Assembly: GCA_943736015.1 (NCBI GenBank)
Contig: OX031061.1
Span: 17,617,290 to 17,681,289 of the forward strand
DNA length: 64,000 bases
Source: Tridacna crocea
Lineage: Eukaryota > Mollusca > Bivalvia > Cardiida > Cardiidae
Direction: 5' to 3'
The notes below the pieces were generated by a model, which had not been told where the DNA came from, made no database searches, and saw only the letters and a program-made list of their open reading frames with translations. Below, one piece after another: positions 1 through 64,000 of this stretch. Made by a program: the position numbers and the translations under genes. Each line of letters starts with the position of its first letter. The stretch's first letter is position 1.

Positions 1-167
1 AGCAGATTTTATCATTTACAGCATTTATTCTTAATTTTAATACTTTATACATGTATCAGCTATTGATAATGGACAACTTTAATCTTGTAACAAATTATCT
101 AGAGTTTTAACAACCAAGTAGAGGAAGACTTGATAATATGGTGAGAACAGCTGAAAATGCCAGTAAA

Positions 168-427
168 TCAATGTTTTTTATCCTTCCTAAAACAGATTTC
201 AATTGTTTGAGTTACATTAATTTTATTATGTTGTCTGCAAATGCTTTCAGTTTGAACAAGTCTAAAACTTTGTTGCTTTGTAAAGAGATACTAGTAATAT
301 ATCTCTCTTACTTTGTTCTGAAAATGTATATATCGTTACACGGTAGACCGTTTTGGAAAAGGCTTTTTCAAAACATAGTGGGAAAAGGAAAAAATGCTGA
401 AAACCAGCATTATTTTTTCAGTATGGA
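168..427 (+). repeat. PalTTAA MITE fragments (R half, then L half plus palindrome)
   Basis: 168-290 holds the R-half words CTGCAAATGCTTTCAGTTT and AAGTCTAAAACTTTGTTG. 343-427 holds AAAACATAGTGGGAAAAGG with part of the opposite arm. Both decayed. Confidence 0.6.
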
Positions 428-465
428 TTAGTATAAAAAATTTGTTTGTTGTGATACAAGTTAGG

Positions 466-657
466 CAGAGCTCCAGATAGAGAGAGTAATTTTGGTTTCA
501 AAATTACAATTATTCCTTATTCTCCATCAAACCCTAGGTTGTGGGTGCTCATTAGAATTGTCTCACTGAGACCATTCTAATGAGTACATACAACATAGCG
601 TTTGGAAGAGAAATAATTGCTTTAGAATACCATCACTCCCTTTCATCTAGAGCCCTG
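466..657. repeat. Full-length palindromic MITE (CAGAGCTCC family), copy 1
   Basis: Ends CAGAGCTCCAGATA and CATCTAGAGCCCTG are inverted. The middle, CTCATTAGAATTGTCTC and its partner ATTCTAATGAGTA, is also inverted, so the whole unit folds back on itself. Other copies at 38975 and 53709. Target duplication not clear. Confidence 0.75.
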
Positions 658-708
658 TAAGGATATTTTTAACTCTATATGACTTGAAAAAAAAGGACTT
701 TATTTCAG

Positions 709-854
709 GTGGATGAGATCATGGATACTCTGGGACTCATTGAGCACAGAAAGACTCGAACCAGCAACCTCTCTGGTGGACAGAGGAAGCGACTGTCCAT
801 TGCCTTGGAAATGGTTAACAATCCACCAATTATGTTTTTTGATGAACCTACAAG
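709..854 (+). CDS. ABCG1: ABCG1-like exon a (signature and Walker B)
   Basis: Follows TTTATTTCAG and begins [10 protein letters not shown]. It contains the ABC signature LSGGQRKR and Walker B IMFFDEPT with the catalytic glutamate. It ends after ACAAG (phase 2), donor GTATTT; the split serine codon is completed by exon b to give PTSGLD. The exon starts 51 bp after a palindromic MITE (466-657). Confidence 0.93.
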
Positions 855-3800
855 GTATTTTGAAATTTAGGCATGGATCAAATAGTTCTGGAGTCATTTT
901 CAAAATCATTCCTAACCCTTATGTTGCTTAGTGCAACTCACTGACCTTTTGTGGAGAGTATATATTAAGATCAGACAGCACAGAATCTGCAGTCTGGTCT
1001 TGGATCTATACTTTCCGTTAAAGAGATTAGTAGCATTCTTAGTTTTATTCTGAAATAAAATCTTTAGATCACAGTAATACAACTTCTGATTGGATAAACC
1101 AAATGATGAGGCCAATCAGAAATGATGTTACCTTCTAAATCTAGAACTAGACCATGATGTAACCATTTAGGATGGTTGGCCCTGGTATTTTTGAACACCC
1201 TTTTCTCCTTTTCCCACAATGCTTTCTTACACTATGAAAGACAAATTCCATGTTTTGTGTTTCATTTTAAATTGTCTTCTGGAAATGCTTTCAGTTGAAA
1301 GGCTGAAAAATTTTCATTTGCTAAAACTTCCTTTTTTACCAGAGTATGGCCATTTGCCATCTTTTTGTATTGATCTGTAGGCGTCCCATAACTTTATTTC
1401 AGGGATATATATATACTCGAATATGATACAGTTGATAAGTACCCAAGAGAGCAGGCCCACTCTGATAATGGACAGGATTTCTTCTGATGAATATTATTAG
1501 TTGCTTGCCTCTCTTAATTCTTCTCAAACATTATTCAGTTGAAATATTAGCATATGAATAAATCCTTTAGTGCACAAGCCCGAGTTTAAATGATTGTAAG
1601 GGAAAAGCCTTATGAAAACGTTGATAAAAAAGAAGAAAATTCTTAACCATCATTTTCTTCTTTTCCCACAATGTTTTTTGCTCTTTGAAAGATAAATTGT
1701 TTTTAGTAAAACAATATCCCACCATTTTAGCCTCTTAACTCTTTACCAAACTATCCCCACTTTTAACGACCCTAAAGAAGAGGAATTTTGAAAACATTGT
1801 GGGAAATAGAGAAAATGCTGGTAACCAACATTTTCTCCTTTTCCCACAATGTTGTCTTCCCTTCTCAAAACAAATTTAATTTTATCATCTGCTAAATGTT
1901 TCCAACTTGGACTAGTCTTAAATTATGTTGCTTGGTAAGAGTTACCCATTACCACACAATCCCTACTTTTGACGCCCCTGAGAAAGAAGCCTTTTGAAAA
2001 CACTGTGGGAAAAGGAGAAAATGCTGGTAACCAGCATTTTCTCCTTTTCCCACAGTGTTCTCTACCCTTCCCAGAACTAATTTCTATTTTTCAGTCACCT
2101 TTATTTTGTCGTATGCAAATGCTTTCAATTTGGACCAGTTTAAAATATTGTTGTTTGGTAATGGGTTAAGACAGGTGCTTTCTTGATGAAGGTATATTTG
2201 AACATGATGTTGCTGCTTAGCAGAGGTGACCACTTACACAGGATAACTGTATTTATTAGTCTTACGAATAAAGTCGTAACAAAAGAAACAAATGAACAAA
2301 TGCATAGCTGCATCTGGCGGGATTTGAACCCATGGTGGACAAGATCCTCGTTTTTCTAGGTTTAACCCATTACCACTCAATCCCTACTTTTGACGCCCCT
2401 GAGAAAGAAGCCTTTTGAAAACACTGTGGGAAAAGGAGAAAATGCTCTCCTTTTCCCACAGTGTTTTCTACCCTTTCCAGAACAAATTTCTATTTTTCAG
2501 TCACCTTTATTTTGTCTGCAAATGCTTTCAATTTGGACCAGTCCTAAATTTTCTCATGTGGTAATGAGTTAAAAGACAGATACCATAACCACTGAGCCAA
2601 AGAGATATCTCTCCAATGCAGTAGTCAGGTATTTTATTTGAATTGGGACAAAGCTATGCATGATGGAATGGTCCCCCATAACATTATATTAACTGTTATT
2701 TCAGTGGTTTGGACAGCTCCTCCTGTTTCCAGTGTATATCACTGTTGAAGAATTTAGCCGCAGGCGGCAGGGCCATTATTTGTACAATCCACCAGCCCAG
2801 TGCGAAACTGTTCATGATGTTTGACCATGTATGTAGTCATTTTAACTGTATCTTTCACAAAAAAGTTTTAAATTTAATGACCAATGACAAGAAAGCAAAT
2901 TAAAACATTGTGAGAAAAGAAGAAAATGCTTGTAACTGGCATTTTCTCTTTTCTTTTCAAAACCAATGAAAGTCGGATGCCAGCATTTGAGGAATATTCA
3001 AATAATCCCAGATTTTAACGCCCGCGAGGAAGATGCCATCTGAAAACATTGTGGGAAAAGGAGAAAATGCTTCTTTTCCCACATTGTTTTCTGCTCTTCT
3101 GAAGTCAAGTTTCAATTTTTGAGTGAAGTTTATTCTGTCGTCTGCAAATGCTTTCAACTTGGACAACTCTAAAAGTTTGTCATTCGGGACAGTGCTAAAT
3201 TATCAACCCCAAATGATTGAAATATTTGACAAAATTATACTTGTCTTGTTGTACAGGGTTAACACATTGACATTTTAAGACCAGTTATGTAAGTTATGCC
3301 AAGGTTTGACCATCAAAAAAGAGCTGATGAAAGTTTCGGATTCACTATTTAATTATCTTTTACCACCGATCTCTACTTCAACCTTGTTTGAGTGGGCAGA
3401 CAGGTTTTGTTTTCTATGGAACCACTTTTGATAATATTGGAGTAAAAACAGTGATACTGCTTGCAGAAAGTTTTTGTGTGAATTTTCACTTGCCACAATG
3501 TAATACATGTACATGTAATGTGTTTCTGAATTAAACTTTTTACCAAACAATCCATGGTTTTTACGATTCTGAGATAGAAACCTTTTGAAAAGATTGTGGG
3601 AAAAGGAGAAAATGCTGGTAACCAGCATTTTCTCGTTTTCCCACAATGTTTTCTACCCTGCTGGAAACAACTTCAAATTTTTGAGTTACGTTTATTTTGT
3701 CGTCTGGTTACTTTCAATGATTTCTAATATTTTGTCATTTGGTAACAAGTAAACAAAAATAAGTTGTTGTCTGGGTAAGAGTTGATGATGTTTTCAAGCC

Positions 3801-6800
3801 TTTATGTATGTTTTTTTACAGCTGTTTATGTTGGCTGATGGGGAGTGTGTGTATAAAGGCGGAACAAAGAATCTACTGCCATATTTCAAGTCACTGAATC
3901 TGGAATGTCCACCATACAACAATCCAGCTGATTATGGTAAAATATCCTCTAATCTAAGAAGCACTTTATTAACCGTTTACCATGTAGTTCTGACTTATAA
4001 CACCCCTGTGAAAGAAGCCTTTTGAAAACATTGTGGGAAAAGGAGAAAATGCTGGTAACCAGCATTTTCTCCATTTCCCACAATGTTTTCCTCCCTTCCT
4101 TGAACAAATTTCAATTCTTTGGTCACATTCATTTCGTTGTCTGCAAATGCTCTCAATTTGGACCAGTCCAACATTTTGTCATTTGGTAAAGAGTTAATGC
4201 TTCACCTTACAATCCCAAGTTCAATGTTCAACGACCCTCTTGAAGAAGTGTTTTGAAACTTTATAGAAAAAAGGAGCAAATACTGGTAACCAGACTACCC
4301 AATCAGAGATAAATATGACAGTATAAATGTTGCCCTAAGGATGGCATTTTAAATTACTATACATTATTTCATGCTTTCCGGTAGGATATCGAGAAATAGC
4401 AGTGAAAATATTTTTCGATCTTACACTGGTACCACCAGTGAAAATACCGATTTTCATGTTCTTGTTGCCCAGGTAAATTGCGCGGGCCTAACAACTAGAT
4501 GGGAAATATGACATCATATACCTTACATTTCTCATGCTTGATGTAATATTGTAATGTATTGCTATGCGGGAGGGGTATGCCACGGGGAAGAATGGAAAAG
4601 AACAGTACTGGATTTTGATAAAGCTCCTCCTAGAAAGGGTTAAAAGCATGAAATAAATAGTGAAAATATTACTGATGGTGTTCACTCAATGAAATAAATT
4701 TCGATCTTTCACCTAAAAAAAAAATATCCTCTATTTATTAGAGGCATACTTGCATTGTCATCTGCAAACTCTTTCAATTTTAACAGTTGAATATTTCTTG
4801 CACTTTATCAAATAGATAAGTCTGTAAGAGAATCCTTGTTGCTGCATTCGTCCCAGTTTTATTAAGTCGCACGTTTGTCAAAACGTTCGACTTTTTGCGA
4901 TGAGCTCGAGGAGCTCAGGGTGAGTTGGGGGGTGTCTATAGTGGGTTGAAGAATCATGCTAAAAATTGGGTCAAAAACGTCGTATATACTTCATGAACGA
5001 GGTGCAGTTACTCTGCTTTTAACTCAATCGCTGTAGAACTACTTTTTCTTTGGTATGTCTGGAATTTGTTCTTTATGATGGGACTGGACCCGGTAACTCA
5101 TATAACTCATACACCTACGCTAGAAGAAGGAGAGCGTGACTCAAATTTTAAATAAAAAAAAAAATCCGGTTATTTTGTATATCATGTGAAAATTTAACAC
5201 CCGTCTTTGTTTAGATGGGTAAATAAAACACAATTCAGCTAAGATATCCCCCCTATCAGTGCTTAATGCGAGTTTAAAAAAGGTATCGCGGATTAATATG
5301 GCTTATAGTTAGCTTTTATTTGATTGGTCAGTCAACTCAATCGAGAGCACCTTGATGTGAGCACTGTAAATATTTATGTAGTATCGAGACGGTAGAGCTT
5401 CGCTTATAAGGGTGGAATTTAGAACTCGAGTGATGTCATTTGAAATCAACTCTTTTAAACCATGCAAACAATGAATTTCAGGGTTAAATATAGTAAAACT
5501 CGCTCTAAATTTGAAAATTTGTTTCGTTCCGCAGCTTTGACCTAGTTTGTAACGTACGTCTCGGATGAAACACCCCAAACCACTCGAAAAATACCCCAAA
5601 ACACCCCAGAGCACTCGAAAACTATTCCATTACACATCAAAAAACTTTTGTAACATCAAAAACTGCATGCGAAACGCTTACATTCACGATTTTATGGAAA
5701 TCAGACGTGAACTTTTGCTATCAATTCAAGTATTTTAGGTCTTTGATCCGCTTAAGTTTGAAGTACAAAATTGTACTTTGATTATGAAAATGCAAATGGC
5801 GGACGGGATTGAAAACAAGCGTACATAACGATTAGCACCAGTAAAGTTAAAATGTTGATTACTGCTTTTATTCGGACCTTAAAAGAGTGGCGACAAGGAT
5901 ATTTCATCCCCTCCGTATACAGTAAATGCAACCTGAAATATGAAACGCAAGGTAAAATACAGCAATTACGACCGTACATTGACAGTTGCACTGTTGAGGG
6001 GATTACAGTCAAAACATACTCAAACCAAAACGTACCCAAGTCAAAACTTACCCAAATGAAGTCAAAACCTACCCAAGTGGAGTCAAAACGTACCCAATGT
6101 GTAGTCAAAATGTACACATGAATTTTGTAATATTTCTTACTTTAATTTGTGTACAAATTAATAGAAATTACTTATTCATCATCATGACGATTTATAATAT
6201 AACTGCTTTAATTTGAATTTGCCCAACATGATTAAAACCAATGATGAAACTTATTTAAGAATAAACATAGCGAAGTCTATCAAATGCTTAGTGATAAAAT
6301 CACGTTTTTCTTTCAATTTTTTTTTTTAGGAAGATAAAGTTGCTATTAATGAAAAAAAGCATATTGGATACCTTAAAAATATTTATCCATCATTATAAAA
6401 ATATGTTTTATATATGAAAAAAAAAAAGCATAAGCATCAGCACATTTAAAGAAATGATATAACAGAGGAATGTGATACGTTAATTACATTGTTTGGATTG
6501 CAAAGATACAATTTCAACAATTAAAAAGAGTGTAACAAATTTAATGTGGTGATTAACCCATTACCACACAATCCTACTTTCGACTACCCTGAGAAAGAAG
6601 CCTTTGAAAACATTTAGAAAAAATTGGGGGAAAAGGAGAAAAATGCATTTTCTCCTTTACCCACAATTTTTTCTAACCTTCACAAAACAAATTTCAAATT
6701 TTCTGTCACTTTTATTTTGTCGTCTACAATTGCTTTAAATTTGGACAAGCCTAAAATTAGGCTGGTCTGGCAATGAGTTAAACTAATTATTCCCAATGGT

Positions 6801-9800
6801 CTTTAACCTGTTGTAGATTGCATGGTTATTAATTACTTTGCAAATATTTTTATAATTTGAGAGTCAGTTTGGTTGAGATGAAAAACCTTAGGTCTGTTTT
6901 TTCAGCTGTCCTGAGCACAACATGCTCAAGGGAAGCTTTTAGGATCACCTGGTGTCTGTCATCCATCATGTGTCATCAACAATTCTTTAAACATCAACTC
7001 CTCCAAAACCGCTGGGCCAATATGGACCAAACTTGGCTGGAATGTTCCTTGGGAGGTCCTCTTTAAAATTTGTTCACAGAATTTGATTACATCAAAAGTT
7101 TTGGTTGCCATGGCAACCAAACAGAGTTTTCTAAGAAATTCTTTAAAAATCTTCTTCTCTGAAACAGCTGGCCAGATTTTAAAATAATTTCACAGCGATG
7201 TTCCTTAAGTGACCCTTTCCAAAAACTTTTCGTGAAATTTTGATCAGTCAAGAAACATGACTCGGGTGAATGGGGGCTATTTGCACTATACAGAAATGAA
7301 GAAATTCTAAAAAATTCTTCTTCTCAGAAACCACTGGTCAGATTTTGAAATAATTTCTTAGGGATGTTAGCTGCTTTAAGCAGTCGAGTGCTAGCATCGG
7401 TATGCAGTGGCACTGTTTCAGTAAGTTCCAAGTAATAGAGGTGACCAATGACATACATTTAATATTGTTTTGGGTAAATTATGTCAGGCTATATGCCAAC
7501 ATGGATATATTAAAGAAAAAGAAAAATGAAAAGATCTAATTTGGTGGGAAGCTGCCTGTTACAAGTAACTGCATTTGCTCAACTAAATTGCAGACTGGTC
7601 AAAATCGAAGAATTGCTGAAAACTAATCAAATTTGACTTACGGTAAACCATTAAATTTGAGTCTAATTGGAAGAAAACCTTGAGTTTAAAAAAAAAATTA
7701 GTTTTTCTTTCTTTCAGCTCTGTTTTCCAAAGCTGTTTGAATTACGTAAAAGCAAGATTGTCATGGAAAAGGGTGATTACCATCTATCAGTCCAAAAATA
7801 TCAAGGTTTCACCATTAGTGCGACTTTCAGGACCTTCAGTCCTTTGATACCTGTATTTATCACACTATTTAACTCTTTACCAAACGACAAAATATTTGAC
7901 TGTCCCAAATGGAAAGCATTTGTAAACGACAAAAAAAATACATGTGTGTGCACAAAAATTGCAAAGTCAGTTTTAAAAGGGTAGAAAACATTGTGGGAAA
8001 AGGAGAAGATGCTGGTTACCAGCATTTTCTACTTTTCCCACAATGTTGTCAAAAGGCTTCTTTGTTAGGGTCATTAAAAGTCGGTGTTGTGTGGTAAAGG
8101 GTTGAGATGTTAGATCTATTTACTGCAAAATTTTACAAAACAATTAATTTGCTGAAATTCTGTGGTGCAGATAAATGATCAGAAAATAAGTTTTTGTTGA
8201 CAGATCATTTTTAATTGTTTCAAGGACATTAAAACTCTTGATAGTGCAGTAAGCAATAGAGCGTCAAATGATACTTTACAGTCATTTTTAGTCTAGAAAT
8301 AAATCCAAATTGACAATAATTTCAGGGCTGCTTTTGCCAGGAATACCTAGCAAAGCAGACAATGTAGATCAAAGATCAGACTTCATAGTTAGTGAAGCTT
8401 GATCTTGATCTACACTAGCTGTAAAAGCAACAACTATTGTTGTGAGAGATACCTTAACTCTTTATACCGCAATCCTGAGTTTTAATGACTCTGAAGAAGA
8501 AGCCTTTTGAATATGATGTGGAAAAAGGAGAAAATACTGGTAACCAGTTAACTCTTTACCACATAGTAGAATTTTAGAAAGCATCTCCAGACAATAATAT
8601 GAATGTGAATGAAAAATTAGAATTTGTTTAGGGAAGGGAGAAAACATTATGGGAAATAGAGAAAATGCTGGTTACCAGCATTTTCTCCTTTTCCCACAGT
8701 GTTTTCAAAAGGCTATATTCCTAGGGTTGTTAAAAGTCGGGATTTTGTGGTAAAGAGTTAACCTGAGAAAGAAGCCTTCTGAAAACATCGTGGGAAAAGG
8801 AGAAAATGCTGGTAACCAGCATTTTCTCCTTTTCCCACAATGTCTTCTTCCCTTCCCAAAAGAAATTGCAAATTTTCAGTCACTTTATTTTGTCGTCTGT
8901 GAATGTTTTCATATGGACCCGTCTAAAATTTTCTCGTTTGGTAAAGAGTTAACCCTTTCCCAAACAATCCCTGGTTTTTACAGGTCTGGAATGGTAGCCT
9001 TTTGAAAACATTGTGGGAAAAGGAGAAAATGCTGGTTACCAGCATTTTCTCCATTTCCCACAATGTTTTCTACTCTATCATAGACAGAAAATCATCTTTT
9101 CAGCAAGAGTTGAATTGTCGTCTGCAAATGCTTTCAATTTGGTCTAGTCCAAAAGTTTGTCGTTTGGGAAAGGGTTAAGGGATATATATTATTACAGTGA
9201 TGGAGGTGGCTGCAGGAGATTGTGGTGAAGACAAAGTGCAGCTCTTGGTACAGTCAGTGAAGTCAGGCAACCTCGATAAACACATGGCCAGTCAGCTCTC
9301 AGACTCTGAGAGGTAATAGTTACTTTTTAATTGTGTTCGGATTAATTGCTCTGAATATTGAATCAAACATGATTACCGTTTAGGTGGATATAAATGTTGT
9401 AGTCCAAACTGGAATCCAGGCAGATCTGGAATCTGCCTAGACCAAACTGGAATTTGTCTATAACAAATCAAGATTCCAGTTAAGCTAGGCAGCTCTACAA
9501 TCTGCCTAAACCAAATTTTAATAATTTCTCGTTGAATATAGGGCGTCTAAATATGAATCATCTTACTTTTAAACGTAAACCCCAAAATAAAAGAAGTTTT
9601 AGTCAGAAATTCAGAGTAAATATAAATTTTGAATGTCTTGTACTGATAAAAAAGGAGGAAAAAAGAGAGTGATTGTGGAAAAATCATATAAAATGCTTTA
9701 AATGAAAATACCTCTCAATTGTAAACATGATTAAATCAATATATTTAAAAAAGATATATTAGGAAACAACGCATTTTGGTCTATACAAAATGTGAATTCG

Positions 9801-12800
9801 AATTTGGTCTAGGCAGATTCCGGATCTGCCTAGATTCCAATCTGGCCTACGACATATATGTATGCTGAAAGATTTGCAAATTACTGATATGTCTACGAGA
9901 TTAATTTTCAAAACAACAACCTTACTCTGAATTTCAAAATGAAAGGTCACCTGATATGATTCATTTAAATCTCAACACACAATCCAGACTTTTTAATGAC
10001 TCTGGGAGAGAAGCCTTTCGAAAACATTGTGGGAAAAGGAGAAGATGCTGGTAACCAGTATTTTCTCCTTTTCCCACAATGTTTTCTACTCCATGACAGA
10101 CAAAAATTATCAAGTTTTTTTATGCTTCTTTCACAGAAGTAATTGTGCCTAGCTGGTTTTGCATATTTTGACATAATTTTTGAAATATTGCAATATGATA
10201 AAAAGAATCTGATAGATTTGCCATAAACATCTGACAAACTTATCTCCAAAAATCTTATTAACCCATGACTACTCAATCCTGACTTTTAATGAACCTGATA
10301 GTGATAGGTTTGGAAAACTTTGTGGGAAACGAAGAAAATGCTTGTAACCAGCATGATGTTTTCTCCCCTTTCTGATGCAAAATTCATATTGTATTTGTCG
10401 TCTGCAGTCTCTTTGAATTTGGACCAGTCTAAAATTTGTTGTCTGGTAATGGGGTTAACCCTTTCCCAAACGACAAAATTTTGGACTTATTCAAATTGAC
10501 AGCACTTGCAGACGACAAAATAAACGTAACCCAAAAATTGTAATTCATTTCCAGCATGGTAGAAAACATTGTGGGAAAAGGAGAAATGCTGGTTACCAAC
10601 ATTTTTCTCCTTTTCCCACAATGTTTTCAAAAGGCTTCTATCTCAGGGCCGTAAAAATCAGGGATTGTTTGGTGAAGGGTTAAGCTGGTGAGAGGCTTGC
10701 TTGGTAGCATTTCTCTAATCTGGTTTGATACAAAAATGCAAACTTTACTCAGATCCTATGTATTTTTTTCAGAACATCTCAAAGCAGTATGATGACATGC
10801 AGTGATGACAGTGAGTTCCACCAATCAGATGCCAATGAGAGCACCCAGCTTCTGGAGGACAGTGCCTACGCCAATGGCCATTGTCATGTATTATCTCCAG
10901 ATACTCTAGATGAGGATGCCTTGAAGAACTCTCTGGTAAGAAGGTTTGCAATCATTATTTGACCAAACATTGTAGGAATTTAGCGAACCTAACCTCAGCT
11001 GAAAACATTGTAGGAAAAGGAGAAAATGCTGGTACCCAGCATTTTCTCCTTTTCCTTCAATGTTTTTCATCCTTCCAAAGATAAGTACCATAGTTTGAGC
11101 CACATAGTTTGTCAACTGCACATGCTATGTAAATGGACAATTCCAAATTTGTTCTGGTCCGAGTTGATCCTTTACCAAGCAATTCTTTGATTATTATTAC
11201 CTGTTTTGAAAACATCATGGAATAAGGAGAAAATCCTGCCAGCCAGTATTTAGATAAATTAATTTCAGCTAGATTTTTGATGTTAACTGAATTTTCAGAT
11301 ATAATGGATGTTTGTCAAACTGTATTCATTATAATCATTGACCATCTACTGTAATTATTTTACCCTGGGGTATAGTGGAAGCAGCCTGGTTGTTTGTGTG
11401 TCGGTCTGTGTGTCTGTCTGTGTACAGGATACTAGTAATTGCCTATTACTGTCAAAGCACTGGTTAGGGTAATAAGTCAAATTCAGTGATAGCTCAAGTT
11501 TAGTGATGATCTTATTCATTCTTAGAGAGCTAAGCAGATAAGAGATAAATGTCTCCATGTTAAATGACTGTCACATTTATTTTTGTTTTGAAGACATTGA
11601 AGGTCAAGATCAGACTGCTCAGAATCTGCAGTCTGATCTTAGATCAATATTGTCTTACTTGTAAGACATCCTTTAGAATGCCCATGGCACTGCAGCGTTT
11701 CAGTGTCATTCTCTGGCTGAGAATTGTCTCTTTTATAAAATTATTTAATATACCCTAGCAAAACGAATATATTGGAGGTATACTGGAGTCAGCCATGTCT
11801 GTCTGCGCATCTGTCCATCCTTGTGTGAATCTCTGTACAAAATACTGTCAAAGCCCGACAGCTCTAGCTTAACTTGGATAAAAAAGCTCTATAAAACTAA
11901 AACATCATTAATTTTGACTAATTGTCCTTAAATCATTTTAATTTGGCCCAGTCTACAGTTTTATCATTTGGAAAATGCTTGAGTCCTTTTTTGCTGGCAT
12001 TGATCTCAATTTTTGGTACAAATTTATATCAGACTGTACAGAAAGAGGTGGTCCTTGACAATAAATCAAAGAGGCGCCCCAAGGTTTGTGCTGTGTTGTC
12101 TTGGTTACAATTCAAATTTTTCGTCTCTTATAATCAGTCTTTTACTCAATACCAAATTACAAAATTTTAGATTTGTCCGAATTGAAAGCATTTGCACACA
12201 ACAAAATAAAAGTGGCTGAAAATTTGAAAATTTTGTGAAGGGTAGAAAGCATTGTGGGAAAAGGCAAAAATGCTGGTTACCAGCATTTTCTCCTTTTCCC
12301 ACATTGTTTTCTCGTAGCTTCTTTCTCAGGGTCGTCAAAAGTAGGGATATGTGGTAATGGGTTAATCTTTTACCAAACAATCCCCAATTTCACGATCCTG
12401 AGACAGAAGCCTTTTTAAAGCATTGTGGGAAGAGGAGAAAATGCTTGTAACCACCATTTTCCCCCTTTTCCCACAATATTTTCCACCCTGCTGGAAACAA
12501 ATTTCAATTTTTGAGTCACATTTATTTTGTCATTTGTATTTGTTACAAGTGCTTTCAATTTGGATCAGTCTAAAATTTTGTCATTTTGTAAAGAGTTATT
12601 TGTTTCCATACCCTACAGGCTTTTGTCTTCTATGAATTAAGTTTATTTTTTTTTTCAACAAGAAAGATAGTCTGTGCATTGGTGAGAATGATAATCAACC
12701 CATTCCCATGCCGTCCCGAGTTTTAATAATCCTGAAGAGAAAGTATTTTGAAAACATTGTGTGTGAATTTTGTCCTCTTCCAACAGTGTTTTGTACCCTC

Positions 12801-15800
12801 TCCAAAACAAATTTCATTTTTTGAGCCATGTTTATCTTGTTGTCTGCAAATACTTTGAATGTAGACCAGTCTTAAATTTTGTCATTCAGTAAAGTCAGCC
12901 AGTCAGTCAATTGATTCGCAATAATAACTATTCTCAGTCAAGAGCGGTTTTAACCCTTTACTGCTCTACAAAATTTTAGACCTATTTAAATTGAACGCAT
13001 TTGCAGATGACAGTTTCAATGTGGTCCATATGAAATGCTTTTTGTTTGAAAGGGTAGAAAACATTGTGGGAAAAGGAGAAAATGCTGGACCGATGCTGGT
13101 AACCGGCATCTTTTTCTCTTCAAGCAAATTTTAAATTTTGAGTCACTTTGATTTTGTTGTCTGCAAATGCTTTCAGTTTGGACCAGTCTAAAATTTTGTT
13201 GTTTGGTATAGAGTTAAATAGATCACATCTGCTGTGTACAAGTATCAGCATATGAAGGGTGCAAAAATTATACATACATTGTGGCAAATGGAGGAGGAAT
13301 CACTTATAATAATTATAAGTCCCTGCATACGTGACAGTAACATGAATAATTTGTCTGTTGCTGTCTAAAAAACCAAAAGCCTATTTGAGAAAATAATTTA
13401 TTTGATTTCAACTTCTTTTTTGTAATTCAAGAATTTGTTATGTTTGGTTTTCATAAAAACAAGACTAAAAGCTTGTAGGGTAGTACTTAACTCATTACCA
13501 AACTACAATATCTCAGCCTTGTCCAAATTGAAAGCGTTTGCAGATGACAAAATAAAAGTGACTGAAAATTTGAAATTTGTTTTGTGAAGGGTAGAAAACA
13601 TTGTGGAAAAAGGAGAAAATGCTGGTTACCAGCATTTTCTCCTTTTCCCACAATGTTTTCCATAGGCTTCTTTCTCAGCTTGGGCAAAAGTAGGGATTGT
13701 GTGGTATTGGGTTAGTATATATGGCATGTTTCCATTCTTACATGTTCAGCAGATTAGTTCTCTCGTAGTGACTTCTTAGAGAATCTTCTTCTGTACTTGC
13801 GTAACTTTTCTCTGAAATCAAGTAGGCCACTAACCACATTAGCTGGAAAGAATGAATTTTAACTTGTTCCCAAATAATTTTTTGTTAAACTTTTTACCAA
13901 GCATTCCATGTTTATGCAACCTTTGGGAAGATAACTTTCAAAAACATTGCAGGAAATGCAGAAAATGGTGGTAAACATTACTTTCTCCTCATCCTGGATT
14001 GTTTTCCATCTTTTCAAGGACAAATTCAGTCTTTTAACCCTATACCACACAATCCCAACTTTTAACAATCCTGAGAAAGAAGCTTTCTGAAAACATTGTA
14101 GGACAAGGAGAAAATGTGTTAATTTGTCCTTAAAACCCAGGAATAAGAGATAATGCATGTCCAAAAAGAAGAATAATTATAAATGTTTGCATGTTTAAAA
14201 CTCATATTTTGAAAAAGTATGACCTATTGTAATACTTCATCAAAAGCATAGATAGATTAGAACACTTATTTAACCCTTTACCACACAGTGACGCCTTTTA
14301 ATGCCACTAAGGAAGAAGCCTTTTGAAAACATGGGAAAAGGAGAAAATGCTGGTAACCAGCATTTTCTCCTTTTCCCACAAAGTTTTCTACACTATCAAT
14401 GTAAAATTGCACCGTATGAGCCACTTTGAAATGGTTGTCTGCAAATGATTTCAATTTGGATTGGTCTAAAATTTTGCTGTGTGGTAATGGGTTATTGAAC
14501 TGGACTGCTGGGAAAACAGCCAATGTACAGCAGTTTCTAAGTTTCGTTGGTCAGTGATTTCTCTATAAGTCTATTTTCTCCTCTGCCCACATTATCATAC
14601 CATGAGTAAAATATGTGCATGCATTGTTAATTGTCTAGCTCTGTACCATAATTAAAATAATTTTGTACTTGTGAAAATTTGATGTATTTGTAGCAAATAT
14701 TAAATACAGCTTCACAAAAATGGTGGAATTTGTCTTTGAAAATATTGTGGGAAAGGAAAAAATGCTTGTTCAAAGTTTAGTAGATGTATTGAATGGTCAA
14801 ATTTTAGATAAACTGAATGAAGGAAATAGACAAAGAATCCTGGAAGAGACACATCGACTAAAATATTTAGCAAAACGTGAAATGGTATGAACTTGATATT
14901 ATTAGGCTATTTAACATGCTTATGTACAATACTGAATTCTATTGGATTAGTACACCACAGAACCAGTCTATATTTTGGACAAGGTGAGAGCAGAGTCCAA
15001 AATATAGACTGGGTCTGTAGGGTATGAATCCAGTTAAATTCAGTAAAATACAGATATTCGAGACTCTAGCCTTATTTTGAAAAATCCAAATCTGACTCTT
15101 GCCTCGTTCTGAAAAATTCATATTAGTCTCTACACTATCTAATATGAAATAAGATGTTATATACTTAATTTGTATCATTAAAGCGATTTCATTTGATGAT
15201 AAATTGTAGGTGTAAAATAAATATTTCGTATTAGTAAAATTTATTTGAAGATATGAGCCATGCTCTTTGAAATAGGGGTTTGATTCTTTACCACACAATA
15301 ATGACTTTTAACGACCCTGAGAAAGAAGCCTTATGAAAACATTGTGGGCAAAGGAGAAAATGCTGGTACTTAGCAATTTCTCCTTTTCTCTGAATATTTT
15401 CTACCCTATCAAAGAAAAATTTCAACAATTAAGCCACACTGAAACTTCCGTCTTTCAATTGTTTTAATTTGGACAGGGATAAAATTTTGTCGTCTGGTAA
15501 AGGGTCAAAGCATCTGCACAAAGTTTTGATCTTTGTCAGCTTTCGCAGGCTGACTTTGTCAAAAACTTTGTCATTTGTGAATTTTATGTGTGTTCAAGGG
15601 CTATTCTACCTCATGGTTCAGTCTATCATGAGACAAATGGATCCAGTTTTATGGATCCATTCTTATGTGATGACTTACTTGGTAAAATGCATCAGGGAGA
15701 TGCATTAACTCTTTACCAAATGACAGAATTTTAGGCTTATCCAAATTGAAAGCATTTGCAGATGGCAAAAGAAATATGACTTAAAAATTGAAACTTGACT

Positions 15801-18800
15801 CCTAGAAGAGTAGAAAACATTGTGGGAAAAGGAGAAAATACTGGTTGTCAGCATTTTTAGCTCACCTGAGCACGAAGTGCTCATGGTGAGCTATTGTGAT
15901 CGTGCTGTGTCCGGCGTCCGTCGTCCGTCGTCCGTCGTGCGTCGTGCGGCGTGCGTCGTGCGTCGTGCGTCGTCCGTCGTCAACTTTTTACCTTGTGTAC
16001 GCTCTAGAGGCCACAGTTTTAGTCGGATACTCATGAAAGTTGGTCAGGATGTTTGTCTCGATGAAATCTCGGACGAGTTCGAAAATGGGTCATGTGGGGT
16101 CAAAAACTAGGTCACTAGGTCAAATCTTAGAAAAACCTTGTGTACGCTCTAGAGGCCACATTTTCAGTCGGATACTCATGAAAGTTGGTCAGGATGTTTG
16201 TCTGGATGATATCTCGGACGAGTTCGAAAATGGGTCACGTGGGGTCAAAAACTAGGTCACCAGGTCAAATCTTAGAAAAAACCTTTTGTACGCTCTAGAG
16301 GCCACATTTTCAGTCGGATACTCATGAAAGTTGGTCAGGATGTTTGTCTGGATGATATCTCGGACGAGTTCGAAAATGGGTCACGTGGGGTCAAAAACTA
16401 GGTCACCAGGTCAAATCTTAGAAAAACCTTTTGTACGCTCTAGAGGCCACATTTTCAGTCGGATACTCATGAAAGTTGGTCAGGATGTTTGTCTGGATGA
16501 TATCTCGGACGAGTTCGAAAATGGGTCACGTGGGGTCAAAAACTAGGTCACCAGGTCAAATCTTAGAAAAACCTTTTGTACGCTCTAGAGGCCACATTTT
16601 CAGTCGGATACTCATGAAAGTTGGTCAGGATGTTTGTCTGGATGATATCTCGGACGAGTTCGAAAATGGGTCACGTGGGGTCAAAAACTAGGTCACCAGG
16701 TCAAATCTTAGAAAAACCTTTTGTACGCTCTAGAGGCCACATTTTCAGTCGGATACTCATGAAAGTTGGTCAGGATGTTTGTCTGGATGATATCTCGGAC
16801 GAGTTCGAAAATGGGTCACGTGGGGTCAAAAACTAGGTCACCAGGTCAAATCTTAGAAAAACCTTTTGTACGCTCTAGAGGCCACATTTTCAGTCGGATA
16901 CTCATGAAAGTTGGTCAGGATGTTTGTCTGGATGATATCTCGGACGAGTTCGAAAATGGGTCACGTGGGGTCAAAAACTAGGTCACTAGGTCAAATCTCA
17001 GAAAAACCTTTTGTACGCTCTAGAGGCCACATTTCCAGATGGATACTCATGAAAGTTGGTCAGGATGTTTGTCTGGATGATATCTCGGACGAGTTCGAAA
17101 ATGGGTCACGTGGGGTCAAAAACTAGGTCACTAGGTCAAATCTTAGAAAAACCTTTTGTACGCTCTAGAGGCCACATTTTCAGTTGGATACTCATGAAAG
17201 TTATTCAGGATATTTGTCTGGATGATATCTCGGACAAGATCGAAAATGGGTCATGTGGGGTCAAAAACTAGGTCACTAGGTCAAATGTTAGAAAAACCTT
17301 TTGTAGGCTCTAAAGGCCACATTTTCAGTCCGAAACTCTTGTAAGTTGGTCAGAATGTTTGTCTTGATGATATCTCAGACAGGTTTGAAAATGGGTCATT
17401 GGGGGTTAAAAACTAGGTCACCAGGTCAAATCTTAGAAAAACCTTGTATATGCTCTGGATGCCACATTTTCAGTCCAACACTCTTGAAAATTAGTCAGAA
17501 TGTTTGCCTTTATAATATCTTGGATGAGTTTGAAAATGGGTCATGTTGGGTCAAAAACTGGGTCAATAGGTCAAATGTTATAAACACCTTTTGTATGCTC
17601 TGGAGGACACATTTTCAGTCTGATACTCCTAAAACTTGTTCATAATATTTGTCCTGGTGATACCTTGAATGAGATTGAAAATGGGTCATGTGGAGTCAAA
17701 AACTAGGTCAATGGGTCAAATATTAGAAAAACCTTGTGTACACTCTAGAGGCTACATTTTCTGCCTGATATTCTTCAGACTTGGTCAGAATGTTTGTTTT
17801 GGTGATGTCTCAAAAGAGTTTGATAATGGGTAATTGTCGGGTCCAAAACTAGGTCACTTGATGAAATCTTAGAAAAACCTTTTGTACACTGTAGAGGCCA
17901 CATTTTCAGTCCAATACTCATGAAACTTGGCCAGAATGTTTGTCTTATTGATATCTCAAAAGTGTTTGATGATGGGTAATGTCTGATAAAAAACTAGGTC
18001 ACTGGGAAACTAGATGGTGCATGTTTGGTCAATAAACTCAGATGAGCGATTTCAGGGCCATCATGGCCCTCTTGTCTCCTTTTCCCACAATGTTTTCAGA
18101 AGGCTTTTTCCTCAGAGTCATAAAAACAGGGATTGTTTGCTAAAGGGTTAAGCCATATTTTTCAAGAGTGACACTGGTATACCTACATTGATGTAATTAT
18201 TAGATTATTTTTTGTTTAGTAACATTTCGTAATTTGTCTTTATTTTTTGTTGAGTTACATTTCGTAATTTGTTTTTAGCTCACCTGAGCACAACGTGCTC
18301 AAGGGGAGCTTTTAGGATCACCCGGTGTCCGTCGTGCGTCGTCCGTCGTGCGTCGTCCGTCGTCCGTCGTCCGTCGTGCGTCGTCAACAATTCTTTAAAC
18401 ATCAACTCCTCCTAAACCGTTGGGCGGATTTGGACCAAACTTGGCAGGAATGTTCCTTGGGAGGTCCTCTTTAAAAATTGTTCACAGAATTTGATTCCAT
18501 CAAAAACTCTGGTTGCCATGGCAACCAAATGGAATTTTTTAGCAAATTCTTTAAAAATCTTCTCCTCTGAAACCGCTGGTTGGATTTTAAAATAATTTCA
18601 CAGATATGTTCCTTGGGTGACCCTTTTCAAAAATTGTTCGTGAAATTTTGATTGGTCAAAAAATGTGGCTCTGGTGAATGGGGGCTTCTTGCACTGTACA
18701 GCAATGAAGGAATTCTTAAAAAATCTTCTTCTCTGAAACCGCTGGTCAGATTTTAAAATAATTTCACAGAGATGTTCATTGGGTGACCCTTTTCAAAAAT

Positions 18801-21800
18801 TGTTCGCGAAATTTTGATTGGTCGAGAAACATGGCTCTGGTGAATGGGGGCTACTTGCACTATACAGAAATGAAGAAATTCTTAAAAATTCTTCTTCTCT
18901 GAAACCGCTGGCCAAATTTTAAAATAATTTCACACAGATGTTCCTTGGGTGACCCTTTTCAAAAATTGTTCGCGAAATTTTGATCCGTCAAGAAACATGG
19001 CTCTGGTGAATGGGGGCTTCTTGCACTATACAGAAATGAAGAAATTCTTAAAAATTCTTCTGCTCTGAAACTGCTGGCCAGATTTTGAAATAATTTCACA
19101 GAGATATTCCTTGGGTGACCCTTTTCTAAAATTGTTCGCGAAATTTTGATTGGCCAAGAAACATGGCTCTGGTGAATGGGGGCTACTTGCACTAGATGGA
19201 AATGAAGAAATTCTTGAAAATTCTTCTTCTCTGAAACCCGTGGTCAGATTTTAAAATAATCTGACAGAGATGTTCCTTGGGTGACCCTTTCCAAAAGCTG
19301 TACATATAATTTTGATCCGTCAAGAAACATGGCTCTTGTGAATGGGGGCTACTTGCACTATACGGACATGATGAAATTCTTTAAAATTCTCTTTCTCTGA
19401 AACCCCTGGTCAGATTTTGAAATAATTTCAGAGAGATGTTCCTTGGGTGACCCTTTTCAAAACTTGTTCGTAAATTTTGATCCATCAAGAAACATGGCTC
19501 TCGTGGATGGGGGTTACTTGCTCTTATACAGAAATGAAGAATTCTTAAAAATTCTTCTTTTTGAAACTGATGGTCAGATTTCGAAATGACTTTTACAGGT
19601 GACCTTTTGAAAATTGCTTGGCAAAATTATAAATTTGGTTCCAATGTTTCAACGCTAAAAAAGAAAAAAAAATAGACTGTGGTCATCTCAAAAATTCAGG
19701 TGAGCGATCCAGGGCCATCTTGGCCCTCTTGTTCAAATATACATGTACGCCATTACCCTGCTTCTTCGTGCATGAATTTATGATACTCCCGAAGCAATCA
19801 TAATATGTACGATAAATAGTTATGCATTAGATCAGATCTTTTTATTATTGCCCATAAATATTTTGAAACTATTTATGCATCTGATGTCACAAATATTTAT
19901 TTTTTTCTATAACTTGGGTCAAAATTGAATCATGCCTCTGGCGGGATATAAACCATTTTGTTTGATTGTCTCATCAGCTACTTAACCCTTTACTATACAA
20001 TTCCAAGTTTTAATGATACTCAGTAAGATGTATTTTGAAAACATTGTGGGAAAAGGAGGGAAAGCTGGTATCCATGTGGGAAAAGGAGAGAAAGCTGGTA
20101 TCCAGCATTTTTTCCTTTTCCTACAAAATTTTTACCCTCTCAGAGAGTTTAAAATCATTAAACCCCCGCAAAGCGGATATTTTTGGGGGTATACTGGAAT
20201 CAGCCTGTCTGTCCATGTGTCCGTCCGTGTTTCCATCTGTGTACAAAATACTAGTAATTTTGTGTCGCAAACTCCTCCTACAGTTTTCCTTCAATTGTAT
20301 TGAAACTTTGCACATAATTATACTGATCAAAATTGTATTGAAGATTTGCAAGACGCTATTTTTAATTGTCAACTCTTCGTGGTTGAGGAATTATCTCCCT
20401 TTGAACTTCACACTTTTTTTCTGTCAAAGCGCTGGCAGGGGTATAAAGTCGCATTCAGTGACAGCTCTAGTTTGTACCAGTATCGAATTTGTTGCCTGCA
20501 GATGTTTTGATTTCGGAAAAGTATGAAATTTGGTGCTTTGGAAAGGGTTTACAAGAAAAATTGCATTTAAAACTTTCAGTTAAGAATGAAATCAGTTTTT
20601 CTTCCTCCTCAAACCGCAAAAGAAAAGATGTACTTATCATAGTGCTGTACAAATGCCTTTTTTGAACTCGTGTATTCAACAGCTTAGAGAACACAAAAAA
20701 GGGGAAGGAATCTATTGCTGTTTTGATTGTATGTTCAAAATATTTTCTGTATAAATGAAAAAGAAAAAAAAAAATTGCTCAAATGCATGTCTGACTTTTT
20801 TGGTGTAATTAATAATAGTTATTAATGATCTATAAAGTAATTGATTAACCTCTCACCAAATGACTATGATTTAATGACACTTGAGAAAAAGCCTTTTAAA
20901 AACAATTTGGGACAAGGAGAAAATGCTGGTAACCAGCAGTTTCTCCATTCTCCACAATGTTTTTGAATGCCCTTTCTTCCAGGATCATTAAAACACATAA
21001 TTATTTGGTCAACATTATTCTAGTAATATCATAAGCAGAGAAATTTGAAGGTATGTGAAAGTTGTGTCACAAGTTAGAGAATCAGCTTGAAAAGGGAATC
21101 ACCTGTACAATTCTTCTTGATATTTAAACATGTTATTGTGTCCATTATTAACACTAAGATTTCTTGATTTTATATTAGCATTTGTCGGAGTCATCAGAAT
21201 CCGAGGCTTCAACATTAGAGGTTTGTATCTAACAAGTGTGTGGTGTTGGCTTGAACTTGACTTGTGGTGACCTTTAACCCTTTATCGAACAATCCTGTAT
21301 TTTAAAAGCCCTGAGTTAATATCAAACAATCCTGTATTTTAAAAGCCCTGAGTTATAGGGACAGTGAGAGTAACAAGCCATTTGAAAACGTAGGAAAAGG
21401 AGAAAGTGCTAATAACTAACATTTTCTCCTTTTCCTAAAATGTTTTCTTCTTCCCAGAGCACAAATCCTTTGAGCCACATTTGATTTGTCAGCTTTAAAT
21501 ATTTTGTGTGTGGACAAGTGTAATATTTTGTTGTTTGGTAAAAAGTTAACATAGTGGTAGTCTTGTATAAATACTGGTAGATTTGTTTGTGCTTCTTCTC
21601 GAGATCTTTGCAAAATTGATAAATGCATGGATTAAACTCTTTTCCAAAAAATTGTGTGCATATAACTGTTATACCTTTGGGGAAAAAAAGGTATTTACTT
21701 GTAAAACCATAGTGAGAAATAAGAGAAAATGCTGGTCACCAGCATTTTCTATCTCTATAACCGTTTTTGCTCTTTAAATATTAATTCCATTTTGAAACTG

Positions 21801-24800
21801 TTGTCTACAAATGCTTCCAGCTTGGACATGTGTAAAATGTTCTTGTCTGGGAAAGAGTTAAAAGGCTGCTTCTCAACTCTGAACCCCTGATAATCTCTTG
21901 TGCTTGTGAAAGCAAATGGAATTCTTGCATTTAAAAGGTCCAGTACCCTATGTACCAGTATTCATTATTACCCACCCAAGATCTTTAGAATATGTAATTT
22001 GATTCTATAAATAATCTATTGTTGTATGATAGGTGTAAATTTTACACTTCATTTGGACATGTCCAAAAATTTGTTGTCCTGTAATAAGATACTTGTAATA
22101 GCAGTGCTTCAGTAGTAATGTAGTAAATGGGCTGTGCTTGTAGAACGTTTCCTTGGTATGGTGTCTCCTCTTTGGTCTTTGTCTGTATGTAGTATTCTCA
22201 TTTTCATGCATTATTTCTGTTTTTGCATGTTTGTTTTCGTTCATTGAATTTTATTATTTCAGCCATACTCTAGCAGAAGGGGGTTTAATGCATCTATGAT
22301 GTAGTAAAGCAAGCTAGTTATAACTGTAGATCCATAAAATTTGTTTAGAATTTTCAGAAAGAACAAAGTTTTGACCCAAATCAGGATGCATAACAGTGCA
22401 GGCTGATATGGGTCAGTACTCCATGTAGATGCATTAACTCTTTACCACACTATCCCGACTTTTTAACAATCCTGGGAAAGAAGCCTTTTGGAAACATTGT
22501 GGGAAAAGGAGAAAATGCTGGTAATCAGGATTTTCTCCTTTTCCCACAATGTTTTCTACCTTTCACAAAACAAATTTCAAGTTTTTGGTCACTTATTTTG
22601 TCACCTGCAAGTGCCTTCAATTTGGGCCATCTTTGATTTTGTTCTGTGTTAACTCGTTACCAAACGATAATATTTTAGACTTGTCAAAATCAAAAGTATT
22701 TGCAGACGACAAAATAAAAGTGACTGAAAATATGAAATTTGTTTTGAGAGGGGTAGAAAACATTGTGGGAAAAGGAGAAAATGCTGGTTAGCAGCATTTT
22801 CTCCTTTTCCCACAATGTTTTCTAAGGCTTCTTTCTTCAGGGTCGTTAAAAGTAGGGATTGTGTGGTAATGGGTTAAAGAGTTAAGCCCCCTTTTCACAG
22901 AGCATAGCTTAATTACCTGTGTATCATTTATATATGACCTTGAACTTTTAAAGACAATTGCTACAGTTTAACTATTTTTTCATAACATTTAGAATTTTAT
23001 GAAACTTTGTTTGTTGATAGTTTATTGTCTGGTCTATAAATACAAGAGATAATAAAGAGGGGAGAGTATACTGTGAATCAATACTTGAAGAAAAAACTCT
23101 TAACTTATGGCTAAAGCACATTTATCTTGGGGAAAAAAACAACAACAAAGATTATCCTTTAAAGTTTTAAGCTTGATTCTTTTAGTTTAGTACCTGAATA
23201 TTATTTATAGAAAAATTTATATTATTTATAGAAAAATTTATATTATTTATAGAAAAAATACAAAAAATCTGAATGATCGAAAATTTGGCCCTGAAAGGGT
23301 AGAAAACAACATGGGAAAAGAGAAGATACTGACTGTAACCAGCATTTTCTTTTTTTCTGCGTTTTCAAATGGCTTCTTTGGTCTTTACCCTTTCCCAAAC
23401 AAATTCTGGTTTTCATAACCCTGAGAAAGAAGCCTCCTGAAAACATTGTGGCAAAAGGAGAAAATGCTGGTAACCAGCATTGGCTTCTGTTCCTACAATG
23501 TTTTCTACCCTTCCCAAAACAAATTCCAGTTTTTGAGTCACATAAATTTTGTCTACAAATGTTTTTAATTTAGACTTGTCTAAAATTATGTTCTTTGGTA
23601 AAGGGTTAAGGGTTAACACTGTACCAGATGATAAAACGTCAGACTTGCTTGAATTGAAAGCATCAGCAAACAATAAATTAAGGTAAGACCTGTGTAATGC
23701 ACTTCCTGTGAAAATTCTAATTGGTTGATAAATAAGGATAAATAAATGCAGAAACAATATTTTTGCACATTTCTAACGGATCAGAAATTCTGTTTATGCC
23801 TATCTTGAAATTATTTTTTGATAATTTTGTTAGTTTTCTGAAAAGGGAGGTAATTATAATCTCTTTTTGAATTGAGAATATAGTGGTTTTAGATCTTAAA
23901 TGGTAATTCAAAGTAGGAAAAAATGGAAAAAAATGAAAAGGTGAAAGTCGTTCAATAAAACCAATTTTTAATTACAGCTAATTGTGCAGGATGAAATTTT
24001 TGTGGAGATAGCAGTTTTCCATTACACAGGCCTTAACTTAAATTGGGCTTTTATGGTTAAAAACATGTTGAAAAAGAAGAAAAGCCTGATTATCAGCAAT
24101 ATCTTGTATCCTAATTGATAATCATTGGCTGCTGTAATAATGGGTAATTATTTGCTTCTCCAAACTATTTTTAATGATAATTATTGTCAAAATACACAGG
24201 CTGATCATTTTTAATAGCTTTGAAGTATTGTATATGTGACCCGTCACACAAAAAGGGACTATCTGGGAATTCCGTACATCAATTAGGTGTAAACAGATCA
24301 AAGACAGTGCAGGTCAATTAAAGTTGATTAATAAAAAATGACAGTATGGTGTAATGACTACTTTTCATACAGAAGATATCATTTAGGTCCACACAGTCTG
24401 ACCAGGGTCGACACTTTTCCCAGTTCCCAGGAGGTCCCTTTTTGAATGATGGGGCACGGATAATAAATATTGAGCAGTTAAAGTCCTAACCCTTTATCAC
24501 ACAATTCCAAGGACAAAGGATCATGAGGAAGAATGCTTTAGAAATCTTTATGAGAAAATGATGATTTCTCCTTTTCACAAAATGTTTCTACATGAGTTCC
24601 CATCATTTGTGCTATTTTGAATTTGTAGTCTGCAAAATGAATGCTTTCAATTTTGGGAATGCCAACATTTTGTTATCTGGTAAAGGGTTAGCGCTTTATA
24701 AAAGAAAAAAAAAAGTGTAGACTTATCCATGGAGAAAGCACTGAAAAGTAACAAAATGAACCAGTTACTAGCATTTTCTCCTTTTATCGCAAGGATTTCA

Positions 24801-27800
24801 AAAGATTTTTTCTTAGGATTTTTAAAAGTTTTGATTTTGTGGTAAAGGGTCAAAGACATGAATACATACAATTATCATGAATAATGATTGAATTTGCCTG
24901 ATTTGAAGGGGCAAACAAACTTTGTTGAAAAGGGGGAAATGCTTGTTGGAAGCATTTTTTCCTTTTCCTACAATGTTTTCAAAAGCCTGCTTCCTCAGGG
25001 TCATCATAACTCTGGATTTTGTTGTATAGGGTTCAAATTATTATTACTTAAAATTATCATATACAGATTATTATCCAAGAAATTTATACTGGCATTTTGT
25101 AAGCATTTCCAGATATTGCAACATAACATGATCCATTAAAATGCATACTTGATATAATTGCAGGACACATCTAGTGACCAGGAATGTCACAGCTTTAACA
25201 CCTCACTGTTTACACAGTTCCGAATCCTCTTTATCAGAACTTTTACCTCTATTATGAGAGATGCAGTAAGTATTACATAAGCATTTATTTTGTAAGATTT
25301 ATTTCTTGCTATTAGTCATGCATTGATAAAGAAGTAATCTTCTATCAATCTTGGTTTATTGTTTAATAAACCACAGTTGTGAGTTATGTGGCATAATAAA
25401 ATACATGTAATCCATGAGGGTGATAGCTCAAGCGGTTTATTCATTGCACCTCATGCAACATGGTTTGTCCACGCAGGTTAATTCGAGACGGCACTTTGAC
25501 TAAAATAGTGTGCTTTAGTAGACTTTTTACAAAACAGAAAATTATATAAAATCAGAATGTGTTGTTTCGGATTAGCCTGGGCCGACTGTGCAGGCTGATT
25601 GGTGGCGACACTTCATGTGAGTTTTCAAATGCCTCTTTTCGCGTGCTGCAGTCCATATAAAATGACGTCACTCTATGTGTAGGCTAGAGGTCTATCAACA
25701 GGGCTACCTTGGCTCTGCTTCTCTCATTTAATCCATTACCACACAATCCCTACTTTTGACGACCCTGAAAAAGAAGCCTTCAGAAGACATTGAGGGAAAA
25801 GGAGAAAATGCTGGTAACCAGCATTTTCTCCTTTTCCCATGATGTTTTCTACCCTTCACAAAACAAATATCAATTTTTGAGTAACATGTAATTTTCAGTC
25901 ACTTTTATTTTGTCCTCTGCAAATGCTTTCAATTTGGACAAGCCAGGAATTTTGTTGTTTGGTAATGAGTTAATCCAAGATCAACATAATAAAAGAATAA
26001 TCCTTACATGACACTTGAATTTGGCTCTATAAACACAGTGCAATGAAATCATGTTGAAGTCTGCATTATTCCATAATTATAGAGTTACTTCATTCTTTAT
26101 GACTTACAACATGCAGAAAGGGGCATGCAAATGCTTTTGCTTTGTCTAATAAAGAAATAACAGGAATGCATGGATTGACAAATTGCTCAGTGCTTAACCC
26201 TTTCCCACATGACAAAATTTTAGACTGGTCCAAATAGAAAGCACTTGCAGATGACAAAATTAATGTTACTCTATAAGCAAAATTTGTTTCCAGCAGGGAT
26301 GAAAACATTAAGGGAAAAGGAGAAAATGCTGGTTATCAGCATTTTATCCTTTTCCCGCAATGTTTTCAAAAGGCTTCTCTCTCGGGGCTTATGTAAAAAC
26401 CAGGGATTGTTTGGTAAAGGGTTAAAATGGAGCTGAAGAGGACACAGGAATATCTGTAATGTCATGTGTATTATAAAACAATGTAGATCCTAGACAACAC
26501 TGCTTCATCTATACAGTCTGATCATGATCTCGACTATATGTAAAAATCTGAATGTTGCCTGAAGGATGCTTTACCAAACAAAGATTCGGAAGAAGAAATT
26601 TTTGGAAACATTATGAGGAAAGGAGAAATGCTCATAGCTAGCATTTTTCTCCATACTTTCAATATGGACCTGTCTGAGATTTTGTTGTTTCGTAAAGAGT
26701 TAACCCATCACCACACAATCCCTACTTTTGATGACTCTGAGTAAGAAGCCTTTAGAAAACACTGTGGGAAAAGGAGAAAATGCTGGTAACCAGCATTTTC
26801 TCCTTTTCCCACAATGTTTTCTGCCCTTCGCAAAACAGATTTCAAGTATGTTCCTCATAATGTTTTATGTCCTCCCAAAACCGTAACTTTATGTAAGTCC
26901 CATCAGTCCCTCCCTAAATTTTGATTGGCAAATGCACTCAAAATTCTGTCATGTAGTAGAGAGATAATGGTAAAGTAACAATTTTGACCTTCTTTGTTTT
27001 TACAGACTTTGACAAGGTTACGTTTGATATCACATTTGACTGTGGGTATTTTGATTGGTCTACTTTACCTGGGTATCGGCAATGAAGCAACAAAGGTTTT
27101 CAATAATGCGGGCTGTTTGTTTTTCTGTATGCTGTTTCTGATGTTCTCAGCACTCATGCCTACAGTTTTGACGTGTAAGTACTGGCTATTATGGTATTTC
27201 TTTAGGGAGTCTAAATTACTGTGTACTAAGTAACAAAATCATAGACTTTTAGATCTATCAGTTTTGAAAGCATTTGCAGATTCAAATGTCTTTGGGGGTA
27301 TACTGGAATCAGCCTGTCCGTCTGTGTGTCGGCCTGTGTGTCTGTCTGTGTGTCCATCTGTGTACAAAAATACTTGTAATTGCCTGTTTCTGTCAAAGCG
27401 CTGGTGGGGGTATTAACACTTTACCCCATAGATACTCATTTCTACACATTGCTTATAGGAGCCTTTGGAAAACATTGTGGCAAAAGGTGAAATTGCTCGT
27501 GACGAGCAATTTCACCTTTTGTCACAATGTTTTCTGTGTTATCAAAAGGTGTCATTTAAACATAAGAAAGAGTTCCACCCTTGCTGTCATTTAGGGTCAA
27601 TTAGAGATGCTATAGAACTGTCTTATGGGGTATGTCACTCAAATGAAGAAATTAAGTATCAGTGCTTGTTTTGTCTCTGGTAAGTGTTATTTAAGTCTTT
27701 ACCACACAATCCAGACTTTTAACAACTGTGAGAAAGAAAGCTTTTGAAAACATTGTAGGAAATGGAGAGAATGCTGGTAACTAGCATTTCCTCCTTTTCC

Positions 27801-30800
27801 TACAATGTTTTCTACCCTTCACAAAACAAATTTCATTTTTTTGAGCAACATCTATTTTGTCATCTGCATAGCTTCGAATTTGGAACAATCTTAAATCTTT
27901 GTTGTTTTGTAAAGAGTTAAACCAGGATTGATTTTTTGAATCTCCAGCATAGTAAATTTCTTTCTGAGTATTGATGATAGTAATTGCTGCAAAGTGGATT
28001 TCTCAGTGACCACTGATCATTGCACAGTGGTTATGTAGAAAAGCAGCAAGTGGTTTGGGAAGACTATTGTGAGAAGAATTCTAAAAGAAAACCTAGAAAA
28101 AAATTGACAGGTGTACTTGCCCCTGCTGCACAGTTGAAATAATGTTGAAATCGTGTTGAACACTGTACAAACAAACGGAGGTTCTTGACTATTTCAGTCC
28201 CAATGGAGATGACAGTCTGTATAAGAGAACATCTTAATTACTGGTACAGTTTAAAGGCATATTATCTAGCCAAGACAATGGCTGATATGCCGTTTCAGGT
28301 ATGTGATAGGATTCTTCTTCTTATAGTCATCAAATTGCAAGAAAATCTTGCAATTCCTTTTGTGGGTAGTTCTGATTGAGGGTGACAGGATTCATTCCTC
28401 TCTCACTGCTGACCGTTGTTACAATAACAGTTATTACACACTACAGCCAGTGGCTTTGAAAGAAGGTTGTGCAGAGTACTGGTGGAGGAAACTTCAGAAA
28501 AGCATGGATAGGTGCACCGGCTGCTGAGATGAAACTGAAAAAAGTGTTGAAAATGGCTTTAACCCTTTACCAAACAATCCCTGGTTTTTACGTCCCTGAG
28601 ACAGATGCCTTTTGAAAACATTGTGAGAAAAGGAGAGAATGCTGGTTACCAGCATTTTCTCCTTTTCCCACAATGTTTTCTACCCTGCTAGAAACAAATT
28701 TCAATTTTTGAGTAACATGTATTTTGTCGTCAGCAAGTACTTTTAATTTGGACCAGTCTAAAATTTTGTTGTTTGGGAAAGGGTTAAACACTAGACAATC
28801 AATCAATCAATTTATCAATCAATGGTAACACAACATAGAACATGAAGTTGTCTCAGATCTACTCTGTCTATTAAGGGCAATTCTAATCAGGGCATTTATC
28901 TCAGCCTTGCTCCAGGACCTTTTTAGCTCACCTGAGCACAACGTGCTCAAGGGGAGCTTTTAGGGTCACTGGGTGTCCGTCCAGCGTCGTCCCTCGTCCG
29001 TCGTCAACAATTCTTTAAACATCAACTCCTCCTAAACAGCTGGGCCAATTTGGACCAAACTTGGCAGGAATATTCCTTGGGAGGTCCTCTTTAAAATTTG
29101 TTCACAGAATTTGATTCCGTCAAAAACTCTGGTTGCCATGGCAACCAAATGGAATTTTTTAGGAAATTCTTTAAAAATCTTCTTCTCTGAAACCGCTGGT
29201 CAGATTTTGAAATTATTTCACAGATATGTTCTCTGGGTGACCCTTTTCAAAAAGTGTTCGTGACATTTTGATCCGTCAAAAATTGTGGCTCTGGTGAATG
29301 GGGGCTACTTGCACTATACAGAAATCAAGGAATTCTTTAAAAATCTTCTCCTCTGAAACCGCTGGTCGGATTTTGAAATAATTTCACAGATATGTTCCTT
29401 GGGTGACCCTTTTCAAAAATTGTTCGTGAAATTTTGATCCGTTTAAAAATGTGGCTCTGGTGAATGGGGGCTACTTGCACTATACAGAAATGAAGGAATT
29501 CTTAAAAAATCTTCTTCTCTGAAACCGCAGGTCAGATTTTGAAATAATTTCACAGAGTTGTTCCTTGGTTGACCCTTTTCAAAGATTGTTCGCGAAATTT
29601 TGATTGGTCAAGAAACGTGGCTCTGGTGAATGGGGGCTACTTGCACTATAGGGAATTGAGGAAATTCTTAAAAATTTTTCTTCTCTGAAATCGCTGGTCA
29701 GATATTGAAATAATTTCTCAGGGATGTTCCTTGGGTGACCTTTTTCAAAAAGTGTTTGCGAAATTTTGATTGGTCAAGAAACATGGCTCTGGTGAATGGG
29801 GGCTACTTGCACTATAGGGAAATGAAGAAATTTTTAAAAATTCTTTTTCTCTGAATGGGCTGGACAGATTTTGAAATGATTTCACGAAGATGATCCTTGG
29901 GTGACCCTTTTAAAAAACTGTTCACAAAATTTTGATCCATCAAGAAACATGGCTCTGGTGAATGGGGGCTACTTGCACTATATGGAAATGAAGAAATTCT
30001 TGAAAATTCTTTTTCTCTGAAACCCCTAGTCAGATTTTAAAATAATTTGACAGAGATGTTCCTTGGGTGATCCTTGCTCTTGTGAATGGGGGCTACTTGC
30101 ACTATATGGACATGACGAAATTCTTGAAAATTCTCTTTCTCTGAAACCCCTGGTCAGATTTTAAAAGAAATTTTCCGAAATGTTCCTTGGGTGACCCTTT
30201 TCAAAACTTGTTTGTAAATTTTGATCCATCAAGAAACATGGCTCTCGTGGATGGGGGATACTTGCTCTTATATAGAAATGAAGAATTCTTAAAAATTCTT
30301 CTTTTTGAAACTGATGGTCAGATTTCGAAATGAATTTTACAGGTGACCTTTTGAAAATTGCTTAGCAAAATTATAAATTTGGTTCCAATGTTTCAATACC
30401 TCAAAAAAAATAGGCTATGGTCATCTCAAAAATTCAGGTGAGCGATCCAGGGCCATCTTGGCCCTCTTGTTATCCTTTCCCAAACATCAAAATTTTAGAC
30501 TGTAGAAAGAGAAGAAAATGCTGATCAACAAGAATGTTCATCTTTTCGTACACTTTTTAGCTCACCTGAGCACAACATGCTCAAGGGGAGCTTTTAGGAT
30601 CACCCGGTGTGCGTCAGTGTGTCGTCCGTTGTCAACAATTCTTCAAACGTCAACTCCTCCTAAACCGCTGGGCCAATTTGGACCAAACTTGGCTGGAATG
30701 TTCCTTGGGAGGTCCTCTTTAAAAATTGTTCACAGAATTTGATTCCATCAAAAACTGGTTGCCATGGTAACGAAATGGAATTTTTTAGGAAATTCTTTAA

Positions 30801-33800
30801 AAATCTTGTTCTCTGAAACCGCTGGCCAGATTTTAAAATAATTTCACACAGATGTTCCTTGGGTGACCCTTTTCAAAAATTGTTCGTGAAATTTTGATCC
30901 GTCAAGAAACATGGCTCTGGTAAATGGGGGCTTCTTGCACTATACAGAAATGAAGAAATTCTTAAAAATTCTTCTTCTCTGAAACCTCTGATCAGATTTT
31001 AAAATAATTTCACAGAGATGTTCCTTGGATGACCCTTTTCAAAAATTGTTCACGAAATTTTGATCTGTCAAGAAACATGGCTCTGGTGAATGGGGGTTTC
31101 TTGCACTATGCAGAAATGAAGAAATTCTTAAAAATTCTTCTTCTCAGAAACCGCTGGCCAGATTTTAAAATAATTTCACAGAGATGTTCCTTTGGTGACC
31201 CTTTTCAAAAACTGTTCGCGAAATTTTGATCTGCAAGAAACATGGCTCTGGTGAATGGGGGCTTCTTGCACTATACAGAAATGAAGAAATTCTCAAAAAT
31301 TCTTCTTCTCTGAAACCGCTGGTCAGATTTTGAAATAATTTCACAGAGATGTTCCTTGGATGACCCTTTTCAAAAATTGTTCGTGAAATTTTGATGGGTC
31401 AAAAAACCTGGATCTGGTGAATGGGGGCTTCTTGCACTATACAGAAATGAAGAAATTCTCAAAAATTCTTCTTCTCTCGAACGGCTGGTCAGATTTTGAA
31501 ATGATTTCACAGAGATGTTCCTTGGATGACCCTTTTCAAAATTTCTTCGTGAAATTTTGATTCATCAAGAAACATGGCTCTGGTGAATGGGGGCTACTTG
31601 CACTATAGGGCAATGAAGAAATTCTTAAAAATTCTTCTCTGAAACGGCTGGTCAGATTTTGGAAAATTTTCACAGAGATATTCCTTGGGTGACCCTTTTC
31701 AAAAATTGTTCGTGAAAGTTTGATTTGTTGAGAAACATTGCTCTGGTGAATGGGGGCTATTTGCACTATATGGAAATGAAGAAATTCTTGAAAATTCTTC
31801 TTCTCTGAAACGGCCGGTCAGATTTGAAAATTGTTTCACTGAAATATTCCTTGAATGACCTTTTTTAGAATTTGTTCACGAAATTTTGATAGGTCAAGAA
31901 TCATGGCTCTGGTGAATGGGGGCTACTTGCACTGTACGAAAATTAAGAAACTCCTAAAAATTCTTCTTTTTTGAAACTGCTGGTCAGATTTTGAAAGGAC
32001 TGTTACAGGTGACCTTTTAAAAATTGCTTGGCAAAATAATGATTTTGTTTCCAGTGTTTCATTACCTTCAAAAAAATAGGCTATGGTCCTCTCAAAAATT
32101 CAGGTGAGCGATCCAGGGCCATCTTGGCCCTCTTGTTTCAATTGCTTAGTTGTATAGGCCATTAAGTCTATTAATTGTTTAGTAAATATTTAAAAAAAAA
32201 ATTTGTATAGCTACTTGTTTTCAAGTTTGGTAATGGTTAGTAGTTGTCAAAAGGTACAATTTAGTGCAACAAAGTGGCTCCTTAACCCTTTACCCTATAA
32301 GGCATTTCTATAGTATCTCTAACTGACCCTAAATACCAGCAAGGATGAAGCTATTTCTTATTTGTACATGACCACTTTTGATAGCATACAAAACATTGTG
32401 GCAAAAGGTGAAATTGCTCGTCACGAGCAATTTCACCTTTTGCTACAATGTTTTCCAAAGGCTCCTGCAAGCAGTGTGTAGAAATGAGTATCTATGGAGT
32501 AAAGGGTTCACTCTTTACAAACCGACAAAATCTTAGACAAGTCCAATTTGAAAGCATTTTCAGACAACAAATAAATGTGACTAAAAAATTGAAACTTGAA
32601 TTTGGAAGAGTAGAAAACATTGTGGGGAAAAATTAAAATATTGGTTACCAGCATTTTTGCCTTTTTCCACATTTTTTTTCAGAAGACTTCTTCCTTGGGG
32701 TCGTTAAAGCCAGGGATTGTTTGATAAAGGGTTAATAAATGAAACTTGCATTCCTTCAATATTATTTCATGATTTTAAATTACATCAGTATGACCACAAG
32801 TGGGGATTGTTTTACACCATGTGGCTTTCAACACGCAAAAAGGGGCATTTGGCTGTTTGTGTAAAGTGCCATTTGGATGAGCCTCTTCAATCTGAGCAGA
32901 CTAATCCGAGATTAGAATCAAATGTTAACACAAAGTGCTGTCTCTGATTAGCATAACCAGACTGTGCAGGCTGATCCGAGACAACGCTTTATGCAATTGC
33001 CCGAAAGCCCCTATTCGTTTGTTGAAGGTTGTGTAGTGTGCAATGAATTTAAAAGCAAAAAAAAAACAGATGTTAGGTTTAAAAATAAAAAAAAAAAAAA
33101 TCTGCTGCTTTGTAATTATTTTATTTCTTCCTTGTTTCTCGCATGTTCTATGATTTTCCTCACAGATTATATTTCCATTGATATACGGAAGTATAGTGTA
33201 CTGGATGACCTCACAGCCGAGTGACTTTATGAGATTTGTCATGTTTCTTACCCTGGCCACACAGACCTCCCTTGTTGCTCAGTCACTGGGTCTCTTAATA
33301 GGAGCTGCCACATCTTTACAGGTAAAATGAATCAGTCTGGAATTAAAGTACATCTTCACTCATTTTCACCCAAATTTTATCCAGATTTTAACCCTTTACC
33401 ATATGATAAAATATTAGACATGTACAAAATGTAAGCATTTGCAGATGACAGTTTCATTGTGGCTCATACGAAATGATTTTTCTGTGATAGGGAAGAAAAC
33501 ATTGTGGGAAAAGGAGAAAATGCTGGTAACCAGCATTTTCTTGTTTTCCCAAAATGTTTTGAAAAGCCTTGTATCCCAGGGGCATTAAATTGGGCATTGT
33601 TTGGTAAAGGGTTAAATCAGTTATTGTTGTCCTTTCTGCTTTTAAATGAGGACAAAGCCCTCGAGTTTTTCTCTCCCTTACACTACATACATATTTGTAA
33701 TTTATTTGTTTCCAAAACTGAGCCATTCTACACAGTTTCAGTTTTTATATTATTTCTAGCTGCAACATTTTATATTATTTCTGGCTGATTCTATACTGGA

Positions 33801-36800
33801 ATCAGCCTGTCTGTTTGTGTGTCCATCCACCCTCGTGTCCGTCTGTGTACAAATAATTGCCTGTTTTTGTCAAAGGGCTGGGGGGGTATTAAGTCACATT
33901 CAGTGACTGCTCTAGTCTTTGTAGTCTACCTGTTATGACAAAATCCTGACTTATAATAACCCTAAGGAATCAGCCCTTTGAAAACAACATGCGAAAGGAA
34001 AAAATGTGGGCAACCAGTATTTTCTCCTTCTTTCTCAGTGTTTTCTATACTCTCATTTTAATTAATTCATTCAACAACATAAAGGTTTTGGAAACATAAT
34101 TTGAAAAGGAGAAAATGCTGGTTATAAGTCAAGGTTGGCAAAAAGCCGGTCAATATGAGTATTGACCGGGCCGGCGGTTTTAACCGGTTAAAACCGGTCA
34201 ATACTGGTCAATAGTGGTCGATTGGTGGTCAATTGAAGTGGTTGATTGGGTCGATTAAATCACTAACATACCTGTCCTGTTTCTAAGCTAGTCTGAAAAG
34301 CTCTCCTAAATCCTGTACTGAAGATATATTACATATTATCATCAGTATCATCTGCTGGTCAACTGAAGAGGTTGGTTGGATTGACCTTCCTCTTTGAACT
34401 TACATGCAGGTCAATTCTTTTCAACCAAAGAACTTTTAAGTTTTATCCATCATCATTCCTTATAGGTTAGATAACCATTTATAGTATTGCATCTTTTCTC
34501 TCTTTCTTTCCCCCTCCCACCACAAATACACTTAGATTTTTAAAAAAATTTGATTATTTAAAAGTTCAAATATAGCTAATTGCAGAAGAAAGTGTCACCC
34601 ATGTGTAAACCATTGTGAAATTAACCTGTCATTAAATCTAAATGCATATTGAGTACCCATAAGGCTGTGACTGATTAACTAAACAATAATTAGGGATACA
34701 TCAATATCTGAAGCATATTCAAGTGTCTATCTACACCTTTACATTGTTGTCAAAACACATTAAAAGGTGTAAAAGTTGCCCCTTTCTATCCCAATGGGAG
34801 TGGCTTAAATTACAAAAGGGACCAATCATGTATCCCTATTGGGGTAGAATACTTGACACCAGGCCTTATTCCTAAAGTGTGAAATACTGACTTATATGCA
34901 ATCAAGTTAATATCTTATCATCAAGCAGTTACTTAAGGTGTCAAAAATGAAACCTAAAGACCTCATTAGGAACTTATATAGAGTTTTGGAAAACTGGCAA
35001 AAGCCAGCTGATAAGTAGCCTTGGCAGGGACAAAACACTCTTTCCACAAAGGTCAGCTCTCATAATGGTGAATTCAATCAAACTTGGAACCGAAAAAAAG
35101 GAAAAAAAAAACAACTATAAATCATCCACTGAATCACATAACTGTCCACTTAAAATGCATCTGACCAGAAAAATTTCTAAATGACCACTACAAATATCCA
35201 ATCGACCAGTATTGACCACTTTGGGAGTATTGACCGGGGCGGTTTTAACCGGTTAAAACCGCTGGTTAAAACCACCCCTGGTTTCGACCGCCCAACCTTG
35301 TTATAAGTGTTTATCATTCTTTTCAAAGAGAAATTAAAAACTTGATATCTTGTCTGCAATACAAAGCATTTGCAAGTAATAATTTAACCCTTTCCCAAAC
35401 AATCCCTGGTTTTCAGGGGTCTGGAATAGTAGCCTTTAGAAAATATGTGGTAAAAGGAGAAAATGCTGGTAACCAGCATTTTCTCCTTTTCCCATAATGT
35501 TTTCTACCCTATCACAGACAGAGATCATCTTTTTCAGCAAGAGTTGAATTGTCGTCTGCAAATGCTTTCAATTTGGTCTAGTCCAAAAGTTTGTGGTTTG
35601 GGAAAGGGTTAAAATAAGTAAAGAGATGTCTTTGAAAGGGGAGAAAATGAGAGAAAAAAAAAGTTGGATGTTTGTGCAGTATTATTTTGATATACACTGG
35701 TTTGCAAAGGCACCTATAGTTGTAAAAATAGACTTTGAGGGTTGATTTCTTTCTTTTCTAGGTTGCTGTGTTTTTGGGACCAATTACAGGCATACCTTTA
35801 TTGTTATTTAGCGGATTTTTTGTGAACTTTGACACGATACCAATCTACCTGCAGTGGCTTTCATATATGTCTTACATTGGGTATGTATTCATGTACATTC
35901 CTAGAGTTTAGTTGGTGAGGGATAGATTCTATTGTAGATACACAAGCCATCTTCAGCTTTAATTCATTACTGAACGACAAAATTTTAGGTTTGTCCAAAT
36001 GGAAAGCATTTGCAGACGACAAATTGAAAGTGACTGAAAATTTGAAATGTGTTTTGTGAAGGGTAGAAAACGTTGTGAGAAAAGGAGAAAATGCTGGTCA
36101 CCAGTATTTTCTCCTTTTCCCCACAATGTTTTCTAAAGGCTTTCTCATGGTCATCACTAGTAGGGATTGTGTAGTAATGGGTTAACAACTAAACTATAGT
36201 AATTTGTTGACAAATTACTTCAAAAAACATCTTTTTGACTCTTTTCCAAATGATAATATTTTAGACTTGCCCAAATTGAAAGCATTTGCAGACAACAAAA
36301 TAAATGTGACTCAAAAATTTAAAATTGACAACAGAAGAGTAGAAAACATTGTGGGAAAAGGAGAAAATGCTGGTTACCAGCATTTTATCCTTTTCCCACA
36401 ATGTTTTCAGAAGGCCTCCCTCTGGGTCGTAAAAACCAGGATTGTTTGGTAAAGGGTTAAATTATGGATTGTAAGCATAAAGTAGAATTAAGTATATACA
36501 TTTAAGTTTTCAATGAGAAAAAAGAAACACACACACACACACACACACAAAAAAAACCCTCTTTACAAGTAGTTTTTTCTTTTACTATTATTGCTTGGTC
36601 CAAGTGCTAGTTGCTGTGAGAAAAATGAAGTATAATATCAGATAAAAAGTAATCAAAAGGTAAAGCAACCTTCTAAATTTTGACCTGCATTTTAACAACT
36701 TAAACTAGAGTAATTTATTTACAAATGACTTTAAAAAACATCTTTTTAAAAATTATGGATTATAAGCATAAAGTAGGATTAAGTATATACATTCAAGTTT

Positions 36801-38206
36801 TCAATGAAAAAAAAAATAAACACACACACAATAAAAACAACTCTTTACAAGTAGTTTTTCTTTTTCTATTATTGCTTGGTCCAAGTGCTAGTTGCTTGGA
36901 GAAATAGAGGATATTTGTTTTTTGGTGAAAGATCGAAATTTATTTCATCTCGTGAACATCATGGGTAATATTTTCATGAGTGGTGCAGCCACAAGTGAAA
37001 ATATTACAGATTGTGTTTACAAGATGAAATAAATTTACATCTTTCACCAAAACAAATATTCTATTTATTTCATGCCTTTAACCCTTTCTAGGAGGAGTTT
37101 TATCAAAATCCCGTTGAGTTCTTTTCCCCATGGCATACCCCTCCCGCATAGCAACGCATTACAATATTATGTCAGGCGCGAGAAATATAAGGTATATTTC
37201 CTATCTGGTAGTGAGGCATGCGCAATTTACCTTGGCAAATTTTCACAGGATTCATTCCTCTCTCACCGCTGACCTTTGTGAAAATCGGTATTTTCACTGG
37301 TGGTACCTGTGTAAGATCGAAAAATATTTTCAGTGCTATTTCTCAATATCCTACCAGAAAGTATGAAATGAAAATGAATTTGAATATCGGGTAAAAAGTA
37401 ATCAAATGGTGCAGCAACCTTCTAACTTTTGACCTGCATTTTAAATAAAATTTTCTGCCAACAATTAAAACTTGTACTGAGTGTACAATAACATATTGTC
37501 ACCTTCACAATAATTTCATTACTTTTAAATGATATGATACACATTAAAATATATTTTGACACCCCTGGTCTGTTTACTTTTGGCCTCTATTTGGACTTTA
37601 ACCCTTTCGCAAACGACAAATTTTGGACTCTTCCAAACCAAAAGAGTTTGCAGGCGACAATTTTAGATTTGGAGAAAATGGCTAAAAGTTCTCAAAAAGG
37701 GTAGAGAACACTGTGGGAGCAATTTCTCCTTTTCCCACAGTGTTTTCAGAAGACTTTTACTGCAGACACGTAAAAACTATGCCTTGTTTGGGAAAGGGTT
37801 AAGTATTGAAGTGAAAAGTATCGAAAGAAAGAGATAGACAAAATTAATGTTGAAGAAGGAGTGATAGTAGTTGCACAAGCATTTGCTACTTTCCCCACAA
37901 AGTTCTCAAAGGGCTTCAAAATGTAAACATGAACAGATGGTTATTACAGGTAAATATATTCGTTGCAGGTATGCATTTGAAGGTGTACTTCAGGCAGTGT
38001 ATGGATTTGATAGAAAACAGCTGGACTGTGAAAAAGCCGAACAGAGTCCAGAGTGCCGGCACATGAATGCAGAAACAATCCTCATGGATTTGGACGTAGA
38101 TGATGCAAAATTCTACATGGATTTTATCGCATTATGCATCTTTTTCATTGTCCTGCGTGTCAGCTGTTACTTTGTTTTAAGATGGAGAATAAAGGCTCAA
38201 AGATGA
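709..38206 (+). CDS. ABCG1: ABCG1/ABCG4-like ABC half-transporter, 5'-partial, 12 exons
   Basis: Exons: 709-854, 2705-2828, 3822-3936, 9198-9312, 10773-10935, 21179-21220, 25164-25265, 27006-27174, 28198-28298, 33166-33321, 35762-35880, 37969-38206. They sum to 1590 nt, 529 codons plus TGA, with every junction in frame and GT-AG. The product has the ATPase C-terminal half (signature [15 protein letters not shown], Walker [10 protein letters not shown]-loop SGLDS, H-loop TIHQPS), a variable acidic/serine linker, then a six-helix membrane domain ending [11 protein letters not shown]. Order ATPase-then-membrane is the ABCG layout; wording of the membrane domain matches vertebrate ABCG1/ABCG4, which work as dimers to export sterols and phospholipids. 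Walker A and the start codon are upstream of the window. Whether it is the ABCG1 or ABCG4 side cannot be settled here; many invertebrates have one gene for both. Introns are packed with MITEs. Confidence 0.93.
968..1013. repeat. Short foldback repeat (AAGATCAGAC...GTCTGGTCTT)
   Basis: AAGATCAGACAGCACAGA is nearly complementary to TCTGCAGTCTGGTCTTGGAT. The same foldback recurs near 8362, 11602, 40089 and 45804. Confidence 0.5.
1200..1697 (+). repeat. Two decayed PalTTAA fragments
   Basis: 1200-1305 is an R half starting at CTCCTTTTCCCACAATG. 1566-1697 is a degenerate palindrome. The sequence between (about 1310-1565) has no recognised feature. Confidence 0.5.
1735..2169 (+). repeat. Two PalTTAA MITEs in tandem, joined at 1942-1945
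   Basis: First copy 1735-1944, second 1942-2169, both L-first. The shared site reads TTAC, one base from TTAA; the right end at 2166-2169 is an intact TTAA. Both palindromes are nearly complete. Confidence 0.85.
2310..2610 (-). repeat. tRNA-like/SINE sequence split by a PalTTAA MITE
   Basis: On the - strand, 2610 to 2573 contains TTTGGCTCAGTGGTTATGG (A-box like) and 2361 to 2310 contains GGGTTCAAATCCCGCC (B-box/T-arm). MITE 2362-2572 lies between them. Removing it and one TTAA gives a continuous tRNA-like sequence; acceptor pairing is poor, so it is a SINE head or tRNA pseudogene. Confidence 0.5.
2362..2572 (+). repeat. PalTTAA MITE with collapsed palindrome centre
   Basis: TTAA at both ends (2362-2365, 2569-2572). 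The centre reads AAAATGCTCTCCTTTT, so the loop-proximal part of both arms is deleted while the outer arms remain. Confidence 0.85.
2705..2828 (+). CDS. ABCG1: ABCG1-like exon b (D-loop and H-loop)
   Basis: Acceptor TTATTTCAG. Encodes [10 protein letters not shown] (D-loop and following helix) and [12 protein letters not shown] with the switch histidine. Ends in phase 0 at FDH before donor GTATGT, and joins LFMLADG of exon c. Confidence 0.93.
2895..3190 (+). repeat. Two PalTTAA remnants
   Basis: 2895-2953 is a lone palindrome (AAAATGCTTGTAACTGGCAT). 3005-3190 is an L-R copy with a shortened centre and eroded ends. About 3195-3530 after it shows nothing recognisable. Confidence 0.6.
3531..3752 (+). 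repeat. PalTTAA MITE
   Basis: Left TTAAACTTTTTACCAAAC, complete palindrome centred on GGTAACC; the right end has decayed to AACAAGTAAA. It ends 70 bp before exon c. Confidence 0.85.
3822..3936 (+). CDS. ABCG1: ABCG1-like exon c (end of ATPase domain)
   Basis: Acceptor TTTTTTTACAG. Encodes [13 protein letters not shown], then [19 protein letters not shown], the usual ABCG NPADF-type motif. It ends one base into the next codon, donor GTAAAA. A PalTTAA copy begins only 33 bp past the donor. Confidence 0.92.
3969..4295 (+). repeat. PalTTAA MITE plus adjoining L half
   Basis: Full copy 3969-4197 with TTAA at both ends. An L half (4194-4295) shares the right TTAA and stops in the palindrome at GGTAACCAGAC. 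Confidence 0.85.
4365..4736 (-). repeat. Composite foldback repeat, copy 1
   Basis: Runs from ATTTCATGCTTTCCGG to AAATATCCTCTATTT. It shares blocks such as GGTATGCCACGGGGAAGA and CGATCTTTCACC with the reverse-oriented copy at 36902-37369. Confidence 0.65.
4800..6552. other. No gene or known repeat recognised
   Basis: The longest stretch without PalTTAA copies in the left part, inside the intron between exons c and d. It includes a short degenerate tandem of GTCAAAACNTACCCAA at 6006-6118. Open frames on both strands across it (5782-6121) look fortuitous. Confidence 0.5.
6006..6118. repeat. Degenerate short tandem (GTCAAAACNTACCCAA)n
   Basis: About six copies of GTCAAAACNTACCCAA at 17-23 bp spacing, with short variable insertions. 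Not seen elsewhere in the window. Confidence 0.6.
6553..6781 (+). repeat. PalTTAA MITE with shortened palindrome
   Basis: TTAA at 6553-6556 and 6778-6781. The centre has collapsed to GAGAAAAATGCATTTTCTC, keeping a smaller perfect palindrome on ATGCAT. Confidence 0.85.
6904..7369 (+). mobile_element. H1 Helentron-like element, 5' part only
   Basis: Opens AGCTGTCCTGAGCACAACATGCTCAA (read as an AGCT stem around TGAGCA/TGCTCA), has a decayed GTC microsatellite and about two 168-bp minisatellite units. It stops without a 3' hairpin. About 7370-7868 after it is unassigned. Confidence 0.7.
7869..8104 (-). repeat. PalTTAA MITE, R-first
   Basis: TTAACTCTTTACCAAACGAC at the left, GTGTGGTAAAGGGTT at the right; centre GGTTACC. 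A TGTGTG insertion lies in the R half. Confidence 0.85.
8362..8416. repeat. Short foldback repeat (GTAGATCAAAGATC...GATCTTGATCTAC)
   Basis: GTAGATCAAAGATCAGACTT and its inverse GATCTTGATCTACA flank a 15-20 nt loop. Same family as 968 and 45804. Confidence 0.55.
8454..9178. repeat. Array of four PalTTAA MITEs sharing TTAA sites
   Basis: L half 8454-8550 (+), full R-first copy 8548-8761, copy 8758-8952 (+, lacking the outer left end), and full copy 8949-9178 (+). Each neighbour pair shares one TTAA. The last copy ends 20 bp before exon d and is nearly the same as 35384-35612. Confidence 0.88.
9198..9312 (+). CDS. ABCG1: ABCG1-like exon d (start of linker)
   Basis: Follows ATTATTACAG. The split codon gives [19 protein letters not shown], parallel to VMEVASGEYG of vertebrate ABCG1. 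It ends in phase 2 (SDSER), donor GTAATA. The acceptor lies 20 bp after the end of a MITE, so its pyrimidine tract is short and poor. Confidence 0.9.
9399..9853. repeat. Foldback element with ~65-bp inverted ends
   Basis: Left GGCAGATCTGGAATCTGCC then TAGACCAAACTGGAATT; right is the inverse (GAATTTGGTCTAGGCAGATT, then GGATCTGCCTAG). The 300-bp middle is AT-rich with no long frame. Only one copy seen here. Confidence 0.7.
9965..10110 (+). repeat. PalTTAA MITE, right part lost
   Basis: L half CACACAATCCAGACTTTTTA and a good palindrome; the R half breaks off after CATGACAGACAAA. Confidence 0.7.
10258..10683. repeat. Two PalTTAA MITEs sharing TTAA at 10455-10458
   Basis: 10258-10458 (L-first, palindrome damaged) and 10455-10683 (R-first, good palindrome). 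The pair ends 90 bp before exon e. Confidence 0.87.
10773..10935 (+). CDS. ABCG1: ABCG1-like exon e (variable linker)
   Basis: Acceptor TTTTTTTCAG, donor GTAAGA. Encodes a Ser/Asp/Glu-rich linker ([15 protein letters not shown], then [12 protein letters not shown]) with no membrane segment. Family linkers are poorly conserved here; the call rests on exact phase (1+162), good splice sites and position. Confidence 0.82.
10960..11252 (+). repeat. Decayed PalTTAA MITE and following L half
   Basis: 10960-11165 begins 25 bp after exon e, keeps a good palindrome with centre GGTACCC, and lacks clear TIRs. 11162-11252 is an L half. Confidence 0.65.
11365..11498 (+). repeat. GTATACTGG/GTCTGTCTG repeat, copy 1
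   Basis: GGGGTATAGTGGAAGCAGCC, a GTGTGTC/GTCTGTCTG run, GTACAGGATACTAGTAATTG, then TCAAAGCACTGGTTAGGG and TCAAATTCAGTGATAGCTC. Also at 11766, 20162, 27290, 33790 and 55031. Confidence 0.7.
11602..11648. repeat. Short foldback repeat (AAGATCAGACTG...CAGTCTGATCTT)
   Basis: AAGATCAGACTGCTCAGA and TCTGCAGTCTGATCTT are inverse with almost no loop. Confidence 0.6.
11766..11880 (+). repeat. GTATACTGG/GTCTGTCTG repeat, copy 2 (short)
   Basis: GAGGTATACTGGAGTCAGCC, GTCTGTCTGCG, TGTACAAAATACTGTCAAAG, ending CGACAGCTCTAG. Confidence 0.65.
12138..12598. repeat. Two PalTTAA MITEs sharing TTAA at 12362-12365
   Basis: 12138-12365 is R-first with a good palindrome. 12362-12598 is L-first with a short tandem insertion in R (TCATTTGTATTTGTTACAAG). 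A leftover R end is at 11920-11980. Confidence 0.85.
12695..12895 (+). repeat. PalTTAA MITE, palindrome largely lost
   Basis: L CCCGAGTTTTAATAATCCTG and R TCTGCAAATACTTTGAATG are present; the centre keeps only AAACATTGTGTG and CAACAGTGTTTT. Confidence 0.7.
12950..13217. repeat. Chimeric PalTTAA MITE with two R halves
   Basis: Both flanks are R-type: left GAACGCATTTGCAGATGAC (inverted), right GTCTGCAAATGCTTTCAGTTT-like. TTAA at both ends. The palindrome has a duplicated GATGCTGG block. Confidence 0.8.
13487..13714 (-). repeat. PalTTAA MITE, R-first
   Basis: TTAACTCATTACCAAACTAC at the left, good palindrome with GGTTACC. Right end reads GGTATTGGGTTAG, one base from TTAA. About 13218-13486 before it is unassigned. 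Confidence 0.85.
13884..14123 (+). repeat. Two truncated PalTTAA copies
   Basis: 13884-14032 has L and a poor palindrome. 14034-14123 is an L half ending in the first arm at AAGGAGAAAATG. Confidence 0.65.
14270..14494 (+). repeat. PalTTAA MITE
   Basis: TTAACCCTTTACCACACAG start; the left arm has lost TTGTG, the right arm is intact. Ends GTGTGGTAATGGGTTA. Confidence 0.85.
14500..15280. other. No feature recognised apart from a 35-bp MITE scrap
   Basis: AT-rich intron sequence. 14736-14770 holds AAAATATTGTGGGAAAGG, a piece of a PalTTAA arm. A foldback around 14955-15015 pairs CAGTCTATATTTTGGAC with GTCCAAAATATAGACTG. Confidence 0.5.
15283..15509 (+). repeat. PalTTAA MITE
   Basis: L ACTTTTAACGACCCTGAGAA; the right arm has diverged (CTCTGAATATTTT). 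Right end GTCTGGTAAAGGGTCAA. Confidence 0.8.
15705..15857 (-). repeat. Left piece of a PalTTAA MITE split by an H1 element
   Basis: TTAACTCTTTACCAAATGAC to GGTTGTCAGCATTTT. The remainder resumes at 18076 with CTCCTTTTCCCACAATG and ends in TTAA at 18148-18151. Confidence 0.87.
15858..18075 (+). mobile_element. H1 Helentron-like element with 145-bp minisatellite
   Basis: 5' AGCTCACC, hairpin TGAGCA/TGCTCA, closing GGTGAGCT. Then a GTCCGTCGTGCGTC run (15908-15980), about 13 tandem units of 145 bp, then CAGATGAGCG and hairpin GGGCCATCATGGCCC with CTCTTG. Inserted in the palindrome arm of the flanking MITE with no duplication beyond a T. No Rep/helicase coding, so non-autonomous. Confidence 0.8.
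16020..17990 (+). repeat. 145-bp minisatellite array inside H1 element
   Basis: Unit key words: CATGAAAGTTGGTCAGGATG, TATCTCGGACGAGTTCGAAA, TACGCTCTAGAGGCCAC. Units between about 16190 and 16980 are practically identical; those after about 17160 diverge progressively. 145 is not a multiple of 3, so no protein repeat is encoded. Confidence 0.9.
18076..18151 (-). repeat. Right piece of the split PalTTAA MITE
   Basis: CTCCTTTTCCCACAATG, TTTTCAGAAGGCTTTTTCC and TTTGCTAAAGGGTTAA complete the copy begun at 15705. Confidence 0.87.
18277..19731 (+). mobile_element. H1 Helentron-like element, complete
   Basis: AGCTCACCTGAGCA start, (GTCCGTCGTGC)n, then about seven units of ~168 bp with key words GGTTGCCATGGCAACC (first part) and AACATGGCTCTGGTGAATGG. 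Ends TTCAGGTGAGCGATCCAGG with hairpin GGGCCATCTTGGCCC and CTCTTG. First 10 nt and the 3' subterminal word are inverse. Confidence 0.82.
19983..20155 (+). repeat. PalTTAA MITE with duplicated arm, interrupted on the right
   Basis: TTAACCCTTTACTATACAA start. GTGGGAAAAGGAG-GAAAGCTGGTATCCA occurs twice in a row before the right arm. Its R end reappears at 20480-20552 beyond the inserted repeat. Confidence 0.75.
20162..20475 (+). repeat. GTATACTGG/GTCTGTCTG repeat, copy 3 (longest, inside a MITE)
   Basis: 5' CCCCCGCAAAGCGG and TTTTTGGGGGTATACTGG give a stem of C and G runs. Then GTCTGTCCATGTGTCCGTCC, about 150 bp of unique middle, TCAAAGCGCTGG, ending TTCAGTGACAGCTCTAGT. PalTTAA R sequence (GTTGCCTGCAGATGTTTTGA) follows directly. 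Confidence 0.7.
20845..21011. repeat. Chimeric PalTTAA MITE with two L halves
   Basis: Left L reads GATTTAATGACACTTGAGAA; right is the inverse L (CCCTTTCTTCCAGGATCATT) instead of R. It ends 167 bp before microexon f. Confidence 0.75.
21179..21220 (+). CDS. ABCG1: ABCG1-like exon f, 42-bp microexon
   Basis: Lies between TTATATTAG and GTTTGTAT and encodes 14 acidic/serine residues, [14 protein letters not shown]. Phase 0 on both sides, so it could be skipped without breaking the frame. No homology was recognised; support is composition, phase and splice signals. The donor GTTTGT is weaker than its neighbours. Confidence 0.6.
21274..21861 (+). repeat. Two PalTTAA MITEs
   Basis: 21274-21549 contains a tandem duplication of TATCAAACAATCCTGTATTT plus the next 20 bp in its L half. 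21632-21861 has diverged L but keeps palindrome GCTGGTCACCAGC. They begin 53 bp after microexon f. Confidence 0.8.
22434..22877. repeat. Two PalTTAA MITEs sharing TTAA at 22649-22652
   Basis: 22434-22652 L-first, 22649-22877 R-first. Both palindromes are long and well kept; TTAA intact at all three positions. Stretch 21862-22433 before it holds only a short R end (22052-22088) and no gene. Confidence 0.9.
23199..23260. repeat. 21-22 bp tandem (TATTATTTATAGAAAAATT)
   Basis: Nearly three identical copies. AT-only apart from one G per unit. Confidence 0.8.
23285..23690. repeat. Three adjoining PalTTAA copies, two partial
   Basis: 23285-23380 palindrome region, 23383-23609 full L-first copy, 23611-23690 R-first end starting TTAACACTGTACCAGATGAT. 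23691-24485 after it shows no recognised feature. Confidence 0.78.
24486..25032. repeat. Three decayed PalTTAA copies
   Basis: 24486-24691 (+), 24688-24852 (-) joined at GGGTTAG, and 24915-25032 (- right end with AAAAGCCTGCTTCCTCAGGG). They end 131 bp before exon g. Confidence 0.7.
25164..25265 (+). CDS. ABCG1: ABCG1-like exon g (pre-TM1 elbow helix)
   Basis: Acceptor ATTGCAG, donor GTAAGT. Encodes [20 protein letters not shown] then SIMRDA, the amphipathic helix ahead of TM1, close to [20 protein letters not shown] of vertebrate ABCG1. 34 codons, phase 0 at both ends. Confidence 0.92.
25418..25495 (+). repeat. tRNA-like SINE head
   Basis: GGTGATAGCTCAAGCGG matches an A box (TAGCTCAAGCGG) and CAGGTTAATTCGAGAC resembles a B box 50 bp later. 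No cloverleaf 3' end. The following 200 bp contains GGATTAGCCTGGGCCGACTG, related to 32940-32990. Confidence 0.5.
25728..25973 (+). repeat. PalTTAA MITE
   Basis: TTAA at both ends. The R half carries a 15-bp insertion (GTAACATGTAATTTTC). Palindrome complete apart from TGA for TGT near both ends. Confidence 0.9.
26194..26425 (-). repeat. PalTTAA MITE, R-first
   Basis: TTAACCCTTTCCCACATGAC start and TTTGGTAAAGGGTTAA end; centre GGTTATC. Confidence 0.9.
26570..26967 (+). repeat. Two PalTTAA MITEs sharing TTAA at 26700-26703
   Basis: 26570-26703 is short, with a small palindrome (AAATGCTCATAGCTAGCATTT). 26700-26967 is full length with a diverged R half. The pair ends 38 bp before exon h. Confidence 0.82.
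27006..27174 (+). CDS. ABCG1: ABCG1-like exon h (TM1 and TM2)
   Basis: Acceptor TTTTTACAG. Encodes TM1 ([18 protein letters not shown]) and TM2 ([20 protein letters not shown]). Two donors are possible in ACGTGTAAGT. The second, GTAAGT after ACGT, is chosen because it restores T-F-P with exon i and keeps the frame. Confidence 0.93.
27290..27412 (+). repeat. GTATACTGG/GTCTGTCTG repeat, copy 4
   Basis: GGGGGTATACTGGAATCAGC, GTCTGTGTGTC run, TCAAAGCGCTGGTGGGGGTA, abutting the TTAA of the next MITE. Confidence 0.7.
27413..27632 (-). repeat. PalTTAA subfamily C MITE
   Basis: Palindrome 27469-27533 reads GGCAAAAGGTGAAATTGCTC around GTGAC. Ends differ from A: TTAACACTTTACCCCATAGA and GTCTTATGGGGTA. 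The right arm has one mismatch. Confidence 0.85.
27690..27920 (+). repeat. PalTTAA MITE
   Basis: L CTTTACCACACAATCCAGAC, centre GGTAACTAGC, TTAA at 27917-27920. It ends 278 bp before exon i. Confidence 0.87.
28198..28298 (+). CDS. ABCG1: ABCG1-like exon i (REHLNYWYS segment)
   Basis: Acceptor CTATTTCAG, donor GTATGT. Encodes [17 protein letters not shown] and [14 protein letters not shown], the strongly conserved ABCG loop and helix. Phase 0 at the 3' end. Confidence 0.94.
28559..28787 (+). repeat. PalTTAA MITE
   Basis: TTAACCCTTTACCAAACAAT to TTTGGGAAAGGGTTAA. L-first, but with centre base T (GGTTACC) where most L-first copies have A. 28299-28558 before it holds a 30-bp scrap (GGATTCATTCCTCTCTCAC) shared with 37251. 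Confidence 0.92.
28925..30469 (+). mobile_element. H1 Helentron-like element, complete
   Basis: AGCTCACCTGAGCACAACG start, short GTCC run, GGTTGCCATGGCAACC, about eight 168-bp units, CAGGTGAGCGATCCAGG and the GGGCCATCTTGGCCC hairpin with CTCTTG. A MITE scrap (30470-30535) separates it from the next copy. Confidence 0.82.
30559..32135 (+). mobile_element. H1 Helentron-like element, complete
   Basis: Same layout as 28925-30469, with a very short microsatellite (GTGTGTCGTCCGTTG) and about nine units. It follows a PalTTAA R-first scrap broken at GCTGATCAACAAG. Confidence 0.82.
32282..32735. repeat. Subfamily C MITE followed by a subfamily A MITE
   Basis: 32282-32508: TTAACCCTTTACCCTATAAG, palindrome 32390-32454 around GCTCGTCACGAGC, end GGAGTAAAGGGTT. 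32506-32735: R-first A copy sharing that junction (GTTCAC, decayed TTAA) and ending in TTAA. Confidence 0.87.
33166..33321 (+). CDS. ABCG1: ABCG1-like exon j (middle membrane helices)
   Basis: Acceptor TCCTCACAG, donor GTAAAA. Encodes [20 protein letters not shown] and then [17 protein letters not shown]. 52 codons in phase 0. The antisense reading frame across it is a shadow. Confidence 0.94.
33388..33615 (-). repeat. PalTTAA MITE, R-first
   Basis: Starts 67 bp after exon j. R variant GACAGTTTCATTGTGGCTCA matches 12950, centre GGTAACC. TTAA at both ends. Confidence 0.9.
33790..33917 (+). repeat. GTATACTGG/GTCTGTCTG repeat, copy 5
   Basis: TATACTGGAATCAGCCTGTC, GTGTCCGTCTGTGTAC, TCAAAGGGCTGGGGGGGTAT, ending TTCAGTGACTGCTCTAG. 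Confidence 0.7.
33925..34129 (+). repeat. Decayed PalTTAA copy and left piece of one split by a hAT-like element
   Basis: 33925-34060 is a decayed L and palindrome. 34082-34129 runs GGTTTTGGAAACATAATTTG to AAATGCTGGTTATAAGT and stops at the hAT-like insertion; the copy resumes at 35301-35387. Confidence 0.75.
34130..35300. mobile_element. Non-autonomous hAT-like element, 1171 bp, 8-bp TSD
   Basis: CAAGGTTGG and CCAACCTTG at the ends; target duplication TTATAAGT at 34122-34129 and 35301-35308. About 100 bp of inverted ends share GGTTTTAACCGGTTAAAACC (itself a perfect palindrome) and GGTCAATACTGGTC. An 8-bp duplication with CANG ends is the hAT pattern. No transposase frame. Confidence 0.88.
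35301..35612 (+). repeat. Right piece of split MITE, then full PalTTAA MITE
   Basis: 35301-35387 finishes the interrupted copy with TGTCTGCAATACAAAGCATT. 35384-35612 is full length, shares TTAA, and matches 8949-9178 including TCTGGAATAGTAGCC. Confidence 0.85.
35762..35880 (+). CDS. ABCG1: ABCG1-like exon k (TM5, extracellular loop start)
   Basis: Acceptor TTTTCTAG, donor GTATGT. Encodes [20 protein letters not shown] and [15 protein letters not shown], including the FSGFF motif. Ends in phase 2 (ATT GG) and is completed by G of exon l. Confidence 0.94.
35959..36185 (-). repeat. PalTTAA MITE, R-first
   Basis: TTAATTCATTACTGAACGAC to GTAATGGGTTAA; centre GGTCACC. Starts 79 bp after exon k. 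Confidence 0.88.
36236..36460 (-). repeat. PalTTAA MITE inside duplication copy A
   Basis: Left site TTGACTCTTTTCC (TTAA decayed to TTGA), right TTTGGTAAAGGGTTAA. Copy B at 36745-36757 shows the unfilled CTTTTTAAAAATTATGG. Confidence 0.92.
36527..36548. repeat. (AC)n microsatellite
   Basis: About 11 AC units. The matching site in duplication copy B (36822-36830) has only four to five. Confidence 0.9.
36902..37369 (+). repeat. Composite foldback repeat, copy 2
   Basis: The first 170 bp is a foldback with ~47-bp arms (GATATTTGTTTTTTGGTGAA against TTCACCAAAACAAATATTC). The rest carries TAGGAGGAGTTTTATCAAAA and ACTGGTGGTACC. Bounded by AAAT on both sides; absent from duplication copy A. Confidence 0.75.
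37598..37802 (-). repeat. PalTTAA subfamily B MITE, shortened palindrome
   Basis: TTAACCCTTTCGCAAACGAC start, CACTGTGGGAGCAATTTCTC centre, TTTGGGAAAGGGTTAA end. Ends 167 bp before terminal exon l. Confidence 0.87.
37969..38206 (+). CDS. ABCG1: ABCG1-like terminal exon l (last TM and stop)
   Basis: Acceptor CGTTGCAG. Encodes [20 protein letters not shown], a second loop cysteine (PEC), the last membrane helix ([20 protein letters not shown]) and the basic tail RIKAQR before TGA at 38204-38206. The two loop cysteines are typical of the ABCG extracellular loop. Confidence 0.95.
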
Positions 38207-38256
38207 TAGACGCACTGAAGTCATTGAAGATGTAACATGTTTACTAATGTTGGGCA

Positions 38257-38483
38257 TTAACCTCTTACCATACTATTTCAGGTTAACGACACATAGGAAA
38301 AAGCCTTTTGAAAACATTGTGAGAAAAGGAGAAAATGCCGGTGACCAGCATTTCCTCTTTTTCCCACAATGTTTTCTACCCTATGAAAGATAGATGTAGC
38401 CTTTTGTGCTATATTTAGTTAGTTATCTGCAAATGCTTTCGATTTGGTCGAGTCCAAAATTCTGTTGTTTGGTAAAGAGTTAA
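38257..38483 (+). repeat. PalTTAA MITE in the probable 3' UTR of the ABCG1-like gene
   Basis: Begins 51 bp after the stop codon with TTAACCTCTTACCATAC; palindrome around GCCGGTGACCAGC; TTAA at 38480-38483. It would be transcribed in the sense strand if the 38727 poly(A) site is used. Confidence 0.9.
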
Positions 38484-38726
38484 GCCATCTTGAAAGCCTC
38501 AGGACATGTGTTTTGGTCCAATGGAATGAAAGAAAAGTCATCACTCAATTATGAAAGCATAAAATCCATTTTGTAGAACTACCAGCCGAATCATGAGCTA
38601 CTCTAGTCCTTGAGCATGCAGAAAAATGACCAGTGGCAAAAACTTGCAATAAGAACCTTTTTCATAGAGCATGGCTCATCTATTTGGATATTCTTTTTTT
38701 TTTTCTTTGAGATTATGCTACATCAA

Positions 38727-38732
38727 AATAAA
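38727..38732 (+). promoter_or_regulatory. Possible polyadenylation signal of ABCG1-like gene
   Basis: First AATAAA clearly after the stop, 521 bp downstream, followed by a T/G-rich stretch. If used, the 3' UTR contains the whole MITE at 38257-38483. Not confirmed by transcript data. Confidence 0.4.
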
Positions 38733-38974
38733 GTGGTTTGTTTTTGTGCCCTGTATATAATTTTAGTAAAATAATGTTATTTAGTATTGTTTGAAGATAT
38801 GAAAAAAAAATGTGTACTTTCATTTATGACATTGATTGTAAGTTGTAGAAGTTGTCCAAAATGGTTGTAATATCCTCTTTTTTTTCCTTGACAGGGTCTC
38901 CTGTTCTTACGTGATTTTTAATTAAAAACCTGTCTATCATGGAAACATGAAGGAGTCATGCTCGGATGAAAGGG

Positions 38975-39166
38975 CAGAGCTCCAGATAAGACGGAGTGAT
39001 GGTATACCAAACCCATTATTTCTCTTCCAAACCCTATGTTGTGGATACTCATTAGAATTGTCTCGATGAGACGATTCTAATGAGTACCCATAACATAGGA
39101 ATTAGTGGAGAATAATGAACAGTTTCAATTTTGAAATCAAAATCACTCCCTTTATGTGGAGCTCTG
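38975..39166. repeat. Palindromic MITE (CAGAGCTCC family), copy 2
   Basis: Best-preserved copy: CAGAGCTCCAGATAAGA at the left, GTGGAGCTCTG at the right, central TCTCGATGAGA. Lies 240 bp beyond the possible poly(A) signal of the ABCG1-like gene. Confidence 0.8.
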
Positions 39167-39821
39167 TTCAGACTGCCGTAAGTATGGATTGTAGATTAAA
39201 GATACATTTTTGAAAAAAGAAAAAAAGTACACTAGATTTAACCTGTAAAGCACCTTGCAGTTGCTGCTAGTGTAGATTAAGATCAGGCTGCAGCCTTATT
39301 ACACTGTGGGCTCTGCCGATATAAGGCAGACACAAGCAACCATAAAATTTTGATTATTTGGGGTTCAGAAATTCATGTGTTTTATTTGGCACTCTAAGAG
39401 CTGGAAAATGATACATATTTCACTATGTCAGTTAACTTTGTTTTCAGTGGAACACAGCTATTAAGAATTGCCTGGCAACCCTCAGTATTAAAGCATAAAA
39501 TTTTCAGTGATTGTTCGAATTGCCTTTTCTTTTTTGTTACATGCAAGCAAATTTTCTTTGTTTGTTTCTTGTTAATGACTTTTGATACCACTCAATAATG
39601 TAAACCTTATGATTTTTTTCTTTTTCTTCAGAAAAATACTATAAAAATCTCTGTACATATTTTACCCTTCTGAAATGTACATATGGTAAAGAAATGCACA
39701 CTTAGTGACTTGTTTAAAGCTGTGATGTTAAGTGTTTTCACTTCAAATACTTTTAACTCTTAAGAGTGCTTAGCGATGAAATGGACTGTTTTCTTCTATT
39801 AGGGAAAGAGTTTATGTCATT

Positions 39822-40046
39822 ATCTCTGTACTGCATAACAAAAATGTTAACTTGTCCATATAGAAAGTGTTTGCAGATGACAAGTTTAAGTTCACTCAAT
39901 TGATGAAATCTGTCTTTGATAGGGTAGAAAACATTATGGGAAAAGGAGAAAATGCTGGCTGCCAGCATTTTCTCCTTTTCCCTTAATGTTTACAAAGGCC
40001 TTCTTTCTCCGCATTGTCAAAACTCAGGATTGTGTGGTGAAAGGTA
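39822..40046 (-). repeat. PalTTAA MITE, R-first
   Basis: AACTTGTCCATATAGAAAGT start with an eroded left TIR; palindrome centre GGCTGCC; right GTGTGGTGAAAGGTAA. Confidence 0.8.
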
Positions 40047-40584
40047 AGATTTTTGCTATGTGACAATATCTCAAGAAAGCAGTGGAGTGTGATTTAAGGA
40101 TTGTACTACATGCTCTCTGCAATCTGATCATGATCTTAAGTCTCTTGAACTTGTTAAGCACTCTATGGGTTAACATGCTCTGTGAAAAGGGGGCTTAATG
40201 CACCCGCAAAGCATATTGAACCAGTCTTTGCAGGCTGACCTGGGTTGAAACTCCGCTACTGGGCAATTTTATGTATGGTAATGGACCAGATTAAATTATG
40301 ATTAAGTCCATTGCTTGTTTAAAAAAAGTTGCTATTTTGGATCCATGTTTATTTGATAGCTTGCTTGGTATAATGTATGATGGAGAATCATTAAGCCCCC
40401 TTATGTCAGAGCATGATTCATATACATGTGATTGTGCTCTTGATATTTCTGCTCTTTGAGCAGATTTACTGTTTTGTTAACGTTGTTGATTTACTAAGGT
40501 GGTTTTGAAAGACAGGTAGTTCATGTTTGTGTTAAAACTTAAGTATGCAAATTTTATCGAGTTGAATGATAAGAGCATACATTT

Positions 40585-40619
40585 GGTGTGTGTGTGTGTG
40601 TAAGGGGGGGGGGGGGGGG
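40585..40619. repeat. (GT)n followed by a G run
   Basis: Eight or nine GT units, TAA, then 16-17 G. A length-unstable site likely to be miscalled. Confidence 0.85.
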
Positions 40620-40752
40620 TCCAAAATCAGGCTGGTAGTTCTGTGAAGTCTGTTTGATGGATCTACACACAGTACATTCTGAGAGGATAAAGTTGGCCTC
40701 TGCATACTTGACCATCACTGAAAGAATATGATTAAAATGTTGCCAAGCAGTT

Positions 40753-41506
40753 ACCAGCTTTTGAAAACATTGCTGGAAAAGAATCAGTTGCTTGTATAAA
40801 GCATTTCTCCTTTTTCTACAATGTTTTCCTCATTGCTTTTTGTAAGTCTGAAAAAAAGCCTGTTCATCTAGATCCATACAATCTAGAGTTTAGGCGACTT
40901 TGAGGCAGAAGACTTTTGAAAAATATTATTTCAAAAGGAAAAAGTGCTGTGTATCAGGAAAGTTCCCTATCATGTCCAAAGCAGTTCATTTCAGAGTACT
41001 TTAGATACTTTGATCATAGACAAGTTCAGAATTTTGTTGTGAAAAGTTAACTCTTTACCACACGATCCCGACTTTTAATGACCTGGAAAGAAAAGCCTCT
41101 TGAAAACCTTGAGGCAAGAGGAGAAAATGCTGGTAACCAGCATTTTCTCCATTTCCCACAATGTTTTCTACCCTGCTGGAGACAAATTTCAATTTTTGAG
41201 GTTACTGGTACCTTTACTGATACCTTTATGTACCTTCAAGTACTTTCAGTTTGGACCATTCTAAATTTTTGTCTTTTGGTAAAGGGTTAACTTTCTACTA
41301 AACAACAGAATTGTTGATTTATTCTCAATTGTAAGCATATGCAGACAACAAGTGTGGCAGATGCTATTTTTCTTTCAAAGAGTAGAAAATATTGTAGGAA
41401 AAGGAGGAAATGCTGGTTACCAGCATTTTCTCCTCTTTCTAAAATGTTCTGTAAAGCCCTTCAACTCATTGTCATGAAAACTTGAGAATGTGTGGTAAAT
41501 GGTTAA
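40753..41506. repeat. Cluster of four PalTTAA copies, three joined by shared TTAA
   Basis: 40753-40830 palindrome scrap; 40874-41050 decayed; 41047-41290 full L-first with an extra GTACCTTTACTGATACCTTT in R; 41287-41506 R-first. TTAA shared at 41047 and 41287. Confidence 0.8.
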
Positions 41507-42132
41507 ACAAAAGTTGTTTTATTTGTTTGTTCAAGATGATGTACATAGTTGATCTAGATCGAGGTAAGAAATAGTTCGCCTTTGTGATTTCTGTAAATAA
41601 GATAGGAATGTGAAAATTTCTATTTATTGCTTTTTTCATCTAAGAAGATTCAGTTTTCCGTATATTTTTGAAGGTTGATTCTTATGTGTGTTGATTAGCA
41701 CATTTTGTGTATGGAACATGACAATGAAACACACTGCTGTATGTGTGTCAATGCAAAAAAATAGCATTGTCCTCTTTTCATTTTTGACAATTTTGAGAGG
41801 TTAAAAGCTGCAAAATTTGGTCCATGATCAAAATGGGGGACAGATATGTGTATAATTTTCTATAATTTAAATTGCTAGTAGTCTGGTTATCTTAGCAATG
41901 CAATTTATTGCTTTCCATTTAAATCGATCCTTTACCATACTATAAAAATTTTTTAGTTAGTGCTTGAAAGGCTAACTACATAAATACAGGGCAGGTATAA
42001 ATCAAGAGGTCAAAGGTAAAAGATGATATCTGCTTGCTTTATTCATTTGTAGTTATCACATTTTAGCTTTATGTCCCTGAAACTTTAGTATGATGACTGG
42101 AAAATGACAATCATGTACATGTTAGAAGGAGA
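41507..42132. other. No gene found
   Basis: AT-rich; a 30-bp MITE end at 41927-41958 (CGATCCTTTACCATACTAT) is the only recognised piece. Confidence 0.5.
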
Positions 42133-42306
42133 TTAACTCGTTACCACACAATCCTGACATTCAACAATCCTGCGGAAACAGCCTTTTGAAAATATTGTGG
42201 AAAAAGGAGAAAATGCTGGTTACCAGCATTTTCTCCTTTTTCCACAATGTTTCAGAAGGCTTCTTTTTCAAAGTCAATAAAACCTGGGATGTTTGGTAAA
42301 GAGTCA
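42133..42306. repeat. Chimeric PalTTAA MITE with two L halves
   Basis: Left L (ACACAATCCTGACATTCAAC) and right inverse L (AAGGCTTCTTTTTCAAAGTC). The palindrome is unusually perfect around GCTGGTTACCAGC. R absent. Confidence 0.85.
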
Positions 42307-42583
42307 AATCCCCCTTTTTTTTATAGAGCAAGGCTTGTATAGTTTGAAAATTAAATCATCTCAATAATCTATATCAATATAATAATTACTATACAATCAG
42401 CACAAAGTGTGTATTACCATTTCTTATTGGCTCACACAGAAATCACCTTGCACAAACATGTCCATTGCATGGACAAATTACCGAATATATATTACATCTG
42501 TGTTTTCATCGAAGTCCGATATTTTAAATAGTACATCATTTGCCTTTTGAATAGATTTTTTTTTCTCAAGGAGTATTTTATCC

Positions 42584-42806
42584 TAACCCTTTATCAAACA
42601 AATTAATGATCCAGTGCTTAATGAATGTGGAGAAGGTTTTTGAAAAATTTTTAGGAAAAACAGGAGAAAATGGCAGCATTTTTTTCATTTTCCACAGCAT
42701 CTGCTCCCTTTCAAAAGTATATTGCATATCGCATTGGAGCTAAAGTTGACTTGTTGTCAGCAAGTCACTTTGAAGTCTATGATTTTGTCATTTAGTAAAG
42801 GGTTAA
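42584..42806 (+). repeat. Decayed PalTTAA MITE
   Basis: CCTAACCCTTTATCAAACAA to TTTAGTAAAGGGTTAA; centre reduced to AAAATGGCAGCATTTTTTT. Confidence 0.75.
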
Positions 42807-43189
42807 AGATTATTATGAAGTGTTTTAAACCAAGATGTAACTGCAGATTTTGGTCATATTTTACTGCACATTTCGATTTTACAGTTTCGAGAAATAAAGT
42901 GAGAACCAAGTTACTTTAAGTGATAAGTAAACATTTCACGTGAACGAGATACTTATTTTTTTTAAAGTGAAAAAGAGTAAATTGTACTATCTACGGCAAC
43001 TGGGATTCCCTCATACATGTTTCATAGCAGAAAAAATTAGAACTTTTTTATGATGAGAACATTTCTGTAATTATTTTACAGATTAGATATTTAGTCCTGT
43101 ACCATTATGAAATTACATTTTGAATGTTTTCTTTTGATACTTTAAAAACGTTATCAAACAATGCAGGCACCAAGGATATCTCAATTTAT

Positions 43190-43416
43190 TTAACTCTACC
43201 AAACAACACAATTCTGGACTTGTCCAAATTGAAAGCATTTGCAGACGACAAAATAAATGTGACTCAAAAATTGAAAATTGATTTGAAAAGGGTAGAAAAC
43301 ATTGTGGGAAAATGAGAAAATGCTGGTTACCAGCATTTTCTTCTTTTCCCACAATGTTTTCAAATGCTATCTTTCTCAGGGTAGTTAAAAGTCGTGATTG
43401 TGTGGTAAAGAGTTAA
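43190..43416 (-). repeat. PalTTAA MITE, R-first
   Basis: TTAACTCTACCAAACAACAC to GGTAAAGAGTTAA; the arms differ at two sites only. Confidence 0.9.
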
Positions 43417-43485
43417 GGAAGTGTTGAGTTAGAGCATATTCATGACATCACCTTAATATGAGGTGCATTACATCATATGAGTTGA

Positions 43486-44359
43486 ATTAAGTCTTTACCA
43501 TTTAATTTTCAGAGTTTTAAATACCCTGAAGAAGGAAGCTTTCCAAAACATTTTGGGAAAAGGAGAAAATGCTGGTAAACCAACATTTTCTCCTTTTCTC
43601 AAAATGTTTTCTGCCCTTTCAAAGGCAGAAATCATCATTTGAGCTTTGAAAATATACCCTAGGATTGATTCAAACCTGGGACCTGTAGCAAACAGTCCTG
43701 TGTTTTAATGACCCTTTGGAAAAAGGCTTTTGAAAGAATTGTTTGCAAAAGGGAAAATGCTGAAAGCATTTTCTTGGCTTCATCAATTTCTTTGTACCCT
43801 TTGGAAGAAATAGTACATGATAATCCTTTACCAAACGATCCGTGGTTTTTACTACCTGAGATAGAAATGTTTTGAAAACACTGTGGGAAAAGGAGAAACT
43901 GCTGGTAACCAGCATGTCTCCTTTTCCCACAGTATTGTCTACCCTGCCAGAAACAAATTTCAATTTTTGTGTTTCATTTACTTTGTCGTCTGCAAGTGCT
44001 TTCAATTGGGATCAGTTAAAATTTTGTCATTTAGTAGAGAGTAAACTTGTTGCCTACAAATGCTTCCAATTTGATCAAGCTGTAGATTTTGTTGTAAAGA
44101 TTTTGGATATCCATGTAATTGTTTACCCCAGGATAATTATGTAAACAAGGTTTCATTGTCCAAATTTAACCAAATGACATTACTTAAGATGTGATGAAAA
44201 TGACAGTATTTGTGGGAAAATAATGTTAATTGACCTTGAGGTGTAGAAAACATTTTGAGAAAAGGAGAAAATGCTGATTACCAGCATTTTCTCCTTTTCC
44301 CAAAATATTTTCAAAAGCCTTCTTTCAAAGAGTTTCACAGACTGTTTGGTGAAGCGTTT
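43486..44359. repeat. Cluster of five PalTTAA copies or pieces
   Basis: 43486-43650 L and palindrome; 43686-43805 shortened (AAAATGCTGAAAGCATTTT); 43822-44044 full with CTGTGGGAAAAGG arms; 44045-44100 R scrap; 44166-44359 R-first, decayed ends. Confidence 0.75.
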
Positions 44360-44574
44360 ATCTTAATTGGATACCAAAATTATGGTTGACTACTATGTGG
44401 CTCTTGTCTTCTTTATAGGCTGTTAACTATTTTGTTGTAATATTGAATAAAATCTAGAGTGATAATAGTTTTTTTTTTGCTCTCTTGTTTCTGGTTCCAA
44501 ATGCAAAAGATTAGGGCCCCGTTTTAAGGTAGTTACGAACAAAATTTGCGTAAGTTTTAAATAACAATAGTATA

Positions 44575-44776
44575 GTGGCATTAATGTGCCATGAAATACA
44601 GGATAGCTATCAGGATTATTCTAGAAAACTGTTGCGATTTATCAGTTTCTTGGAAATTTCATCTAGATAAGATGAAAATATAAAATTTCCAGGAAACTTG
44701 GATTAACCACAATAGTTTTCTACAATAATCATGACGATTATCTCGTATCTTGTAGCAGATTAATGCCACTATACTA
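44575..44776. repeat. Foldback element, ~200 bp
   Basis: ATAGTATAGTGGCATTAATG at the left and TTAATGCCACTATACTAT at the right are inverse. Inner pairs CTAGAAAACTGTTG... and ...CAATAGTTTTCTA and AAATTTCATCTAG/ATAAAATTTCCAGG continue it. Confidence 0.65.
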
Positions 44777-45162
44777 TATGTAAAACTTACCCAATTTTTT
44801 TTTTAACAACCTAAGTAAAACAGGGCCTAGTCACTTACTGATTCAAGTTTAGAAATTGTATTCTGCATTAAATCAGTTACATTGCAGGGTCCAGTGCATC
44901 TATCCATGCTTTCCTGGAGTTCTTCTTACAAGTACATGTAGAATGCGAAATATTCTTCCCAAGCCACTAGCTGCTTTCCCTCATCACTTTTGTCCATAAC
45001 ATTGATCAGAGGTGAGGGAGAAATTAATCTTGTCGCAATGTTTACGATCAATCCTCGGAAAGAAATTTGTAGAGTTTGAGATTTGTGCCAGAGATCCATT
45101 GTTCTTAAATCTTATCCTGCTACACCATGGGCGGATCCAGAGGGTGGGACGCCGGGTCCGGA

Positions 45163-45213
45163 CAACACACACACACCCACACACACACACACACCCCCCC
45201 CCCCCCCCACCCC
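45163..45213. repeat. (AC)n / C-run simple repeat
   Basis: ACACACACACCC and CACACACACACACAC followed by a run of 16-17 C. Confidence 0.9.
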
Positions 45214-45570
45214 GGAATTTTGGCAAAAATATGGTTATCGGATTCGTGAAATGGTACTGGTTTGATATTGTACAATATTTAAGTAAAATACAGTCATAAA
45301 TTTTAAATAAAGGTTCTAAATGTGGAGACCTCCACATGGTTAAAACTGGAAACATTGACTTTGACTTTTCTTGTAAACGGCTTAGGCTACATCCACTGTA
45401 ATCCGGAAATCAAAGTATCATATAATAAGACGAGTGCGTTTTCGGTCGGACCCCCCCTGAGAAAGGTTTCTGGATCCACACATGTAAGTAAAATCAAATT
45501 TTTAATACCATATTAATAATCCAAATATTGTTGTGACAAAGTTATGTATGTTTTGGGGAATAATTTCTCC

Positions 45571-45799
45571 TTAACTCTTTACCACACAACAAAGTTTTAG
45601 ACTGGTTCAAATTGAAAGCATTTGCAGACGACAAAATAAAGGTGACTGAAAAATTGAAATTTGTTATGGGAAGGGTAGAAAACACTGTGGGAAAAGGAGA
45701 AAATGCTGGTTACCAGCATTTTCTCCTTTTCCTACAGTGTTTTCAAAAGGCTTCTTTCTCAGGGGCGTCAAAAGCAGGGATTGTGTGATAATGGGTTAA
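45571..45799 (-). repeat. PalTTAA MITE, R-first
   Basis: TTAACTCTTTACCACACAAC to TGATAATGGGTTAA. Both arms carry ACACTGTGG/CTACAGTGT, showing a paired change. Confidence 0.92.
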
Positions 45800-45803
45800 T
45801 GGA

Positions 45804-45863
45804 CAGTGTAGATCAAAGATCAAACAGCACATTCTGTGCAGTCTGATCTTGATCTGCACTGTC
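45804..45863. repeat. Short foldback repeat, best copy
   Basis: ACAGTGTAGATCAAAGATCA against TGATCTTGATCTGCACTGT, with GCACA/TGTGC inside. Starts 5 bp after a MITE. Confidence 0.7.
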
Positions 45864-45954
45864 CACAAAAGGTCAGCTAGTAGTGCTTAGCAGCCTGAGG
45901 GTCAAGTCCTGTACAGACTCTGCTGTTGGGGCTCAGCCCAAATACCAGCAAGAT

Positions 45955-46547
45955 TTACCCTTACCACATAATTCAGAGTTGTAATGGCCTTGTGGAAGAG
46001 GGCTTCTAGCTGGTAGCCAGCATTTTCTTCTTTGCTCACAAAGTTTATTATTCTTTCTCACATAATTTCTACCTTTTGAGCTATATTCAATTTGTTTTCT
46101 GCAAGTGCTTTGGATTTGGACAGGTCTTAAATTTTGTTTTTTGGTAGGAACTGTTCGTTATATGCCACACTAAGTTGTTCTTTGCTTAAAGCGTCATGGA
46201 AAGAGTAAAGATTGGGATCAGACTGTCAGATCATGACCTTCATAAATAATGCTACAAATATTTTTCATCGACTGAATGTTCAGTTAATATGTTTACTAGT
46301 CCTTAACCACACAATCCCTGGTTTTTTCTACCTTAACCTTTTACCAAGCAATCCCTGGTTTTTACACCCCTGACGAAGAAGCCTTATGAAAACACTGTGG
46401 AAAAAGGAGAAAATACTAGTAACCAGCATTTTATCCTTTTCCAACAATGTTTTCTACTCTTCTAAAGTCAAGTTTCAACTTTTGAGTCACATTTGTCGTC
46501 TGTAAATGCTTTCTAATCTAAAATTTTGTCATTTGGTAACGAGTTAA
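45955..46547 (+). repeat. PalTTAA copies, one inserted next to an older L end
   Basis: 45955-46146 decayed copy. 46306-46336 is an L end (TTAACCACACAATCCCTGG) cut at CTACCTTAA, where full copy 46333-46547 begins. Confidence 0.75.
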
Positions 46548-46596
46548 TGTGCTTGGTGCATCGACCTCAATCTAACATCTCATCCAAACGGCTATT

Positions 46597-46731
46597 GACC
46601 CTTTACCATATAATCCAAGGTTTTTAAGAACCTGAGATAGAAGCCTTTTGAAAACATTGTGGGAAAAGGAGAAAATGCTGAAAAGGCTTCTTTCTCAGGA
46701 TTGTCAAAAGTAGGGACTGTGTGGGGGTTAA
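46597..46731. repeat. Chimeric PalTTAA MITE: L arm joined directly to inverted L
   Basis: AGCCTTTTGAAAACATTGTG...AATGCTG is followed at once by AAAAGGCTTCTTTCTCAGG. The right palindrome arm and R are missing. Ends GTTAA at 46731. Confidence 0.8.
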
Positions 46732-46876
46732 CCGTAATCTGACAATTTGTCTGTGTATTTGCCATGACAACCCAAAACATAAGGTCCATAACTCTCTTCT
46801 CTGTGTATACATTGACAGATGAGGAACAAAAACATTTTTTTGTGGAAATTAATGCTTGCTATTTGCAATTTGTACT

Positions 46877-46940
46877 TTACATGCAATGTTTTCAGAAACT
46901 TTTTCCCTCAGGGTCAAAGTTTGTTTGGTAAAAGGTTAAG
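46877..46940 (-). repeat. PalTTAA right-end scrap
   Basis: CAATGTTTTCAGAAACTTTT...TTTGGTAAAAGGTTAA. Confidence 0.6.
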
Positions 46941-47087
46941 TGATAACAACAACAGCTTTAAATTATTTTGGCAAAAAAAAAAAGAAAATAGATAAAAAGG
47001 AAGCAAGTGACTGAGGAATTTTGAAAATAATGAATTATTTCCTTATGAAAAGTAACACTTATGTTCACTCCTTTTCCCACAATTTTT

Positions 47088-48705
47088 AGCTCCACTGGCC
47101 GAAGGCCAGCGTGCTTATGTCGTGGCCCGATGTCCGTCGTGCGTCCGTCTGTGCATTAACTTTTTCTTTAAACATCTTCTCTGAAACTACCCATCCAATT
47201 TTGATGAAACTTCACAGAAATGATCCTGCCATGGTCCTCTTCAGAATTTAATTCCTTCAAAAACTCTGGTTGCCATGGCAACAAAACTGAAAAAATTTGA
47301 AAATCTTTAAAAATCTTCTTGTCTGAAACCGTAAGGCCTAGGGCTACCAAATTTGGCATGTAGCTTTATCTAGTGAACCTCTACCAAGTTTCTTCAAATT
47401 ATAGCCCTGGGGTCAAAATTGGCCCCGTCCCGGGGGTCACAAGTTTTACATGGGCTTATTTAGGGAAAACTTTAAAAACTCCTCTTCCACCCAGGCATAG
47501 GGCCTAGGGCTACCAAATTTGGGATGTTGTTTTATCTAGTGGACCTCTACCATGAGTGTCTAAATTATAGCCCGGGGGTCAAAATTGGCCCCGCCGTGGG
47601 GGTACCAAGTTTTACATAGGCTTATATAGGGAGAACTTTAAAATTCTTCTTCCGCCTAGCCATAGGGCCTAGGGCTACCAAATTTGGCATGTAGCTTTAT
47701 CTAGTGGACCTCTACCAAGGGTGTCCAACTTATAGCCCAGGGGTCAAATTTGGCCCCGCCCCGGGGGGTAACAAATTTTACATAGGCTTATATAGGGAAT
47801 ACTTTCAAAATCTTCTCACACCTAGCTATAAGGGCTATCAAATTTTGCATGTAGCTTTATCTAGGGGGTCTCTACCGAGGGTGCCCAAATTATAGCCCTG
47901 GGGTCAAATTTAGCCCCGTCACGGGGTCACAAGTTTTACATGGGCTTATATAGGGAAACTTTAATAATCTACTTGTACATAGTCATAAGGCCTAGGGCTA
48001 CCAAATTTTGCATGTAGCTTTATCTAATGAGCCTGTACCAAGAGGGCCCAAATTTTAACTTTGGGGATCAAGTTTGACCCCAACCCAGGGGTCACAAGTT
48101 TTACATTGGCTTTATAAACCTGTCTCATGGGTCACATGTTTTACAGGGCCTTTTATTGAGCAAACTTGTTTTACAGGGCTTTTTATTGGGCAAGATTCAA
48201 AATTCTTCGTGTTTATAACCACACATTCTAGTCTATATTGTGGGTCTGGGGTCAAAATTGGCTCCATCCAGGGATCACAAGTTTAACATGGGCTTCAAAA
48301 TATAATCACTTCAATTGAAACATTAATCAAGGGAAATAACTCTTTTTTATGAAAGATAAAGTTTGGTACTATTTACCTCCCTTGAATATCAAACTACATT
48401 GATACATGAATGGTGCTAGACATTAAGTTTTTTGATAGAAAATATTCTGTTTTCAAGTGTGATTCATTTTGATGCTAATAGTTATGCTCACATGAGGCAA
48501 ATAATAAATTCAGAGTAAGGTTTCTATCATTCAGCTTATTTTTCCAAGGATTTTACCTTTCATGCTAATGAATTAACCTGCTTGTACTGCCTGACAGTGT
48601 TCATTGCTTTTGAAGGCCCTCTTTTTCATGGTCATGAACACTTCAATTTGTGTGGTAAAGGGTTAAAAAGCCAGTGGACCAATACAGGCCATCATGGCCC
48701 TCTTG
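47088..48705 (+). mobile_element. H2 Helentron-like element
   Basis: AGCTCCACTGGCCGAAGGCCAG (first 20 nt include hairpin CTGGCC/GGCCAG), GTCCGTCGTGCGTCC, GGTTGCCATGGCAAC, about five ~166-bp units with GGCCTAGGGCTACCAAATTT, then GCCAGTGGACC and hairpin GGCCATCATGGCC with CTCTTG. TCCACTGGC and GCCAGTGGA are inverse. A PalTTAA right end lies just inside the 3' end (48598-48666), and MITE arm sequence flanks both sides (TCCTTTTCCCACAAT before, CACAAGACAAATTTC after). Confidence 0.78.
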
Positions 48706-48713
48706 TTTCTTTT

Positions 48714-48806
48714 CTTCACAAGACAAATTTCAAAGTTTCTTTTGTTGTCTGCCAATGCTTTCGATTTGTAAAAGCCGAAAATATCGTCATTTGGTAAAGA
48801 GTTTAA
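48714..48806 (+). repeat. PalTTAA R half downstream of H2
   Basis: CACAAGACAAATTTCAAAG, GTCTGCCAATGCTTTCGATT, TTTGGTAAAGAGTTTAA: the remainder of the MITE entered by H2. Confidence 0.7.
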
Positions 48807-49262
48807 AAAAAAGGGCAATTGCTTGTGTAATAACTTCTTATTTTCTCATTTTTCCCTCATATTGAGCCAAAAAAGAGTTTCAGTTTTCCTATTCTACCAC
48901 TGTATCTCATACGAGCATAGACTATCTTTATGAAATGTATTTCTTGTTTTGGATTTCATGAAATATATAGATCTATCGAATAAACTTATTCATTCTTTTG
49001 TCTGTGAAAATAAGGTTAGAGAGTAATTAAAAGCAAAGGATATTTCTATAGTATACAAGTGTTAAAACAAGATAAAAGACTTGTAAATAGACTGATACGA
49101 TGGATCTAGATCTAATGAATGGGTGAATAAATTTATTGCTGGCTTCTATCGACACTTTTAAATTTAAAAGAAGAGAAGAATAAACGATGACAGCGATAGA
49201 TGTATAATATCTCTGGTGGTAAATAATTTTTTTAAGGTAACTTTTGATTGAATATACATAAG
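48807..49262. other. No feature recognised
   Basis: AT-rich sequence downstream of the tRNA gene (on its strand). The open frame running through here on the - strand is read-through of the tRNA. Confidence 0.5.
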
Positions 49263-49272
49263 AAAAAAAAAA
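49263..49272 (-). terminator. Pol III terminator of tRNA-Arg
   Basis: Ten A on the + strand, so T10 on the tRNA strand, starting 3 nt past the mature 3' end. This is a strong RNA polymerase III stop and suggests a working gene. Confidence 0.85.
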
Positions 49273-49275
49273 GTA

Positions 49276-49348
49276 CGACCACGACGAGACTCGAACTCGC
49301 AATCTTCTGATTCGAAGTCAGACGCCTTATCCATTAGGCCACGCGGCC
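49276..49348 (-). tRNA. tRNA-Arg (anticodon TCG)
   Basis: A 73-nt cloverleaf. The acceptor pairs GGCCGCG with CGTGGTC (two G-U), discriminator G. The A-box region is TGGCCTAATGG, the anticodon stem TCTGA/TCAGA holds loop CTTCGAA, and the B-box region is AGTTCGAGTCT. It closely follows the animal tRNA-Arg(TCG) pattern, so it reads CGA codons. It is divergent to LRRC58, about 500 bp upstream of its ATG. Confidence 0.95.
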
Positions 49349-49746
49349 GCCTATGTGTTACAGAGACAATACAACAGATTTTAGAAATAGTTTGGATGGG
49401 CGTACGTGCATTTTGAGGCACGAAATAATTTCTAAAGCAAGATATATCGTACATTGCAGACTTCAAATATTTTTTTTCAAAGAAAATTAGACTGTAAATG
49501 GCACACTGAAATACGCTGTATACGGCACAATGATTAATATTTTGCCACTTCCTCGCTCTACTTACATTATGGGTCAGAATGGTACTCTTCTTCGAACACA
49601 CACATTCTGAATTTAGATAATATGCGGAAAACCAACTTATGACCTTACTCGATCTCCTCCACATTTTTCCTTAAAATATCAGCCGGTCAAAGCGTGATAC
49701 TGAACTATATCCATAAACAAACACCGTCCTAGTTTACCTTGTGTAA

Positions 49747-49753
49747 TATAAAA
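49747..49753 (+). promoter_or_regulatory. TATA-like box upstream of LRRC58
   Basis: TATAAAA lies 102 bp before the LRRC58 ATG, giving a plausible start near 49778. The 49360-49850 stretch has few recognisable repeats, which fits a promoter. Weak evidence alone. Confidence 0.3.
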
Positions 49754-49854
49754 CTTGGGAAGTAAACATGTGAACGACTGACGCGTGTGGATGTAGCACG
49801 TTCGGAAAGAGGCTGGCGAGGAAGTCGGCCAAGAGTGCTGAGAGGAACAAAGTG

Positions 49855-50327
49855 ATGGCAGAAAATTATTTGATGGATACTTCTAGTGATGGAGAATTTA
49901 CAGATGACAACGCGGTTGATCTTTCTTACTCCGAACTCCAGTTTATTCCGGATTCAATTACATCCGACCCACTTTCCTGGATGTCGATTCAGCTGAATCA
50001 CAACGACTTTGTGAAGTTTCCAGTAGAACTGGGAACTTTTAGAAACCTGCTGAGTGTTGATTTGAGTAACAATGGCCTAGCAACAATCGGACACGAAATA
50101 CTCAATTTAAAAAACATGAAAACTTTTACAGCACGTAACAATTTACTAAATGCCTCATGTCTGCCAAAGGATTTTGGAACATTAACTGCCCTAGAGACTT
50201 TAAACTTGAGTGGAAATCGATTTGAGGAATTTCCTATGCAAGTAACAGAGCTGAACAAACTGAAAAGTCTATACCTTGGTGCCAACAAGATAGAACAGCT
50301 TCCGAACGCTGTCAAGAACTTAAAATG
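49855..50327 (+). CDS. LRRC58: LRRC58 exon 1
   Basis: Encodes MAENYLMDTSSDGEF, then the first six LRRs to LPNAVKNLK. Ends in phase 2 (TG) at donor GTAAGA; exon 2 supplies C to make a cysteine codon. An upstream GTG at 49852 is not the start. Confidence 0.94.
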
Positions 50328-53300
50328 GTAAGATTAGGTGACAAAGAGGTTGACATGTTTTGGTAAGAGATGAGTTGGTTGGTTGGTTGGTTGGGGTTTA
50401 ACGCCACTTCAACAGCATAAGGTCATGGCGGTCGGTGACGCACATGTGTTTCCTGGCTTTCTCCCACTGGTACTTACACTACTTCCTTTCCAAAGCTATC
50501 AACTATGTTTCTCACATGCTTCAGCAAAGGTAAGAGGCGAAAATACGCCGGAAAGAAAGTTCGCCTCAACTGGGTATCAAACTTGCAACCACCAGGTCAT
50601 GAGTCTGACAAGCTCACCGCTGAGCCACCCAGGCGGGCTGGTAATAGATGAGTGTGGTAACAGATTTACAGAGTAAATGGATTAGATGCTTCATTAACAA
50701 AGCAATTATATTGTGTTTATGTTCTGTGACGTTCTTAACACCTAATGTACACCCTTGATAGATGGGTTAAAACCTTTTATTTTTTCACTTTCTACCTCTT
50801 TCGCTTGAAAGACAGGGATTCCATATGGTTAATACATACTGTACAGTATGAAATGACATACATAGCAAAAATTATTTATGAAATATAGTTGAAATCACAA
50901 ATTAAGGTTTTAAATAACGAAGGTTTGAAGAAAATAAAGCCATAAAGATTTTTAAATCATCACAAAACATTAATATTTTAGGCTTGTCCAAATTAAAGCA
51001 TTTTCAGACAACAAAATAATATAAGTGACTGCAATTTATTTTGGGAAGAGTAGAAAACATTGTGGGAAAAGGAGAAAAAGCTGGTTACCAGCATTTTCTC
51101 CTTTTCCCACAATATAAAGCTTCATTCTCAGGGGTGTCAAAAGTAGGGATTGTGTGGCAATTGGTTAATTAAACAATGTTGTTGGTTTTTTTTTGTCATG
51201 AAATGTGGGCTTTACATGTAGCTCCACTGGTGGATGTGCAGTATCTGATGTTTATGCATTTTCTTCTGTGAAACTACTGTCCTAAGTGCACACAAATGGT
51301 TTTTCTATGGCCCTCTTTTGACTTCTTCAAGCAGGGCCCACGCTGTCGATCGCCATTTTCGCCATTGGCGAAAATATTCAGAAATTGGCTAAAAAAAAAA
51401 TTAGTTGGCGAATTAAGTGACTAAAGAGTTGAAAAGGGTAAAAAAAAAAGGGTCAAGGTTTAAAATACTACCCCAAACAGCAGCTGATAATACACATTAC
51501 CTGTGTGCAGTGAACCGATTATTCCCTCTGAGACATGTTGTGTAGAATACACCCTTATCGGTTATGTAAACAATTAACACATGATCAACAGTCAATAATG
51601 ATACTGGTGATTCAATAAGTCTAGAATCCATCCAGATGTTAATTGGATAATAATCCACCTTGAGAATTAATCTTAACTCCTTTAACTAGATGAATATTTG
51701 TGATATGGCTGGCGACGTATTTACAATGGATGCCGGTAATTGATGGATTTATCAGTTTGAGAGAAAGAATTCTACGGAAGTGTTAATTGATAAAAGAATT
51801 GACAGTTTTCTTCAAAGACAAATAAGAAATGATTAAAAAACAAATTTTTTTTTAAAATTGTTCTTGATTAGATTAGAAATAATTCTGTATAAATCTGGTC
51901 ACATTTTATTTGTAGAGAGCAGTCTCAAATTTCTATGTTTCACATTATTTCTTTAAACTTGATCCATTGACAAATGAATTTTGGAGAATAAAAATATTCT
52001 GTCATGTCCTCAAAGACAGAACCAGTTATATTTGAGAGTAGGCAGACTACCAGTGTAGGCCTTAAGTAGGATGACTGCATGTTGACCTTGACCTACACAA
52101 GTTTTTTTTTTTTAGTTTTCATAAATAAAAACTGGGATGTATACATGAAGATGTTAAAAACATGTATTCAGGTCAATCATTTTTTGGGTAATGTACCATT
52201 TTGATAGTGCATGGGGTACAGGCCATTCTTAACAGGCTTAATTCTTTACCAAACAACATTTTAGACTTTTCCAAATTGAAAGTACTAGCAGACGACAAAA
52301 GAAATGCAAATCAAAAATATAAATTTGGTTTAACAAGGACGAAAACAGTGTGGGAAAAGGAGAAAATGCTGGTTACCAAATTGAAAGCACTTGCATACGA
52401 AAAAGAAAATGCAACTCACAAAAATAAATTTGTTTTTAAAAGGTTGGCTACAAGTCACTGAAATCGGCTAAAGGTTTTACCAATTGGCTAAACCTCTGGC
52501 TAAAAGAATTTTTGACCCAGGGTCGGCCCTGTTCAAGGTATTTCATTTAACTCTTTTCCAAACGATCCATGGTTTTTATGACCCTGGGAAAGAAGGGTTG
52601 GTAAACTTCATAGGAAAAGGAGAAAATGCTGGTAACCGGCATTTTTTTTCTTATACTACAATGTTTTCTACTTTATCACACAGCTGAAGCTCATTTGTAT
52701 CAATTCTGAATGTGTACCCTGCAGATACTTTGAATGTGAAAGAGTCTGAAGTTTGATATGTGAGAAAGGGTAAGACAAAAAGTACTTCCCTGGTAATGGC
52801 AACAAAAATGAAAAAGATTAAAAACCTTCTCTACAACAGCAGTTTGGAATTCCGAGTAGTTTAACCCATTACCACACAATCCCTTCTTTTGACAACCCTG
52901 AGAAAGACACCTTTAGAAAACATTGTGGGATAAGGAGAAAATGCTGGCAAGCAGCATTTTCTCCTTTTCCCACAATGTTTTCTACCCTTCACAAAACAAA
53001 TTTTAAATTTTCAGTCACTTTTATTTTGTCTTCTGCAAATGGTCTCCATTTGGACAAGCCTAAAACACTTGTTTGGTAATGAGTTGAAATTGCGTTGTGG
53101 AAAGAGTTGAATGGTTCTGAAACAAAGGTAAAGAAAGATTAGTACTGATACATGTAAAGATAATCAGAATAGAATGAACTGAAAAACAATGACACCAACA
53201 GTACAACTATGTTTTGTTTTCTCTTGGCAGCTTGGAAGCTCTCTATATGGGAGGAAATCAACTCGCAGATGTTCCAGCAGAACTGGGTTATCTACATAGA

Positions 53301-54967
53301 TTGACATACTTGGTGCTTTGTGATAACAGACTGCATAGCCTGCCACCAACTCTGAGCAATTTACGTAAATTGCGTTTACTCAGCCTTCATAATAATTTAT
53401 TACAAACCCTGCCTCAAGAACTTGTGTCATTAAATCTTGTAGAACTGAGCTTACGGAATAATCCACTTGTAGTGCGCTTTGTTCAAGAGCTCAGTTTTAA
53501 TCCGCCATCTCTAATGGAGCTTGCTGGTAGAGTTATAAAGATTGAGCGAGTGAAATACGGGAAAACAGATCTGCCAAGTCATCTAGTCAAGTATTTATCT
53601 TCTGCACAACGATGCGTTAACCCGAAATGCAAAGGCAAGTTTTCTTATGTTTATTTTTCAGGAGAATATGCATCTTTAGAAGAATGTGAATCATAACTTA
53701 TTGTTCTACTGAGCTCCAGATACAGAGGCTGAGAGGGCGTGATTTTGATTTCAAAATTGAAAGTAGTAATTATTCTCCACTAAACCCTATGTTGTGGGCA
53801 CTCATTAGAATCGTCTCATCGAGACAATTCTAATGAGTACCCACACCATAGGGTTTGAAAGAGAAATGATTGATTTAGAATCCCATCACTCCCTCTTATC
53901 TGTAGCTCTGATTTATTTTTTTGCTAACGATTCTAATATGTTTATATGAACCATATATATGTGGCAAAAGGGGGTTAAGTGCATCTCCACTGTGCATTAT
54001 AGCATGCTGGTCTTTACAGAATGCCTAATCCATGAAATTAATTTTGTCAAAGAACCAATTGAATCATGAACTAAACTGGTCCTTTGTGCTGCAGAAATTT
54101 TTTCCGATAGCAAAATGTTGTGACCCAGGCCAGTCTTGGCAAATTGCACAGGCTGAGTCAATAATTTTTGCATCTTGCATTGAATCTTTACCAAGCAATC
54201 CCTGATATTTACGGTCCAGGAAAAAAATATTTAGACATCCCTAAATAGAAAGCATTTGCAGACAACTAATAAAATGAGCCTCATATGCTAGGAAAAGGAG
54301 AAAGTGCTCTTTACCATTTATCCAATGTTTTAAAAAGCATTGTTTAATTCTTTAGGGTATCTACTTGTAACTTTTTACACAATAGCAGATTAAAGACTTG
54401 TCTGAACAAATGATGAAGTTGGCCTGAAATGAAGAAAAAAAAAAAACCAAAAATGTCCTGAATTTTGGTAAGTGTAAAATTTGTTGTGTGGGATTAGGTT
54501 AATTCAGCTTTTGGCTTAGCAACTTTGTTACCAAATGAAAAAAATTCAAACATGTCCAAGCAACAAGATAAAAGTGGCTGAAATGATGAAATTAGTCCTT
54601 GATGGGGCAGGGAACATTGTGGAAAAAGGGGAAAAAAAGCAAGTTACCAGCATTTTCTCCTTTTAGCTCAGTGTTTTCCAAAGCCTTCTGGCTTGGTGTT
54701 ATTATAAACAGGATTGTGTGGTCAAAGGTTGTTGACATTTACTGTAATCAATAACATTTCATTCTATAATGGATTGCAGGTGTCTACTTCAGCTGTAAGG
54801 TGGAAGACGTGAAATTTGTTGATTTTTGTGGCAAGTACAGGCTTCCACTCCTTCAGTACCTGTGTTCACCAAAGTGTACCTACACAGCAGCTGTTACTTG
54901 CAGCGATAGTGAAACAGATGATGAAGATTCAGCAAGAAACAAGATGAAGAAAGTGCTGTTGGGATAG
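49855..54967 (+). CDS. LRRC58: LRRC58 orthologue, complete, 3 exons
   Basis: Exons 49855-50327, 53231-53634 and 54780-54967 total 1065 nt, 354 aa plus TAG (human about 371 aa). About ten leucine-rich repeats (for example LETLNLSGNRFEEFP, LTYLVLCDNRLHSLP, LRLLSLHNNLLQTLP) run to residue ~205, ending in NNPLVVRFVQEL. A conserved C-terminal part follows with cysteine pairs CVNPKC and CSPKC around VDFCGKYRLPL, an acidic stretch SDSETDDED and the terminal KVLLG shared with vertebrates. No signal peptide or membrane segment, so probably intracellular. The ATG is the first in frame after a stop at 49771. My recollection is that recent work links vertebrate LRRC58 to ubiquitin-mediated turnover of cysteine dioxygenase; that is not visible here. 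Confidence 0.95.
50376..50638 (-). mobile_element. tRNA-derived SINE with 15-bp target duplication
   Basis: On the - strand: head with GGGTGGCTCAGCGGTGAGC (A-box like) and GGTTGCAAGTTTGATACC (B-box like), body ending GGCGTTAAACCCC, and tail (CCAA)n. TGGTAAGAGATGAGT (50361-50375) and TGGTAATAGATGAGT (50639-50653) are the target duplication, one mismatch. It lies 48 bp inside LRRC58 intron 1. Confidence 0.85.
50960..51168 (-). repeat. PalTTAA MITE, R-first, in LRRC58 intron 1
   Basis: ATTTTAGGCTTGTCCAAATT start; palindrome intact but right arm ends early (CACAATATAAAGC). TTAA at 51165-51168. Confidence 0.82.
51220..51331 (+). repeat. H2 fragment, 5' end only
   Basis: AGCTCCACTGG start, CTTCTGTGAAACTACTGTCC and TTTCTATGGCCCTC match H2 47088 without its microsatellite. 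Interrupted by the hAT-like element at TTCAAG. Confidence 0.6.
51332..52531. mobile_element. Second hAT-like non-autonomous element, 1200 bp
   Basis: Starts CAGGGCCCACGCTG, ends CCCAGGGTCGGCCCTG; direct repeat TTCAAG (51326-51331, 52532-52537) abuts both ends, two bases short of a normal hAT duplication. Carries a partial R-first MITE (52237-52378). No transposase frame. Confidence 0.65.
52547..53087 (+). repeat. Two PalTTAA MITEs in LRRC58 intron 1
   Basis: 52547-52773 has a diverged right arm and R. 52861-53087 is well kept except for centre GGCAAGC. The second ends 143 bp before exon 2. Confidence 0.85.
53231..53634 (+). CDS. LRRC58: LRRC58 exon 2
   Basis: Acceptor TCTTGGCAG. Encodes LEALYMGGNQLADVPAELGY through RFVQELSFNPPSLMELAGR to CVNPKCK. 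Ends in phase 1 at AAAG followed by GCAAGT, a GC donor matching the GC-AG consensus. Reading past it gives a different tail and a stop at 53694, losing the conserved C-terminus. Confidence 0.94.
53709..53910. repeat. Palindromic MITE (CAGAGCTCC family), copy 3
   Basis: Lies in LRRC58 intron 2, 75 bp past the GC donor. Central TCTCATCGAGACA with arms CTCATTAGAAT/ATTCTAATGAG; terminal GAGCTCCAGATA and TATCTGTAGCTCTG. Confidence 0.75.
54184..54730. repeat. Two decayed PalTTAA copies in LRRC58 intron 2
   Basis: 54184-54345 keeps L (CAAGCAATCCCTGATATTTA) and R-inverted words. 54528-54730 is R-first with AAAAGCAAGTTACCAGC centre and ends 49 bp before exon 3. Confidence 0.6.
54780..54967 (+). CDS. 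LRRC58: LRRC58 exon 3
   Basis: Acceptor TGGATTGCAG. Encodes GVYFSCKVEDVKFVDFCGKY, LPLLQYLCSPKC, the acidic patch and KMKKVLLG before TAG. It is missing from simple ORF lists because it has no internal start, but the match to the LRRC58 C-terminus is clear. Confidence 0.95.
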
Positions 54968-55030
54968 AATTGATTACGTCCAGTTTTGTTTGTGCTGAGA
55001 CTTTTTTTTTTTTCATTTTCAGTTTGTGTT

Positions 55031-55365
55031 TTTTATACCCCATGTCTGCAAAGGAGAGGGGGGATATACTGGTTTCACTATGTCTGTCTATTTGTCCATC
55101 TATCTCTTGATTTTTCAGTCTGTGGACTACTTTGCTTCTGTTTCCTTGGTCAAAACCTATTTGACCTATGACCCTGAAAATCTATACAGCTGTTGCTCAT
55201 GACCCAAGAAGATACTGAAATAGTAGTTTTTGTGCCATGTGGGTCAAAGGTCGAGGTCACAGGTGAACTTTGTTCGGAACCATTTCAGTTCTGTTGATGT
55301 GCTGCTTCAGTGGAAAGATGCAGGTGGTGGGGGCGTGATTTGTCTGCTTTTTGGCAGTTCTAGTT
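55031..55365 (+). repeat. GTATACTGG/GTCTGTCTG repeat, copy 6, after LRRC58 stop
   Basis: TATACCCCATGTCTGCAAAG, GGGGGGATATACTGGTTTCA, GTCTGTCTATTTGTCC, ending GGCAGTTCTAG. Starts 64 bp past the LRRC58 stop, so probably in its 3' UTR. Confidence 0.6.
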
Positions 55366-55419
55366 TTATTTCTGTGACAGAGAGATGTTTATGCAATTCT
55401 GTAAAGCTCTGTCATTTCA

Positions 55420-55918
55420 CCCTTTACCAAACAATCCCTTGTTTTCACAATTCTGGGAAGTGAAGGCTTTTGAAAACATTGTGTGAAAAGGAGAAATGCT
55501 GGTAACCAGCATTTTCTCCTTTTCCCACAATGGTTTCTACCTTATCAAAGAGAGAAATCATTATTTAAGATGCATTTGAATTGTATATCAAATGCTTTCA
55601 GTTTGGTGTGGTCCAAATTTTTTTTTGAGTGGTAAAGGTTTAAAACTAAAACAACATTTAGTGACTTGACTCCTTAAAGTTTTAGATGATGATTTGTTAT
55701 ACATGTAGCTAGTTTATGATTTACAAGACACTTTTTTTTGTACTGCTGTCAGGATTTTTTATGGCCAAAAATTGAGATATATCTTTGAAAATTAGAAAAC
55801 ATGATCAGAAAAGGGGAAAAATGCTGGTTACCAGGGTTTTCCCCTTTTCTCACCATATTTTCTAATGCCTGTTCTCACATGGTCTCAAAACCTTGGGACT
55901 TTGTGGTAAATGTTTAAT
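55420..55918. repeat. Two PalTTAA copies
   Basis: 55420-55643 L-first with TIR CCCTTTACCAAAC. 55780-55918 is R-first and half decayed, centre GGTTACC with paired change AGGGTTTTCCCC. Confidence 0.75.
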
Positions 55919-56161
55919 TTTCACTCTTTTCCAGGGGCTATTTATTTGATGGTTAAAGTGCTTTGAAACTAGATTTTGAAAATGAAAACAAATTGATCAG
56001 ATATACAAATCGACCGAAAGCTTTACTTGCCTTTTCTAAAACATTGTTGAAACAGGCCTATTTCATACCTTGTGACTTACACACTGGGTCATTTTTGATA
56101 GCACACATTTTACATGTTACAGGATTTAAAAAAAAAAAACTCATGCTTTATGAAAAGGGGT

Positions 56162-56570
56162 TTAACTCATTACCAAACGACAAAATTTAAAAATTTAAGG
56201 CTTGTCCAAATCGAAAGCATTTGCAGACGACAAAATGAAAGTGACTGAAAATTTGAAGTTTGTTTTGTATGGGGTCGAAAACATTGTGGGAAAAGGAGAA
56301 AATGCTGGTTACCAGCATTTTCTTCTGTTCCAACAATGTTTTCTAAAGGTTTCTTTCTCAGAAGTAGGGATTGTGTGGTAATGGGTTAACTCATAAGCAA
56401 ACGACAAAATTTTAGGCTTGTCCAAATTGAAAACATTTGCAGACGACAAAATAAAAGTGACTGAAAAGTTGAAAATTTGGTTACCAGCATTTTCTCCTGT
56501 TCCAACAATGTTTTATAAAGGTTTCTTTCTCAAGGTCGTCAGAAGTAGGGATTGTGTGGTGATGGGTTAA
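56162..56570 (-). repeat. Two PalTTAA MITEs, same orientation, sharing TTAA at 56386
   Basis: 56162-56389 and 56386-56570 share rare variants (TTCTGTTCCAACAATG, AAGGTTTCTTTCTCA), so one probably derives from the other. The second lacks its left arm. Confidence 0.88.
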
Positions 56571-56741
56571 TACATCTGCAAAAAGTATCTTCCCAGGTTA
56601 GTCGGCGCAGGCTGATCTGGATCCAAACTTCTTGCTTTTAATAATTTTTTCTTTATGTCTGGGGCCCATTCTAGTCTGTTGTCAGACAAAGTTGATTTAA
56701 TGTATCCATAACTGCTTGGCATAATGCTTTACAGTGGGGCA

Positions 56742-56962
56742 TTCAACCGTTTACCACACAACAACTTTTGATGACTCTGAGGTAGAAGCCTTAGGAAACA
56801 TTATGGGAAACGGAGAAAATGCTGGTAACCAGCAGTTTCTCCTTTTCCCACAATGTTTTTGACACTTCCTTAATCAATTTTGGATTCTTCATTCACATTT
56901 GTCATCTGTAAATGCTTTCAATCTGGACCAGTCTGTAAATTTAACGTTTGGTAAAGAGTTAA
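56742..56962 (+). repeat. PalTTAA MITE
   Basis: AACCGTTTACCACACAACA to ACGTTTGGTAAAGAGTTAA; arms ATTATGGGAAACGGAG/CTCCTTTTCCCACAATG have several mismatches. Confidence 0.85.
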
Positions 56963-57232
56963 ACCCATTTTAACAGAACATGGACATATCAATACATTAA
57001 ATGTACATGACAATGACATAAATAGTGCTTGAAAATATGTCACAAATGCCAAAAGTTAGTATCAGAGACATATACTAGAACAGAAAAAGCTTTGATGAAC
57101 TTGGGTATCATTTATTTACAGGATGAAGTATACTCTTCATAAATCTTTTACTTTTTTTTTTGTGGGCATCATTTATTATATAGAAGCAAAGTTTAATTAA
57201 TTAACCTGTTACCAAACTGTGAAATTTCACAT

Positions 57233-57871
57233 TTAACCCTTTACCAAACAGTCCCTGGTTTTTACTACTTTGATGAGGAAGCCTTTTGAAAGCATTGTGG
57301 ATAAAGCCAAAGGAGAAAATGTTGGTTACCAGCATTTCTCCTTCTTCCACAATGTTTTCTTCCGTTTCAAAGACAGAAATACACTGTTTAGTTACATCAA
57401 ATGCTTTCAATTTTTACGAGTCTAAAATATTGTTGTTGTGTGTGTGGGTGGGTGGGGGGGGTTAACCAACTGGAAAGCATTTGCAAATGAAATACATTGT
57501 ATTCAGTTTTGGCTTCAGTCTATTTGTCTCGGAAGGAGCAGACAATGTTGTGGGTAAAAGAGAGCATGCTGCCTCCAAACCTTGTCTCCTTTTACACAAT
57601 GTTTTCAAATGCTCTTTTCTGCACGATTTTTTAAACACAGAACTGTAACCTTTTCCCAAACAAGCCATTGTTTTTACATGTCGTGCAGTAAAAGTCTTAT
57701 GAAAACACTGTGGGAAAAGGAGAAATTGCTCGTAACGAGCAATTTCTCCTTTTCCCACAGTGTTTTCTACCCTTTTTGAGAACTTTCTGGCATTTTCTCC
57801 AAATCTAAAATTGTCGTCTACAATTCTTAGTTTGGAAGAGTCCAAAAATTTGTCGTTTTGGAAAGGGTTAA
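57233..57871. repeat. Array of three PalTTAA MITEs, last one subfamily B
   Basis: 57233-57465 L-first with GTGTGTGTGGGTGGG expansion at its right end; an older L end precedes it (TTAACCTGTTACCAAACTG at 57201). 57462-57648 decayed B, R-first. 57646-57871 B, with perfect palindrome 57702-57766 around GCTCGTAACGAGC. Confidence 0.85.
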
Positions 57872-58216
57872 GAAAAGGTTAGGTCAGTTTGCTGTTCGTG
57901 ACTATAGTTCTGCATCACAGAGACAGAAAATAGTCTCTTTCTACATTCTAATTTGTTCTCTTCTGTTATATTAGATTGATTACGTTTTGGAGTTGCAAGG
58001 AGTGTATAACTACCTCATTCATAAAATTTGAAATCATTCATAAAAAGCTGAAAGAAATCTTTTTTTTTTCTAATTTTGTTGTTTGTTGGTTTATGACTCC
58101 ACTTATAACAAACATCGTAAAAAGCCTTCTTAGACAAATTTTATAATTGAAAAGTTGTTTAACTTCTGACAGGTTTCCTAGGAGGATCCAAAGATTGAGT
58201 ACAGCCTTTGTTGGGG

Positions 58217-58559
58217 TTAACTCTTTACCAAATGACAATTTTTTGGACTGGGCCAAATTCAAAGCATCTGCAGACAACAAATTAAATGTATGTAATATGA
58301 TGGTTTCTGACTGTGATAAGGTAGAAAATACTGATGAAAAAGGAGAAATTGCTGGTCTTCTTCTCCCACAGTGGTTTCTATAGGCTTCTATCTACGTGTC
58401 ATTAAAAGTCTAGATTGTTTGGTAAAGAGTTAATGAATGAAAAAATTTGCACTCATGGCCAAAGGTGAAAAGGCCCCTCCTTTTGTTTTACAATATTTTC
58501 AATTGCCTTCTTTTTCAGGGTCTCTTAAACCTGACCAAGTTTGTTTGGTAAAAAGTTAG
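58217..58559 (-). repeat. PalTTAA MITE and a right-end scrap
   Basis: 58217-58433 R-first, palindrome broken (GAAATTGCTGGTCTTCTTCTC). 58470-58559 right end with TTCTTTTTCAGGGTCTCTTA. Confidence 0.8.
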
Positions 58560-58629
58560 TTCTTTGAATAGTGTTTACTAGCCTTACATATATTTCTCAG
58601 GGACAAGTTTCCTTTTAAATAATTTTCCC

Positions 58630-58857
58630 TTAACCCTTTCCCAAACAAGCCCTGGTTTGTACGTGTCTGTAGTAAAAGTATTTTGAAAACACTGTGGGAA
58701 AAGGAGAAATTGCTCGTAATGAGCAATTTCTCCTTTTCCCACAGTGCTTTCTACCCATTTGGAGAACTTTCTGCCATTTTCTCCAAATCTAAAATTGTCG
58801 TCTGCAAACTCTTTCGGTTTGGAGAGGTCCAAAATCTATCGTTTGGGAAAGGGTTAA
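58630..58857 (+). repeat. PalTTAA subfamily B MITE
   Basis: TTAACCCTTTCCCAAACAAG to TTTGGGAAAGGGTTAA. Centre GCTCGTAATGAGC, arms otherwise paired. R half TTTGGAGAACTTTCTGCC is typical of B. Confidence 0.92.
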
Positions 58858-59555
58858 AAAAGCTTTGTATAGTATATTGTATAGTTTTTCATCTCTTTTT
58901 AGCTGTTACCAATTAATACCTCCGTCACACCAAACTTGTTCTCACTCCTGTCCGAAAATGGTTGCCAAACAGACTTGATCTATGTTCAGATGGATTGGAT
59001 ATATTAGCAACCCCTTGTGATCTGTTAACAAACTTCATGGATTGGTAATGACCAAAAAGGTGCTCCAGAACTTGGGAGTCTGCTCAAAATTTCTTGCCGA
59101 CCATCCCGTTCTGTAATGAAGCAGAATGACAACGTACATGTACTTAAAACAAGATGTACATACTACAAACAGAACTGTAGTACTCAATCCTACTAGAGAG
59201 GGGGTGCAGTTGGGCATCATTTTGCTGTACTGTGTGTTTGTATTTTACCAACCAAAATTACTTGTCCTTTCCTGACCGCAGCCAGTTTTATGATTTTATT
59301 GACCGAGTTTAGATGTTCCAAGAACAGGTTTGGTGAGACAGGGATTTCAGGCAATGGGCCAAATTTATATGTTCTACTCAGGCCACAATCGGTTTTCTGA
59401 TAATGTCAGGACAGTTTAGACTTTCTAAGAACTTGTTAGGTGTAATGGGGTGTAAGGAATAGGACATCATTACATGTATATACATACTGTTGTATTGTTA
59501 GCTAGGCAATACCACACTGTCACGTTTATTAGGTTTGACGAGATTGACATTATTA

Positions 59556-59696
59556 GTTGTATGGTCAGGTGGCAGGGGACTTGGAAACTTGTTCATGGCT
59601 GTGGTGAATCATGTCACTCGAGCCATACGAGGTGGCGACATGATTCACCACAGCCGTGAACAAGTTTCCAAGTCCCCTGCCACCTGACCGTACAAC
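59556..59696. repeat. 141-bp inverted repeat, 60-bp arms, 21-bp loop
   Basis: Arms 59556-59615 and 59637-59696 match at 58 of 60 positions. The outer word GTTGTATGGTCAGGTGGCAG meets CTGCCACCTGACCGTACAAC. Both mismatches are T opposite G, so an RNA from the + strand pairs along the whole stem. The loop contains CTCG/CGAG. Unrelated to the MITE families. Surrounding 58860-60090 has no gene I recognise. Confidence 0.9.
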
Positions 59697-60067
59697 ATAT
59701 TTATTATACTGCAATGTTTTACCCTCTCAAAGCACATTAAGCGAAATTTTCCTGTAATATAATCTCACGAATCGAGTATGCTGACGAAACACAAATTCCC
59801 TTGTGAGTGGCCCAATTCAATGAAAATGGAGGTCACTTGAAACTGACAACACTGAAACGTGCAGTTTGGTGCATAAATGTGCAGTCTGGTGATTGATCGA
59901 CACCGCCATTTTTAGATGTTGTATGGCATGTTTAGTGATGTTTACGGGGCGCTCAAAAGGGAAACTGGCTTTACATGGTTTTTGCCAGGGTACATGATCT
60001 ATATGTTCTGGGCATGTTAACCAATCAAATCAAGAGAAATTTCTTTGCAGTTTTATGATACCATTTT

Positions 60068-60331
60068 CATTACTTTTCCATACAATCCTGAGTTTTAACC
60101 CTTTACCAAACAGTCCCTGGTTTTCATGACTCTGGGGGAGAGCCTTTTGAAAACACAGTGGGAAAAGAAGGAGAAAATGCTGGTAACCAGTATTTTCTCT
60201 TTTTTCCCCACAATGTTTTCTGCTTTTCCAAAGTCATATTTCAATTTTTGGATCACCTTTACTTTGTTGTCTGTCTGCAATTGCTTTCAATATGGAAAAG
60301 TCTAAAATTTTGTTGTTCAGTAAAGAGTTAA
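60068..60331 (+). repeat. PalTTAA MITE inserted into the L half of another
   Basis: 60068-60098 is an older L end (TTTTCCATACAATCCTGAG) stopping at TTTTAA. Full copy 60095-60331 starts there, with AGG duplicated in the left arm and a TCTG duplication in R. Confidence 0.85.
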
Positions 60332-60462
60332 GAATTCTGAAGTACATGTACACAGCTTTGGAAAATATTGTGGCAAAGAGAGAAACTACCCTTCCAAAGG
60401 AAATCAAATCATTTGAATAAGCCTGCTTTTTAAAAAAAAAAAAAATCTGGTCTAAGGCTTCT

Positions 60463-60721
60463 TTAACCCTTTACCAAATGACAAAATTTTAGACTGGTCA
60501 GAATCGAAAGCACTTGCAGATAATGAAATAAAAGTTGAAATATGTTTCCAGTAGGGTAGAAAACATTGTGGGAAAAAGGAGAAAATGCTGGTAACTAGCA
60601 TTTTCTACTTTTCCCACAAGGTTTTCTACACTTTCACAGACAATTATAATCATTTCAGATAAATTAAAAGTGTCGTCTGCTTTGGACCAGGCTTAAATTT
60701 TGTCGTTTGGTAAAGAGTTAA
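60463..60721. repeat. Chimeric PalTTAA MITE with two R halves
   Basis: Left inverted R (GAATCGAAAGCACTTGCAGA), right R (GTGTCGTCTGCTTTGGACC). TTAA at both ends; L absent. Confidence 0.85.
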
Positions 60722-60921
60722 CAATATACAGGCAGAAATTTTCATATGCCAGTTAAGGATTTAGCATTATGAGCTTCGGCATTCCAAAAAGAACAGTATT
60801 AACTTTGTGTTTTCTTGTTTTATTGTCCAGGATGTGTCAGTAACATGCTTGTGATGTTATTTTTTGTGTCTTTATTATGTGTACTCGTGAAATGTCAAAT
60901 AGAATTTTGTTTTTGGTAAAG

Positions 60922-61172
60922 ACTCAACTCTTTTCCACACAATCCCGACTTTTAACAAACTTGAGATAGAAGCTTTTTGAAAACATTGTGGGAAAAGGAG
61001 AAAATGCTGATAACCAGCATTTTCTCTTTCTCCCACAATAGAAGATTTTTGAAAACATTGTGGGAAAAGGAGAAAATGCTGATAACCAGCATTTTCTCCT
61101 TTTCCCACAATGTTTTCTACACTCCCAAAGTCAAAGTCAATTTTTGATTCACATTTATTTTGTTGTCTGCTT
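60922..61172 (+). repeat. PalTTAA MITE with palindrome duplicated in tandem
   Basis: Two whole palindromes, about 60976-61038 and 61048-61113, both centred on GCTGATAACCAGC and separated by GAAGATTTTT. Confidence 0.88.
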
Positions 61173-61716
61173 GAGGAGACGATAGTGATGTTGGACCTCA
61201 ATCTCGAAATCTGCCTTCCAGCCAAAGCCCGCGGGGCAGATATCGGGCCAGTATCACTCTCGGGCCCTCATAAGCAGTGTTATAACTTCTATTGATTAGA
61301 TCTATTATGATACTAATACATGTATTAAATTTTCAAAAGATATTAGGTTGTATGTTTCATGCTGGCATAAACTTCATGATGAAAACATCAAAAGTTGCCT
61401 CCTATTTGCATTTCAAAATACATGTAATTAAGTGCTTGAACCTTTTATGTTGTGCTTCTTTCTCCATCAGAAGACCTTATTTTTTTTTTTCATGTATTAG
61501 ATTTATTAATGTTATAATATAAAATGTGCTAAAGATGTTACGTTCATATGTTTCATGCTGGCATAAAATTCATGATGAAAACATCGGCAGTTATTTTGTG
61601 GAGAACTTCCCATGGCCATTTCAGGATGATTAAATGTTTTAACCTTATAGTTTTGTTCTTTATCTTGCTGCCCAATCCAGACTTGAAAATCTTCTTGTTA
61701 CACAGGCTAACCTGTA
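61173..61716. repeat. Unassigned, with a 40-bp direct repeat
   Basis: GTTTCATGCTGGCATAAACT at 61350 and GTTTCATGCTGGCATAAAAT at 61549 are followed by TCATGATGAAAACATC in both and about 200 bp of partly similar sequence. No gene recognised. Confidence 0.55.
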
Positions 61717-61918
61717 TTAACCCTTTACCCCATAAGGCATTTCTATGGTATCTCTAATTGACCCTAAATAACAGCAAGGATGAAGTCCTTTCTTATGTGT
61801 ATATGACACCTTTTGATAATGAAGAAAACATTGTGGCAAAAGGTGAAATTGCTTGTCACAATTTCAAACGCTCCTGAAGCAATGAGTAGAAATGAGTATC
61901 TATGGAGTAAAGGGTTAA
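61717..61918 (+). repeat. PalTTAA subfamily C MITE, right arm mostly deleted
   Basis: TTAACCCTTTACCCCATAAG, CATTGTGGCAAAAGGTGAAA, then only CACAATTTCAAACGCTCC, ending ATGGAGTAAAGGGTTAA. Confidence 0.85.
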
Positions 61919-61941
61919 GTAAGCACCCAAGGGTTCCTTGC

Positions 61942-62161
61942 TTAACCCATTACCACACAATCCCTACTTTTGACGACCCCGAGAAAGAACCCTGTAGAAA
62001 TCATTGTGGGAAAAGGAGAAATGCTGGTAACAGCATTTTCTCCTTTTCCCACAATGTTTTCTACCCTTCACGAAACAAATTTAAAATTTCAGTTACTTTT
62101 ATTTTGTCATCTGCAAATGCTTTGGACAAGCCTAAGATATTGTTGTTTGGTAATGAGTTAA
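61942..62161 (+). repeat. PalTTAA MITE
   Basis: TTAACCCATTACCACACAAT to TTTGGTAATGAGTTAA; centre GCTGGTAACAGC has lost one C. Confidence 0.9.
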
Positions 62162-62189
62162 TAGCCAGGGTTAAATTCTGTTCATTTTT

Positions 62190-63247
62190 AGCTCTACTGG
62201 CTGAAAGCCAGCAGAGCTTATGTCATGGCTGGGTTTCCGTCGTCTGTCCCTTCGTCTGTCCGTCTGTTAGTATTTTTCTTGTTTACGCAATAAAGTCTTC
62301 ATTTCTTGTCAGATTTTTGTGAAACTTGCACAGTTTGTTTATCTCATCAATAGCTTCAACCCTATTGATTTTGAGAAAAATCTAACAAACAATATTGGAA
62401 AAGTAGCCATTTCAAGTTGAAAATTTCCAATTCTTGTTTACGTGATAAAGTCTTCATTTTAGGTCAGATTTATGTGAAAGTTGCACAATTTGTTTTTATG
62501 GGAAAAGTAGCCATTTCAAGTTGAAAATTTCCAATGCTTGTTTATGGGATAAAGTCTTCATTTGTTGTCAGATTTTTGTGAAACTTGCACAGTTTGTTTA
62601 TCTCATCAATTACTTTAACCCCATCGATTTTGAAAAAAATTCGACAAACAGTGTGGGAAAAGTAGCCATTTCAAGTTTAAAATTTACATTTCTTGTTTAC
62701 GCAATAGTCTTCATTTTAGGTCAGATTTGCATGAAACTTGCAGAGTTTGTTTATCTTATCAATAGCTTCAACCCTGTTGATTTTTGAAAAAAATTCCAAC
62801 AAAGAGTATTGGAAAAGTAGCCATTTCAAGTTAAAAACTTTCATTTCTTGTTTACGTGATAAAGTCATTTTTAGTCAGATTTCCGTGAAACTTACACAGT
62901 TTGTTTATTTCATCTATAGCTTTAACCCTGTTGATTTTGAAAAAAAATCTTACAAACAGTATGGGAAAAGTAGTCTTTTCAAATTGAACAATATCATTTC
63001 CTGTTTACATGATCAAGTATTTATTTGTGATCAGATTTTATGAATTTTTCAGCTTGTTTATCCCATCAATAGCTTTTTAACCCTGTTGAGTTTGAAAAAA
63101 TTCAACCAACAGTAATGGAAACATAGCCATTTTGAGTTGAAAAGTCAATTTTTTTTGTCTTTTTGCGTAATGACTTCCTATGTATGCTTGAGTTAAAAGC
63201 AAACTCTCTGCCAGTAGAGCATATTCAGGCCCTTCAGGGCCTTCTAG
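62190..63247 (+). mobile_element. H3 Helentron-like element
   Basis: AGCTCTACTGGCTGAAAGCC start: stem AGCTCT/AGAGCT with inner CTGGCT/AGCCAG. Then a GTCTGTCC run, about six ~150-bp units (TTTGTTTATCTCATCAATAG, AAAGTAGCCATTTCAAGTT), GCCAGTAGAGC, and hairpin AGGCCCTTCAGGGCCT with TCTAG. GCTCTACTGGC and GCCAGTAGAGC are an 11-bp inverse pair. Confidence 0.8.
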
Positions 63248-63255
63248 TTCTCTTA

Positions 63256-63316
63256 AAGCCAGCAGAGCTTATGTCATGGCAGGGTTTCCAACGTCCATCC
63301 ATCTGTTAGTCTTTTT
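63256..63316 (+). repeat. H3 5' fragment interrupted by H1
   Basis: AGCCAGCAGAGCTTATGTCA, GGCAGGGTTTCC, CCATCTGTTAGTC match 62205-62272 and stop where the next H1 element begins. Confidence 0.7.
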
Positions 63317-64000
63317 AGCTCACCTGAGCACAACATGCTCAAAGGGAGCTTTTAGGGTCACTGGGTGTCCGTCGTCCGTCATGCATCGTCAACAATTCTT
63401 TAAACATCAACTCCTCCTAAACCGCTGGGCCAATTTGGACCAAACTTGGCAGGAATGTTCCTTGGGAGGTCCTCTTTAAAAACTGTTCACAGAATTTGAT
63501 TCCGTCAAAAACTCTGGTTGCCATGGCAACCAAATGGAATTTTTTAGCAAATTCTTTAAAAATCTTCTCCTCTGAAACTGCTGGTCGGATTTTGAAATTA
63601 TTTCACAGATATGTTCCTTGGGTGACCCTTTTCAAAACCTGTTCGGGAAATTTTGATCCGTCAAAAATTGTGGCTCTGGTGAATAGGGGCTACTTGCACT
63701 ATACAGAAATCAAGGAATTCTTTAAAAATCTTCTCCTCTGAAACTGCTGGTTGATTTTGAAAAATAATTTCACAGATATGTTCCTTGGGTGACCCTTTTC
63801 AAAAATTGTTCGTGAAATTTTGTTCTGTCAAAAATTGTGGCTCTGGTGAATGGGGGCTACTTGCACTATACAGAAATCAAGGAATTCTTTAAAAATCTTC
63901 TCCTCTGAAACTGCTGGTTGGATTTAGAAATAATTTCACAGATATGTTCCTTGTGTGACCCTTTTCAAAAATTTTTCGTGAAATTTTGATCCGTCAAAAA
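63317..64000 (+). mobile_element. H1 Helentron-like element, cut by window end
   Basis: AGCTCACCTGAGCACAACAT, GTCCGTCGTCCGTC, GGTTGCCATGGCAACC and three 168-bp units are visible; the 3' end lies beyond the window. Confidence 0.8.

Follow-up and report, generated by a model that had tools for sequence, protein, structure and literature searches.

The window, by which we mean the whole 64,000-bp stretch of DNA analysed here, contains six complete elements, another truncated at its right-hand edge, and a single decayed copy, all built on a common plan (Table 1). Very probably they are non-autonomous Helentron-associated elements (HINEs), short and non-coding, which would be copied in rolling-circle fashion by a Helentron protein. 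The plan opens with TTTTT-AGCTC and a 5' hairpin, continues with a GTCC-type microsatellite and a tandem array, and closes with an inverse copy of the start on the 3' side, a GGCC palindrome and a CTCTTG or CTAG tail. With element boundaries set at AGCTC on the left and at the CTTG or CTAG tail on the right, the full plan is directly observed in all six complete elements, each of them on the + strand. AGCTC occurs 35 times on the + strand of the window, and the seven occurrences preceded by TTTTT are all element starts.

Table 1. Positions of the elements and of associated features in the window.
Feature	Position	Strand	Description
H1a	15859-18074 (15854 with leading TTTTT)	+	2216 bp; 145-bp array x13.9 at 15990-18003
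H1a, 3' side	subTIR variant TCAGATGAGC 18038-18047; palindrome 18055-18069	+	inside palindromic MITE copy
H1b1	18277-19731 (18272 with T run)	+	1455 bp; subTIRs 18278-18287, 19696-19705
H1b1, interior	166-bp array 18544-19581; palindrome 19712-19726	+	
H1b2	28925-30469 (28920 with T run)	+	1545 bp; subTIRs 28926-28935, 30434-30443; 166-bp array
H1b3	30559-32135 (30554 with T run)	+	1577 bp; subTIRs 30560-30569, 32100-32109; 166-bp array; flanks weakly MITE-like
H2	47088-48705 (47083 with T run)	+	1618 bp; subTIRs 47091-47099, 48670-48678; 166-bp array; in MITE sequence
GTTGCCATGGCAAC palindrome, RFX X-box type	47269..47282	+	left body of H2
H3	62190-63247 (62185 with T run)	+	1058 bp; subTIRs 62191-62201, 63210-63220; irregular 104/153-bp array; CTAG end
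Second H3 left end	63248..63316	+	head-to-tail, abuts H3 3' end; part of 5' hairpin missing; interrupted by H1b4
H1b4	starts 63317 (63312 with T run), leaves window at 64000	+	5' subTIR 63318-63327; 3' end beyond window
Decayed H1b copy	6904-7368	+	left end and array start; 3' end missing

All seven intact starts carry a 5' hairpin, which folds at -12.8 to -25.0, and all six complete elements have a palindrome after the 3' subterminal inverted repeat (subTIR), which folds at -7.2 to -11.7, both calculated with RNA energy parameters and without shuffle control. The core of the 5' hairpin is imperfect in each family, with a bulge or a mismatch in the second arm. Its loop is a GAA triloop in H1a, H2 and H3, AAC in H1b1 and H1b2, and wider in H1b3 and H1b4. 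The 3' subTIR sits 26-27 nt from the element end, and the tail reads CTCTTG in five complete elements and TTCTAG in the sixth. The preliminary description had named a GTCC-like microsatellite, and such a stretch is readable in all six complete elements, with a 7-bp array called by TRF in two of them (H1a and H1b1). Its minisatellite of 145-168 bp agrees with the tandem arrays of H1a (145 bp) and of H1b and H2 (166 bp) but not with that of H3, where the repeats are irregular at 104/153 bp. In addition, the range of 15858..64000 given there holds the complete elements but leaves out the decayed H1b copy, and the H1b element at 63317 has the expected left end but runs off the window, so that only its left part is visible.

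The two ends of each element match each other in a family-specific way. GCTCACCTGA lies at 15860, 18278, 28926, 30560 and 63318, and its inverse, TCAGGTGAGC, at 19696, 30434 and 32100. H2 pairs TCCACTGGC at 47091 with GCCAGTGGA at 48670, and H3 pairs GCTCTACTGGC at 62191 with GCCAGTAGAGC at 63210. The inverse pairs listed in the preliminary description are found at these positions as given, except that the H1a pair is inexact: the 3' copy of H1a carries one mismatch in 11, an uncompensated C-A. The cognate match is thus exact over 9-11 bases in five of the six complete elements and 10/11 in H1a. For each complete element, we searched the subterminal 35 nt for the longest exact inverse match to the first 20 nt and compared its length with 20,000 shuffles. 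The match is 10 bases in each of H1b1, H1b2 and H1b3, 9 in H2 and 11 in H3, lengths that were reached by 3, 2, 1, 11 and 0 of the 20,000 shuffles, respectively. In H1a the longest exact match is only 5 bases because the single mismatch splits the run; 5,778 of 20,000 shuffles reach this length, and by exact match alone it is not significant. Among random placements in the window, 112 of 20,000 gave a match of at least 9. Since the three complete H1b copies represent one family, these data amount to only three independent end pairs.

Between families, the end match does not exceed 7 bases, the best being that of the H3 start with the H2 end. The ends of H2 and H3 are nevertheless related, with TCCACTGGC against TCTACTGGC at the 5' side and GCCAGTGGA against GCCAGTAGA at the 3' side, and we directly observe one compensated substitution between them. 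The proposal that the ends change together while the layout is kept is borne out by the cognate runs, by their shortness between families and by this compensated change; in the parts of PMC4067079 drawn on here, such co-change is already a rule for naming families of this kind. There, the definition of a HINE family requires a subTIR identical over 11 bp or more. Measured against a subTIR of ~11 bp, H3 matches in 11/11 positions and H1b, H2 and H1a in 10/11, with one mismatch each, and only H3 qualifies under the strict rule of 11 identical bp. The oyster HINE study, in the sections used here, accepted subTIRs with one mismatch as predominant (PMC7492417).

The insertion sites were compared with paralogous sequences in the window. 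T follows the right end of all six complete elements, so that T stands on both sides. A palindromic MITE of ~225 bp is packed in the window (51 near full-length model hits; 194 hits covering 19,301 of 64,000 bases on both strands, palindrome double hits included), and H1a lies inside one copy. Examples are found at 1944-2168 (-) and 45572-45798 (+), with ends like TTAACYCWTTACCAAAC...GTTTGGTAAAGGGTTAA, putatively piggyBac-like TTAA ends. When the flanks of H1a are joined, they match the MITE model with 185 bits and two extra T at the junction. Among the matches that cross the junction, 36 of 96 read CCAGCATTTTCTCCTTTTC, a count in which one copy of the palindromic MITE may appear on both strands, and with longer flanks 143 of 186 hits cross the junction. 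The joined flanks of H2 match the model with 53 bits, again with two extra T, and 31 of 71 hits cross the junction; among three crossing hits shown, two have two fewer bases in the T run, and the third has none fewer but a shifted gap. At these empty sites, clean for H1a and less clean but fair for H2, we observe no target duplication of at least 2 bp and a net gain of two T. A 1-bp duplication of T is possible at both. The proposed insertion between T and T is therefore in keeping with both sites.

The remaining sites are less telling. The joined flanks of H1b3 match the MITE model weakly, with 19 bits and one extra base at the site, and have one crossing hit at 73%. No paralogue crossing the junction was found within the window for H1b1 (0/3) or H1b2 (0/27). 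For H3, the sole crossing hit is the H3 start itself, since the second H3 left end, which matches H3 positions 12-55 at 90.9% over 44 nt, forms the right flank. This head-to-tail remnant fits the tandem pattern of Helitrons, and whole Helitron elements in tandem are reported in the cited part of PMC7492417, though a second insertion into this T run would produce the same arrangement.

Three other identities were weighed. The first, ordinary DNA transposons of TIR type (MITEs) whose short ends are inverted repeats and whose targets are duplicated, had been named in the preliminary description as the outcome that would overturn its reading. They do share with the present elements short inverted repeats near both ends, and coding capacity is not seen here, but 26-27 nt separate the 3' inverted repeat from the element end, T stands on both sides, and the H1a and H2 sites are without a duplication of at least 2 bp, all of which makes this identity highly improbable. 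Canonical Helitrons begin with 5' TC, end with 3' CTRR and insert between A and T. We rejected this class, as the 5' start is TTTTTAGCTC in seven of seven cases, the 3' end is CTTG in five of six and T is present on both sides; the single CTAG tail (1/6) fits CTRR. A Helitron2-type origin, with asymmetrical TIRs, palindromes at both ends and a Rep/helicase without endonuclease, would account for the inverted pair at the ends and for the palindromes on both sides, as the consulted text of PMC4067079 describes them. The published HINE/DINE-1 plan, in turn, includes a microsatellite, a 5' IR nested within the subTIR and central repeats, as do the present elements, and we regard Helitron2 as quite unlikely. 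The Helentron-associated identity put forward in the preliminary description is supported by the subTIRs, an IR complementary to the 5' subTIR, the microsatellite and central repeat arrays, the 3' palindrome, and TT insertion, with T on both sides, without a duplication of at least 2 bp (H1a and H2). This placement draws on the structural features open to testing in the non-coding elements, with subTIRs slightly short by the strict 11-bp rule.

Among the eight listed stop-to-stop ORFs of at least 130 aa in the window, no Rep/helicase was detected (Pfam, E 0.001); two are leucine-rich-repeat exons and six have no match. The 5' subTIR and the inverse copy at the 3' side would both be recognised by a Rep/helicase(/endonuclease) protein, encoded by an autonomous Helentron that lies elsewhere in the genome. 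One strand would then be copied by rolling-circle replication, the copying would stop at the 3' palindrome plus the CTNG tail, and the copy would be inserted at a T run without target duplication. The array between the ends would be passenger sequence and exchangeable. As a single protein would have to recognise both ends, a change in one subTIR would survive only if the other subTIR changed to match, and recognition would be by the protein rather than by pairing of the ends with each other. Alternatively, the two ends might base-pair in a single-stranded intermediate and close a loop, in which case complementarity itself is kept and a protein reads the structure. The compensated change between H2 and H3 preserves the pair, and the hairpin's own second arm is imperfect in each family, with the core of the 3' copy matching exactly in five of six elements. 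Against end pairing, it is the sequence itself, not the pairing alone, that is fixed among the three complete H1b copies, and H1a retains its C-A mismatch. With only three independent pairs, end pairing and recognition by a protein cannot be told apart, and we hold end pairing to be unlikely.

Our comparisons of the element interiors suggest that the end pair may be the unit that is kept. Arrays and spacers were compared by z against shuffles of two-base blocks, so the z values are rough. H1a and H1b agree in the 5' subTIR and in a large part of the 5' hairpin, with no homology in the array (z 0.3 to 1.1) or in the left spacer (z 1.3, H1b1 only). H1b1 and H2, conversely, have a common left spacer (z 24.3) but different subTIRs, and H1b1, H1b2, H1b4 and H2 have an identical block of 26 bases. 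The arrays of H1b and H2 give z 3.6 to 7.8, with the best shuffle reaching or exceeding the real score in two of three comparisons, a weak likeness at best. H1a and H3 resemble each other weakly in both array (z 5.6) and spacer (z 7.4). For the other arrays, z is 2.2 for H1a against H2, 2.1 to 3.8 for H1b against H3 and -0.1 for H2 against H3. With z ranging from -0.1 to 7.8 across pairs under these rough shuffles, we rejected common descent of all arrays. Bodies and ends are thus observed in different combinations, with the middle apparently changing and the end pair kept together. A similar situation is described in the pages of PMC7492417 cited here for Cg_HINE group 2, which has related flanks and unrelated arrays; the converse does not appear in those pages.

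The find is real but mostly ordinary, in that these are new members of a plan already published. HINE-type anatomy is on record for mite, fly and Pacific oyster in the portions of PMC4067079 and PMC7492417 cited. As described there for the Pacific oyster (PMC7492417), Cg_HINEs have, as here, a 5' subTIR, a complementary IR, a GTCY/GTCC/GTCK microsatellite and a 3' subTIR with palindrome, and like the present families they show element-specific subTIR changes and TT insertion without TSD. Their central repeats average 140-180 bp, whereas the H3 array is irregular, and their exact subTIR runs are 11-12 bases against 9-11 here. This likeness is drawn from the described plan, and it is the basis for calling the DNA mollusc-like. 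The HINE-Mo, DINE-1 and Helentron families, as presented in PMC4067079, similarly have subTIRs near the ends, an IR (DINE-1), a 3' stem-loop and a T-rich TT target. In the mite, however, the 3' subTIR lies 38-60 nt from the end rather than 26-27, and the number of T varies in those families, whereas five T precede all seven intact starts here. Of 751 intact Helitrons in a chromosome-level assembly of the Pacific oyster, 257 have subTIRs and a third of these a 5' IR as well; according to the cited text only one has a microsatellite (PMC7992393), unlike the elements here.

The bivalve elements Pearl (CvA, CvE, CvG), DTC84 and MgE, likened here by their description, have short repeat arrays between conserved flanks; the Pearl repeats are about 160 bp. 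A 15-base element pattern matched 10 viral contigs, none of them element-like over the 55 bases displayed behind the match. With longer exact patterns there was no match in either the viral contigs or the genome contigs collection, and a literature search with the letters of the H1 start returned nothing related. The family-specific matched ends provide a key for pairing orphan HINEs with autonomous Helentrons, a pairing that the Pacific oyster study, in the sections cited, could not make (PMC7492417).

The leading T run is exactly five in all seven intact AGCTC starts; the decayed H1b copy has six T, then C. If the element brings two T, its targets need exactly three, for which the probability is 0.121 per site (window T|T sites) and 3.8e-7 for seven. 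Given at least 2 T the value for seven is 1.1e-4, and given at least 3 T it is 0.068, which therefore leaves room for strict TTT|T targeting. Of 87 matches to the MITE site used by H2 and H1b3 (strands counted apart), 68 read TGT and one reads TTT, with T at both filled sites, and the tandem copy left of H1b1 reads TCT, again with T at the filled site. The H1a site is TTT anyway and the H3 copy matching the H1b4 target already has five T, so both are uninformative. Thus, where a paralogue exists, the middle base is non-T (G, G, C) and becomes T once filled at three of five sites (H2, H1b3 and H1b1), and is T anyway at the other two.

We tentatively raise the possibility, less likely than not in our view, that the leading TTTTT is part of the element and that it overlays and replaces three target bases (TNT), with the net gain of two T. 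Three of the five sites favour such replacement and two fit either reading, which makes it a lead on few cases. Two of the three sites are the same MITE position, the match of H1b3 is weak, with a difference at one more base, and the H1b1 case is a tandem copy of which the left side alone is comparable. In addition, a preference for T-rich targets would also select such variants, which counts against replacement. In the mite study, as far as the cited part goes, no target modification was found and the placing of the T bases was left open (PMC4067079). If true, replacement by the five T would point to strand annealing or to a 3-base target change at Helentron insertion, and if holding in many copies it would show how these elements join their target.

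Several further features were noted in the window. GTTGCCATGGCAAC, the palindrome in the left body of H2, recurs in H1b copies at 7104, 18512, 29132, 30758 (one mismatch) and 63517. Five of these six sites are exact and the sixth has one mismatch, and each lies within an H1b or H2 copy. Allowing one mismatch gives no further site in the window, and allowing two adds a single site, at 46758. In the cited text of PMC3414849, the palindromic RFX X-box consensus is the same GTTGCCATGGCAAC. By this consensus it is a candidate RFX site, and a transposon carrying it could spread RFX sites. Because related copies inherit the palindrome, its count is not independent functional evidence. Elsewhere, GGGGGTATACTGGAATCAGCCTGTC is found at 20185 and 27294, each time followed by a GTCC/GTCT-like microsatellite, with a shorter match at 33793; these stretches are perhaps the left ends of a further repeat family. 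We dropped them as a further GTCC-like family of the present type, as the window holds no exact inverse of their start. A perfect palindrome, (G)CGGTTTTAACCGGTTAAAACCG(C), of 22-24 bases is present in two copies ~1 kb apart (34175-34196 and 35239-35262). Two leucine-rich-repeat ORFs (Pfam LRR_8, LRR_4) at 49774-50328 and 53193-53693 on the + strand are probably exons of one gene. Finally, ARAGORN places a tRNA-Arg (tcg) at 49275-49349 on the - strand, which may be a gene or a tRNA-derived repeat.
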